The position numbers were made by a program, and so were the translations under genes. Below the pieces are notes generated by a model. It had not been told where the DNA came from and ran no database searches. It saw only the letters and a list, made by a program, of their open reading frames with translations. A DNA stretch of 64,000 nt, from NCBI GenBank assembly GCA_019925105.1, contig JAHGAU010000011.1:1302001-1366000 (forward strand), in the 5' to 3' direction. The DNA is from Niebla homalea. Its lineage: Eukaryota > Ascomycota > Lecanoromycetes > Lecanorales > Ramalinaceae. Below are positions 1 through 64,000 of this stretch, piece by piece; positions within the stretch are counted from its first letter, which is position 1; every line of letters begins with the position of its first letter.

Positions 1-1265
1 AGGGCTAAGAATATTTACGGCCGTTTAAAGAATAAGAATTTATTTATACGCCTTTTCCAAGAAAAACCTATAATATTATAACTGAATTTATTTAAGGGTT
101 ACCTTTAAATTTATTATTCTTTTATTACTTTATGGGTCTATTTAATACTAAAATTTCAGAATTCTAATTATATTATTAAATATCCTTATTAATATATATA
201 TTATTATTACCTTATTTATACGATTTTACCGACCGATATAATATTGCTTTTTATATTATTCCGGTATCTATAGCCTTTTAATCCTTTATTAAATATAGTT
301 TTCCCGCCGCTATTTTTTACCTTTAGGTTAATAGCGAGGTTTCTTAATTAAGTTTTTAACCACTTTTTTTATTTTTTTAATTAAGTTAAACTATAATAAT
401 AAACCCATAATTATTATAAATTTAACGGCCGCTTTAATATCCTTTTTTATTAATAAATATTTAATAATAATCGTTAATCCTTACCCTTTTAATTAATCTT
501 AGTTTAAACTCCTTAAATAATAAATAAGAGATTAATACGTATATAACGTTTTACTTTTATTATTTATATTTATAATTAACGTTAATCCGGTTATTAATGT
601 ATATAATAAAAAGGAAATAAATTAAGTTATTCTTATTTATCCGGAGTTAAATTATTAATACGTTATTGTTTTTCCTTATAATTTTATAACGTTAAAGATA
701 CTTATTAATAACCTTATTATTATTTAACGTTAAGTATTATCGTTTTTAAGGGATTAATTCTTTATATTTACGTTAACGCTTTATTTACCTTTTTATAATT
801 TATAAGGTAATCGTTATTAACTTCGCCCTTATAGCCTTTTTTTTTCCGCCGTTCTCGCTTTAAATAAGAGTTTATATATTCTTATATTAACTTCTTAAAC
901 GTAAATTAGGTCGACCTTTTTTTTAATTTATTTTAATTTAACTTTTATAAAAGGGTAAATACCGCCTTTTTACGTTTTCTTATTTAAGGTTTTTTATAGT
1001 TTTAATAAATACGTTTATTTCCTATTAACGTAATTAAGTTTATATTTTTTTTTAAGTTTTACTTAAGCGATTATTTAATTTAAGGTTAACTTTATTAATA
1101 ATATAAAAACCTTAAATTCCAGTACCGGGACGGGAGTCGCTTTATATATTTTATTTATTATTCTTAAGTATCGGTTTTAAACTTTCTATAATTACCGGAC
1201 GGGCTTTTTCCTATATTTAAGTATGCCTTTAAGTATATATTAAATAGTTATTACGTATATTATTA
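1..1265 (-). mobile_element. Tad1-like LINE, 3' part of a split copy
   Basis: This is the 3' part of ORF2 of a non-LTR retrotransposon, read on the minus strand. It matches 1426-2690 almost base for base after allowing C/T and G/A changes. It breaks off at 1265, exactly where the matching sequence resumes at 7060. I therefore read 1-1265 and 7060-11426 as one older LINE opened by the insertion of the copy at 1266-7059. Its own 3' end lies left of the window; by comparison with the inner copy about 160 bp are missing. The frame corresponds to the C-terminal RNase H-like part and is full of TAA/TAG codons from RIP. Confidence 0.85.
1250..1265. repeat. 16-bp target site duplication, left copy
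   Basis: The sequence ATTACGTATATTATTA lies immediately left of the (TCAA)n tail of the LINE at 1266-7059. It recurs unchanged at 7060-7075. Confidence 0.9.
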
Positions 1266-4086
1266 TTGATTGATTAATTGATTTATACTACGGATCTAAC
1301 TGAGCTAATTCCGGCGTTCCTTAATACTCGGCCATTTAACCTTATTGGTAACCGTAAAAAACCCGATATCTATAACGTTAAAAATAAAAACCGGTATTTA
1401 CCCAGCCTTTACTTACGTTTTAAAGGTTAAGAGTATTTACGGCCGTTTAAAGAATAGGAATCTATTTATATACCTTTTTAAGAAAACCTATAATATTACG
1501 ATTAAATCGACTTAAAAGTTACTTTTAAATCTATTATTCTTCCATTATTTTACGGGTTTATTTAATATTAAAATTTCAGAATTCTGATTATATTATTAAA
1601 TATCCTTATTAATACGTATATTATTATTATTTTATTTATATAACTTTATTAATCAATATAATATCGTTTCTTATACCGCCTTAATATTTATAGCCTTTTT
1701 AACCCTTTATTAAGTATAGTTTTCTTATTATTACTTTTTACCCTTAAATTAACGGCGAGGTTTTTAATTAAGTTTTTAATTACTTCCTTTATTTCCTTAA
1801 TTAAGTTAAATTATAATAGTAAGCCCGTAGTTATTATAAATTTAATAGTTATTTTAATACCCTTTTTATTAATAAGTATTTAATAATAATCGTTAATCCC
1901 TACTTTTTTAATTAATCCCGGTTTAAGCTTCTTAAATAATAAATAGGAGATTAATACGTATATAATGTTTTACTTTTATTATTTATACTTATAATTAACG
2001 TTAATCCGGTTACCGGCGTATATTATAAAAAGGAAATAAATTAAGCTATTTTTATTTATCCGGAATTAAATTATTAATACGTTATTGTTTTTCCTTATAA
2101 TCCCGTAATGCCGGAGATACTTATTAATAACCTTATCGCTATTTAATACCGGGTATTATTACCCTTAAAGGATTAATTTTTTATATTTATATTAACGCTT
2201 TATTTACCTTTTTATAGTCTATAGGGTAATTACTGTTAATTTCATTTTTACGGTTTTTTTTTTCCTCTACCACTTTTACTTTAAATAAGAATTTATATAT
2301 TCTTACGTTAACTTCTTAAACGTAAATTAAATTGATTTCTTTTTTAATTTACCCCAGTTTAACTTCCATAAAGGAAATAAATATTATTTCTTTATGTTTT
2401 CTTATTTAAAACTTTTTATAATTTTAATAAATACGTTTATTTCTTATTAACGTAATTAAGTTTATACTTTTTTAAGTTTTACTTAAGTAATTATTTAATT
2501 TAAAGTTAATTTTATTAATAATATAAAAACTTTAAATTCCAATATTAAAACGGGAGTTACTTTATATACTTTACTTATTACTTTTAAGTATTAGTTTTAA
2601 ACCTTTTATAATTATTAAACGGGCTTTTTCCTATATTTAAGCGTATTTTTAAGTATATATTAAATAATTATTATATACGTTATTATAAATTTTATAACCG
2701 TTTAATAAACGGTTTTAACCTTCTATAAAGTAACTCTTTACGTTAACGTTATAAAGCAAATAAGGCCTTTTTCCTATAAAATTATCTTCTTTTAGACCTT
2801 TTTTATATAGTTCTTTTAATCTAATTTCTTATCGATTTATAGGTTAAATACTTTAATATTAACTTCCGGTTTTATTATTATATTACTTAAATTTATTATA
2901 ATTATTATATTATATAACTTTAAGCTCCTTATTATATAAATAAATTTATATTTATATAAAACGAATTAAACCTTATATATTTTTATTTATTATAAATAAA
3001 CTTTATAAGTTTATTTTAATTTTAAATAGTTTATATAAGTAGATATATTATAAATTAAAAGGTAAATATCGTTAATAAAGCCTTTTATTTAAACCTTTTA
3101 TTTTAACTTTATTAAGTCTTTAATAAGTAAATTATTAAAGAATAAAAATAAAATTAAAGAAATAAATAACCTTTAAAGAATCCTTATTATCGCGGGCTTT
3201 ATTATATTTATTTTTTATCTTAGGTTAATTAACGTTACTTAATTATTTAAGAAACTTTTTATTTAATTTATAAAAAAAAATAAAATCCCCTTTTTCCGTA
3301 AATTATGTAATAACCTTTAGTAATTTATTTTATTAAACGTTTTTATAATATTTAAAGAAAGAAGACTTATAACGTATTTCTTCTTATAACTTTATATTAT
3401 ATATACGTTATCGATTAAGCCTTTAAGAATTATTTCCGTTAACCGTCCTTTTCTTACTTTTATTTATTAATTAAAAAGTAACTTATACCCTTTTACGTAA
3501 TTACTTAAGATTTTTACGATTACCGTTTTTAAAGTTTTTTTAATATATAAAGGAATATTATAGGTTTATACGATTTTATTTTTAAATAATTTAATTTAAT
3601 TAACTTCTTAAGGATAATTATTTTAATTTCCTTAAATCTATAAAGGTAATATCTTATATTAAAATAAACTTAAAATAAATAAATAAAGATTTCTCCAAAT
3701 AATAACGTTATTATAAATAGGAATTTATTTAATATATTATTAAGTTTAAGGGCCTTATCCTTTTTAGCTTATTAATCGCTTTAATTATTATCTTTTAAAT
3801 TATTATTTTACTTATTATTATTAATTTAAAATATACCGTACCGTTAATATTTACTAAGTTAACTTCTAGTAATAAAGGAAAGAACGCCCCTTAAAAAGCT
3901 TTAATTTTACCGTTAAAGATATTTATTACCGTACCGTTTAATCTTTTTAAGGGTAAAAACTTAAAAATAAATTTAAGTTTCTTACTTTATTCTTTACCGT
4001 ATTTTATTAACTTTTAAATATTATAAAAAAAACCGCCGAGTTATATATTATAGCCCGGAAGTATATTTATTTAACCTTCTAGATAA

Positions 4087-4109
4087 TTTTTTTTTTTTTT
4101 TTTTTTTTT
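4087..4109. repeat. Homopolymer T tract
   Basis: Twenty-three consecutive T inside LINE copy A. The matching place in the second copy (about 8481) has a much shorter run broken by C, so this is a local expansion. Confidence 0.9.
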
Positions 4110-5699
4110 AAGCTTTTTTTAACCGTTAAAGTATTTCTTGGTTTTTATATTTAATAGTTTACTTTATAAGCGTTTTTATTTTTATAATTACCTTTATATA
4201 TTTTTTATTTTAATAAGTTTTAACTCTTTAAGATAGCTTTAATATTAAAATTATAATATTAATTACTTTATTTAAAGTTTTTATTACCTACTTTATAAAA
4301 CGGTTAATTTATTCTTTATTATTAAGTTAAAAACATTTTATTAATTAAAATATTATTTTTACCGTTTTTATTAATATTTCGGCTTCCTTAACCGTCTTTT
4401 ATATTTATTTAAATAATAAAAACGGAATTATATTAATAGATTAATTTAAAATTATTTATATTAGGACGTAATTTAAATTATATTTTAGGTTTTTTTGGGG
4501 TCCGTATATTATAATTAAGTTAATAATACCTTTTAAACCGAATATTAAGTTAATTATAATTCTAAGTTTATAACTTTCTTATATAATAACCTTTTTCGGC
4601 GTTAATAACGTAAGGTTAAACTATATAATAATTATTAATAATTCTTTAAATTTAATATAATTAATTATATAATCGTTTTCGTTTTATTAAACGTAATAAA
4701 GATTAAAGTCCTTTATTAAAAAATATTTATTAAATATAATTATAATATCCTTAAGTAATAAGATTATAAAGGGTTTTTTTTTATTAATTAATAACGGATT
4801 ATACGTATTATAAATATTTAAAATACCCTTAATATCCCCTTTTATACGATCCGGAGTATATATAAGTTCCTTTCGTAATAAGTAATATCTTAATTATTTA
4901 TATTTAATTTTTTATTAATAAAGAAGTATATCCGTATTATCTTATTATTTTTAAAGGTTAAGTAAAAACTATCTTTTAAGTTAATTAAAAAATAAATATA
5001 CGGATTATATAATAATTCTTATATTATTATAATATCGATATCCTTTATTTCCTTAAATTTAAATATTAATATTATAACTTTAATTACTTCCTTACGTACG
5101 TTATATTATATTACCCTTAAAAGCGTAAATATATTAAATATTAATGTTTATTAAACTTTCTTTATTAACTTTTATTTATATAAACGGTTTTTTTTAAAAT
5201 TAAATATTATTTATTTTAATCTTTTTATTATAATAGTAATCCCGGTTAAGCGGCCGGCTTTAAGGGTTAATATTATTATAAATTTCCTTTTTTTTACGTT
5301 ATTAATTATTACGTTTTATCTTTCCTTATTTAATAAACTTTATTTACGTTTTAAGACCGTTTTTAATTATTTTACCGGTTTAAGTTTATATAAATTATAA
5401 TATTAAATTTTAATTATTATCTTAATTTCTTTATATTAAGTCTTTTTTATTCTTATTATATATTATAAGTTTTATATTGAATAATTATTATTATTATATA
5501 TTACGTATTTTAACGCGTTTATCGTTAAGCCCTTTATTATTAAGTTAATGTATTTATATATATTATGCCCTTTAATATATACTATATACTTTATATTATT
5601 AAGGTATTTTATAATAATATATCCGTATTTTTAATATTTAAAGTATTAATAAATATCCACTACTTAATTTTAAGGTCTTATTAATTTAAAGGATTTATC

Positions 5700-7028
5700 C
5701 TTTATTATCCTTTATTAAGGATATTATTATATATCCTTATTAATATTACGTTTAAGATAACCGTAAAGTATCTCTTTATATAATTGAAAACGTTTAATTT
5801 TTTTATTATAATAAGGAAACTATAATTAATAATCTCTAACCTAAAATAAAAGATTATATTCTTTTTTTTTTATCCGCCTTAAAGTAACTTCCCTTTCCTT
5901 TTTTATAAACTTTATTAAATATATCCTGTTTATTACGATAATGAAAAATTATTTTAATATTTTTATTATTTTATACCCTTTTTTACCGGCTTATCCCTTT
6001 AACTTTTTAATCTTTTTTTTACCTTTAATAAGGTTATATTAAGGAGGATATTCCTATTTTATAACTTATATATTATAATAATTTATTTTATTAATAATTC
6101 TTCCGTTACCTTAAACGCCTTTATTAATTATAATAAATTTATTTTCGTTATTATATTTTTTTCCTTTTCGCCTAATAATTATATAGTTATTATTTTTACT
6201 TTTTTTAATACCGCCGCTTTTTCTTTTATTTTTATTTTTTTTATTATTAACGTTAACGTTATCTTTATAGCTTTTATTATTTAATTTATCCCCGCTCCCT
6301 TCTTTAAAGTTTTCCCTGTTATTTCTTTACTTTATATATATCTTCTTTATCTTTTTTTACTTCCGTCCGCCGGCGTTTTTATTACCGCCCCTTAAGCTCC
6401 GCATAGCCTTTTTAATTCCCTTAAATTTCTCCTTATTTTTACGTAAAAGTTTCTTACCCCTATAACCCGATTTATAGTATTAATTAAATCTTTAACGTAA
6501 TATCCTTTTTTATATAGTTATAAGGAAATTTTTTAATATCCTTATTGCTTCCTCCTTTTTTATTTTTCCTTTACGTATTTAATAATTATTTTTTTTTATA
6601 ATTTATTCTTATCTATTTAATATTTCTTTATTTTTATTTAACTTTCTTTTAATTTATATATACTTAATAAGGCCTTTTACGCCTCCGTTTACCTTTTATT
6701 TATCCCCGCGTATCGTCCTTATCCCTTCCGCCCTTTATTTATTACCTTTTATAATAATACCTTTACGCGTTATATACGTCCCTTAACGTATATCTTATTA
6801 ACCATAGGCTCCCTATTTAATTTAAGGCCGTTTTATCTTATATTTATCGCGTTATTTATATAACTTATTATTATTCCTATTAACCTAAGCCGCTTACCTT
6901 TCCTCCCCTTTTACCTTTATTATTATTCCGCTTCCGCCTATCGTATTTAAGGTATTATTCTTACTATTACTTAAGCTATATACGCGTATATCGTTTCTGA
7001 CCTCTGGGGTCCCGTTGTTCGTCGCCAT
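5700..7028 (-). pseudogene. LINE ORF1 (gag-like), copy A, degenerate
   Basis: Expected to encode the nucleic-acid-binding ORF1 protein of a Tad1-like LINE. The ATG at 7028-7026 and the first ten codons (MATNNGTPEV) are intact and identical in the copy starting at 11419; the third copy (22641) begins the same way apart from RIP changes. Beyond roughly 40 codons stops appear in every frame. The unusually good preservation of the first 30 bases in three copies is a useful family tag. The 3' limit is a guess because I could not place the ORF1/ORF2 junction, and no zinc knuckle could be confirmed after RIP. Confidence 0.5.
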
Positions 7029-7059
7029 CTCCAAATCTTTTTCCAGCTTTTTCATTATA

Positions 7060-7075
7060 ATTACGTATATTATTA
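7060..7075. repeat. 16-bp target site duplication, right copy
   Basis: Perfect partner of 1250-1265, directly adjoining the 5' end of LINE copy A. Confidence 0.9.
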
Positions 7076-10000
7076 TAAACTTTATAATTATTTAATAAAC
7101 GGTTCTAGCCTTTTATAAGGTAACTTCTTACGTCGATACTATAAGGTAAATAAGGCCTTTCTTCTGTAAAATTATTTTCTTTTAGACTTTTTTTATATAA
7201 TCCTTTTTAATCTAATTTCCTATCGATTTATAAGTTAATTACCTTAATATTAACTTCCGGTTTTACCGTTATATTATTTAAGTTTATTATAGCTATTATA
7301 TCGTATAATTTCGGACTCTTTATTATATAAATAAACTTATATTTATACGGGGTAAATTAAGCCTTATATATCTTTATTTATTATAAGTAAACTTTATAGG
7401 TTTATTTTAATTTTAAATAATTTATATAAATAAACGTATTATAAATTAAGAGGTAAATATCGTTAATAAAGCCTTTTACTTAAACCTTTTATTTTAATTT
7501 TATTAAGTTTTTAATAAGTAGGCTATTAAAGAATAAGAATAAGATTAAAGAAATAAATAACCTTTAAAGAATCTTTATTATTATAGGCTTTATCGTATTT
7601 ATTTTTTATCTTAAGTTAATTAACGTTATTTAATTACTTAAGAAACTTTCTATTTAATTTATAAAGAAAAATAGGACCCTTTTTTTTTTCCGTAAATTAT
7701 ATAGTAACCTTTAATAATTTACTTTATTAAACGCCTTTATAATATTTAAAGAAAGAAGACTTATAATATACTTTTTCCTATAACTTTATATTATATATAC
7801 GTTATTAATTAAACCTTTAAAAGCCGTCTCCGTTAATTGTCTTCTTCTTGTTTTTATTTATTAATCGGGGAGTAATTTATATCCTTTTACGTAATTACTT
7901 AAGATCTTTATAATTACCGTTTTTAAAGCCTTTTTTTAATATATAAAGGAATATTATAAGTTTATATAACTTTACCTTTAAGTAATTTAACTTAACCGGC
8001 TTCTTAAGGATAATCGTTTTAACCTCCTTAAATTTATAAGGGTAATATTTTATATCGAAATAAACTTAAAATAAATAAATAAAAATCTCTTTAAATAATA
8101 ACGTTATTATAAATAAAAACTTATTTAATATACCGTTAAGTCCGGGGCTTTATCCTTCTTTAATTTATTAATCGTTTTAATTATTATTTCTTAAGTTATT
8201 ATTTTATTTATTATTATTAATTTAAGATATATTATACCGTTAATATCTATTAAGTTAATTTCCGGTAACGGGGAAAAACGTCCTTTTAAGAACTTTAATT
8301 TTATTATTAAAAGTATTTATTATTATACCGTCTGGTTTTTAAGGGTAAAAATTTAAAAATAAGTTTAAATTTTTTATTTTATTTTTTATTATATTTTATT
8401 AACTTTTAAATATTATAAAAGGAAACCGTTAAATTATATATTATAGCCCGGAAGTATATTTATTTAGTCTTCCGGATAACTTTTTTTTTTTCTTCTTAAG
8501 CTTTTTTTAATTATTAAAGCGTCTTTTAATTTTTATATTTAATAATTTATTTTATAAGCGTTTTTATTTTTATAATTATTTTTATATATTTTTTATTTTA
8601 ATAAGTTTTAACTTTTTAAGATAACTTTATTATTAAGATTATAATATTAATTACTTTATTTAAAGTTTTTATTACCCGCTTTATAAAATAATCGATTTAT
8701 TTTTTATTATTAAATTAAGGACGTTCCGTTAATTAAGATATTATTTTTATTACTTTTATTAATATTTTAACTTCTTTAATTATCTTTTATATTTATTTAA
8801 ACGGTAAAAATAGAGTTATATTAATAGATTAATTTAAAATTATTTATATCAGGATATAATTTAAACCGTATTTTAAGTCTTTTTAAGGTCTATATATTAT
8901 AATTAAATTAATAATATTTTCTAAATTAAATATTAAGTTAATCGTAATTTTAAGTTTACGGTTTTCTTATATAATAGCCTTTTTTAATATTAATAATGTA
9001 AAATTAAACCGTATAATAATTATTAATAATTCTTTAAATTTAATATAATTAATTATATAATTATTTTTATTTTATTAAATATAATAAAGATTAAAGTCCT
9101 TTATTAAAAAATATTTACTAGGTATAATTATAATATCCTTAAGTAATAAGATTATAAAGGATTTTTTTTTATTGGCCGATAACGGATTATATATATTATA
9201 AATATTTAAAGTATTTTTAATATCCTTTTCTTATATAATCCGGAATATATATAGGTTCCTTCTATAATAAATAACGTTTTAATTATTTATATTTAATTTT
9301 TTATTAATAAAGAAATATATCCGTATTATTTTATTACCCTTAAAAGTTAAGTAGAAATTATTTCCCGGGTTAATTAAAGAATAAATATACGGATTATATA
9401 ACGGCTTTTATATTATTATAATATTAATATCCTTTATTTCTTTAAATCCAAATATCGGTATTATAACTTTAATTACTTCCCCGTATATATTATATTATAT
9501 TACCCTTAAAAGCGTAAGTATATTAAATATTAACGTTTATCGGGCTTTTTTTATTAACTTTTATTTATATAAATAGTCTTTCCTTAAAGTTAAACGTTAT
9601 TTATCTTAATCTTTTTATTATAATAATAATCTTAATCGGGTAATCGGCTTTAAAGGTTAATATTATTATAAATTTCCTTTTTTTACGTTATTAATTATTA
9701 CGTTTTACTTTTCCTTATTTAATAAGCTCCGTTTATATTTTAAGATCGTCTTTAATTACTTTATTAATTTAAGTTTATATAAATTATAACGTTAAATTTT
9801 AATTATTATCTTAATTTCTTTATATTAAGTCTTTTTTATTTTTATTATATACCGTAAATCCTATATTAAGTAATTATTATTATTATATATTACGTATTTT
9901 AACGTATTCTTTATTAAGCTTTTTATTATTAAGTTAACGTATTTATATATATTATGCTTTTTAATATATATTACGTACTTTATATTATTAAGGTATTTTA

Positions 10001-11426
10001 TAATAATATGCTTATACCTTTAATATTTAAAGTATTAATAAATATCCGTTACCTGGTCTTAAGGTCTTATTAACTTAAAGGACTTACCCTTTATTACCCT
10101 TTTATCGAGGATATCGTTATATATCCTTATTAACGTTATATTTAAAATAACCGTAAAGTATCTCTTTATATAATTAAAGGCGTTTAACCTTTTTATTATA
10201 ATAAGGAAATTATAATTAATGATTTTTAACTTAAGGTAAAAAACTATATTCTTTTTCTTTATCCGCCTTAAAGTAACTTCCCCTTCCTCCCTTATAAATT
10301 TTATTAAATATATCCCGTTTACCGCAATAATAAAGGATTACCTTAATACTTTTATTATTTTATATCTTTTTTTACCGGCCTATCTTTTTAACTTTTTTAG
10401 CCCTTTTTTTTACTTTTAATAAGGTTATATTAAGGAGGATATCCCTATTTTATAGTTTATATACTGTAATAATCTATTTTATTAATAGCTTTTTTATTAC
10501 CTTAAATGCCTTTATTAATTATAACGGGTTTATTTTTATTATTATATTTTTCTTTTTTTCATTTAATAATTATATAATTATTATCTTTATTTTATTTAAC
10601 GCCGTTATTTTCTCCCCCGCCCTTATTTCCTTTATTATTAACGCTAACGCTACCTTTATAATCTTTATTATTTAACTTATCCCCGCTTTTTTTCTTTAAA
10701 GCTTTTCCCGTCGCTTTTTTACTTTATATATATTCTCTTTATTTCCTTTTATTTTTATTTATTAACGCTTTTATTACCGTTTTTTAAGTTCTATATAACC
10801 TTTTTAACTCCCTTAAACTTCTTTTCGCTTTTACGTAAAAGTCTTTTACCCTTTATAGCCCGATTTATAATATCGGTTAAGTCTTTAACGTAATATCCTT
10901 CTATATAATTATAAGGAAACCTTTTAATATCTTTATCGCTTCCTCCTTTTTATTTCTCCTTTACGTATTTAATAATTATCTTTTTTTATAACTTATTTTT
11001 ATTTACTTAATATCTCCTTATTTTTATTTAATTTTCTTTTTAATTTATATATATTTAATAAGGCCTTTTACGCCTCCGTTTACCTTTTATCCGTCCTTAC
11101 GTATTATCCTCGTCCCCTTTACCCTTTATTTATTACCTTTTATAATAATACCTTTATACGTTATACGCGTCCCTTTACGTATATCTTATTGAATATAAGT
11201 TCCTTATTTAATTTAAGGCTTTTCTATCTTGTATTTATCGCGTTATTTATACGATTTATTACCGTTTTTATTAACTTAAGCCGTTTACCCTTTCTCCTTT
11301 TTTACCCTTATTATTATTCCGCTTCTACCTATTATATTTAAGGTATTATCCTCACTATTATTTAAGCTATATACGCGTATATCGTTTCTGACCTCTGGGG
11401 TCCCGTTGTTCGTCGCCATCTATCCG
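7060..11426 (-). mobile_element. Tad1-like LINE, 5' part of a split copy (copy B)
   Basis: The 5' portion of the older LINE whose 3' portion is at 1-1265. It aligns along its whole length with 2690-7030. The ORF1 start (MATNNGTPEV) lies near 11419 on the minus strand. Only a few bases of leader remain before the sequence changes to an oppositely oriented LINE fragment at 11427, so its 5' leader and left-hand duplication are lost or were never present. Heavily mutated by RIP; its C/T pattern differs from copy A at many sites, so the two were mutated partly independently. Confidence 0.85.
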
Positions 11427-12235
11427 TTTCTTATTTATTATATTTACCGGAAATCATATAAACGCCGGATGTAAGTATAAATAAAGAAAGTAAAACGCTA
11501 TATATATCTTTATTTCTTATTTTTTATTTATAAAGGCTAAATTAAAACTTATTATAAAAGTTAATACTTATAATTATTATTAAATGTTATTTATAAAGTA
11601 AAATATCCGGGTAGCCGTTAAATTTATAATATTTACCGGATTATTATTATAATTTAACCTTATTATAAAAATAAATAAGGTTATTAAAGAACTTATAAAG
11701 GGGGCCCGTTACCGGTTAAAGAAGAAAAAGAAAAACGGAAACCAATTACGTTAATTATATAAATCGGAAAGCATCTTTTATAGCCGTAAGGATATAATAA
11801 TAAACGCCTGCCAGAAGTCTTTAAAGGAGTTAAAAGCGATAATAATATAAAAGGAATATATATTAAACGTATAAATATTAATAAGGATATTTAAAGGCAT
11901 TACGTAAAATTAAGGTAATATAAATATATAAAGGAACGGAAGAGTAATAAGCTTAAAAGTAGCTTTTATAAAAATATAATTATAATACTATAAATTTTCT
12001 TAAGGGAGTTAAAATATAAAAAGTATATAAATAGATTATTATTCTTTAAATAACCGTTAATATCCTTTACCTTAAGGGATAAAGGGTAAAGGCCTAGTAA
12101 ATGCCGGTTTTTTACCTTAACGTTATAAGTATCAGATTTTTACGGTTACCAGTAAGGCTAAAAGGCCGCGTATTAAGGAACGCCGGAATTAGCTTAGCTA
12201 GATCCGTAGTATAAATCAATTAATCAATCAATCAA
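11427..12235 (+). mobile_element. Tad1-like LINE, 5'-truncated 3' end (copy D)
   Basis: About 0.8 kb of the 3' end of the same LINE family on the plus strand. It begins within the C-terminal RNase H region, matching 14458 onward and 63637 onward. It ends with the family terminus CCGTAGTATAAATCAAT and an (AATC)n tail at about 12212-12235. It meets copy B head to head at 11426/11427. No target duplication could be matched on its two sides. Confidence 0.8.
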
Positions 12236-15200
12236 ATAAAATAATGAATAAAATAATCCCGATAATAAAGCCTTCTTAAAGAGTTAAAACCTATTAAAAT
12301 AAAGGATATATAACTATAATTATAAAGGTAAAAAGGCTAATAAAATAAGCTTTTAAATATAAAAATTAAAAGATATTTAACTAATGAAAGGTTACTTAAG
12401 AAAAAAAGGAAAAATTATTAAAAAGGTTAAATAAATATATTTTCAGTTTACGGTATATAATTTAACGGTTTTACTTTATAATATTTAAAAATTAATATAA
12501 TATAATAAGGAATAAAGTAGGAAATTAAAATTTATCCTTAAATTCCTGCCCTTTAAGAAATCCGATAATATATTAATTAATACCTTTAACGGTAAGATTA
12601 AGGCCCTTAAAGGAATATTTTTCCTCCCTTTATTAAAAATTAACTTAAATAATATTAACGGCGTTATATATTTTAATTCCGTATTAATAAATAAAATAAT
12701 AATATAAAATATAATAATTAAAACGATTAATAAATTAAAGAAGGATAAAACCCGGGATTAAATAAAATCCTTAATAGATTCCTATTAATAATAATATTAC
12801 CGTTTAAAAGGGGGTTTTTTTTTAATATATTTTAACGTTAATTATTATTTATATAAATTAAAAAAATTAAAAATAATTATTCTTAAGAAGCTTATTAAGC
12901 CGGATTATTTTAAGGTAAAGTCTTATAAATTTATTATATTGCTTTATACGTTAAAAAAGGCCTTAAAAACGGTAACAACGAAAATCCTTAACGATTATAT
13001 AAAGAATTACGGACTTCTTCTTAATTAATAAATAAAAACAAAAATAAAACGGTTAATAAAAATAACCCTTAAAGGATTAATTAACGGTATATATATAATA
13101 TAAGGTTATAAAAAAGGTATATTATAAGTTTTTTTCTCTTAATATTATAAATATTTTTAATAAAATAAATTATTAAAAATTATTATATAACTTAAAGAAG
13201 AAAAAAATATTATTTTTTTAATTAAATAAATGAAAAGTTTCTTAAGCAATTAAGTTATATTAATTAACTTAAAATAAAAATAAGCTTAATAAAGCTTATT
13301 ATAACGGGGATTCCTTAAAAATTATTTATTTTTTCTATATTATTCTTATTTTTTAATGGTTTATTAATTAAAAAGCTTATTAAGTTAAAATAAAAGGTTT
13401 AAGTTAAAGGCTTTATTAATAATATTTATTTTTTAATTTATAATACCTTTATATATATAAGTTATCTGGAATTAAAATAGGCTTATAAAGTTTATCTTTA
13501 ATAAATAAGAACCTATAAAGCTTAATTTACGTTATATAAGTATAAACTTATTTATATAATTAAAAGCCTAAAGTTATACAATATAAGAATTATAATAAAC
13601 TTAAGTAAAATTGCGGTAAAGCTGGATACCAATATTAAAGTCTTTAGCCTTTAAATAAATAAAAAGCTTAATTAAAAAGACTATATAAAAAGGTTTAAAA
13701 GAAAATAACTTTATAAGAAAAAAGCTTTACTTATTTCGCTATATTAATATAAAGAATTATATTATAAAAAACCCGGATTATTTATTAAGCTATAATAAAG
13801 TTAATTATAATATATATTATAGTTATTTAATATATATTTAAAAGTACTCTAAGATATAAAAAAGAGCTTATTTAAATATTATAAAAAGTTTAACCCCGGT
13901 ATTTAAGAGTAATTAATAGTATTTATAAAGTAATCCTTATTCCGGTATTAAAGTTTAAGGTTTTTATATTATTAATTAAAATCTTATTAAATTAAATAAT
14001 CGCTTAAATAAAATTAAAGAGATATATATATTTAATTATAATAATAGGAAACGGGCAGATCCGCTAGAATCTTAATAAACCTTAAGTTAAAAAGAATAAA
14101 TTAAAGATATTTATCCCCTTTTTTATTAAAATAAAATAAGAATAAATTAAAGAAGAAATCAACTTTACCGGTATTTTAAAAGCTAATTTAAACGTATATA
14201 AATTCTTATTAAATATAAAAAAACCGAGATTAAAATCATTTAAAGAGTAAAGGTTATAACGATCGTTTTATAGGTTACGATAAAGTAAATTAAGCGTTAA
14301 CGGAGATATAAAGACTTTATACCTTAAAGTTATTATTATTTAATTCTTAACGATAAAAAAATTATTAATAAATATCTTTACCGTTATAATATTATAAGGA
14401 AGGGTAATAACGTATTAACGATTTAACTCCGGACGGATAAAAACGGTTTAATTTATTTCCTATTTATTATATATACCGGAAATCGGATAAACGTTAAATA
14501 TAAATATAAATAACGAAAATAAAACGTTATATATATCCTTATTTCTTATTTTTTATTTACGGAAATTAAATTAAAACTTATTATAAAAATTAATATTTAT
14601 AATTACCGTTAAATATTATTTATAAAGTAAAATATCCGGGTAATTATTAAATTTATAATATTTACCGGATTATTATTATAATTTAATTTTATTATAAAGA
14701 TAAATAAAATTATTAAAAACCTTACGGAAAAGGCCCGTTATTAATTAAGGAAGAAAAAGAAAACGGAAACCGGTTATATTAATTATATAAACCGGAAAGT
14801 ATCTTTATAGCCGTAAGGATATAATAATAAATACTTATTAAAAGTCTTTAAAAAAAATTAACGGCGATAATAATATAAAAAGGGTATATATTAAACGCGT
14901 AAATATTAATAAAAATATTTAAAGGCATTACGTAAAATTAAAGCAATATAAATATATAAAGGAATAAAAGAGTAACGAGCTTAAAAGTAACCTTTATAAG
15001 GATATAATCGTAATATTATAGATTTTCTTAAGGGAGTTAAAATATAAAAAATATATAAATAGATTATTATTCTTTAAAAACCGTTAATATCCTTTACTTT
15101 AAGGGATAAAGGGTAAAGGCTTAATAAAGGCTTAATAAACGCCGGTTTTTACCTTAACGTTATAAGTATTAGGTTTTTACGGTTATTAATAAGGTTAAAA

Positions 15201-15271
15201 GGCCGCGTATTAAGGAACGCCGGAATTAGCTTAGCTAGATCCGTAGTATAAATCAATCAATCAATTAATTA
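12236..15271 (+). mobile_element. Tad1-like LINE, 5'-truncated (copy E)
   Basis: A 3.0-kb plus-strand copy carrying the reverse transcriptase and C-terminal part of ORF2. Its start aligns with the reverse complement of about 19880 in the full-length copy at 16884-22679. A readable RT stretch runs from about 12838 to 13023, including KSYKFIILLYTLKKAL, the region before the catalytic core of LINE RTs. Near 13405 the frame reads GFINNIYFL, where the family's F-x-DD catalytic motif would have stood before GAC/GAT became AAC/AAT. The 3' end is the family terminus and an (AATC)n tail at 15240-15271. It abuts the tail of copy D; no clear duplication is seen. Confidence 0.82.
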
Positions 15272-16222
15272 AATTAAGCGTTAACGTAAATATAAGGGAT
15301 TAACCTTTTAAAGGCGGCGGTACATAATTTTAAATAGCGAAAACATTATTAATAAGTACTTCCGACGTTACGGGACTATAAGGAAGAATAATAATATATT
15401 AATAATTTAACTTTAAATGGGTAAGAATAACTTAATTTACTTTCTTTTTACTATAGACGCCGGTAATTAAATAGATATTAATTATAAATATAAATAGAGG
15501 AAGTAGGACGTAGCTTATATACTTATTTTATATTTATTATTTACGGAGCTTAAAATAAAATTAATTAAAAAAAGGCCGGGATAAATAATTATTATAAAAT
15601 ACTCTTTATAAAATAAGGTATCCGGGCGGCCGTAAGGTTTATAGTATTTATAGGTTTATTGTTTTAATTTAACCTTACCGGTAAAATAAATAAGGTCGTT
15701 AAAGACCTTATAATGAAGGCCCGCTACCGGTTAAGAAAGAAAGGGAAAAATAAATATTAATTATGGTAATTATATAAACCGGAAAGCATTTTTTATAATT
15801 AAAGAAATACGATAATAAACGCTTATTAAAAGTCCATAAGAGAAACGGCCGTAATAATAAAATAGGAAGATAATAATAGTATACGTACCGGTAAAAGTAT
15901 ATAAAGGTATTATTTAAGAGTTTAATATAGGGCGGATCCGTAAAAAAACAAAAAAGCAATAAGTTTAAAGATAATCCTTAAAAGGACTTAATCGTAATAT
16001 TTTAGGGTTTCTTTAAAAAAGTATATGAATAAACTATTATTCTTTAAGGGGCCGGGGACGCCCTTTAACTTTTAAGATAAAAGTAAAGGTTAAGTGGATA
16101 CCGGTTTTTAATCCTAACGTTATAAATATCAGGTTTTTATGGTTACCAATAAGGCCCAAAGGCTAACTTTTAAGGAACGCCGGAATAAACGTAGCTGAAT
16201 CCGTAGTATAAATCAATTAACC
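15272..16222 (+). mobile_element. Tad1-like LINE, 5'-truncated 3' end (copy F)
   Basis: A third plus-strand 3' fragment, starting at a point equivalent to 14285 of copy E and running to a family terminus with a degenerate tail at about 16199-16222. It carries only the C-terminal RNase H-like part of ORF2. Its 3' tail meets Copia integrase sequence at 16231, so it, or the whole stack of truncated LINEs, interrupts that Copia; the missing 5' half of the Copia is not present anywhere in the window. Confidence 0.78.
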
Positions 16223-16230
16223 AAACAACC

Positions 16231-16883
16231 TTAGTTAATAATAATAAAATTTAACGTATTAAACGATACATTAACTTAATATATAAGGATAAGGTATTTT
16301 AGCCCTTAATTTCTCGTTAAGTTAATTACGATATTAATAGGGATATCTTTTAAACGTAAATGAAAGGAGTAAGAAGAACCCTTAACGGAGGTTATATATA
16401 TATTCCTTTTTTAATAAAATAACTTCTCGGCCTTATAAAGGATATCTTACATTTAAGACGGCCTTATTAAAGTTAATTTATTTAAACGTTATAAAGTTAA
16501 TTAAGCCAATAAGTTTCAATATAATTAAATATTTTATTACTTTCTGGGATAACTTTACCTATATATTAAAAGTCCACTTAATAATTTATAAGTTAGACGT
16601 AGCCCGTAAATTCAAGTAATTTTAAATTAAATACGAGATTATTAACTAAAAACTCAAACGCTTATAAGTAAATAATAAAGGTAAATATATATTAAAAAAC
16701 TTTTGAAATTACCTTAAAGACTATAGTATTATCTGTAAACTAACGGTACGAAATAACCCTAAATAGAACCCCGTAAGCGAAAGATTTAACCAGGAAATTA
16801 AAGAGTAAACCCATATGATAATTTATAATCTAAATTTACTTAAGAATTTATAACCGGAAATCGTTATAGTTATTAATTATTTT
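16231..16883 (+). mobile_element. Degenerate Copia, piece 1 of 4 (integrase region)
   Basis: Plus-strand Ty1/copia sequence that aligns without large gaps to 43811-44465 of the complete Copia at 40855-47440. That part lies between gag/protease and RT, so it is integrase. The copy lacks everything upstream (5' LTR, gag, protease). It continues at 22680 after the inserted LINE, then at 47714 and 54112. Together the four pieces give about 3.7 kb, matching the 3.6 kb from the same point to the 3' end in the complete copy. Confidence 0.82.
16871..16883. repeat. 13-bp target site duplication, left copy
   Basis: TATTAATTATTTT, repeated at 22680-22692 on the other side of LINE copy H and present once at the empty site 44453-44465 in the complete Copia. 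Confidence 0.9.
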
Positions 16884-19800
16884 GATTGATTAATTGATTT
16901 ATTTATACTACGGATCTAGCTAAGCTAATTCCGGCGTTCCTTAATACGCGGCCTTTTAGCCTTCCTAATAACCGTAAAAACCTGATACTTATAACGTTAA
17001 GGCGAAAAAACGGTATTTAGCAAACCTTTACTTATTACCCCTTAAAGTAGAAAGTATTAATAATTATTTAAAGGGTAATGATTAATTTATATAATTCTTA
17101 CGTTTTAACTTTATAAAGCAAATCTATAATATTATAACCGTATTATTATAAGGATTACCCCCAGACCTATTGCTTTCCTATATCTTTACCGATTTATTTA
17201 ATATTAATATTAAGTTATACCCTTAAATGCCCTTACCGATATATATACCTTTTACCCCTCCATTATTATCGCCGTTAATACTATTATACCTTTTTTTTTA
17301 TACCGTATTAACATTATAATTTTAAGCCCTTTATTAAGTATAACCTTTACGTTATTATCCCGAAAATTTAAACCGGTAATAAGGCTCGTTAATTAAATCT
17401 TTAATAGCCTCATTTATCTTTTTTACGGTAAGGCTAAATTACGTTAATAACTTAATAAATATTATAAATTTAATGGCCGTTTATATACCTCGCTTTATAA
17501 ATAATATTTAACGGTAATCGTAAGTATTAATTTTTATTATAAGTTTTAGTTTAATTTCGGTAAATAATAAATATAAAATAAAGAAATATATAATATTTTA
17601 TTTCTTTTATATATATTTATATCCGGCGTTTATTTAATCTCCGGTAAATATAGTAAATAAGAAGTAAATTAAACCGTTTTTATTCGTCCGGAATTAAATT
17701 ATTAATATAATATTACCCTTTTTTATAATATTATAACGGCGGATATACTTATTAATAATCTTTTTATCGTTAAGAATTAAATAATAATAACCTTAAGGTA
17801 TAAAGTCTTTATACTTCCGTTAATATTTAATTTACTTTATTATAATTTATAAGGTAATTATTATAGTTTTTATTCTTTAAATTTTTTTAATCTTAATCTT
17901 TTTTATATTTAACGGGAATTTATATACGTTTAGATTAATCTCCGGAATATTAATAAAGTTAATTTCCTTTTTAACTTATTTCTATTTTATCTTAATAAAA
18001 AAAGGATAAGTATCTTTAATTTATTCCTTTTAACTTAAGGCTTATTAAAATATTAATGGACCCGTCCGTTTCCTATTATCGTAATTAAGTATATATATCT
18101 TTTTAATTTTACTTAAATAATTATTTAATTTAATAAAATTTAATTAATAATATAAAAACCTTAAACTTTAATACCGAGATAAAGATTATTTTATAAATAT
18201 TATTAATTACTCTTAAATACCGGTTTTAGACTTTCTATAATATCTAGATAAACTCTTTTTATATTTTGGAGTACTTTTAAATATATATTAAATAACCGTA
18301 ACGTATATTATAGTTAACTTTATTACGGCTTAATAAATAGTCCGGGCCTTGTATAACGTAATTTTTTATATCAATATAATAAGATAAATAAGGCCTTTTT
18401 TTCTATAAAGTTATTTTTTTTAAACCTTTCTTATATAATCCTTTTTATTAAGCTTCTTATTTATTTAAAGGCTAAGGACTTTAATATTGGTATTTAGCTT
18501 TATTATAATTTTGTTTAAGTTTATTATAATTATTATATTATATAGTTTTAAGCTTTTAACTGTATAAATAAACTTATATTTATATAACGTAAATTAAGTT
18601 CTATAAATTTTTATTTATTAAAAATAGATTTTATAAGTTTATTTTAATTCTAAATAATTTATACGTATAAAAGTATTATAAGCTAAAAAATAAACGTTAT
18701 TAATAAAGTTTTTAATTTAAATCTTTTATTTTAATTTAATAAGCTTTTTAATTAATAAACTATTAAAGAATAAAAATAATATAAAAAAATAAACGATCCT
18801 TAAGGAATCCCCGTTATAACGGGCTTTATTAAACTTATTTTTTATTTTAAGCTAATTAACGTAGCTTAATCGCTTAAGAAACTTTTCATTTATTCAATTA
18901 AAAAGAATGATATCTTTTTTTTAAGTTATATAATAACTTTTAATAATTTACCTTATTAAAAAAACTTATAATATCGAAAAAAAGAAGATTTATAATATAC
19001 TTTTTTCCCGTAATTTTATACCGTATATACGCCGTTAGTTAGTCCTTTAAGGGCTATTTTTATTAACCGATTTATTTTTATTTTTATTTATTAATCAAAA
19101 AGTAGTCCGTAATTTTTTATATAATTATTAAGGATCTTTATTATTACCGTTTGTAAGGCTTTCTTTAACATATAAAGGAGTATAATAAATTTATAAGCTT
19201 TTACTTTAGAGTAATTTAACTTAATAAACTTTTTAAGGATAATTATCTTTATCTCCTTAAATTTACGTAAGTAATAATTAATATTAAAATACACTTAAAA
19301 AAGGTAAGTAAAAACCTTCTTAAACAATAAGGTTATTATTGTTTAAGAATTTATTAAGAATTTTACTTAGTCCCGGGGCTTTATCCTTCTTTAATTTATT
19401 AATTACTTTAATTATTATATTTTATATTATTACGTTATTTATTAATACGGGGTCGGGGTATATAACGTTATCGATATTATCTAGGTTAACTTTTAGCGGA
19501 AAAGGGAAAAATGCTTTTTTAAGGGCCTTAATTTTACCATTAAAGGTATTAATTAATATATTATCGGGTCTTTTAAAGGACGGTAATTTCAGGATAAACT
19601 TTAATTTCCTACTTTATTCCTTATTATACTTTATTAGCTTTTAAATATTACGAGGTAAAACCGTTAAGTTATATATTATAGATTAAAAGTATATTTATTT
19701 AATTTTCTTAATAGTTTTCTCCTTTTCCTTTTAAGTAATTTTTAATTAATTAAGTATTTCTTAATTTTTATACTTAAAATTTTATTTAATTAACCTTTTT

Positions 19801-22679
19801 ATTTTTATAATTACGGTTATATATCTTTTATTTCAATAAGTTTTAACTTTTTAAGAGGGCTTTATTATTAAGACTATTTGATTAATTATTTTATTTAATG
19901 TTTTTATTATTAATTTAATTCTTATTATTTAATTAAGGGAGGTCCGTAAATTATATTATTATCTTTTCCGTTTTTATATAAACTTTTATTTCTTTAAACG
20001 TTTATTACGTTCTCCTTACTGGTAATAATAAGGTTATATTAACGGTCCAGTTTAAGGTTATTTATATTAATATATAATTTAAGTTATATTTTAAGTCCTT
20101 TTATAGTTTATATATTATAACCGTACCGGTAATTTCTTCCGTATTAAAGGCTAAATTAATTATTATTTTAACCTTATAACTTTTTTTACGTAATAATCTT
20201 TTATAATATTAATAATAAGAAATTAATTTAAGTAATAATTATTAATAAGTTGTTTAATTTAATATAATTTATTATACGCTTTTCTTTATTCTATATATAA
20301 TAATATAGGTTAAAGTCTTTAAATAATATATATTTATTTAAGGTAATTAAAACCTTTTTAAATAACGGTATTATAAAAATCCTTCTTTATTAACCGGCGG
20401 CGGATTATATATATTATAAATATTAAGATCGCCCTTTAAGTCCCTTTTTTTTTATAATACGGAATATATAAAGGTTTTTATTATAATAAATAATATGTTA
20501 ATTATTTACGTTAAGTTACTTATTTATAAAGAAATATATTTTAATTATTTTATCCCCCTTAAAGGCTAAATAAAACCTTTTTTTTAAATTAATAAATAAA
20601 TATATATATAGGCTATACGGTAATTCTTATATTATTATAATATTAACGTTTTTAATTTTTCTGGATTTAAACATTAATATTATTACTTTAATTCTTTTAT
20701 TATAAACGTTATATTATATTATTCTTAAAAGTATTAATATATTATATATTAATCTTTATAAAGATTCCTTTTTTATACTTATTTGAGTTATAGACTTTTT
20801 ATTAAAGTTAAACGTTTTTTAATTTAATACCTTCCTGGTTATTATTAAAGATATAGGACGGCCGGTCCTTAAGGTTAAAATCGTAAAAAGTTTTTTCTTT
20901 TTTACTTTATTTATTATTATTATTTACCTTTTATTATTTAATTAATTAAGTTTACGTTTTAAGGTTATTTTTAATTAATCCGTTAAATTAATTTTATACG
21001 TATTATACCGTTAGATTTTCGCGGTTATCCGGGTTTCCTTACGTTTAATCTTTTTAATTCTTATTATATATTTAAAATCTTATATTAAGTATTTTTTCTT
21101 ATTATATATAACGTATTTAAGCGTACTTTTTATAAACCCTTTAATTATTAATTCTATATATTTATAAATATTATATAGTCTTTAACGTAAATTATATATT
21201 TTATAATATTAAAATATTTTATAAAAATATATTTATAACTTTAATACTTAAAATATTGATAAATATTAACCGTCTTATTTTATAATTAAGTTATCTTAAA
21301 AATCTTTTTTTAATAATCCTTTTATTTAAGACGTTATTATATATTTTTATTAACGTTATGCTTAATATAATAGTAAAATACTTTTTTAGACGTTTCAAGG
21401 AATTAAATCTTTTTATTACCGGAGGAAGCCTATAATTAATAATTTTAAATTTTAAGTAAAGATTTATATTCTTTTTTTTATATTTTTTAATTTAACCTCT
21501 TTTTTAACTTTTATAAAATATAATAAATATATCTTATTTATTATAACGGTAAATAATTACCTTAAAACCTTAATTAATTTATATTCTTTTTTATTAATTT
21601 AAGCTTTAACCCTTTTTAAGTTTTTTTTAACCTTTAAAAACATTATATTAAGGAAAATATCCTTATTTTATAACTTACGTATTATAATAACTTATTTTAT
21701 TAATAATTCCGTCGTTATTTTAAAAGCCTTTATTAATTATAATAGGTTTATTTTTATAGTTACGTTTTTCGTTTTATTATTAAATAAACGGATTATTATT
21801 ATCCTTACTTTCTTTAATATAATTATCCTTTTTTCCGTTATCTTTTTATTCTTTACCGTAAATACCCTTTTTATTATCTTCGTCGCCTAGTTTTCTTTCA
21901 TTTAAGGGGCCGTTACCTTTATATCCTCGCTTTATATATTTAACCTTAAACCGTTATCTTTGCCCCTTATTAACGTCCTCGCTATTACCCTTTAAGAGCC
22001 CCGTAGCCGCTCGGTTTCCTTTAATTTTACCTTTATCTTTATATAAAAGTCTTTTATGCCTTTTAATTTAATCCGTAATATCGGTTAAGTCTTTAACGTA
22101 ATATCCTTTTATTCTATTGTAAAGAGTCTTTTTAAGGCCTTTATAGCTTCCTTTACCGCTTTTTTACCCTTATTTATTAAGCAATATACCGTCTCCGTTT
22201 TTTATTTTTAATCTTTTAAAGTTTTATCCTTTTTATTAACCTTATTTCCCCTTTATATACCCTTAATAATACTTTTACTACGGTCTTTTTACCTTTTCCT
22301 TCCGTCTATATTCTTCGCCGTTAATACCGTATCAGCCTTTTTACTTTTTATTTACTTATTACCTTTATATTATTATTATATATTTTACGCGTTTTAATAT
22401 ACGTATTTTATTAACCTTAATTTCCTTATTTATTTTAAGCGTTATTTAACTTATTATTATTATATTATTTATATACGTTAATACCGTTTCTATTAATATA
22501 AGTTATTTATCCGTTTATTACTTTATTTTTAATTATTACGCCAATTTTAGTTATCGCACTTAATATACTTTCTTTACTGTTATGAGAGCTATACGTATAC
22601 GTATCATTTTGGACCTCTAGGGTCCCTTTGTTCGTCGCCATCCTCAGTCGATCGGCTATTAAATATATAAAGATAAAAA
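16884..22679 (-). mobile_element. Full-length Tad1-like LINE (copy H)
   Basis: A 5.80-kb complete LINE on the minus strand, only two bases longer than copy A. Its 3' (TCAA)n tail and family terminus lie at 16884-16930, its ORF1 start at about 22641, and a leader of about 38 nt extends to 22679. It sits in the degenerate Copia with a perfect 13-bp duplication. The sequence differs from copies A and B by far more than C/T and G/A changes, so it represents a diverged subfamily. RIP stops are dense, but one 67-codon RT stretch (19091-19294) is still open. Confidence 0.88.
19091..19294 (-). pseudogene. LINE reverse transcriptase fragment, copy H
   Basis: A 67-codon stretch on the minus strand that happens to have no stop. 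It corresponds to the N-terminal part of the RT domain of ORF2: the run KAYKFIILLYMLKKALQTVI matches the conserved block before the fingers/palm of Tad1-like RTs, and the same stretch is readable in copy E at 12838-13023. It is not a gene: the first Met is internal, and upstream and downstream codons of the same frame continue the RT with stops. Its residue bias (Ile, Lys, Tyr, Asn) reflects RIP. Confidence 0.75.
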
Positions 22680-22692
22680 TATTAATTATTTT
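22680..22692. repeat. 13-bp target site duplication, right copy
   Basis: TATTAATTATTTT, partner of 16871-16883. Confidence 0.9.
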
Positions 22693-24279
22693 ATTATAAA
22701 GGAATTTACGTCCAACTTGGAAAAAAGATTACCCTATATTAAACTTAATATAATTAAGAACCAGACTTATTATACTTATAAATAATTAAGTTATTAATAT
22801 AAGTTAAAATTATAAAATACCGGATTTCCTTAAATAAAAACGGCGATCCCTTAAATAAAAAGGCCGATTTATTGATTAAATTAAGCTATAATAATAAGAT
22901 TATTAAAATATACCGGGTTTTTAACCCTTAAGTATAAATTTTTAATAAAAAAAACGATTCTATAACGTTTATATTAAGGAACGGAAGATTATTCCGTGGA
23001 ATAACCCCGATAAGGATACCCTGGCGAAGAAGATTTAGCGTTTAGAAGAGGATATATAGCCTTAATAAGTTTTTACTTTAAAAGAGAATTATGAAAATTA
23101 AGTTTATAATAACGTTTTTATTAATAATATCCTGCACGATATACCTATAAGTAATATACCCCCGATTGAGGAATAAGGATATCACCCCTAAACTTAATAA
23201 TCTTCTAATTAAAATAAGTAATAATTTAATAAATTACGGGAGGAAATTAAAACCATCCTCCGGGGTAACCTTAAGCTTAAAATTCTTAAGTACTTAAAGC
23301 TTTAGGATATATCCTTAAACCCGTTATTTACTTTTATTAATATAATTATTTTAAATAAAGAAAAGGATATTTATTACTTAACGTTAATATTATTTAAGAA
23401 TAAGCCGGAGTTATTTAAGTTAAAAACCTATTAAAAAGTTATAAAAAATGTTTATTATAAAATAGATTAATAATTAACGGAAAAGGATGAATATAATTTT
23501 TATATTAAAAATAATACCCAAATACTCATACTTAAATATATAATACCCCTAGGTATAATTATTTTAAAGGGACAATAGGTCTATATCCTTAAGAAAGGCG
23601 TTAACGGTTTAATTATTTAATATAAAGCCCGTTAAATAATCCGCGGTTATAAGTAATAGGAAGATATTAACTATAATAAAACTTTCGCTTTAATACTTAA
23701 ATTTATAAATTATAAAATATTCTTTATATTAATAACGGTTAACGATCAAAACTTAAAGTAAATAAATATAAAGATAGCTTTTCTTTATATCTTAATTAAG
23801 TAAGAAGTCTATATAAAATAACCTTATAATTAAGTAAAAGGCACCGATATATATTCTAAGCTTAATAAAACCTTTTATAAATTAAAATACTCCCCTTAAC
23901 TATAATATTATTACTTTTTTTACCTTTATAGAGAAATAAGGGTTTAAGTTAATATTTACGGATTGTTATATATTTATATACCCCGGAAATAGGATAATTA
24001 TGGCTCTTTACGTAGACGATATTTTAATTATTGACCTATTTAAAAAAAAATATTATAACCTTAAAAAAATACTTAATAATTAATTTCTATATATTTAACT
24101 TAAGGTTAATTTATTATTACTTAAGTATAATTATTATGAAAGACCGTTAAAATAAAATTCCGATTTAGTTAAAAAACTTATATAAAAAAAATCGTTAAGG
24201 AATATAAGTAATAAAATATTACGTTTATATATATTCTTATAAAGTTAAAGTATAAGCCGGAGCTTATACTTAAAAACTA
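22680..24279 (+). mobile_element. Degenerate Copia, piece 2 of 4 (end of integrase, reverse transcriptase)
   Basis: Continues the Copia of 16231-16883 and aligns with 44453-46029. It carries the RT domain. The catalytic YVDD box is still readable at 24009-24020 inside ALYVDDILII, better preserved than in the complete copy, where it reads YVND at 45758-45769. Upstream, near 23600, KGVNGLIIQYKAR-like sequence marks the RT start after Gln is allowed for TAA. The copy is interrupted at 24279 by a large TIR element and resumes at 47714 without loss of bases other than a duplicated TA. Confidence 0.85.
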
Positions 24280-24352
24280 CCTTAAGGGGTTCCCCTAAAC
24301 TTTCAAGATCGTCTTGGGACGGTCTTATGACCGTCTTATATTCAAGACCGTC
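24280..24352 (+). repeat. Left terminal inverted repeat of the giant element
   Basis: Seventy-three bases beginning CCTTAAGGGG and containing TCAAGATCGTCTTGG and ATTCAAGACCGTC. The last 50 bases match the right end at about 46 positions; the outer 20 match less well. Confidence 0.82.
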
Positions 24353-24412
24353 TTAAGACCGTCTTAAGACGGTTTTTAATTTAAGATCGTCTTGGCTTTT
24401 GGGGGTTCTGAT
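24353..24412. repeat. Left subterminal palindromes
   Basis: Further AAGACCGTCTT / AAGACGGTTTT and AAGATCGTCTT units inside the left end. They mirror the outer repeat, so the end can fold back on itself. Confidence 0.7.
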
Positions 24413-24520
24413 TATTAAGCCCATTATTTAAGTTAATACCATTTAAGCAATAAAGTAATCTTTTGTCTGGATAAGTAATTCTCAGCATAAATACTTAAAA
24501 ATAAACTACCTACATTTACT

Positions 24521-24670
24521 ATTAAGACTGCATTATACTACTATAACCACTATAACCTATTAAGACTACGTTATACTACTAAGACTATACTACATTACCA
24601 AGATTACGCTACATTATTAAGACTGCGTTATACTATTAAGACTGCGCTACACTATTAAGACTACGCTATA
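24521..24670 (+). repeat. Minisatellite, about 18-19 bp unit
   Basis: Irregular repeats of ATTAAGACTGCGCTACACT and variants such as ATTAAGACTACGTTATACT. CA and TG steps are kept, unlike most of the window. It lies 170 bp inside the left end of the giant element. Confidence 0.75.
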
Positions 24671-24799
24671 TCCATTATTACCTACCCTATATCCTTAACT
24701 TTACTGTATTTACCATTAGGTATTTACTTATTACCTATACGGGATTTATTACCTATATAAAATCCGTTATAATTTAATAACCCCTTAACGATCGATCGG

Positions 24800-25590
24800 A
24801 TTCGGGCCAATATATATAATAAAGCCGCCTTTTAAACGGTATATAGATATTATAGAGCTATTTACGCTTTATCGGTTAAGGATTAATTGGGACGGCCGGA
24901 CGTTCTATGAGTATTACGGGGCCTTAATTGAAAGCCATATTTAAGTGTATTAAAGTAACTTCTTAAAAGGAGGTTAATAAATTATAAACGTTAATATTTA
25001 CCCAAATTAAGATTTAAAGTAGTGGTATTTTTGAGGATTTAAGGTAACGATATCCTTTCTATATTAAAGGAGGTAAACAGATAAAAAGGGTTTCCAAATA
25101 AAGTCAATGAATACCCTTAATAAGAGAAGTTATAAGTAAAATTAAAGAATAGGCTTCTTTATACCTACGTAAAAGAACCTTAATAAAGCTAGTCTCTAAA
25201 AAAATAAAAACGTAATACCATTTACTCGGATTAAGCGGAGTTAATTATGCCACTTTAAGATAAGCGGAACGTCTTAAATAATAAGGTTATAAAGTAAGTC
25301 CCTTCTATATCTTAAAGGACCCGGGTTTAAAAGGCATTAATATATAGCTCCTTCAGACTTTATACTTCCTTTCCCACGGGTAACTAACCGGCCAAAATAG
25401 CCCTTATATATATACTTCTTATATAATAATACCTTATAGCTCCAGATGTCTATTATAAACTTAAATAGATTAATTTCTAAGGGACATCTGGTATAAATAT
25501 CGTTATTTTTAAGGACCTTAATTTTATTTATATTTCGATAAGAAAAGGTTTAGTTATAGATTAATTTTTAATGATTATAATCTTTTTTAA
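24800..25590 (+). pseudogene. Decayed reading frame of unknown function (frame alpha)
   Basis: First gene-like stretch inside the giant element. In one frame (codons starting at multiples of 3, e.g. 24888) about 250 codons read with stops almost only TAA/TAG, as expected when Gln codons are hit by RIP; one TGA stands near 25037. Recognisable runs include INWDGRTFYEYYGALIESHI at 24882-24941 and APSDFILPFPRVTNRP at about 25347-25394, a composition far less AT-driven than neighbours. I see no known motif. The start is uncertain and the 3' end is blurred where the frame runs toward the minus-strand gene at 25650. Could be part of a replication or capsid-like protein or of a host-derived cargo gene; no assignment is justified. 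Confidence 0.45.
25442..25491. repeat. Short perfect inverted repeat
   Basis: CCAGATGTC (25442-25450) and GACATCTGG (25483-25491) separated by 32 bases; both arms keep CA/TG steps. It lies near the end of frame alpha and could be a hairpin. Confidence 0.6.
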
Positions 25591-25649
25591 CTCCTTTATA
25601 CTATAATTATAATCTTTTATTAAGGTTTATTATTTTAAATCCATATTTA

Positions 25650-26060
25650 TTACAACTGATTAAATATATTTTTATCGTCTGGATTAGTTAATTCAAAAAC
25701 GTAATCCTTATTTATATAAATTCCCTTAACGTCTATAGGATATTTTAATATTAAACCAGCTTTATTAACATAAGAAACCCACGGGCCATAAGAATCTCGA
25801 TTACCGTTCTTTAATATATTATTAAAATCGTCTGAATTAAATAAGACTACGGTTTTTAAGGCTTAATCTTTATTAATAATTATAACGTTTATTTAATCTA
25901 TTTTCTTAATTAACTTACGTTTTATAACTCCTTAAAGATAAATTACAATTATAGATATTTTAACGGAATTTTTCACAGATTTCCTTAATAAACTATAAAG
26001 CTTTAAAGGTAAAAAATTAAAGCTCCTTAGAAATAAGTTATAACTATAAATACTTTAACG
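25650..26060 (-). pseudogene. Lightly decayed minus-strand frame (frame beta)
   Basis: The last 70 codons (25862 to 25653, stop TAA at 25652-25650) are fully open on the minus strand and look like ordinary protein: NGNRDSYGPWVSYVNKAGLI followed by KYPIDVKGIYINKDY and ending NPDDKNIFNQL. Upstream the same frame continues with only a few TAA codons (at 25865-25863 and further right), each after or before residues compatible with Gln. Two imperfect 95-bp repeats near 25955 and 26050 share a ..FRQNIYN../..LRQSIYS.. pattern, but 95 is not a multiple of three, so a frameshift or intron lies between them. I recognise no family. It is one of the least damaged coding stretches in the window and lies back to back with frame alpha. 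Confidence 0.5.
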
Positions 26061-26289
26061 AAGCTCTTCAGAATAACGTTATAAAGGAATAAAAAATAAT
26101 TTAAAATATTATAGACTTAATTAATACTATAAATAAATCGATAATCCAGCTTATATTAAGCCTTAAAACCCAAATTTATAAGATATAAAGATTAAATATA
26201 TTTATTAATAATTATAACGCTAAAAAGTAATAGAATAATAAACGTATTCTTATAACTATAAAATATCTCCATCTTTTTATAAGTGGTTA

Positions 26290-26640
26290 TAGGCTTTGGA
26301 TAAAGCTTTATTATCCGTATAGCCTCGGATAAAAAGATAAAGGAGAAAGAGATAAAGAAGGAGATAAAAAAGTAATAAAAAAGGTAAAAATAAAAATAAA
26401 GTAAATAAAGGTGAAAGAGAAAATATAAGTATCATTTTTTGGTGTCGGCTTTATAGGCTACGGGTATTAAATTTAATATATTGAATTTTAATGGTGGCAC
26501 CAGTAACGGCCCTATTACGTCCGCATAAGCCCCTAGTACCTTTTACGATTAACAGTAAGATTACAAGGCTATTAAGCTATAATAACATAATATAATAACG
26601 TAGGATATATAGCTAGTAGAACGGTAATAACGTATCTATA
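26290..26640 (+). pseudogene. Charged, then Gly/Ser/Gln-rich decayed frame (N-terminal part of frame gamma)
   Basis: A Lys/Glu/Asp-rich stretch at 26330-26420 (DKGERDKEGDKKVIKK) is followed, after an apparent frame change near 26480, by NGGTSNGPITSAQAPSTF at 26491-26544 with CA steps retained. Downstream the same frame runs into the tandem repeats at 26640. It looks like one protein with a charged linker and a low-complexity C-terminus. There is no recognised domain. Confidence 0.4.
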
Positions 26641-27690
26641 ATTATACTGGCTCGAAATACTATAATAGATATTACGATAAATATCGTAATAGATATTATA
26701 ATAAATATCGCTTTAAGGATAGATCCCGGGCTGAATTTAAGGGGCCGCTCCGGGGGTAAAATGTTAAATTAAGGCTATTATTATAACGGTAATAATTAAT
26801 AATAAAAATAATATTTATAAATCTTATATAAATAATAATAATAATATTATTTATTAAATTTATAAAAACAATAATATTAAGGATAGTATTTATAACTTAT
26901 ACGATAAATCATACAATAAAATATTACGATAGATATTACGATAAATATTACGATAAATAGGTACCCGGGGGTGGATTCCGGGGGAGCCTCCGGGGGTAAA
27001 ATATTAAATCAGATTATTACGATAACAGTAATAATTAAATAACTATATATATGAATTTTATAAAGGCAATAACGGTAATAACGGTATAAAAGTACTGGCT
27101 CGAGAAATCATAATATATATTTTAATAAATATTACGATGATTACGATAAATATTACGATAAATATAGCTTAAGTAATAACTTTAAGGGTGACTTTTAGGG
27201 TGGATCCCGGGATATATTCAGGGAGGGTAAAATGTTAAATTAAGGCGTAGATTATTATTATAAAAGCAATAATTAACAGTAATAACGGTAATTATAAATA
27301 TTATAAAGGCAATAACGGCAATGATATTGTCTATCAATTTCATAAAAGCAATAAGGGTAAGGACGGTGTCTAGGTATAAATATTGCAACAGATATCGCGA
27401 TAAATATTGCGATAAATAAGCCCCCAGGTATGGGTTCGGGGGAGGCTCCGGGGCGGATCCCGGGTTAAATTCAGGGACGGTAAAATGTTAAATCAAGGCA
27501 TAGGCTATAATTATAATTAATAGCAATAACGGTATTTATAGATCTTATAAAGGTAATAATAATAATATTATTATTTATTAATTTTATAAAAATAATAAGG
27601 GTAAGGATAATATTTATAAATTTTACGATAAATATTACGATAAATATATGGATTCGGGGGGAGTTCCGGGGATGGCTTTAAAGGTAACTT
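26640..27690 (+). repeat. Coding tandem repeat, about 240-bp unit, four to five copies
   Basis: Anchor TAAAATRTTAAAT recurs at 26757, 26997, 27229 and 27481, giving periods of 240, 232 and 252 bp; a partial fifth unit ends near 27690. Each unit has a run of TATTACGATAAA units (Tyr-Tyr-Asp-Lys), a GC-rich block such as GGTGGATTCCGGGGGAGCCT (Gly-Gly-Phe-Arg-Gly-Ser), and a GGTAATAACGG block (Gly/Asn). In frame the unit reads YYDKYYDK then GGGFRGSLRG, an RGG-like low-complexity composition. The GC-rich block is conserved between units while the AT part varies. An RNA- or nucleic-acid-binding disordered tail is possible by composition only. Confidence 0.7.
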
Positions 27691-27699
27691 ATCTTAAAA

Positions 27700-28799
27700 T
27701 TAAGGTATGAATTCTTAAAGGTGCTCCGTTTATATCTTATGGGTACCTTATAAAAATTATACGTATTAACTATATTTTAAGTTAATATAATAGATTATTA
27801 TCTGAAGATATTAATTATTTATTAATTATATCTTTTTATAATATTATTATAAAGTTAACGGTAATCCTTCGGTCCTTATAATTAAGATAATACGCTTTTA
27901 TATATATATAAGGTACCTAAGGTACCTTTATATTTAAATATACTCCGTAAACTTCTTATTAAGTAATATTAATATACGACTATAATAGTAGTTTCGCTTT
28001 AAAAAGTAAAAAAACAAAAAGTTTAAAGCTTAATTATTAATATAATTATATTAATAATTAAGATATATTAAAAATCAATTATATAAATATTATTAATATT
28101 ATTCTTAATCGTATTAACAGCATAGCTAGGATCTATAAATAAAATTTAAATATTTAAATAAGCTTCGGATTAAAGGGTTTATAAGATTATAAAAGAGACG
28201 TAATTATGGTATTAATAAATATAAGAAAAAAAAGGATTGGTGAAAGCGTATGATCATTATCTGCCCTTAAAATAAGTAATTATTTTTAAGATTATATTAA
28301 TTAACGATTAAGCTCGTAAAATATTACAGGTATAATTAATATAATAAAGACTTACGAGATTAATATTATTATTATAATAGAATTACCTTAAAGGAACCAG
28401 GACGTCTTAAAATAAACAGACAGAAAGTATTACGTAATATAATATTAATAAAATATAAAGCATTTTCTAAAAAAAATTACCTAGAATGCCTACCGATTAA
28501 TTCTTATAATTATTACTTAAATACTGGTTAAGCAAGCTTAAAAATATACCTAAGTAAATCCTTATAAAGATACGTTTAACTTATAACTTCACGTATTTAT
28601 TTATTATTAATTAATATTTAATCTATATAGTATTATAAAAAAGAATTATATAAACTCTTCAGTTAAAGATTAATTAAAAAAATAATCAGGTAAAGAAAAA
28701 GACTCCTTTACTTTATATTAAAGTAATAACTTTATAAGGTATTATAAAAGCATAAATACTATCTTAATATTAACCTTTATATTATAACTTATAAGTGAA
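27700..28799. other. No assignable feature
   Basis: AT-rich, RIP-mutated sequence between the coding repeat and the minus-strand frame delta. A near-palindrome AAGGTACCTAAGGTACCTT stands at 27910-27928. Open stretches exist on both strands between 28350 and 28800 (for instance EPGRLKINRQKVLRN on the plus strand near 28400), but neither strand is clearly better than the other. Confidence 0.5.
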
Positions 28800-30640
28800 T
28801 CTTTTATATTATAATTAATAAATATTTATTATCTCGGTTATAATTAATTATAATAAATATATCGTATATATTATATTAAATATATTAAATATATTAAATA
28901 TAAATTTAATCTTTAAGGTAATTAACGCCCCTATATTCCCTATACCGCTTATACTTTATATAACGTTATTTAAATATTAAGTATTTCGTTTAAATATTAA
29001 GTTAAAAGAGGCTTTAATAAACGTAATATTAATAATAATATAATAATCCTATTCTTAATAATATTAAAATCTACCGGTTTAAACCCTATATTAAGCTATA
29101 TATACTCCGTATCGTTATCTAGAAAATATACCTTAATTTTTAATAAAAGCTTCTTCTTATAAATTAATATCTTTATAAAATTAATTAATAAAAAATAATT
29201 ATATTTTTACGCTATAAATATTTACGGAATCTAAATATTAAAATATTCGTTATCTTTCGTATTATTATAAAGTACTTAATTATCCTTTTTGAAATCCTTA
29301 TTTAATTTAATTTTAACCGTTAAAATACAATATACTTCTATAAAGATATTAATCTTAAACTTATATTAATTACGAACTCTTTCTTACGTTAAAAGAAACA
29401 GAATAATTTATCGTTTTTTTAATATATTTAATTAATAGAAATAACTTTAAACGTAAAGTTAAATACGGCCTCGAATATAGAGATAAAAAAATACTTAAAA
29501 AATAACATGGTTAAGTCTTTAAAGCTACCGTATTTTTCAATAATATTATTCGTATTATTCTTAAGGATTTTTTTAATATATAGTTAAAAGCGTTATTAAT
29601 ACCGAGATATAGGATATTATTTAATATATACTAATATTTTTAACTTTATATTTATTTTCTAGTTACTTATATTGGATATTATTTATTATTTTATTAATCT
29701 AATAACCGGGGATACCAATAAATATCCTTTTCTGAATATTAAAGTTAAAAGCTATTTATATTTAAGATAATAATATCTTAAATAAAATATATGATTTTAA
29801 TTAAATAAATCTTTTAGTTATAAACGTTTATTTTCGTTTAAATTATCCTTCTTAAATACCTTTATTAACCGCCGTATTTTTATTTTTTTTGTTTTTTATA
29901 CGCGGGTTTATCCTTATTTTAAATCTTAGCGAAAATATTATTATCATATTAAAGTAATTCTAAATTATTTTTTTAATATTAGGCGAACCCAAAGGTTAAT
30001 AAACTTACGTATCGTTTTTAATACTTAAATTTAAATTAAACTCTTTAATTGGCTATTTAAGTAACCGCTGGAGTTAATTACTGGGTTAATTATTAAATTA
30101 ACTATTAGATTAACTGCTGGGTTAATTATTAACCTACCTATTCCGTTGGACTTATAGTTATTGATAAGTCCTTATACGTAACGTTTTACGTTTTAAGCCG
30201 TTTAATCGGATGAAATATCTTTACTAAATTATATAATAATAGCTCGTCCGGGGAAGTATCCTCCTTTTATATTTGAAAATTGGGCCGTTTACTTAACGGC
30301 TTTAACTTCTTAGGTTATTTACGATTTAACGGGGACTTTTATGGAGGAAGCGGAGGCTTAAATATTAGGCGGGGTATTCCTTTAAGTTATAAATATAATA
30401 TCTCCTCCGTTATTTCCGTAATTATATTTTTTTATTAAGCTTAATTTCCATTAACTTTATTAAATAATTTAAAAGTTAATATAAACGCTATATAAAGGAA
30501 TTTATTATATTAATTTATAAAAATGATTTTTATTTTTAATTTAATAAAAACTGGGTTAAAAAGGCTATCGTAATTACTTACGATATTAAAACTTATTTCT
30601 TAAAGTCTTTCTTTAATACTATTAAAATAAAATATTATAA
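28800..30640 (-). pseudogene. Decayed frame with Gln-Gln-Leu repeat (frame delta)
   Basis: On the minus strand one frame (low coordinate of each codon divisible by 3) can be followed for about 600 codons with TAA/TAG but no TGA that I could find. From the N-terminal side: a Phe/Ile-rich part; a proline and lysine stretch reading FKPPLPP at about 30360-30340; KEDTSPDELLLYNLVKIFHP near 30265-30206; then a repeat that reads QQLTQQLIQQLIQQLT when TAA is taken as Gln (30135-30065); then KIQNKDKPAYKKQKKQKYGG near 29900; later YSEKDIYWYPRLLDQ near 29730. It diverges from the giant plus-strand frame at 31994, leaving about 1.3 kb between them. Unknown family; the downstream end is approximate. Confidence 0.45.
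30060..30137 (-). repeat. Short coding repeat (QQL[TI])n
   Basis: Units of about 15-18 bp based on AATTAACCCAGCAGTTAATC on the minus strand. Several CAG/TAA alternations in the same position show directly that TAA here replaces a Gln codon. Confidence 0.65.
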
Positions 30641-31993
30641 AATAAAAGAAATAAAAGAAATATATAAATAAATAAAGAAATACGTATACTATATACGTTA
30701 ATTATAGTAAAATAGATAATTCAAAGAAAATAGAGGCGGTAAGCTATTAAATATAAGTAATAATTATTAACGTAGACTCCCATAAAGCTAAAGATACAAG
30801 GATTTATATATTGTAAATCGTAAATTTAACGATAATAAATTCGATTAATTAATTAAAACTATTACGATAAGATATACTTATTATATTATCCAATTAAGCT
30901 TATACGATAATAAAATAATCTTTACTTTTATATACGTTTATATTTAGAGTTATAGAATATATTAATAAACGTAAATATAAGTTATTATTAATATATAGAA
31001 TTTAAGACTTTTTTAAAGAATCTTAATATTAATCGTAAATATTTAACCTTACTTAATTAATGGCGATATTATTATTATTCCAAAAATATTAAAAGTAATA
31101 TATCGCTTACTTTATACTAGAACCGATTATTAAGTAATAATAAGTAATTAAGACTTCTGCGATTAATTTTTTATTCTTAACCTTAAGCTTTACGATTTAA
31201 CTCCGTAAAAGTCCCTTAAATACGTAATTATAGTATTTAGGATTAAGTAAATAATATATAATAAGTATTTCTATTTATTATCCTTATAAAAATGGATTTA
31301 AAATATTATATAAGCTTAAAACTTAATTCCTAAGTTCCGTAAATATTACGATTCTATTAATACCTTCTTTTATAATAACCTTCCTCTTTATCCAAGTAAA
31401 TAGCTTAAATACCTTTAAATTTACGAGATCTTTATATAATAAAGCGTATATAATTAAAGTATTTACTTTTTAGCGACTTATTATTTCCTTAAAACGCTGC
31501 TTAATTCCCTTATTTTTATGAATATATTTATCCCAATATTATATTTAATTATTAAGTTTTTATAGAGCGTTTTCCTCTTATTTTTAAATAATATTTTTAA
31601 TTATTTATAATATCGCGGAATCGTTACTTTAAATTTCTTATCTTATATTTCTTGTGGATTTATTTTATTATAAAATATTAATATAATAATCTTAATTTCT
31701 ATAGTTTTAAAATTAGAATTAATTATTTTATAAATATTATTAATAACTTTTTATTAACTCTTTTTAAGCTTTATCTTATTTTTATTTATTTATTCGCTCC
31801 TTTTTATACCGCTTATATAAGTAACTTTTATACTTAATATTATCTCCTTATCTTTATTTTTCTTATATCTATACTTACTTCCTGGATCCCGTGGTTACCT
31901 ATTAGTCTCCCAAGGTCCCTTAAAGTAGCCTTTTTAAACGTTTTAATTATATAATTTAAACGTTTTAATTATATAACTTAATTTACTATAAAA
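30641..31993. other. Intergenic between two divergent decayed frames
   Basis: Mostly RIP-mutated AT-rich DNA without a frame I can support. A RIP-poor block (GGATCCCGTGGTTACC and following, 31884-31923) and two tandem 22-bp copies of TTTAAACGTTTTAATTATATAA-type sequence (about 31933-31978) lie just upstream of the start codon at 31994, a plausible promoter position. Confidence 0.5.
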
Positions 31994-34900
31994 ATGTCCC
32001 AGCAGAAAGTTCCCGACCTTATAACTTAGAGATTTATTAGTTAAATTTAAAAAGTATTAAAATAAACGTTTAAGGTTTTTAACGTTATAAAATAACGTAA
32101 TTTTTCGTTTTAAATTAATAATAAAAAGTTAAGACCGATTAAGCTTAAATAAATATTTTAATTAAAACCGATTTAACCCGGGTAAATATCCTAAATAAGG
32201 TTAAATAATTAAGCGGTACGCCCTATATTACGCGATTTTCAAATAGAAAAAGATAACGTAGAATATAAGCCTTTTTTTCCTGCCGATTAAAATATATTAA
32301 ATAACAATAATTATTTAAAAATATTACGATTAACTTTAACGGAAACGATAATTAAATAACAATAAAAAGTAAATTAATAATTTAAATCGTATAAATTAAA
32401 GTATTTTTAAATTAAGTAAATATAAAATACAATTAAAATTATAAATAATATCTTTAAATATATTAAAAATGAGCTTAACGTAAAGGTTAATAATATAATT
32501 ATTAAAGAAAATAATAAGGAAAATAATTTATTTATTAATAAAATAGAAAAAGCGAACCCGAAAAAAAAAAAAAACCCGTAAATTAATAAATTTAACGATA
32601 ACTTTAAAGTAAATAATATGGTAGAATAGCCTTTAATTTCTGCCACGCTTAATATTAACTTATTTATACCTTTATTAACATAACGTTTATTTATACTTAA
32701 TAAGTTAATTAAGATCCCTTATATTTAAGCTAAATTAATAACGTCGCCTTTTTATATAGTATTTACCCTTTAATATTAAATAACGGGTTTAAGTTACGAT
32801 TATTATATTAATCTTTTAAAGGTTTTTAATATATTAAAAAATTTAAAGTAATTATAAAAATTATTACGTATTATTTTTACCATTAAGAAATATATTTATA
32901 AATAATTACTTATTATTAGCCTTTATTAAGTATAAATACCCGTTATAATTTTAAAGTAATTAATTAAAAAATTAAAATAAAATAATAAAAAGGAAATTAA
33001 AGAAAGCATAAAAAAACTAATTTTCTTTAATTTTATTGATTTATTTAAGACAACGTTTTCTTTATTATTTTACTATATTAAAATCTATATTAATATAAAT
33101 TACTTTATAAATAAATTATCGGAGATTTATTAATTTATAATATAATTATCTTTTATTAAAACGTATTTTAATAATTTTACTTATTTCTTAAATAAAAATA
33201 TAATCTTTTTATTTAATATTATACGTTATTATTATTAACGTTAATACTATATTTATTTTATAAAAAATTTAATTAATTATTATTAAGGAAAGGTATTTAT
33301 AATTAAATAAAATTTCTATAATAATATAGCCTTTAATAATCGGGTTAAATACGCGATTCGCCCGTTATTATTCTTAAATAACCTTTTTATAGAAAGGTTT
33401 ACTTCTGAATTCCTATTATTATACGGTTTAATTACGACGGAAGTTTTCTTATTAATATATAAAGAATATTATATTATATTTAACGATATTATTAAGATCG
33501 AAATTAATATATACTATAATTATTAATTTTAGAATATACGGTCCTTAAGTATTACTTATTATTAAGAATTTATAATTAAGTATACCTTTAATTCTTAATT
33601 TAAAACCTTTAATCTATTACTTTTTTATCCGTTAATTTATAGTAAATTAAAGTTAAAAGAATATACTCATTTATATCTATTAGGATTTCGCGTTCTAAGG
33701 TCTTTATATATACCGGTATTAATTTTTATTAATAAATTTAATTTATATTATAATATATATTACGCTTTATTAAGTATTTATATAATTATCGTAGGATTAT
33801 TATAAAGAAAACGGAAGAGAAAAGTAAATATCCTATTATTAATACTGGGATTATACGGAACTATATTTATTATTATTATTAAAATCCTTTAACCATCTCT
33901 AATATAATTGGATTATAATATAACCATTAATATTAAAAAAGTATTAACTTAAGTAAGTATTTTTATTTTTATTTATATTAATAATATAAAATAATAAATA
34001 AAGAACTTTAAGTTTAAATTAACGATAATAATATACGGATATATAAAATGCCTAATTAAAAAGACTAAATAATATAATTTTACCTTTAATATTTATTGTT
34101 TTAATTAATTATATTATAACGTAATAATAATAAGGTAAAAAGCCTTAAATTTACATAATAAAATTAAGGACCTTATTAATCTGAATATACTATTTAATTA
34201 GACCACTTTAATTAATATTTCCTTATCGTTCGATATTATCCGGTTAAAATTAAATAACGTAATATACTTTAAATTCATTAATATTATAAAATAAACACAA
34301 TAAGTACTCCTTAAAACGATACTTACGTTAATAGCGAAAAACCTATATAACGTTTAACTATATACCTTCCCTTTTCCGTTTAAGTAAAAAAGATTATAAT
34401 TAATCTATTATTTTAATTCTTACCGTATATAAAAGTATATAAGACTTTCCATTATTTATTTATTAATTTTACGTATATAGCTTAGATCAAATTATATTTA
34501 ACTACTTTATTTAAGGGTTATTTAATTTATTATAATAAATAATAAAAACCTCCAGAATAAAGACTATATTATTATAGCTTTTATAATAATAATAAGGAAT
34601 AACTTTATTATTATATTAATCTTAATATCCCGTAAATAATATAATAATTTATAAAATAATCTATTAAAGTATCGTATCGCATTTTAAAAGCTTTATAAGT
34701 ACGTTATATTAATATTAATAAATAGCTCTAAAAAGGGTATTAAGTTAATCTTTAATAAAAATATTTTATTTATTACCATAAATAATAAAAATAATAATAT
34801 ATTTATAAACAGCAATTTATAACAGATTAATTGGGAAAGCTTTAAGGTATTTAAGGAGACCTTTTTAGTCGGAGGTAAGTAATTTAAAAAGGTTATTAAT

Positions 34901-37740
34901 TATTAAAATACTTATAATTGACCGAATATATATATTAACCTTTATTATACGGAGGTTATGGTAGAATTCATAATACTTAATAACTATATTATATTTTCAG
35001 GTAAAAATAAATATAAATAAAACTATTATTAATATGGAGCTGTTCTATTTAATTCTAATCTTAAAAGTTTTAAGCGTAACGTTTAATATATTAATTATTA
35101 AAATATAATAAGTATCCTATTATATAAAGAACGACTTAATTAATCTCTCCGTTTTCTTTTAATAGGCATTTAAAGTAATTATAAACCGGAGTTCTCCATA
35201 ATAATAAAAGATATTTATATTATATACCCGACCTTATTCGATAATTTATTATTATATTCTGAAAAATCCGATTAAATAAATATTATAAATAAAATTAAAA
35301 TATTAATTATTTTAAATTTATTTTATTAATAAACTATAAGTTTAAACCGTTTAAACTTAATATATATACTCCGTATTTTTATATTTTTATATATCCCGGC
35401 CGTTTTGGATTTTTAAATCCTTTTTATTATATAATTAAATAAATATATATAATTAATTATAAATAATAGAATATAATATTAACGGCGTAAAAGAAAATTT
35501 AATAATATTAAAAAGTAGCCTTTATTAACCCGTAAATATAATATATTATTATAATAACTTAAAGTTTTAAAGTATTTCCACTTTTTAAAATCCTTATTTT
35601 ATTATTTAAGTTAATTAATAATTTACTAATATATCTATAAATACTTAAATCGTTTAAGACTTAAATCGTTTTTAAATAAAAGATTTTATATACGTCCGGA
35701 ATTAATAATATATTCGACTTAAAAAGGTTTTTCTTTATAAACTTTCCGTAAGAGAAATTTATTTATTTACTTATATAAGGCTTTTAAACTATATACCGAC
35801 TATAAATACCTTAATAAATAAGGTTTTAAATACGTTTTTTATGCTTTTATTAAAAAATAAGATAATAGTTAGGTTATCCGTTATTCTATTTTTAAATATT
35901 ATATTATTTATATATTTCTAAATTATTAATAAAGTAAAACTTTATAGTTAATAAAAGGTAAGGAAGATTTATTAATATATTAAAAATATAATATTTAATT
36001 TATATAATACGGTTTACGATATTTAATAAATACTTTAATAGCAGTTACGGTATATATATTTTAATAAAATTAAACTTTAAAAAAAAGGTTAAAAGCTATA
36101 AGTATTATAATTATACAATTAAAAACTATAATTATAAAAAATGGGTTATTTATAAATTAAAAGAAATTCTGAGGGCATTTAAATAAGGTCAGAAGGTAAA
36201 CTATATATAAATAATAAACTTAAGTAATTTATACTTGGATTTTTAAGGTATTAAAATAAGTATTTTTAATTAAGCTTAACGTTAAATAAATAAAAGCATA
36301 AATAAAAAGTTAAGGCAGTAATTATTATATTAAATCTTAAAGTTTTTATAGGATAAACATTAAAGTATATTTCTTTTTAATACTTCAACCTATAGATAAA
36401 TACGTATAATTATAAATATAAGAATAAATAAATTAAAAACCTTTATAAAGAACTTAATTAAAAGTATAAAGAATATAATTACTATAAAGGTATATCGTTT
36501 ATTTATACGTAAGGACTTTACGTATTACGGCTATATAAACGCAAACCGATTTCTATTAATTATATTATACAACTATATTATTATATTATCCATACCATTT
36601 TATATTTATCTTATATAATTTTTAGACTTTCCCTATTTAATCCTTTATATACTTATAATCTTTTAGGTTTTATCGGAGTATTTATTAAAGTCTTAAGTTA
36701 AGGATAACGGGCAAAGGTATAAACTAGAAATCCAGGATTTTACTTTAAAAAATCTATAGACGCTAATTATTATATATTAAGTAATTTATATTTATATTTA
36801 TTAATAATAAAAGGCCTTATTAATAGCTATTAGAAGTTAATATTATATAAACTTATATATAAGGGGAATAAAAGGGATATTAAGAATCCTAAAATCCCCT
36901 TTAATTATAACTAATAATTTAATATATTTACCCTTTTTTATTCCGATAATTATTAAGGTAATTAAATTAATAACTATATAAAGAATTTTAAATTTAAAAT
37001 ATAAAACTTAAATCTAGGGATCTATATAAATTATAAAATATTTACCCGATTATCTTTAAGATTTTTAACCTTTAAGGATTTCGACCTTCAAGATTATTTA
37101 TTTTTATAAGTAACTCCTTTCCTGGGTCTCTAAAATTAAGGTCTTCTCTTCCCGTTATTTAAGAATTATTAACCATAAAATAAACAAACTTATAAGCTTA
37201 TTATTAATTATAATTACAGTATATTTACCTTATTTAGCCGCTTATATTATTCCTTTAAACTTATAAATATCTTAATCCCAAAATATTTAATTACAATATT
37301 TAATTATTCATACCCTTTTTTCTTCTAATAAAAATTTTCTTTTTAATAATTATTATTCTTGCCGTTATAAAATCTATATATTAATTTCCGGATTTATTAC
37401 CTAGAAAAAAATCGTAATACAGGTATTAATCTCTTTAAAATAATAATTATTTACGATAAGTATTTAAATATATTAAGTAATATTATATTTACTTCCCTTT
37501 TACCTTTTTATATTTAAGTGGTAATAGTTTAGTTCGTTTATTCATAATAATAGTATTATTAATATACTTATTTATTTGCCCTTCTTTTTATATTTTTCTT
37601 TATTATTATTTTATACTTTATAATTGTTTTTAAATATTTTAAGATTCCCTTAACCTCCCCCATTCTCCTTACTGCCTCTTTTTTCCTTATAATTTACGGG
37701 TAAATTTATTATTATTATATTTATTAATTAAATACCGTTT
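31994..37740 (+). pseudogene. Giant decayed reading frame, about 1,900 codons (frame epsilon)
   Basis: Starts at ATG 31994 with eight undamaged codons (MSQQKVPD). One frame can then be followed to about 36070 with TAA/TAG stops and a single TGA (34919-34921); I checked the phase at about ten points. At an A8 run (36079-36086) the sensible frame shifts by one and continues to roughly 37740. Landmarks: RDFQIEKDNVEYKPFFPAD near 32228; a basic run ANPKKKKNP near 32555; RPLLFLNNLFIERFTSEFLL near 33359; INWESFKVFKETFLVGGK near 34829; NYKKWVIYKLKEILRAFK near 36130; KDNGQRYKLEIQDFTLK near 36701; LSWVSKIKVFSSRYLRIINH near 37117. No Walker A, YxDD, DDE or zinc pattern could be confirmed. The length suits a helicase, polymerase or NLR-type protein, but I recognise none. 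Confidence 0.45.
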
Positions 37741-37849
37741 TATTTTTTATTCTTAATTATTGGATTACCATTATTTATATAAGTTAAAAGCTTTACCTTA
37801 AAATAAAGCCCCAAAAAAATTCTACTATTAAAAAATAGCGTTATAAATA

Positions 37850-38760
37850 TTGTAATTAACCTTTATAGATTTTCATTTTAATAAAGCTTACCCCTTTAAA
37901 AAAGATTAGAACTTTAGTTTATACCGTTTATTTTTCCTGGTTTTTATAGTAAAAAAAATATCTTATTTAACGGAACCGGATATAGCTTTAAAAAATATTA
38001 TAACGAATATATTAAGTATTAAAATTAACTTTTACAGATTTTTATTTTAATAAAAACTTAATTTTTATTTCTTTCTATAAAATCCACTAAAACTTTAAAT
38101 TATACCGTTCGTTTTTCTTATTTTTTATAGTAAAATAAATATCTTATTTTATAAAATTAAATATAGCTTTAAAAGGTATTATAACGATAATAGTAAGTAT
38201 AAAAATTAACTTTTATAGATTATTATTCTAGTAAGAAGGATTTCTTTACTTATTACGATAAAATCTTTTATACGTATTATATGATTTTTCATTTTTTAAT
38301 ATTAAAAAATTCGTTTAATTTTACTTTATTTATTTTATACCTTAAAAGTATTATAACGGGTAAGATAATAAATTGCGGATAATAAATAGTTAATAAAAAG
38401 TAATAATATTTATAATTTTAACGGCATTTTATTACGATAAATCTCCTATACGTACTATATAATTTTTCTTTTTTTAACGTTAAAAAATTCGTCTTTTTTT
38501 ACTCTTTTAATTTAATAACTTAAAAGTATTACGACGAATAAAATAGCGGATAATAAATAGTTAAGAAAGAACAATAATATTTATTTTAACGGTATTTTAT
38601 TATAAAAAAATCTTTTACGATAAAATCTCCTATAATAAAATCTCCTATATATACCGTATGATTTTTTATTTTTTAATATTTAAAAATTCTTTTTCTTTTA
38701 CTTTATTGATTTAATTCTTTAAAAGTATTACGACGAATAATATAATTATTAACGGTCGGA
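37850..38760. repeat. Tandem array of five diverged units, about 180 bp each
   Basis: Corresponding landmarks fall at about 37919, 38100, 38279, 38457 and 38655, i.e. steps of 181, 179, 178 and 198. Each unit has a T-rich part, an AAAAATTCGT or AAATAAATATCTT part, a TAAAAGTATTACGACGAATA part, and ends near TAATAATATTTAT. The first two units are more like each other than like the last three. The last unit carries an extra copy of ATAAAATCTCCTATA. It separates the giant frame from frame zeta. Confidence 0.75.
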
Positions 38761-38919
38761 ATAAGGACTAGGGACGGGGATGGTAGATGGTAAAAAGAGT
38801 GGTTACTTAGGGGTATAAATTTATATTTATATATTACCGTTTTATAAGAATAAGATAAGAATTATAGATTAACTTATAAAACTAAGAATAAATCTTTTAT
38901 ATTAAGATCTTTTAATTAT
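38761..38919. other. Short spacer with a RIP-poor start
   Basis: A GC-richer stretch, GGACTAGGGACGGGGATGG and following (38767-38815), contains an ATG at 38779. It may hold the true start region of frame zeta, but the reading frame cannot be joined with confidence. Confidence 0.35.
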
Positions 38920-40240
38920 AAAGTAGAATATAAGAGTAGCCGTTAATACTTTAAAAAGTAAAATAAATATCCCATAAAAATACCGAGGCGATTCAGTAAT
39001 ATACTAATAAAGGTTTATTAAGATTAAGGGAGTCCCTTATAAGGGCTCCCCGGAGCCTTTATAAGGAATTAAAGTTAGCGCTTTTAAACTTAAAAATAGC
39101 GTTATAAAATAGGAAAAAAAGCCTTTAAAAGGCGCCGAGGAGGTATTTTATTAAAACCGAAGATACACCGTACTATCTTTAACGGGCTATTAAAGTATTA
39201 ACTTGATACGATAAACCTTATAATAATAAAAATAAATCTTATAGCAGGAGGAATATAACCTTTATAAATCCTATAAATTAATTTATAGATTAATACGCGA
39301 AATACTTAAGTAAAAATTAACTAAACGTAAATAATTAAATTAACGCCTTAAGTTTATATAGCCAATAGTAACTTAAAATAATAAGGTTAATATCTTATTA
39401 ATAAAAGGCCAACGTAAAATTAAAATAATAAAATTAAAATACCTACCTTATCGATTAAATACCGAACTTAATAATTAAAATTTAATATTATACGTGACCG
39501 TAAATATATCGATTATTAATTAAGGAAAAAGGATTTAAAATACGTAGAATAATAATTTATTACATATATAAAGATAACGAATATAAAAAAGTAAAATACG
39601 ACCGTCGTATATAATACGGTAAAGCAGTTAAGAATAAGGAGTTTAAAACTTAAAAATAAAAATAAAAGGATAAATAAGCGGATTTACATTAAAGTATAAT
39701 AATTAAGACTTTAATAACGGCCGTTATAACCTCGGTAACTTATAAGAATTTTACCCCTTATAAATTTAAGGATACCCGCTAAGAAACGTTATTATTGGTA
39801 CTATATAGATAGGTAAATAGTCAAGCATACTGGAGAACGAGATAATTATATATATATTTTAAAGACTTTAAGTATATTCGAGGTTATACTTAATTTATTA
39901 TTTAAATATATATATATATATTATATTAAGAATTTCTCTTATAAGTAATCCGTCGTATAAAGGAGTGAACGGAAGAATAAACGCTGAAAAACAGTATGGT
40001 ATTATAATTATTAAAAACTATAAATATTATATTACCGTTTATATTCAGTTAATAATAGCAAACCGAAATATTATTCCCGGGATAATAATATAATATTAAT
40101 ATAGTAAAGTAAGATAATAATAAAATAAAGTTAAAATTTAACGTTAAAGCGCCAGGATACTTTATTTATTTAATTATAATACTTACCGACTTAGATATTA
40201 AGGAAGTATATTATATATATAAGTTAACCGGGGCGCTAAT
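38920..40240 (+). pseudogene. Gln-rich, coiled-coil-like decayed frame (frame zeta)
   Basis: One frame (codon starts such as 39041, 39245, 39440, 39821) runs about 440 codons with only TAA/TAG stops. The N-terminal part contains KQNIRVAVNTLKSKINIPQK (TAG taken as Gln), which is weakly reminiscent of the helix-turn-helix start of fungal pogo/Fot1 transposases. It is followed by GVPYKGSPEPL, then by a long charged, Gln-rich segment with heptad-like spacing (QQEEYNLYKSYKLIYRLIRE and on, 39242-39420). The C-terminal part includes GRYNLGNLQEFYPLQIQGYP and a basic RRIKERKNKRQKTVW stretch near 39960. No catalytic triad was identified. The length suits a transposase-like or DNA-binding protein, but this is inference. 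Confidence 0.42.
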
Positions 40241-40640
40241 AAGGATAAGGGTGGAGATTTAGCGTCCACTCATTAACGGAACTTTAGTTAAGCCGTATTA
40301 AAATAAATTAAGTTTATTATTATTTTAATTAATTATTTAATAAACTTATAAATAACATATTAGTTAAGACGGACGCGTTATTTAATTTAATACCTTCCTT
40401 TAACTTACTTTATATAATATACTCCATTTATTCGACTTACTTAATACGTTTTTAATACGCTTACCGCCTTTAATTTATTAACGGCGATTATTCGATTTCC
40501 GTAAACGTACTTTAATTATTAACTTCTTTATTTCTTTTAAGCCGGATCCTCGATTTCTATTAATACCCGGGTTTTAATTTTAGCTTAATAAATAAGCCGT
40601 AAGATAGCTCTTATAGTAATAATGAAATTTATATTATAAT
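40241..40640. other. No assignable feature
   Basis: RIP-mutated AT-rich sequence inside the right part of the giant element; nothing convincing on either strand. Confidence 0.5.
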
Positions 40641-40849
40641 ATAAATATAGGACGCAATATAGTATAGGGTATACGGTGTAGTACGCGGTATAGTACGGTG
40701 CAGGGTGCACGGTGCAGGGTACGTAATACAGGGTCCCCAAGGCAGGCCCCCAGAGTAGCCCCCAAAGCAGCCCTGAAAGAAGCCTTAAAAGCAGCCCCTT
40801 AAGTAGCCCCCGGAACAGCCCCCCAAGCAGCCCCCGGAGTAGCCCCCAA
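40641..40849 (+). repeat. GC-rich minisatellites that escaped RIP, left part
   Basis: First a TATAGTA/GGTGCAGGGT microsatellite-like stretch (40655-40735), then many copies of a 14-15-bp unit of the type AGCCCC(C)AAGCAGCCCC with CAG and CA steps intact. The array is cut at 40854 by the Copia at 40855-47440 and resumes at 47441. Confidence 0.85.
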
Positions 40850-40854
40850 GTAGC
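40850..40854. repeat. 5-bp target site duplication GTAGC, left copy
   Basis: GTAGC directly before the 5' LTR; repeated at 47441-47445. The duplicated sequence belongs to the CAGCCCC minisatellite. Confidence 0.88.
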
Positions 40855-41006
40855 TGTTAAAAGTACTTACATTGGTTACCCGGCACTCGGGTAGATTAAA
40901 TATAATCCGAAGCTAGACTTAATTGGGGTAGCCGGGATTCAGGAGTACTTAATTATACTTCTGTATATAGAGAATAATTAAGTAACTTATATTTTATATT
41001 TTAAGA
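40855..41006 (+). repeat. 5' LTR of Copia-2
   Basis: 152 bp, starting TGTTAAAAGTACTTACATTG and ending TTTTAAGA. It contains TACCCGGCACTCGGGTAG, a short palindrome-like box seen in all three LTRs of this family in the window. Confidence 0.88.
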
Positions 41007-41021
41007 GGTTATAAGCCCGGC
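41007..41021 (+). promoter_or_regulatory. Putative primer binding site of Copia-2
   Basis: GGTTATAAGCCCGGC follows the 5' LTR directly. The identical sequence follows the 5' LTR of the other Copia type (48124-48138), although the LTRs themselves differ, as expected for a conserved primer site. The priming tRNA was not identified. Confidence 0.6.
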
Positions 41022-43810
41022 CTCGCGATGGCGATACCCTATAAAGATACCTTTTCCTTATTCAATTTTATAACTATAATATAGAGATCTTACCGTATAA
41101 AATACACTTAAAAATAGAAGTATTCTACCCAAGAATATTATTAAATTACGATTTTTAAGTTATAAAGTTAATTAATAACTTAATAATCTGAAATTCTATA
41201 AGGATAAAATACCCTAACCTTATTATTACCGGGGTATACGTATTTATTAATTAAAAAGTATAAATACTTATTTCTTAATTTTATAGGTTAATTATATACC
41301 GGTATTTATACGCCGGAAACCGGCTATATATAAAGGTTTCGGCTTTATAATATAAAGCGTTAAACGGAGCCTTAATAAAGGTTTTAATTAAGAAATTTCA
41401 ACCTTAATTAAACTCTTTAAAATTTAAACCCTTAAATTTTATAATTATAATAAAAAATTTTTACCCAATTTAAACTCTTTTTATAATTTAAAGGATTTTT
41501 AACCTTATTCCGCCGTTAAGATTACTTAATTAAGACTTTTTATAAGGATTACGGAACGTTATAAAGTTAAAAAACTTTAAACTTTCATTTTTTATAATGA
41601 AAAATCTTATCTTTAAGACGAACTCTTATTTTTAAGACGGTAACTTTAATTATATAATAAAAATATAACTCGGTTTTACCCTTAAAATTACTTAATTAAG
41701 ATTATTTTTAAGGATTAAATTTAAAAAGAAAAAGTTTATTTACTTAAATTAAGATTTTACGTTTTTAAAAAAGGGAGACTAAAAATTAATTACTAAATCC
41801 TTTATATTTTAATTGGCCCGGAAGGTTACTTAATTTAATTAACGCCCGGAAGATTAAGGATAAAATAATTATAAATAAAAATTATAGCCTCTAAAGTAAA
41901 AAGCGATAATTAATTATAAAAATTAACTTTCTATATTATATTAAGCATAAAGAAAACGAGCAATTTTAAAGGGGTATAAAGATAACCTAAATATCCGTAA
42001 AGTTTTAATCTACTATTAATTAAAATAAATTAAACTTTATTTAAAATTCAGGCTTTATTATTAAAATCTTTAAGTATATTATTACTCCGCTTTATTAATA
42101 CGGAAATCTTTTTATTACTTTTTACCGTTAGGTTAAGAATAAATTTTTCCGCTTTTACTTAAAAGACCTTTAAAAAGAAAACTGAAAAACTACTTAGGAA
42201 GTAATTAAAGACGTAGATAAAAAGTATTTACCCCCGTTTATGCCGAAGTTTTACGATAGTTTCGGCTTAAAGGCATTTAAAGAACCTTTAATATTACTGC
42301 TTAATAAATTAATCTTTAAGCTCCGTTTAAGGGCAAAAAACTAAATCCCGTTATTTAATACGGAATATCCCCTGCCTTTAAACGATTTATTAATTAAGTA
42401 TTAATTAAAATTTAAATCGTTAAAATTAAAAAACTTATCGGATTTCTTATTTAATCTTAGTTTTAAATTTAAATTTAATTAAGTAATTAATATTTCTTTA
42501 CGCGTAAATATTAATTTAAAAACCTTAAGTTCCTATTTTCTCGTTGAAAATAACTTTTAAAATTAAAAACTCCGTTTCTAAGAGTTTCTTTCTTAATATA
42601 ATTCCGTTATTAATTAAATAACGTTAATAAATATTATAATAACGGTAAGTTAAAGATTAATTAATCCTTAATAACCTTTATAAGCTTATAACTATTAAGG
42701 ATAAACTTAAGGTTATTATAATTATTAAAACTCATTATAAAGATAATATATATTACCTTATAAATAAATTGAATACGATTAAAGAAATCTAGACTATTTT
42801 TATTATCCATTTTAAACCTTAAGGTTTAAACTTATATATTAAATTAACCCGGGAGTTTAAAATAATAATAAAAGGTTTAAATAAAACGGTTAATTAATTT
42901 ATCCGTAAATTCCGTAAGTATATTGCCGAAATATTAATTATCGATAAGTTATATAAAGTCTTTAACTTAATAATTTTTTAATTTTTCTTATTCGGTTTTA
43001 ATAATAGTTAATAATATTTTTATATTAACTTAATATAAAACCAGATTATCCTAAATTAAAATTCTTTTAATTTTAATAAAGTTATATTAAGAATTATTAA
43101 TAAAGAACTATAAATTAATATAACCTATATTAATGTTACTTTATAATCTTATTTAATAGCTCCGAAGGTTAATAATAAGCGGTTTTTATTAAATATAATA
43201 ATTAAAAACATAATTATTATACCATAAAAAACCGTAATAATAAATACCCGGAAAGTAATTATTAAATTTTTTACTTTAAGAAAAGGATTAAGACGTTATA
43301 CTAAAGGTTAAAGAAGCTAAAGATTAAGGAAGCTATTATTATTATACCGGTAAATCTATTAATTTTAAAGGAGGTTTATAATATAATAAACGTAAATATT
43401 AAGCCTGGATATATAATAATATCCGTTAACCTAATTAATTTATAAAAGCTAATAATCCTAAATAGTAATTATAATAAATACTTTTTTTATTAAAGAGAAT
43501 TCTTCGGTAATAATTTTTAATCTTATTAAATAATATCCTTAAGGTTAAGTTTAACGTAAATTAATTATACCAGCGGTATTAATACCGCCCGGATAACTTA
43601 TAATATTAACGGAAGAAAAATAATAATTAAGTTTTTAAACTTTATTTATTCCCCCGATAATAAAGTAAACCTCTTTTTAAAGATTTAATTCTTGGATAAT
43701 AAAATTAAAATAATAACTTCCCGGGTTAAACGGATAATAATTAAAGGACCCGGTAAATTTATATACTCCCGGTAAAAATAACTTTTTATATTAAATCTTT
43801 AAATATTATT
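41022..43810 (+). pseudogene. Copia-2 leader and gag/protease region, degenerate
   Basis: The place where gag and the aspartic protease should lie. I could not follow a frame or confirm the CCHC knuckle or the protease DSG motif after RIP. Assignment rests on position between the primer site and integrase. Confidence 0.5.
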
Positions 43811-46730
43811 TTAATTAATAATAATAATATTTAACGTATTAAACGATATATTAACTTAATATATAAAAATAAGGTATTTTAACCTTTAATCTATTATTAA
43901 GTTAATTACGGTATCGATAGGGATATTCCTTAAGCGTAAACGAAAAGAATAAAAAAAGCCCTTAAAGGAGGTAACGTATATATATTATATTTTTAATAAG
44001 ATAATTTCTTAACCTTATAAGGGATATCTTAAGTTAAAGATTATTCCGTTAAAGTTTATTTACTCGGACCTTATAAGGTTTATTAAGCTAGTAAGCTTTA
44101 ATAAAATTAAATATTTTATTATTTTCCGGGATAACTTTATTTATATATTAAAAGTCTACTTAATAATTTATAAGTCGGATATAGCCCGTAAATTCAAGTA
44201 ATTTTAAGTTAAATATAAAATTATCAAACGGAAAATCAGGCGTTTACGGATAAATAACGGGGATAAATATATATTAAAAGACTTTTAAGATTACCTTAAA
44301 AAATATAGTATTATTTATAAACCAACGGTATAAAGTAGCCCCGAATAAAACCCCGTAAGTAAAAGATTTAATTAAGAAATTAAAAAGCGGACCCGTATAA
44401 TAATCTATAATATAAGCTTATTTAAAAATTTATAATTAAAAATTATTATAATTATTAATTATTTTATTATAAAAGAACTTACGTTTAATTTAAAAAAGAA
44501 AATTATTTTATATTAAGCATAATATAATTAAGAACCGGATTTATTATATTTATGAGTTTTTGGGTTATTAATATAAATTAAAATTATAAAGTATTAAACC
44601 TCCTTAAATAAAAGGGCCGATTTATTTATTTTATTAAGTTATAATAATAAGATTATTAAGATATACCGGGTCTTTAACCTTTAAATACGAACTTTTAATA
44701 AAAAGGTAAAACGATTCTATAACGTTTATATTAAAGAACGGAAGATTATTCCGTTAAATAACTTTAATAAAAATACTTTAATAAAAAAGATTTAACGTTT
44801 AAAAAAGATATATAACCTTAATAAGTTTTTACTTTAAAGGAGAATTACGAGAATTAAATTTATAATAATGTTTTTATTAATAATATTTTAAATAATATAC
44901 CTATAAGTAATATAATCCCGGTTAAAGAATAAGGAAATTACCCTTAAACTTAATATAATTAAGATAAATAATAATTTAATAGATTATAAGAAAAAATTGA
45001 AATTATTTTTTAAAGTAATTTTAAGCTTAAAATCCTTAAGTACTTAAAACTCCGGGATATATCCTTAAACCCATTATTTATTTTTATTAATATAATTATC
45101 TTAAATAAAGAAAAGGATATTTATTATTTAACGTTAATATTATTTAAGAATAAGCCGGAATTATTTAAGTTAAAAAATTATTAAGAAGTTATAAAAAATA
45201 TTTATTATAAAATAAATTAATAATTAACGGAAAAAGATAAATACGGCTTTTATATTAAAAATAATACCTAAATATTTATTCTTAAGTATATAATACCTCC
45301 GAATATAATTATTCTAAAAAAACAATAAGTTTATACTCTTAAGAGAAACGTTAAAGGTTTAATTATTTAATATAAGGCCCGCTGGGTAATCCGTGGTTAT
45401 AAATAACGGGAAAATATCGATTATAATAAAACTTTCGCTTTTATAATTAAACTTATAAGTTATAAGGTACTTTTTATATTAACGGCGGTTAACGGTTAAA
45501 ACTTAAAGTAAATAAACGTAAAAACGGCCTTTCTTTATAGTTTAATTAAAGAAGAAGTCTATATAAAATAACTTTATAGTTAAAAGAAGGGCACCGATAT
45601 ATATTATAAACTTAATAAAACCCTTTACGGACTAAAGTAATCCTTTTAATTATAATATTATTACTTCTTTACCTTTATAAAGAAATAAAGGTTTAAGCTA
45701 ATATTTACGGATTATTATATATTTATATACCCTAAAAATAAAATAATTATAGTTCTTTACGTAAACGATATCCTGATTATTAATTTATTTAAGGAAAATA
45801 TTATAACCCTAAAAAAAACACTTAATAATTAATTCTATATATTTAATTTAAGGTTAATCTATTATTACTTAAATATAATTATTATAAAAGACTATTAAAA
45901 TAAAATACTTTAACTTAATTAAGAAACCTATATAGAAAGAATCGTTAAAGATTATAAGTAATAAGATATTACCCTTATATATATCTTTATAAAGTTAAAA
46001 TATAAGCCGGAGCTTATATTTAAAAATTATAAAGTTAACTTAATTTTCCAGAAGAAATATTAATTAACCGTAAGTTTTTTAATATATATTATACTTAAAA
46101 CTTACTTAAATATTATTTACTTTATTTTAATAATTAACCGATATACTTTAAATCCTATTAAATATTATTAAAAGTTAATAAGAAGAATTTTACGTTACCT
46201 CCGTATTACCGTTACTTTCTAATTAATATACCGGGGTAAATTAAAAGCTTTTAATAATTATATTAACTCTAACTTTATTATAAATTTAACCCGGAGGTTT
46301 ATTATAGGTTACGTATTTAATATAGGAAATACCGCGATTAATTAATAATTTAAGCGTTAAGTTACGGTTACCCTCTTTATTTATATTTATTTATAAAGCG
46401 GAATATATAAAATAAATATAAATAATTAAAAAAAATTTATAATTTAAATAACTTTTAAGTAAAATTAAACTGTATTAAGCCGGGAACCTTCCCGCCGTTA
46501 TTATTTATAGAGATAATTAAAACGTTATAGCTTTTATTAAGAACCTTATCTTCTATACCCGGATTAAGTATATAAGTATTTAATAATATTAACTTCAGGA
46601 AGTTATAAGAGATAACCGGGTAAATTTAAAATATATCCCGACGTATAAATAAGTCGTTAACGGCTTAATAAAACCTTTATTATATTAGCTTTTAAGGGGT
46701 TCCGTAAAATACTTAGCCTTAAAATACCCC
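43811..46730 (+). pseudogene. Copia-2 pol: integrase, reverse transcriptase, RNase H
   Basis: Integrase sequence occupies about 43811-44470. RT follows: KARWVIRGYKQ-like sequence at about 45378, then a degenerate Tyr-Gly-Leu-Lys-Gln-Ser box near 45631, then VLYVNDILII around the former YVDD box (45758-45769), where the first Asp codon now reads Asn. RNase H lies at about 46230-46730, with the characteristic end of Copia RNase H (IP-T..Q..DGLTK..) visible near 46640-46680 as YIPT/RLNKT-like remnants. Stops are TAA/TAG throughout. There is no sign of a separate gene. Confidence 0.8.
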
Positions 46731-47280
46731 GGAACGTTTTTATACCGACTGAAGCTTCATTAATAATATTAATAGCCTTATAACTTTATCTTTAAGCCAC
46801 TTAAGGTAAGCTTTAAACCATTTATAAAAAGAGCTCTTAATTACTTATAAGGAGGCCATTATTAGTTTTAAGGAACCTAAGAATACGTTTTAATATAAAT
46901 TTAATATATAAGGTAAGAAGGTTAAAAAAATATTTTAAAAGGAGGGTAAATCGTAAAAAACGATATTTACCCCGGAGTATACCCGGATGAAATTATATAC
47001 CCCGGGGGGTTATTAAAAAATAATTTAAGATATAAAGGAGCTTACTATCGTTACGCCGGCTTTATAACTTAAGGAAATAAATAATATATATTTAGAGTAA
47101 TAAGTATAATTTTCTAAGGTATTTTATAGTAAAAGATTACCGCTATAAAGGAGCTTTAATAGCTTATAGAAAATATTACTTAAATGGGGTATATATTATA
47201 TAAAGATTAAAGCTAAAAAGCAATAATAGAATATAATATTATAAATAAATAATTATATAGGTAATATATATTAAAGCTTA

Positions 47281-47288
47281 AAGGGGAA
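47281..47288 (+). promoter_or_regulatory. Polypurine tract of Copia-2
   Basis: AAGGGGAA directly before the 3' LTR, the expected plus-strand primer. Confidence 0.7.
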
Positions 47289-47440
47289 TATTAAAAGTAC
47301 TTATATTAATTACCCGGTACTCGGGTAGATTAAATATAATCCGAAGCTAGACCTAATTGGGGTAGCCGGGATTCAGGAGTACTTAGTCGCACTTCTGTAC
47401 ATAGAGAATAATCAAGTAACTTACACCTCACATTTCAAGA
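47289..47440 (+). repeat. 3' LTR of Copia-2
   Basis: 152 bp, TATTAAAAGTACTTATATTA to ACATTTCAAGA. It differs from the 5' LTR almost only by C/T and G/A changes. Confidence 0.88.
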
Positions 47441-47520
47441 GTAGCCCCCAAGCAGCCCCTAGTAAGCCCCCTATTAGCCCCCTTAATTAATCCCTACGGG
47501 TCCCGGTACAGGGGCATTTA
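47441..47520 (+). repeat. GC-rich minisatellite, right part, with GTAGC duplication
   Basis: GTAGC (47441-47445) is the right target duplication of Copia-2. CCCCAAGCAGCCCC-type units continue to about 47490 and end in less regular GC-rich DNA. CA and CAG steps are intact. Confidence 0.82.
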
Positions 47521-47640
47521 CCCTTAAATTGCAAGATCGTCTTAAATTAAAGACGGTCTTAAGACGGTCTTAAGACGGTCTTTGAATTAAGACGGTCTTT
47601 TTAATAAGACGGTCTTAGGCTGAAGACTACATTAAGGGGT
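47521..47640. repeat. Right subterminal palindromes of the giant element
   Basis: Five or more AAGACGGTCTT-type units, including AAGACGGTCTTAAGACGGTC, and an outward copy of CAAGATCGTCTTAAATT that mirrors the one at the left side (24378-24398). Confidence 0.75.
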
Positions 47641-47713
47641 GACGGTCTTGAATGTAAGACCGTCTTAAGACGGTCACAAGACGATCTTGGAATTTGAGTG
47701 AAGACCGGTAAGG
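47641..47713 (-). repeat. Right terminal inverted repeat of the giant element
   Basis: Reverse complement begins CCTTACCGGTC and contains TCCAAGATCGTCTTG and ATTCAAGACCGTC in the same spacing as the left end; 59 of 73 positions match. Followed by the duplicated TA and Copia sequence. Confidence 0.82.
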
Positions 47714-47985
47714 TATAAGGTTAACCCGGTTTTCTGGAAGAAATATTAATCGGCCGTAAACCTTTTAATACATATTATACTTAAAACTTATTTAAATATT
47801 ATTTATTCCGTTTTAAAAATTAATTAATATACTTTAAATCCCATTAAATTTTATTAAAAGTTAATAAGAAGAATTTTATAATATTTTTATATTATTATAC
47901 TCCCCAATTATATATAAGGGTAAATTAAAAGCTTTTGATAATTATACCGATTCTGACTTTATTATAAATTCGACCTGGAGGTTTA
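47714..47985 (+). mobile_element. Degenerate Copia, piece 3 of 4 (between RT and RNase H)
   Basis: Resumes the host Copia exactly where piece 2 stopped. It aligns with 46028-46301 of Copia-2, then is cut by Copia-3 at GTTTA. Confidence 0.85.
47981..47985. repeat. 5-bp target site duplication GTTTA, left copy
   Basis: GTTTA before the 5' LTR of Copia-3; repeated at 54112-54116. The empty site is 46297-46301 in Copia-2. Confidence 0.9.
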
Positions 47986-48123
47986 TGTCAGAAGTGCAGA
48001 AGGCAAAGACCTCGGCTATTACCAAAAGGGGACTAGCCTACTTTCTGGACTTCTTATAGATAGGTATCGCTCAGTACCTTATATAGTATTTAACCAAGTA
48101 AGTTATACCTTATTATTTTAACA
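47986..48123 (+). repeat. 5' LTR of Copia-3
   Basis: 138 bp from TGTCAGAAGTGCAGAAGG to TTATTTTAACA. Confidence 0.88.
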
Positions 48124-48138
48124 GGTTATAAGCCCGGC
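48124..48138 (+). promoter_or_regulatory. Putative primer binding site of Copia-3
   Basis: GGTTATAAGCCCGGC, identical to the site in Copia-2. Confidence 0.6.
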
Positions 48139-49105
48139 TTATATACTTACCATTACGCTTAGTAATTAGTAAGCCTTAATAACGATAGCTTAAATACCTT
48201 AAGAACCGTATTATCGCTCTGTTAATATCGTAACGGCTTTTATTATTATTATAATTATTATAATTACTTAATAGTCCTATCGATTTAAGCCTTAGCCACC
48301 TAAAAATAAGGAGGCTGGGACGGAAAATAAGAAGGCTAGGACGCTACCTAGCTTAAAACCATTATTTATATATAGACCGTAAGGTATAATAGCCTTATAT
48401 ACCGATCTACGTGTACGTTATAAGGGTATAGGAGTACCTATAGGGCCGTTGGATCGGCGGATCCCTAATATATACGTTAATATCTTTAAAGAATAAAGGG
48501 AAACGTTTATTTATTATTAAAACGATTAAAGTAGCCTATAAAGCTTATTATCGTATATATTTAGCCTCTTAATTAAGTTAATTATTTAGTTTAAGCTATT
48601 ATTATTCCAGCCTTATATTAAAGTTCATTTTAATTACCGTATTAAAGTTTAAGTATAAAAAAAAATAAAATATTTACTTTTAAGGCTTTTTTTCTTTATT
48701 AAAATTATTAAGAATATATTAATTATTCTAATTTATATATTTTATTATTTTAGCCCGTAATTAAATTATTTATCCTTAAATAACGTTCTTTTACCCGGCG
48801 TATTATATATACTTTATAAGCTTTACGCCTTAGATAATCCGTTAAAATTAAAAAGCTTTATTATTTATTATTAGCCTTTAAATTACGGTTCTTATTAAGT
48901 AAAAAGAAACTCCGGGCCCGTTACCGTTTACTTTATAAGACGTTCCGTTTTATACGTATATTATTTAGGAAAGTTATAATTTCAGAAAATAATAACTTAA
49001 AGTATTATTTATTATTATCGTTATTTAAGTTATCCTTATTTAAGGGCTTAATATTATTAGTTATAATCCCGTTACCCTTTAACGATAAAGATCTCTTTAA
49101 TTTTT

Positions 49106-49175
49106 AGGTTAAATTATTATTATTATTATCATTATTATCACTATTATTATTATTATTATTACCATTATTATATCC
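49106..49175 (+). repeat. (ATT)n microsatellite
   Basis: Imperfect trinucleotide run of ATT with occasional ATC and ACC, inside the gag region of Copia-3. Confidence 0.85.
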
Positions 49176-52100
49176 GATTTTTCCAAGATTGCCGGTATTT
49201 TTAATAAGGTTATTAAACTTAAAAATAACCTTAAATATATTATATAGGAACGTAAGATAAATAAAAGGCTTAAGCTTACCTAACTTAATTATTAAATTAT
49301 AAATTTTAGCCTACGCTTTATTAAGATTAATATTCTTAAGGGTAATAACCTTATAAAGGCCTAAAATATTTACGATTAAGGGCACTTTATGATTTATGCC
49401 GTAATCCGTATAAGGATTAAGGGGATTAATTGGTATACTATTAAGAATATTAAGAATACCAAAGTAACGTAGAATACCCTCCGTATTCGGTATTAGCCTA
49501 AGGGCTTAGGTTACCTTACGTCAGCCCTTAAATATTTCACCTTTTTTACCTTTAATTAGTACTTAAATCCAAATAAGTATTATAATAAATATTAAGATCT
49601 TTTTAATAAATTATAAAATTTCCAAAGTATAATTATTATTAATAATAATATACTTATTTAATAATTTTATAAGGGCCTCGGCCCGGAGTATAAAGTTTAT
49701 ATTAATTAATATAATAATAAATATAAGCCGTTTTAAACGGCCGATAATAATATTAACGTTTTAAAATACGTACTTATCTATATTATTAACCGGTTTCTTT
49801 AATATAAAGCCTTAAATAGGACGTTTACGTTTAATATTATAATTCTTATAGTTATTATTACCGATTTACGTTTCCAGGACGATATCCGCCTGAATAACTT
49901 TATTTTATTCCGTATTCCTCCGTAATTCGGTATTTATTAAGGTTATTACGTTAAGGTCTTATAAAAGAAACGTTTTTATATTATTGCCGGCTATCGTTTA
50001 CTTTACGGGCATAATAAATTGACTTATAATAATAATAATAAACGCCGTAATAATAATAATAATAGTAATATAGGTACCGGTAACGATTAAAAACGCCGGC
50101 GTTGCGGTAACGGTAATAATAACGGTAATAAAGGCAATAATAAAAGTAACGATAAATCCAAAAATAAAGAATATAAAGCCCCTTTAAGGGCTAAGGCCTT
50201 AATAAACCTCGCCTTTATATACGTTGCTATTATTATACCGGTTTTACCGCCCGTTATTTACCGGGATTACCAGGTATATTTAATTATAAATATATTTATT
50301 CTTATTATTTATATCTTTAATACCGTTTATATAAATTATATCATTAATAATAATTATATCTTTATCTATAGGGAGCTCCTTCTTAAACTTATTATTATTA
50401 AGGGCTTTTCGGGGGAAGAATATTACCTATATTAGAGTCGTTAAAATCCTATATTAATCTAATAAAGGTATTTATAATTTAATTATTTATAACGTTTTTT
50501 TTATTTTTAATAATACTTTTAATTTTATTAGCCCCGGATAATTATAATAAGCCGGTTATCCCCTTAAATAAAGTAACGACTTAAAGGATTTAAATATATT
50601 TATCGGCCGTAATAATATCTTTATAAAACTCTTATTAACGGCCCTTTACCTCCTTAAAATCGATATTAAAGTTATTAATAATTTAATACCCGTAACCCTA
50701 TATATTATTCCTATAAATTAAGAAGCCTTAAAATATTAATATAAGGTAACGGAGTATATAAAGGAGTAAAATATTAAACTCTTACCGGAAACGGTAATTA
50801 ATATTAACCTTTTTAACTTATTAAATCTATTAAGGGACTATAAGTATATTATTTATACGGAGATATAAATAAAGCTTAAGTTAAATAAAGGCTATATTGA
50901 ATCTAATATTTATTAAAACGAGCTTATTTATTCTGATTTAATTAATTTTATTAATAATATAAAAACCGATTATAAGTAAATCGTTACTTTTATTAAAGAC
51001 GTTATTAAAGTTATTTATATAACCTTATTATTAAACTTTTTATATAAAACGGTTCTTAAGGCTTTTTAAAGTTATATAAAAAGAATTTATTATTTAAATC
51101 GTTTTATCCGCCATTTATATATTAACAATAATAATATATATAGCGGGTTTTAATTTAATAATTAATAATACGTTAAAGGGATTTAATAAGAATTTACGGT
51201 ACTTTATAATTTTTAATAAAACGGTATTTCTGAATAAATAAGTTAAACCTTTATTATCCGGGCTTATATAATATTATTAAATAATAACTTATTACGTATT
51301 CTTATTATTAAACTTATTATTATAATGGCCTTTATATATAATATAATATTTATAAATACTTATAACGTATTAAATTAAACTATAAATCTTAAGAAACTTA
51401 ATTAATTTTTTATTAAGAAAATTAAATAATACGGTATATATTAAAAGCGTAAGCTTCCGGGTATAAATTGGATAAAATTCTAAATTAAAGCCGTTAAAAA
51501 ATATTTTATTAACTTTAAAGGTTATTACGTTTATAAAATATTTATACTGAATAGCCAGGTTTAACGTTATAATTACGTTAAATAACTAAAGGATAAAGCC
51601 ATTTAACCTAAATATAAGGCCGATAACCCCTTACCGGTTCATTACTTAATACCGAGATAAAGGAGATAATTACCGTGGATTTCTAGTTATCATTAAAACG
51701 GATATATCTTAATAATAATGAAAATATAAATAATAAGCCGGTTATTATTATTATATAAAGCCCTCGTATTATAAACGTTACGGATAAAACCGATAATATT
51801 ATTATTAAGGATATAATTAAATTTATATCCAATAAATAACTTAAACCTTATATAACCTTAAAACCTATAATCGTTAAAAAAATATTAATAAAAAGGATTT
51901 ATTTATATTATCCTTATTTACCTTTAATAATAATATTATAAAGGAATCTTTAAGTATATATACCTTTATAAACTTAAACTTAAGCTTATTTAATCTTTAT
52001 AATTTAATTTTATATTATTACCCGTTTTTAAAAGAATTTATTAAATTTTTAAATTTATTTACTTAAGCTTACGTAATTAAAATATAATTCTTAAGCCACC

Positions 52101-52299
52101 GGTATAACCGGGACTTTAATTATTAAGCCGCCGGTTTTAATTAACGCTTATATATTTTATAATTACGATCCTTACGGATTATACCGAGTTTACAACTTAT
52201 ATATAAACCGTAAAGGACGTATATTATAAGATAAAGTAAGAATTTATTATAAAAGATAAAATTAAGTCCTTAAAGAAGAATAAAACCTGGATCTTAATA

Positions 52300-53500
52300 A
52301 ATTTACCTCCCGGTATTAACGTATTAAATAATAAATAGATCTATAAGTATAAACGTAAATTAAACGGTAATATTACCCAGTATAAGGCCAGGTGGATAAT
52401 CCGTGGTTTTCAATAAAAGGAAGGCTTAAATTTCTTCAATATTTTTATAACGGTTATTAAGTTTATAAGCTATAAAGCCCTCTTTATTATAACGGTTATA
52501 TATAACCTGGAGATTAAGTAAATAAACGTTAAAATAATATTTTTTATGGTAATATCCTTAAAAAAATTTATATTTATTAACTTACGGGCTTTAATAATAG
52601 CTTAAGACGGATTTACCTATTAAATAAAGTTCTTTATAAGCTTAAATAATTACTCCGGATTTAATATTAATATTTTTCTATATTCCTTAAGAAACTTAAT
52701 TATTATTATATTAATAAAGATTATAACGTATTCTTAAACCCGGATATTAATATTATCGTTATTATATATATTAATAATAATAAAAGTTAATAAATAAATT
52801 ATTATTAACTTAAAGGCTTAATTAAATAAGAAGTTTAAGATATCCGATTTAAGCTTATATAATTAATACTCAAGTATAAATATTACCCGTAATTAATAAA
52901 ATCGAACTTTAACTTTTAATTAAAAAGCTATATTAAATAAATCCTTATTTAATTCAATATATATAATAATCTTCTCTTTAAGGGTAATAATATAACTATC
53001 TTTATAAATATAAATGCCCGTTTTAAGCCGGTTAATAAGGAATATACCGCCCCGAAGCAATTTTAACTTAAATATTAATCCGCCGTTAACTTACTTATAT
53101 ATATTATAATAAGTATTAAGCTTAATATAATTTATATAATATTAATAATATTACGTTATACGTTTAACCTTAATAAAAGGTATTAAATAGCCATTAAGAA
53201 GATTTTTCGTTACTTTTACGGTATAACCTCCTTAAAGCTTATTTTTTTAAAACCCTTTAAAGCCCCTTAATGGCTATATAGACTTAAACTACGCCGACGA
53301 CCCGTAAATATATTAATCTACCTCCGGGTATACCTTTAATTTAGGAAGTATAATTATTAATTAATCTTCGAAACGTTAATTAACTATAGCCTTATTTACT
53401 TATAAAACCGAATATATAGGATAATATAACGTTATTAAAGAAATAATCTAACTTAAACGGTTACTGGCTTAACTTATTAAAGTTACCCTAAATCCAACGG
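52300..53500 (+). pseudogene. Copia-3 reverse transcriptase and RNase H, degenerate
   Basis: The RT begins near 52335 with KYKRKLNGNITQYKARW and IIRGFQQKEG, the well-known start of Copia RTs. Further on, the frame shows the INVK segment before the palm. The YVDD box is not readable with certainty (about 52760). RNase H sequence resembling TYKTEYIGQ with following VIKE is seen near 53400-53450. RIP stops interrupt all of it. Confidence 0.7.
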
Positions 53501-53964
53501 TATCACCGGCCCTTAAGGATAAGGATATTATATAAAATTATGCCCTTCTTACCTAACCTAAATATAATACCGGGGCCCTTACCCTTATTACGGTAATCTT
53601 TTATAATAACTAAGGAGTAATTATATTAACGAAAAATTTTATAAATTACTTAAAAACGAAGTATATATATATTAAGTATTACTTCCTCCGGGAGTATATA
53701 ATTAATAAATAGGTAAAGCTCGTATATTATTTTATTAATAATATAATAATAGATAGCCTAATAAAGCCGTTATTAAGGGATGCTTTTTAAAAATTTAAAA
53801 ATTATTTAAGATTAAAATAACTATACCTTTAAAGTTTAAGATATACCCCTTATTATTAAAGTTGGGATAAATATACCCGTTATTACGGTAATACGGTTTA
53901 ATAGGAACTTTTACTCCTTACTTAATAAATGGTACGGTATTATAGTATTATAAAGCTACTGATC

Positions 53965-53973
53965 GAGTGGGAG
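53965..53973 (+). promoter_or_regulatory. Polypurine tract of Copia-3
   Basis: GAGTGGGAG immediately upstream of the 3' LTR. Confidence 0.65.
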
Positions 53974-54111
53974 TATTAAAAGTGCAGAAGGTAAAGACCT
54001 CGGCTATTATTAAAAGGGGACTAGCCTACTTTCTGGACTTCTTATAGATAGGTATCGCTCAGCACCTTACATAGTACTCAACCAAGCAAGTTACACCCTA
54101 CCATTTCAACA
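53974..54111 (+). repeat. 3' LTR of Copia-3
   Basis: 138 bp, TATTAAAAGTGCAGAAGG to CCATTTCAACA. It retains many CA/TG steps, more than the 5' LTR. Confidence 0.88.
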
Positions 54112-55285
54112 GTTTATTATAGGTTACGTATTTAATATAGGAAGCGCCGTAATTAATAAATATTTTAAGCGTTGAGTTATAATTACCCTCTTTATTTATA
54201 AAGCGGAATATATGGGATAAATATAGGTCATTAAGGAGGCCTTATAGCTTAAGTAACTTCTGGGTAAAATTAGGCCTTATTAAACCGGGAACCTTCTTAC
54301 CATTATTATTTATAAAGATAATTAGGGTATTATAATTCTTTAAAACCCCGTATTTTATACTTAGATTAAGTATATGGATGTTAAATAATATTAGCTTTAA
54401 AAAGTTATAAGAAATGGCCGGGTGGATTTAAAGTATATCCCGACGTATAAGTAACTCGTTAACGGCTTAATAAAACCTTTATTATATCAGCCCTTTAAGG
54501 GGTTCCGTAAAAACTTAACCTTAAAATACCCCTGGAATATCCTTATATTAATTAAAGCCTTATTAATAATATTAATAGCCTTATAGTTTTATCTTTAAGC
54601 TATTTAAAATAAGCTTTAAGTTACTTATAAAAAAAGCTTTAAGTTTATTTATAAAGAGGTTATTATTAATCCTAAGGAACTTAAGAATATATTTTAATAT
54701 AAATTTAATATATAAAATAAAAAGGTTAAAAAAATATTTTAAAAAGGGATAAATCGCAAAAAACAATATTTACCCTGGAGTATACCCGGATGAAATCATG
54801 TACCCCGGGGGTTATTAAAGGATAATTTAAGATATAAGGAAGCTTACCGTTATTACGCCGGTTTTATAATTTAAAGGAATAAGTATTATATATTTAAAGC
54901 TATAAGTATAATTTTCCAAAGAACTTTACCGCGAAAGGATTACCGTTATAAAGGAGCAAAAGATTACCGCTATAAGGGAGCTTTAACAGCTTATAGAAAA
55001 TATTACTTAAATAAAATAAACGTTATATAAAGATTAAAGCTTAAAGGGAGTATAAAATATAATATAGCAAATAAATAATTATATACCTGGACATAATAAA
55101 TATAAGGTAATATATATTAAAGCTTAAAGGGAGTATTAAAAATACTTATATTAATTACCCGGCACTCGAGTAGATTAAATATAATCCGAAGTTAAACCCG
55201 ATTAAGGTAGCCGGGATTTAGGAGTACTTAGTCGCACTTCTATATATAGAGAATAATCAAGCAACTTATACCTTACATTTCAAGA
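54112..55285 (+). mobile_element. Degenerate Copia, piece 4 of 4 (RNase H to 3' LTR)
   Basis: Starts with the second GTTTA (54112-54116) and aligns with 46297-47440 of Copia-2. It includes the RNase H end (a stretch matching ..DGLTKPL.. after correction, near 54450-54490), the 3' non-coding part and the 3' LTR. It completes the four-piece element. Confidence 0.85.
55134..55285 (+). repeat. 3' LTR of the degenerate Copia
   Basis: 152 bp, same family as the LTRs of Copia-2 (TATTAAAAATACTTATATTA to ACATTTCAAGA). Confidence 0.87.
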
Positions 55286-55518
55286 ACCTCGTTAAAGCCA
55301 GATTTCGACTTAAACTTTAACTGAACCCTTTAATTATATTATACCGCCCAGATTATTAAACGTTAAGCTCCCCTTCTTATAAGAAAAGCAGCAATACCTT
55401 ATAAACCAAAGTAAGTCTAAAAGACCGGTTATTAATACTACATTAAATAACCTAAACAACGATAACGACTTTAACGTTAATAAGGACTTAAGTACGTAAA
55501 GTACGCTTAAGTATATCT
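55286..55518. other. No assignable feature
   Basis: Sequence flanking the degenerate Copia. It keeps scattered CA/TG steps. An in-frame run KAAIPYKPKQV (55388-55420) suggests coding origin, but it is not in phase with the frame at 55519. Confidence 0.4.
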
Positions 55519-55976
55519 ATGATTAATAAGTTATTAATATATTAATTAATAAAAATATAAAAGCAAGAATTAATACTTTTAAATTACAACCGGGAACTTC
55601 AGCGAATTTCCAAACGTAATCTCGATACCGAGTATTAAGAGAAAAAAGAAAATAACGATAAGAAATATACTGGAAATTAAAGATTATTAAAATAATAAGG
55701 CTCCTTTAATACCAACAATCTTAAAAATCGACCTTTAAATTTTATTTCTGATGTTTATAATACTATAAACCTTATAGCCTTAAAGTATCGTATTTATTTT
55801 ATTAAATACTTTATTATAAATATCGAAAAAATTATTAAAGCTATATAGGGAAATGAGATTACGCTTAAAAGCTAGGAATAAGCCATAATAAAGAAGTGTA
55901 TCCGTTAAAACGTTATAAACTAGAAACGTATATCTATTATTAATATATAGAATAAATTAAATAAATAAAGTTAAAA
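55519..55976 (+). pseudogene. Lightly decayed unknown frame (theta-1)
   Basis: From ATG 55519 about 150 codons read in one frame, interrupted by about eleven TAA/TAG and no TGA. Clear stretches: LLNYNRELQRISKRNLDTEY at 55576-55635, then EKKENNDKKYTGN, FNTNNLKNRPLNFISDVYNT near 55708, and KSQEQAIIKKCIRQN near 55870 (with TAG/TAA as Gln). It looks like a soluble, charged protein. It is damaged less than the surrounding transposons. No family is recognised; a gag-like or host protein are both possible. Confidence 0.45.
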
Positions 55977-56169
55977 AGAACTTAATTTATTTATTTAATT
56001 TTTTATATTTTACCGTAACCTTATTATTTATATAAAGATATTCTTTTCTGTTAATTTATTTATAAACATTTTCGATATTATAATTAAGGCTATTAATGTT
56101 AAACTTTCTACTTAAGTTCTTAATATATATTTCTTTATAAAATACGTTTTCATTAATTTTGTTACTTAA

Positions 56170-56610
56170 ATTAAATTAATAAGCGATTAATAGTTAAACC
56201 TTAATAGTATTATTAAAAGGTCTTTCTTTAAGCCTTAAATACTTATTTAGATAAATATAATAACGAAAAGTAAGTATTATATAATTATATAGTAATAATA
56301 AATAATTCCGTTAAACGTATTCTGTTAATCCGTAAATTTAAGTCCGCCTTTATATTGAATATATTGAAGATGTCGGACGATAACCCGAACTATATAATAT
56401 CCGATATAAAGGATAAACCTCGTGGCCGTACGCCTTAGCCCTTTAATAAGCAAAATTCCAAAAAATGAAAAATAATAAAGGCGGTAACTCTATAATATCT
56501 AATTTAATAAAGAGCATTACTATAAATTAAAGCCTTAATTAATAAAAGAAAGGTACCGGTAAGGGAGGGAGGGAAAGAAAGGAAAAATTTTAATATATTT
56601 ATTATCCATT
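56170..56610 (+). pseudogene. Lightly decayed unknown frame (theta-2)
   Basis: Plus-strand frame (codon starts 56369, 56480). It reads VRLYIEYIEDVG then PELYNIRYKG, TSWPYALAL and AKFQKMKNNKGGNSIISNLI (about 56344-56510), and ends in a Lys/Gly-rich tail KGTGKGGRERKEKF at about 56549-56590. Stops are TAA only until a TGA-free end near 56610. It may be the continuation of theta-1 after a frameshift or intron. Function unknown. Confidence 0.42.
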
Positions 56611-57400
56611 ATTTCTTTAAATCGTCGTTTTTAATTATTATATTCTTAATACTTTTTTACCGGATATTATTTTAATTTCTTTTAAGATTAATATTATAAT
56701 TAAAAATAATATATTATAAGATAAAGAGTTATTAAGCTATAAACTTTAAGTTATATTTTATTTATATTTATAAAAAAGGAATATATTATTACGATTAATA
56801 TATAATATCGGGATATAATTAATAATAAAATATATTATTATTATTATATACGACTTATAATAACTATTACTTTAATTATTATAATTTAAATAGGATTAAC
56901 ATCTTATATATATAATACCTTATATAGTTATTATTTTAATTAGAAAGCTAAATATAAAAAGTTTATATAATTATAATTTTACGTAAAAACGTACTTTAAG
57001 TTTTAAGTATTACGTATAATATTATATTTAAATTCTTAACCTTTAATATTAATTAAAGTATACTTTAATTACTTAACTCTCGTATATCTTCCTCGGTATT
57101 CTTTAAATTCTCTTAATAATATTCTTAATACGTTGAATTCCGATACCATAAAGATAATACTATAGTACCCTACGTATCTTTAATAATGCTGGTATAATTC
57201 TGATTTTTTTAATAAATAATAATAATAAGTAAGGCTTCTATAACTTTATGTTTTTCTATATATATTTAAATAAGTATCTTTAAGCTTCCTTATAACTCTT
57301 TAATTATATATATTACTTTCCTGGATAGCTAATATTATATAATAAAGTTTTAATTATAACCGAATCTTTTAAGTTTTTAATTTCCCTATATTACGTAAAT
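56600..57400 (-). pseudogene. Decayed unknown minus-strand frame (eta)
   Basis: On the minus strand one frame (low coordinates divisible by 3 at 57135 and 56607) is free of TGA for about 260 codons. It reads LLKKSELYQHYQRYVGYYS, IIFMVSEFNVLRILLREFKE and YRGRYTRV (about 57220-57080), then IKGQEFKYNIIRNTQNLKYV, and ends toward KRRFKEIMDNK near 56603. It converges on theta-2. No family recognised. Confidence 0.42.
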
Positions 57401-57900
57401 AATATCTTTAAGTTTTTAATATATTAACGAGAACATATTAATTAAACGGCACTTATACTTTAAGTTTTTATTATTAATATAAGTAAAATCTTTCTTCCTT
57501 ATATTATAACTATAGTAATTTATAACTCTTTATAATTACGTTGGTTTCTGATCGGTCGATTTTTAAAGCGTAAATATTACGTATCCCGTATTTAACGCCC
57601 TTAATATTATCTATATTATTTAAAGTTTATATTATATTTATATGTAAAATAATACGATTTATAAAGTAAAGTTTAGAATAAAATAAGATTTAAATAATAA
57701 CTTATACGTAACGGGTATAAAATAAGAAAAGGAATTACGGTTTAATTAAGACGGATATTATTAATATAAGCTTTACCTTTATTAAATAACTTATACGTCT
57801 GGCTATAATCCTTACTTAATAAATAACTTTATTAAACCCTTTAAGCTTAACGGTTAAAGACCTAAAAATTAATTATAGTTAAGGATAAAAGTAATAAATT
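57401..57900 (+). other. Degenerate sequence leading into Copia-5 RT
   Basis: No frame could be followed with confidence. It is probably the remains of the integrase C-terminus of the Copia below, judged by position only. Confidence 0.35.
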
Positions 57901-59900
57901 AAGAATTTAATTTAAAAATAACCTTGGCTTTATATTTCCGGATAAACCGTATAATATATTATTAAATTTACTTTTTTTCTCGGCTTTATTAACTTATAAT
58001 AAGAATAAACCGTTATATCCTTTAACCTTAATATCCCTTAAAATAATCTTAAAACTTATTAAGTTTAAAACCAACCTATAAAGAAGCTATAATAAATAAA
58101 TATATTTAAATAAATTAAGAATTAACGGAAAATAATAAATACGGTTCCTTTAAAGAGAATGATATTTAAGTTTTAATTATATAGAGTTAAATCCCCGCCG
58201 GTATAACGATTCTATAAGGACGATAAATTTATACCCTTAAACGTAAAATTAATAATAATATAATTTACTATAAGGCCCGGTAAATAATACGTGGTTTTAA
58301 ATAATATAAAGGTATCGATTATAATAAAACGTTTACTTTAATAATAAAACTTATAAACTATAAGGTTCTTTTTATTTTTATAACGGTTAATAATTAAGAT
58401 TTAAAGTAAATAAACGTTAAAATAGCGTTCTTTTACGATCTTATCGAAGAAAAAGTATATATAAAACAGTTAAAAGGATAAGAAAAGATTAATAAGGACG
58501 GTAAAAGCTTTATTATAAACTTAAAAAAGCCTATATAAATTAAAATAATTATTACGGTTATAATATAATCGTTTCTGGGAGTTTATGGCTATATAGGGTT
58601 TTAAATTTATTTATACGGACTACGATATATTTCTTTACCTTAAAACCGGTATAATCGTAACCATATATATAAATAACGTTTTAATAACTGGTCCGTCCAG
58701 GTAAGGGATTTAGGACTTAAAGGCTATATTTAATTAGGAATTCCGTATATTTAATTTAAGTTTAATAAGCTATTATTTAAATATTATTATTATATAAAAT
58801 TAATAAAATTAAACGATCCGTCTTAATTAGGAAGCTTATATTAAAAAAATAATATAAGATTACGGTTAATAAAAGGCTTACCCGACGTATATACTTATAT
58901 AAGTTAAATTCTAGGCCGGAACCGTTACTTAAAGGCTATTAAGTAAAGCCGGAATTTAAATAATAATATTAATTAACCGTAAGTTTATTAATATATATTA
59001 TGCTTAATATATAACCGGATATAATTTATATAATAATAATTATTAACCAATATTCCGTAAATCCGTCTTATTAATATTAACTATATATAAAATAAATTAT
59101 ATATTATTTATAAATTATTATATACTTTTAGTTAATAGATAAGGGTAAGCTTAAAGCTTTTAATAAGTATACCGATTCCGATTTTACGGCCGACTCCACC
59201 CGCAGATTAACTTTAAACTATTTCTTTAACGTAAAGAGTATACCGATTTATTAGTCCTTAAAAAGGTAACCGATTATAACATTATTTACCTATAAAGCCA
59301 AGTATATAGGATAAACGTAGGTTATTAAGGAAGCTATTTAATTAAAAAACCTATTAAGGTAAATATAACTTAATAAATTTAGATATATATTTATTATTAT
59401 AATCTATAATAATAATTAAAAGGCTATTATATTAATTAAAAACCCGGTATATTACGTAAGGACAAAGTATATAAGCATCCAATTATATTAATTATGGGAA
59501 TAACTTAAGGCTGGCACCGTTAATCTCGAGTATATTTATATTATAAAGCAGGTAATTAATAGGTTAATAAAGGCCCTACTTATTAAGACCTTTATATAGT
59601 TTAAACGGGCGTTAAGCCTTAAGGAGTTACTATATCGATAATTTAAGGACCGTATACTTATTAACGGCGGACTTAATAATAAGCCGGGTGATAAATAATA
59701 GGTAAATAGTAATTATATAGGAAGCTAACTACTTAATAATTAGGGGAGCTAATTACTTAATAATTAGGGAGTTAGTTACTTAATAACTAGGGGAGCTACT
59801 TAATAAACACGGTAACTAAACTCTTATATAAAAGGATATAACGTTAGGGTTATAAAGGAGCTATTTAATAAGTAAGATTTACGGGCTATATACGAAGTTC

Positions 59901-59909
59901 GAAGGGGAG
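59901..59909 (+). promoter_or_regulatory. Polypurine tract of Copia-5
   Basis: GAAGGGGAG directly before the LTR. Confidence 0.65.
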
Positions 59910-60071
59910 TATTAAATATACAGGATCGTTACTTAAAAGATCACGTAACGCGGATCAAATTAAATAAAACGGACGTGCTAAACCCAAGTGGGATAGCGGC
60001 ATATAGCCTTATACATAGTCTCACTTTGTACATAGTAATAATCAAGCAACTTACACCTCTCAACTTCAACA
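59910..60071 (+). repeat. 3' LTR of Copia-5
   Basis: 162 bp from TATTAAATATACAGGATCG to CTCTCAACTTCAACA. It keeps many CA/TG steps, and its right part (AATAATCAAGCAACTTACACC) resembles the right part of the Copia-2 LTR. Confidence 0.75.
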
Positions 60072-60078
60072 TGTAAAA

Positions 60079-60183
60079 AGATCTCTATTATAACCAGAGG
60101 TTAACATTAAGAGTCCTTGAAAACCGCTATAATAAGACTATTAATAAATAGCCATAAATGGACTATAGAGAGATCTCTATTAT
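60079..60183 (+). repeat. 92-bp tandem repeat, first unit and start of second
   Basis: AGATCTCTATTATAACCAGA begins a 92-bp unit (60079-60170). The next unit starts at 60171 and is interrupted after 13 bases by a LINE, resuming at 61083. The two units agree apart from C/T and G/A differences, so unit 2 is the more RIP-mutated one. Confidence 0.75.
60171..60183. repeat. 13-bp target site duplication, left copy
   Basis: AGATCTCTATTAT, repeated at 61083-61095. Confidence 0.88.
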
Positions 60184-61082
60184 TGATTGATTGATTGATT
60201 TATACTACGGATCTAGCTAAGCTAATTCCGGCGTTCCTTAATACGCGGTTTTTAGCCTTATTAATAACCGTAAAAATCTGATACTTATAACGTTAAAGTA
60301 AAAACCGGCGTTTATTAAGCCTTTACCCTTTATCCTTTAAGGTAAAGGATATTAACGGCTATTTAAAAAGTAATAATTTATTTATATACTTCTTATATTT
60401 TAACTCCCTTAAGAAAATCTATAATATTATGACTATATCCTTATGAAGGCTATTTTTAAATTTATTTTTTTTCCGTTCCTTTATACGTTTATATTATTTT
60501 AACTTTACGTAATACCTTTAAATATCCTTATTAATATTTACGTATTTAATATATATCCTTCTTATATTATTATCGCCGTTAACTTTTTTAAGGACTTTTA
60601 ATAAGCGTTTATTATTATATTTTTACGGTTATAAAAGATGCTTTCCGGTTTATATAATTAATATAATTAATTTCCGCTTTTCTTTTTTTTCTTTAATTAA
60701 TAACGGGCTTTTTCTATAAGGTTTTTAATAATTTTATTTATTTTTATAGCGAGGTTAAACTATAATAGTAATCCGGTAAATATTATAAATTTAATAATTA
60801 CCCAGATATTTCGTTTTATAAATAATATTTAACGGTAATTATAAATATTAACTTTTACAATAAGTTTTAATTTAACCTCCGTAAATAAGGAATAAGAAAT
60901 AAAGACGTATACGGTATTTTATTTTCTTTATATATACTTATATCCGGCGTTTATCCGACCTCCGGCATATGTGGTAAACAGGAAGTAAGCAAAACCGTTC
61001 TTGCCCGTCCGGAGTTGGATCGCTAGTGCGCTATCACCCTTCCTCATAATGCCATGGCGGCGGAGATGCTTATTAGTGATAT
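60184..61082 (-). mobile_element. 5'-truncated Tad1-like LINE (copy I)
   Basis: The last 0.9 kb of the LINE family on the minus strand: (TCAA)n tail and terminus at 60184-60235, C-terminal ORF2 sequence to 61082, perfect 13-bp duplication. Its 5'-most 118 bp (60965-61082) are nearly free of RIP and read, on the minus strand, HGIMRKGDSALAIQLRTGKN followed by GFAYFLFTTYAGG. This gives the best view of the undamaged ORF2 C-terminal region in the window. Confidence 0.87.
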
Positions 61083-61175
61083 AGATCTCTATTATAATAA
61101 TAGGTTAATAATAAAAGTCTTTAAGAACCGTTATAATAAGATAACCGATAAATACCTATAAATAAGCTTTAAATA
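61083..61175 (+). repeat. 92-bp tandem repeat, second unit, with right target duplication
   Basis: AGATCTCTATTAT at 61083-61095 closes the LINE insertion; the rest of the unit aligns with 60092-60170. Confidence 0.75.
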
Positions 61176-61529
61176 ACTATAAGTAAATAATATTATATTA
61201 TTATCAATAAAAAATAAAGTATTATTAAGAAATTGTACTTAAAAATAATTATTAAAAACCCTTAATATCTCTTAAGGGTTATTGGAAATCTTTTAAATAA
61301 TTTTAAATATTATTTAATAAACTTTAATAAATATTAAAGTCAGTTATTATACCGGATATATTATTAATTAATAGCCAGTTTATATTTATTATCTATTAAT
61401 TAATATAAATAAATTCAATTATTAAACGGTAATTAAATAGTATTTTAAACGTCTTTTAAGTATTACTTAAGGGGTTTTATAATTACGGTCTCTTAACGTG
61501 TCTTTAACTGCCCGTTCCTGGCTTGCTTA
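61176..61529. other. No assignable feature
   Basis: AT-rich, RIP-mutated sequence between the tandem repeat and the next LINE; no frame or repeat recognised. Confidence 0.5.
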
Positions 61530-62630
61530 AGCCCTGTAAGGTACTACCTTTCCTTATAAAATAAACTAAAAGCTTTTTAAGTAACCAAGCAATATCAATT
61601 AGCCTAGGATAAAAAACGAGCTTAATAGAGCCCGCTATAATTAAGATCCCGTAGGGGTTATTTATTTCCTTTATTCCGTTCTTATCCTTTAATAACCCGT
61701 TAATTAAAAAACTGTCTAACTTGAAACAGAAAGTTTAAATTAAGGGTTTTATTAATAATATTTATTTCTTAATTTATAGTACTTTTACTTGTATAAATTA
61801 TTTAAAGCTAAAGTAAATTTATAAAGTCTATTTATAGTAAATAAGAACGTATAGGGTTTAATTTATATTATATAAATACGAACTTATTTATATAATTAAA
61901 AGCCTAAAGCTATATAATATAACAGCTACGTTAAATTTGAGTAAGATTACGGTAAAACAGGAAGCTAATATTAAAGTCCTTAACCTTTAAGTTAACGGGA
62001 AATTTAATAAAAAGGATTATATAAAAAAGGTTTAAAGGAAAATAATTTCTTAAGAAAAAGCCTTATATATTTTACGGTATTAATATAAAACGTTACCTTA
62101 TAGAAGGCTAGGACCGTTTATTAAGCGGTAGTAAAGCCGGCTATAATATATATAGCGGTTATTTAATATATTTTCAAAAGCACCCTTAAATATAAAGAAA
62201 AGTTTATTTAATAGTTATAGAAGGTTTAAAACCGATATTTAAAAATGGTTAACGGCGTATATAAAATAAGAACCTTTATTTTAATACTAGAATCTAAGGT
62301 CTTTATACCGCCAATTAAGCTATTTCTTAATTAAATAATTACTTAAACAAAACTTAAGAAGGATATATACCCAGTTACGACTATAGGGAACGGACAGATC
62401 CGACTAAACCTTAAGAAACTCGGGATTAAAAAAAGTAAAAGGGAAATATTTATCCCTTTTATTAAAATAAAGCTAAAATAAGCTAGGAAAAAGGTTAATT
62501 TAACTTATGTTTAAAAAGTCGATCTAGATTTATATAAATTTATATTTAATATAAAGGAAACGGAAATTAAGAAAATCGTAAAAATAAAGCTAAAAGCGAT
62601 TACTTTATAAATCATATTGTAATAAATTAA
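61530..62630 (+). mobile_element. Tad1-like LINE fragment, RT region (copy J1)
   Basis: Aligns with about 13210-14290 of copy E. It contains the RT palm: GFINNIYFL at about 61756-61782 stands where F-x-DD would be, the Asp codons being changed to Asn. It has neither 5' nor 3' end. It stops at about 62630, where a second copy starts again from a more upstream point. Confidence 0.75.
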
Positions 62631-64000
62631 ACGTGAACTGTCTAGAACTGAAACAGGCCCACGAAGTCTGTCTTCGGTGGGCGAGAACCCACGGGGCCCA
62701 ATTCGCGCCGTATAAGTACGAACTCGTCCACATAACTAGGAGCCCGAGGCTACACGATATAACAGCTATAGTGGACTTGGGTAGAATTACGGTGAAGCCG
62801 GATACCAGCATTAAAGTCCTTAGCCTCTAAATAAATAAGAAACTTAATTAAAAGGACCATATAAGAAAGGTTTAAAAGAAAATAACTTTACAGGAAAAAG
62901 GCCTTATTTATTTCGCCGTATCAATATAAGGAGTTACGTTATAGAAGGCCCGGACTATCTACCAGGCTATAATAAAACCAGTTATAATATACGCTGCGGC
63001 TATCTGGTATATACTTAAGGGTACTCCGGGACATAGGAAAGAACTTATTTAAATATTATAGAAAGTCTAGAATCGGTATTTAAGAGTAATTAATAATACC
63101 TATAAAGTAACCTTTATCCTAATATTAAAGTTTAAGGTTTTTATGCCGTTAATTAAGGTTTTATTAAATTAAATAATTATTTAAGTAAGGTGAATGAAAT
63201 ATATATACCCAGTTACGATAATAGGAAATAAATAAATCCGCCAGAATCTTAATAAGCTTAAAATTAAAAGAAATAAACTAAAAATACCTATTTCCTTTCT
63301 TATTAAAATAAAGTAGGAATAGGCGGAGAAGGAAATTAATTTTACCGGTATTCCGGAGGTTAACCTAAATAAGTATAAATTCCTATTAAGTATAAAAGAA
63401 ACCGAGATTAAAGGGATTTAAAGAGTAAAAACTATAGCGATTACCTTATAAATTATAATAAAGTAGACTAAGCGTTAACGGAAATATAAAGACTTTATAT
63501 TTTAAGGTTATTATTATTTAGTTTTTAATAATAAAAAGATTATTAATAAGTATTTCCGTTATTATAATATTATAAGGAAGGGTAATAACGTATTAACGAT
63601 TTAACTCCGGATGGGTAAAAACGGTTTAATTTATTTCTTATTTATTATATATACTAGGGGTTGGATAAACGCCGGATATAAATACGGATAAAAAAAGCAG
63701 GATACCGTATATATCTTTATTTTTTATCCCTTATTTACGGAAATTAAATTAAAACTTATTATAAAAATTAATATTTATAATTATTACCAGATATTATTTA
63801 TAAAACAAGGTATCCGGGTAATTATTAAGTTTATAATATCTACCGGATTATTATTATAGTTTAATTTTACTATAGAAATAAATAAAGTTATTAAAGACCT
63901 TACGGAAAAGGCCCGTTACCGGTTAAAGAAGAAAAAGAGGAGCGGAAATTAATTACGTTAATTATATAAACCGGAAAGTATTTTTTATAACCGTAAAAAT
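62631..64000 (+). mobile_element. Tad1-like LINE fragment running off the window (copy J2)
   Basis: Begins inside the RT domain (equivalent to about 13455 of copy E) and continues past the window end at a point equivalent to about 14830. Its first 200 bp are almost free of RIP; damage increases downstream. Same orientation as J1, with no visible duplication between them. Confidence 0.8.
62633..62830 (+). pseudogene. RIP-free LINE reverse transcriptase fragment
   Basis: A 65-codon open stretch, the best preserved LINE protein segment here. It contains ELKQAHEVCLRWARTHGAQF and YELVHITRSPR, then TVKPDTSIKVLSL: the thumb region following the palm in Tad1-like RTs (consensus ..A..HC..WA..HGA.F...K..L.HF.R..). 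The Met at its start is not a real start; it marks the truncated end of copy J2. The same region is fully degenerate in copies E (13460-13660) and J1 (61800-62000). It ends at a TAA where the family has a coding residue. Confidence 0.85.

What the first reader, a model, noticed from the sequence alone, without database searches (positions are those of the whole stretch)
24280..47713. A 23.4-kb inverted-repeat element with a TA duplication and unrecognised cargo
The two Copia pieces at 22680-24279 and 47714-47985 are halves of one copy: they end and resume at the same homologous position, overlapping by TA. What separates them begins and ends with a 73-bp inverted repeat (59/73, ungapped). Without its nested Copia the element is about 16.8 kb and carries six or more decayed frames, none of which I can name. 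TA duplications belong to Tc1/mariner-like chemistry, but the size and cargo do not fit that group. Starships use short direct repeats and lack such TIRs; Polintons duplicate 5-6 bp. This may be an undescribed large fungal DNA transposon.
Basis: partly seen in the sequence, partly recalled or inferred. Interest (0 to 1): 0.92.

Follow-up and report, generated by a model that had tools for sequence, protein, structure and literature searches.

The report
Large RIP-killed fungal DNA transposon family
A 16-17 kb jumping gene that inserts at TA sites is present in several copies in this fungus, all of those found damaged by mutation, and it appears to have carried its own very large transposase of a kind that the protein-family and structure libraries searched here do not recognise.

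Summary
24280-47713 is one copy of a multicopy mobile element. Six loci have both ends. All six begin CCTTA, end TAAGG and lie between TA and TA. Paralogous empty sites were found for four of the six. Copies align colinearly at 82-85% identity; 4740 of 5318 two-state columns are transitions, as RIP (repeat-induced point mutation) gives.

One gene could be shown: a plus-strand frame of up to 1,490 codons (window 31123-35783), of which about 1,100 codons show third-position transversions against diverged relatives. Five of six full copies carry it; C28 has lost most of it. A MITE family with a similar end motif and TA flanks also exists. I read this as an autonomous TA-inserting cut-and-paste transposon with a transposase most likely of EnSpm/CMC type (C-x2-C inferred), but no Pfam or PDB profile matched, so the superfamily is open.

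By anatomy it resembles ToxTA (14.3 kb, 74-bp TIRs, TA duplication), whose classification its authors call uncertain. 'Unrecognised cargo' beyond this gene is not shown.

The parts
24280..47713 (+). whole element copy (23,434 bp with a nested retrotransposon; about 16.8 kb without it)
   Evidence: paired ends and colinear interior in five other copies
24278..24279 (.). TA target-site duplication, left
47714..47715 (.). TA target-site duplication, right
24280..24352 (+). left terminal inverted repeat
   Evidence: 59/73 against the right end
47641..47713 (-). right terminal inverted repeat
24302..24393 (.). left subterminal repeats of AAGAC(C/G)GTCTT type
   Evidence: motif AAGAC[CG]GTCT 4 times in the left 260 bp, 0 in the 22,834-bp middle
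24517..24670 (.). 19-bp tandem repeat TACTATTAAGACTACGCTA near the left end
47454..47713 (.). right subterminal repeats of the same motif
   Evidence: 12 occurrences in the right 260 bp
31123..35783 (+). RIP-inactivated frame of up to about 1,490 codons, read as the transposase gene; in this copy continuous at 31514-35386, with other frames before and after; its first 340 codons or so lack codon periodicity
   Evidence: 85 stops in the 1291 codons of 31514-35386: 79 TAA, 5 TAG, 1 TGA
33362..35401 (+). best-conserved part (putative catalytic core: FI(D/N), TG(D/N), C-x2-C)
37910..38613 (.). tandem repeats of about 180 bp near the right side
   Evidence: repeated hits in the other copies
40735..40854 (.). 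12-bp C-rich tandem repeat at the right side, just before the nested element
40857..47441 (+). nested LTR (Copia) retrotransposon with 151-bp LTRs; not part of the element
   Evidence: LTRs. The 30-member scan set that includes this stretch gave RVT_2 in 2 members; it matches the interrupted Copia
22680..24279 (+). left piece of the interrupted host Copia
47716..47985 (+). right piece of the interrupted host Copia
44453..46301 (+). uninterrupted Copia copy (within the nested element) that shows the empty site

Best explanation
This is a dead copy of an autonomous cut-and-paste DNA transposon, intact length about 16.6 kb. An element-encoded DDE-type transposase (a single frame of up to 1,490 codons) recognised CCTTA..TAAGG ends and the clustered AAGAC(C/G)GTCTT subterminal repeats, cut the element out and pasted it at TA, duplicating TA. 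A separate MITE family with a similar end motif and TA flanks was probably moved by a transposase of the same kind. RIP then damaged every copy that was examined. Shown: the ends, TA duplication, empty sites, copy number, RIP, and one gene once under protein-level selection. Inferred: that the gene is the transposase, its DDE and CMC-like nature, the role of the subterminal repeats, and mobilisation of the MITEs.
For: Six copies with both ends; termini and TA..TA in 6 of 6, and TA beside three intact single ends too; paralogous empty sites for 4 of 6 insertions; colinear interior and 4740 of 5318 two-state columns transitions. Gene: transversions among three family groups are 3-periodic (chi2 59.2, 75.8 and 64.7 in 600-bp windows at 7501-8100, 8701-9300 and 9001-9600 of copy C21), and the plus-strand frame is favoured there; one continuous 1,490-codon frame in copy C11b. 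It is present in five of six full copies and, diverged, elsewhere (40 matching pieces). Motifs: the aspartate of TG(D/N)I is D in 8 of 13 rows and that of FI(D/N)xF in two; C-x2-C is inferred because Cys appears at each position in some rows of this family and Tyr in nearly all others, the direction RIP gives. Subterminal motif: 0-6 left, 3-12 right, 0 in the middle of all six copies. MITE family.
Against: No convincing Pfam match of the gene, although the same kind of scan found RVT_2 at 6.4e-29 in RIP-damaged Copia. No PDB match. AlphaFold2 failed (mean pLDDT 30.4). The first third of the frame (C21 6.3-7.3 kb) and the window 8101-8700 show no periodicity. The Cys residues are seen only in this family, not in the relatives. 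The catalytic glutamate and the H(3-4)H motif of the CMC clade were not identified. Termini are CC..GG, not the CA..TG of most of that clade. Copy C28 lacks most of the gene, so not every copy was autonomous. Two of six copies have no clean empty site in the DNA held.
Confidence: 0.75

Rival explanations
1. A non-autonomous Tc1/mariner-type element: the ends are served in trans by an ordinary Tc1/mariner transposase and the large gene is a passenger. This is the kind of reading the authors of PMC12506042 propose for ToxTA.
For: TA duplication is the Tc1/mariner hallmark; MITEs with TA flanks exist here.
Against: The large gene is in five of six full copies (C28 has lost 5.5-10.7 kb) and in families diverged to about 68% DNA identity, as expected of a transposase rather than of cargo. 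The frame is some four times the usual length of a Tc1/mariner transposase (that length is recalled). No Pfam hit of any kind in six frames of copy C21, positions 1-15888, though RIP weakens that test.
Confidence: 0.15
2. The element belongs to an undescribed transposase superfamily, not to CMC/EnSpm; otherwise it works as in the best explanation.
For: No convincing Pfam and no PDB match; CC..GG ends; H(3-4)H not seen.
Against: RIP has removed nearly all Met, Trp, Cys, His and Gln, so a failed match is weak evidence; C-x2-C after the second Asp and a TA duplication both occur in published CMC-type elements.
Confidence: 0.3
3. A chance rearrangement or assembly artefact bracketed by palindromic repeats or MITEs.
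For: Short elements with similar palindromic repeats exist.
Against: Six colinear copies with identical termini, TA flanks, and empty sites for four of them.
Confidence: 0.01

Closest known systems
ToxTA (formerly ToxhAT), Bipolaris/Pyrenophora/Parastagonospora (PMC12506042: abstract, section 7 and passages; PMC6737239: passages)
   Same: Large (14.3 kb), long TIRs (74 bp), TA duplication shown by an empty site, ascomycete, RIP-damaged TIRs in two of its hosts.
   Different: ToxTA is reported as a single copy per isolate in B. sorokiniana, with eight annotated genes including an effector, and is proposed to be non-autonomous Tc1/Mariner. Here the family is multicopy, with one demonstrable large gene in diverged relatives and a MITE family. 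No sequence comparison was made.
ESTA (EnSpm-like with TA TSDs), CMCT clade (PMC12730594: passages and figure legends)
   Same: TA duplication; the C(2)C motif is compatible.
   Different: The passages describe three families with a TET/JBP gene from rust-group fungi, and mention others without it. No TET gene, complete DDE triad or H(3-4)H was shown here; termini and sequences could not be compared.
CNEST, CMC supergroup, Cryptococcus neoformans (PMC12810828: passages)
   Same: TA duplication, TIRs, encodes its own transposase.
   Different: About 7.2 kb, 33-bp TIRs beginning CACGG; a basidiomycete element with a CMC-type transposase shown by alignment.
Large plant CACTA such as Tgmt* (PMC2613891: abstract and passages)
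   Same: 20.5 kb, subterminal motif arrays, one large gene.
   Different: 13-bp CACTA TIRs and 3-bp duplication.

Membership tests
TIR (cut-and-paste) DNA transposon | terminal inverted repeats at both ends of several copies | tested here: met
   CCTTA..TAAGG 6 of 6; long TIR 52-59/73 ungapped in 4 copies, 32/73 (no better than the best control) in 2 with indels
TIR (cut-and-paste) DNA transposon | fixed-length target-site duplication with empty sites | tested here: met
   TA in 6 of 6; empty sites for 4 of 6
CMC/EnSpm-type (CMCT, incl. ESTA, Plavaka; CNEST) | 2-5 bp target-site duplication | tested here: met
   2 bp TA; range from PMC12730594 passages
CMC/EnSpm-type (CMCT, incl. ESTA, Plavaka; CNEST) | C(2)C and H(3-4)H between second D and last E | tested here: inconclusive
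   C-x2-C inferred at alignment positions 229/232, Cys in 1 of 12 and 2 of 12 rows; H(3-4)H and E not identified
CMC/EnSpm-type (CMCT, incl. ESTA, Plavaka; CNEST) | 5'-CA..TG-3' termini in most members | tested here: not met
   CC..GG
CMC/EnSpm-type (CMCT, incl. ESTA, Plavaka; CNEST) | transposase profile match | tested here: inconclusive
   PF18759 Plavaka 0 matches in the genome at E 10; its control rang in 1 of 14 genomes, below the cut-off. Pfam scans without a convincing match. Power reduced by RIP
Tc1/mariner | TA duplication | tested here: met
Tc1/mariner | short (about 350 aa) DDE/D transposase with HTH (criterion recalled) | tested here: not met
   the only demonstrated frame is up to 1,490 codons; no Pfam hit
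KDZ (Zisupton etc.) | 8-bp duplication (Zisupton) or 4-8 bp (KDZ2/3) | tested here: not met
   2-bp duplication
KDZ (Zisupton etc.) | KDZ domain | tested here: inconclusive
   PF18758 no match, but its control rang in 0 of 14 genomes
Starship | direct repeats at the ends and a tyrosine-recombinase captain (PMC12506042) | tested here: not met
   inverted repeats and 2-bp TA duplication; no Pfam hit in copy C21 positions 1-15888, with reduced power
Same family as ToxTA | sequence similarity of TIRs or transposase | not tested
   no ToxTA sequence was fetched

The most novel reading that the evidence does not exclude
This family represents an unrecognised group of giant, TA-inserting fungal transposons with long TIRs and their own transposase of about 1,500 residues. 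ToxTA-like elements, whose moving enzyme is unknown, are passengers or relatives of this group rather than of Tc1/mariner.
Probability: 0.2. Interest if true: 0.85.

Novelty: new variant of a known kind. Interest (0 to 1): 0.6.

Why it matters
Large TA-flanked elements in ascomycetes can end up filed as Tc1/mariner on the duplication alone, as ToxTA was, and for ToxTA the moving enzyme is stated to be unknown. A multicopy family with its own very large transposase-like gene, diverged sister families and MITEs gives a concrete candidate enzyme and end motif to look for. It also shows a way to find the coding frame of a heavily RIP-damaged element without repairing it: transversion periodicity against diverged relatives.

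Tried and rejected
Six-frame Pfam scan of copy C21 (positions 1-15888; the last 0.7 kb was not scanned) with stops as X: 0 families at E 0.1 in 30 members; positive control on 30 members from window 12001-24279 and 40700-47500: RVT_2 in 2 of 30, best E 6.4e-29. Conserved-stop scan within the family: uninformative, because CpA and TpG are nearly gone. Pfam scans of transposase rows: 8 rows, none at E 1; 16 rows, three families in one row each, E 0.01, 0.012 and 0.13 (AATF-Che1, DUF223, PDE4_UCR), taken as chance; two further proteins, none at E 10. PDB profiles: none. AlphaFold2: mean pLDDT 30.4, not used. KDZ and Plavaka families in the genome: none, with controls that give little comfort. Viral contigs with the unmutated 99-aa relic: 5 pattern matches, no relative. 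The same relic (75 aa) in the genome: 10 matches, only itself free of stops. Rfam at gathering scores: 0 in the window. Within-family transversion phase: 1 of 24 windows stands out weakly (701-1400, chi2 6.9) and the gene itself is not significant by that test, so it has no power. Periodicity at 10.8-12.8 kb: none. Apparent hits of transposase DNA at contig ends: the one end examined, C2:1-900, is TTTATTTACCC-type satellite and does not match with the low-complexity filter on. The TIR-like sequence next to the C25 relative looked like a short element end, but is a separate MITE.

Considered and rejected: Starship, Polinton, KDZ, chance rearrangement (see tables).

Full report
CHECK. The window is C11:1302001-1366000 of a 50.6-Mb assembly of 52 contigs. 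The first 201 bases of the element match seven further places over at least 163 query positions at 83-90%, and the last 204 bases match eight further places over at least 90 positions at 85-97%; the tool says such counts are lower bounds. Six loci have both ends: this one, C11:397072-420225, C4:862758-890325, C21:764113-780732, C7:751651-772153 and C28:10295-39030, of 16.6 to 28.7 kb. Other ends are single (left: C11:526389, C44:191318, and C7:702374, which lacks the first 38 bases; right: C11:120215, C1:1160286, C5:1324032). All six full copies begin CCTTA, end TAAGG and are flanked by TA on each side; TA also lies beside the three intact single ends that were printed (C11:526389, C44:191318, C11:120215). 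TA makes up 19% of dinucleotides in the window. The shortest copy, C21, is used as reference. The others align to it colinearly, interrupted by extra stretches taken as nested insertions; C28 lacks about 5.5-10.7 kb.

EMPTY SITES. With one TA removed, the joined flanks align without a break at the junction to other copies of the repeat that was hit (which printed matches reaching at least 60 bases to each side). This copy: the Copia nested at 45633-46302 (83%) and four weaker places. C11b: seven places, all with TA at the junction, three of them with a small compensating gap beside it. C4: seven places, TA in three and AA in four. C7: one place. For C28 the three matches are to the family's own left region and are not a clean empty site; for C21 none was found. 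Only held sequence was searched, so the two failures are not evidence against.

STATE OF THE COPIES. Pairwise identity among the six is 81.7-85.3%, and of 5318 two-state columns 4740 are A/G or C/T. CpA and TpG are at 0.19-0.27 of expectation in the six copies: RIP. Transversions per compared pair are 0.006-0.014 between 3.2 and 12.8 kb and 0.02-0.08 outside, so the core of the family was homogeneous when it was silenced and the outer parts vary more (inference).

THE GENE. A 2.5-kb interior piece finds long diverged relatives at 68-69% DNA identity at C44 (two places), C39, C9 and C25; four of the five were fetched. Transversions between the family and these relatives are 3-periodic from about 7.4 to 10.7 kb of C21, with chi2 19.5 to 75.8 in most 600-bp windows, but 0.0 at 8101-8700, where the frame of C21 changes, and 7.4-8.6 at 9601-10200 and 10501-11100. 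A likelihood comparison with stop counts favours the plus strand. In C21 the frame shifts, but in C11b it is a single frame of 1,490 codons with 100 stops. Its first part (6.3-7.3 kb) has few stops but no periodicity (chi2 1.3-5.5), so about 1,100 codons are supported by selection and the rest only by the open frame and by protein-level similarity to the C25 relative (43% over about 240 residues). In this window 31514-35386 is continuous, with flanking parts at 31123-31953 and 35302-35783 in other frames. Of 1291 codons there 79 are TAA, 5 TAG and 1 TGA, with 3 Met, 4 Trp, 2 Cys, 2 His and 7 Gln, the residues RIP removes. A 680-residue read of C21 finds 40 matching pieces in the genome, including relatives at 37-55%. 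One 125-residue frame at C23:120962-121243 has no stops and lies in DNA of normal GC; it matches the core at 39% and reads SRPSDAAHSEF...FPFPPGWGRLQSIHHLGSYRMQE. Searched back, it finds nine RIP-damaged places and itself. That it is a fragment of a related transposase is inference.

MOTIFS. In the 16-row alignment the aspartate of TG(D/N)I is D in 8 of 13 rows. Position 229 is Cys in 1, Tyr in 10 and Ile in 1 of 12 rows; position 232 is Cys in 2, Tyr in 9 and Ile in 1. Under one-way G-to-A change this implies ancestral C-x2-C, but the Cys rows are all from this family. An earlier FI(D/N)xF is D in two rows. I recall similar strings from unannotated fungal transposases of EnSpm/Plavaka type; that is a lead, not a test. 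The last E and H(3-4)H were not identified. Pfam, PDB and AlphaFold2 gave nothing usable; the shared protein database was switched off.

ENDS AND SATELLITES. The motif AAGAC[CG]GTCT occurs 0-6 times in the left 260 bp, 3-12 times in the right 260 bp and never in the middle of all six copies. This resembles the subterminal arrays of CACTA elements (PMC2613891, passages). A MITE family of about 260-330 bp has ends CCTTGGAGG..CCTGTAAGG and the same motif. The query (C25) has seven other matches at 73-85% over at least 277 query positions, and a ninth place, at C15, matches in two pieces. TA flanks were verified for the two held copies, C25 and C15; beyond the outer CCTT/AAGG and the repeats, the two ends of the C25 MITE agree at only 27 of 60 positions. 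The link to the large element therefore rests on the end motif, the repeats and TA, not on shared interior.

LITERATURE. ToxTA (PMC12506042, abstract, section 7 and passages; PMC6737239, passages) is the nearest in anatomy: 14.3 kb, 74-bp TIRs, TA duplication; its authors propose non-autonomous Tc1/Mariner and acknowledge uncertainty. ESTA (PMC12730594, passages and figure legends) and CNEST (PMC12810828, passages) show that fungal EnSpm/CMC-type elements duplicate TA. Seven searches showed me no paper on this family among the rows listed; the library lacks most subscription journals, so this is weak evidence of absence.

VERDICT. A real, multicopy, RIP-killed transposon family with TA insertion and one very large gene that is most likely its transposase. 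The superfamily is undecided between a large CMC/EnSpm-like variant and something undescribed. Cargo beyond this gene is not shown.

Noticed in passing
C25:668080-668409 (L029:1080-1409), C15:1114431-1114689 (L040) and seven more places listed: A MITE family of about 260-330 bp with CCTTGG..GTAAGG ends, AAGACGGTCTT repeats and TA flanks (flanks checked in two).
   Followed up: partly
L037 (C23:118001-125000), about 2956-3255 minus strand: An unmutated, normal-GC fragment similar to the transposase-like core, 125 aa open: a relic that escaped RIP.
   Followed up: partly
L041 (C2:1-900): This contig end is a 14.8% GC pyrimidine-rich satellite based on TTTATTTACCC.
   Followed up: partly
window 1-20000 and 60300-64000: 86 inverted repeat pairs of 60 nt or more in the window, the longest 685 nt, mostly between these two parts; not classified here.
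   Followed up: no
C28:10295 and 39030 flanks (L021, L024): The C28 copy's joined flanks match the family's own left region, as if it had inserted into or beside another fragment of the family.
   Followed up: no
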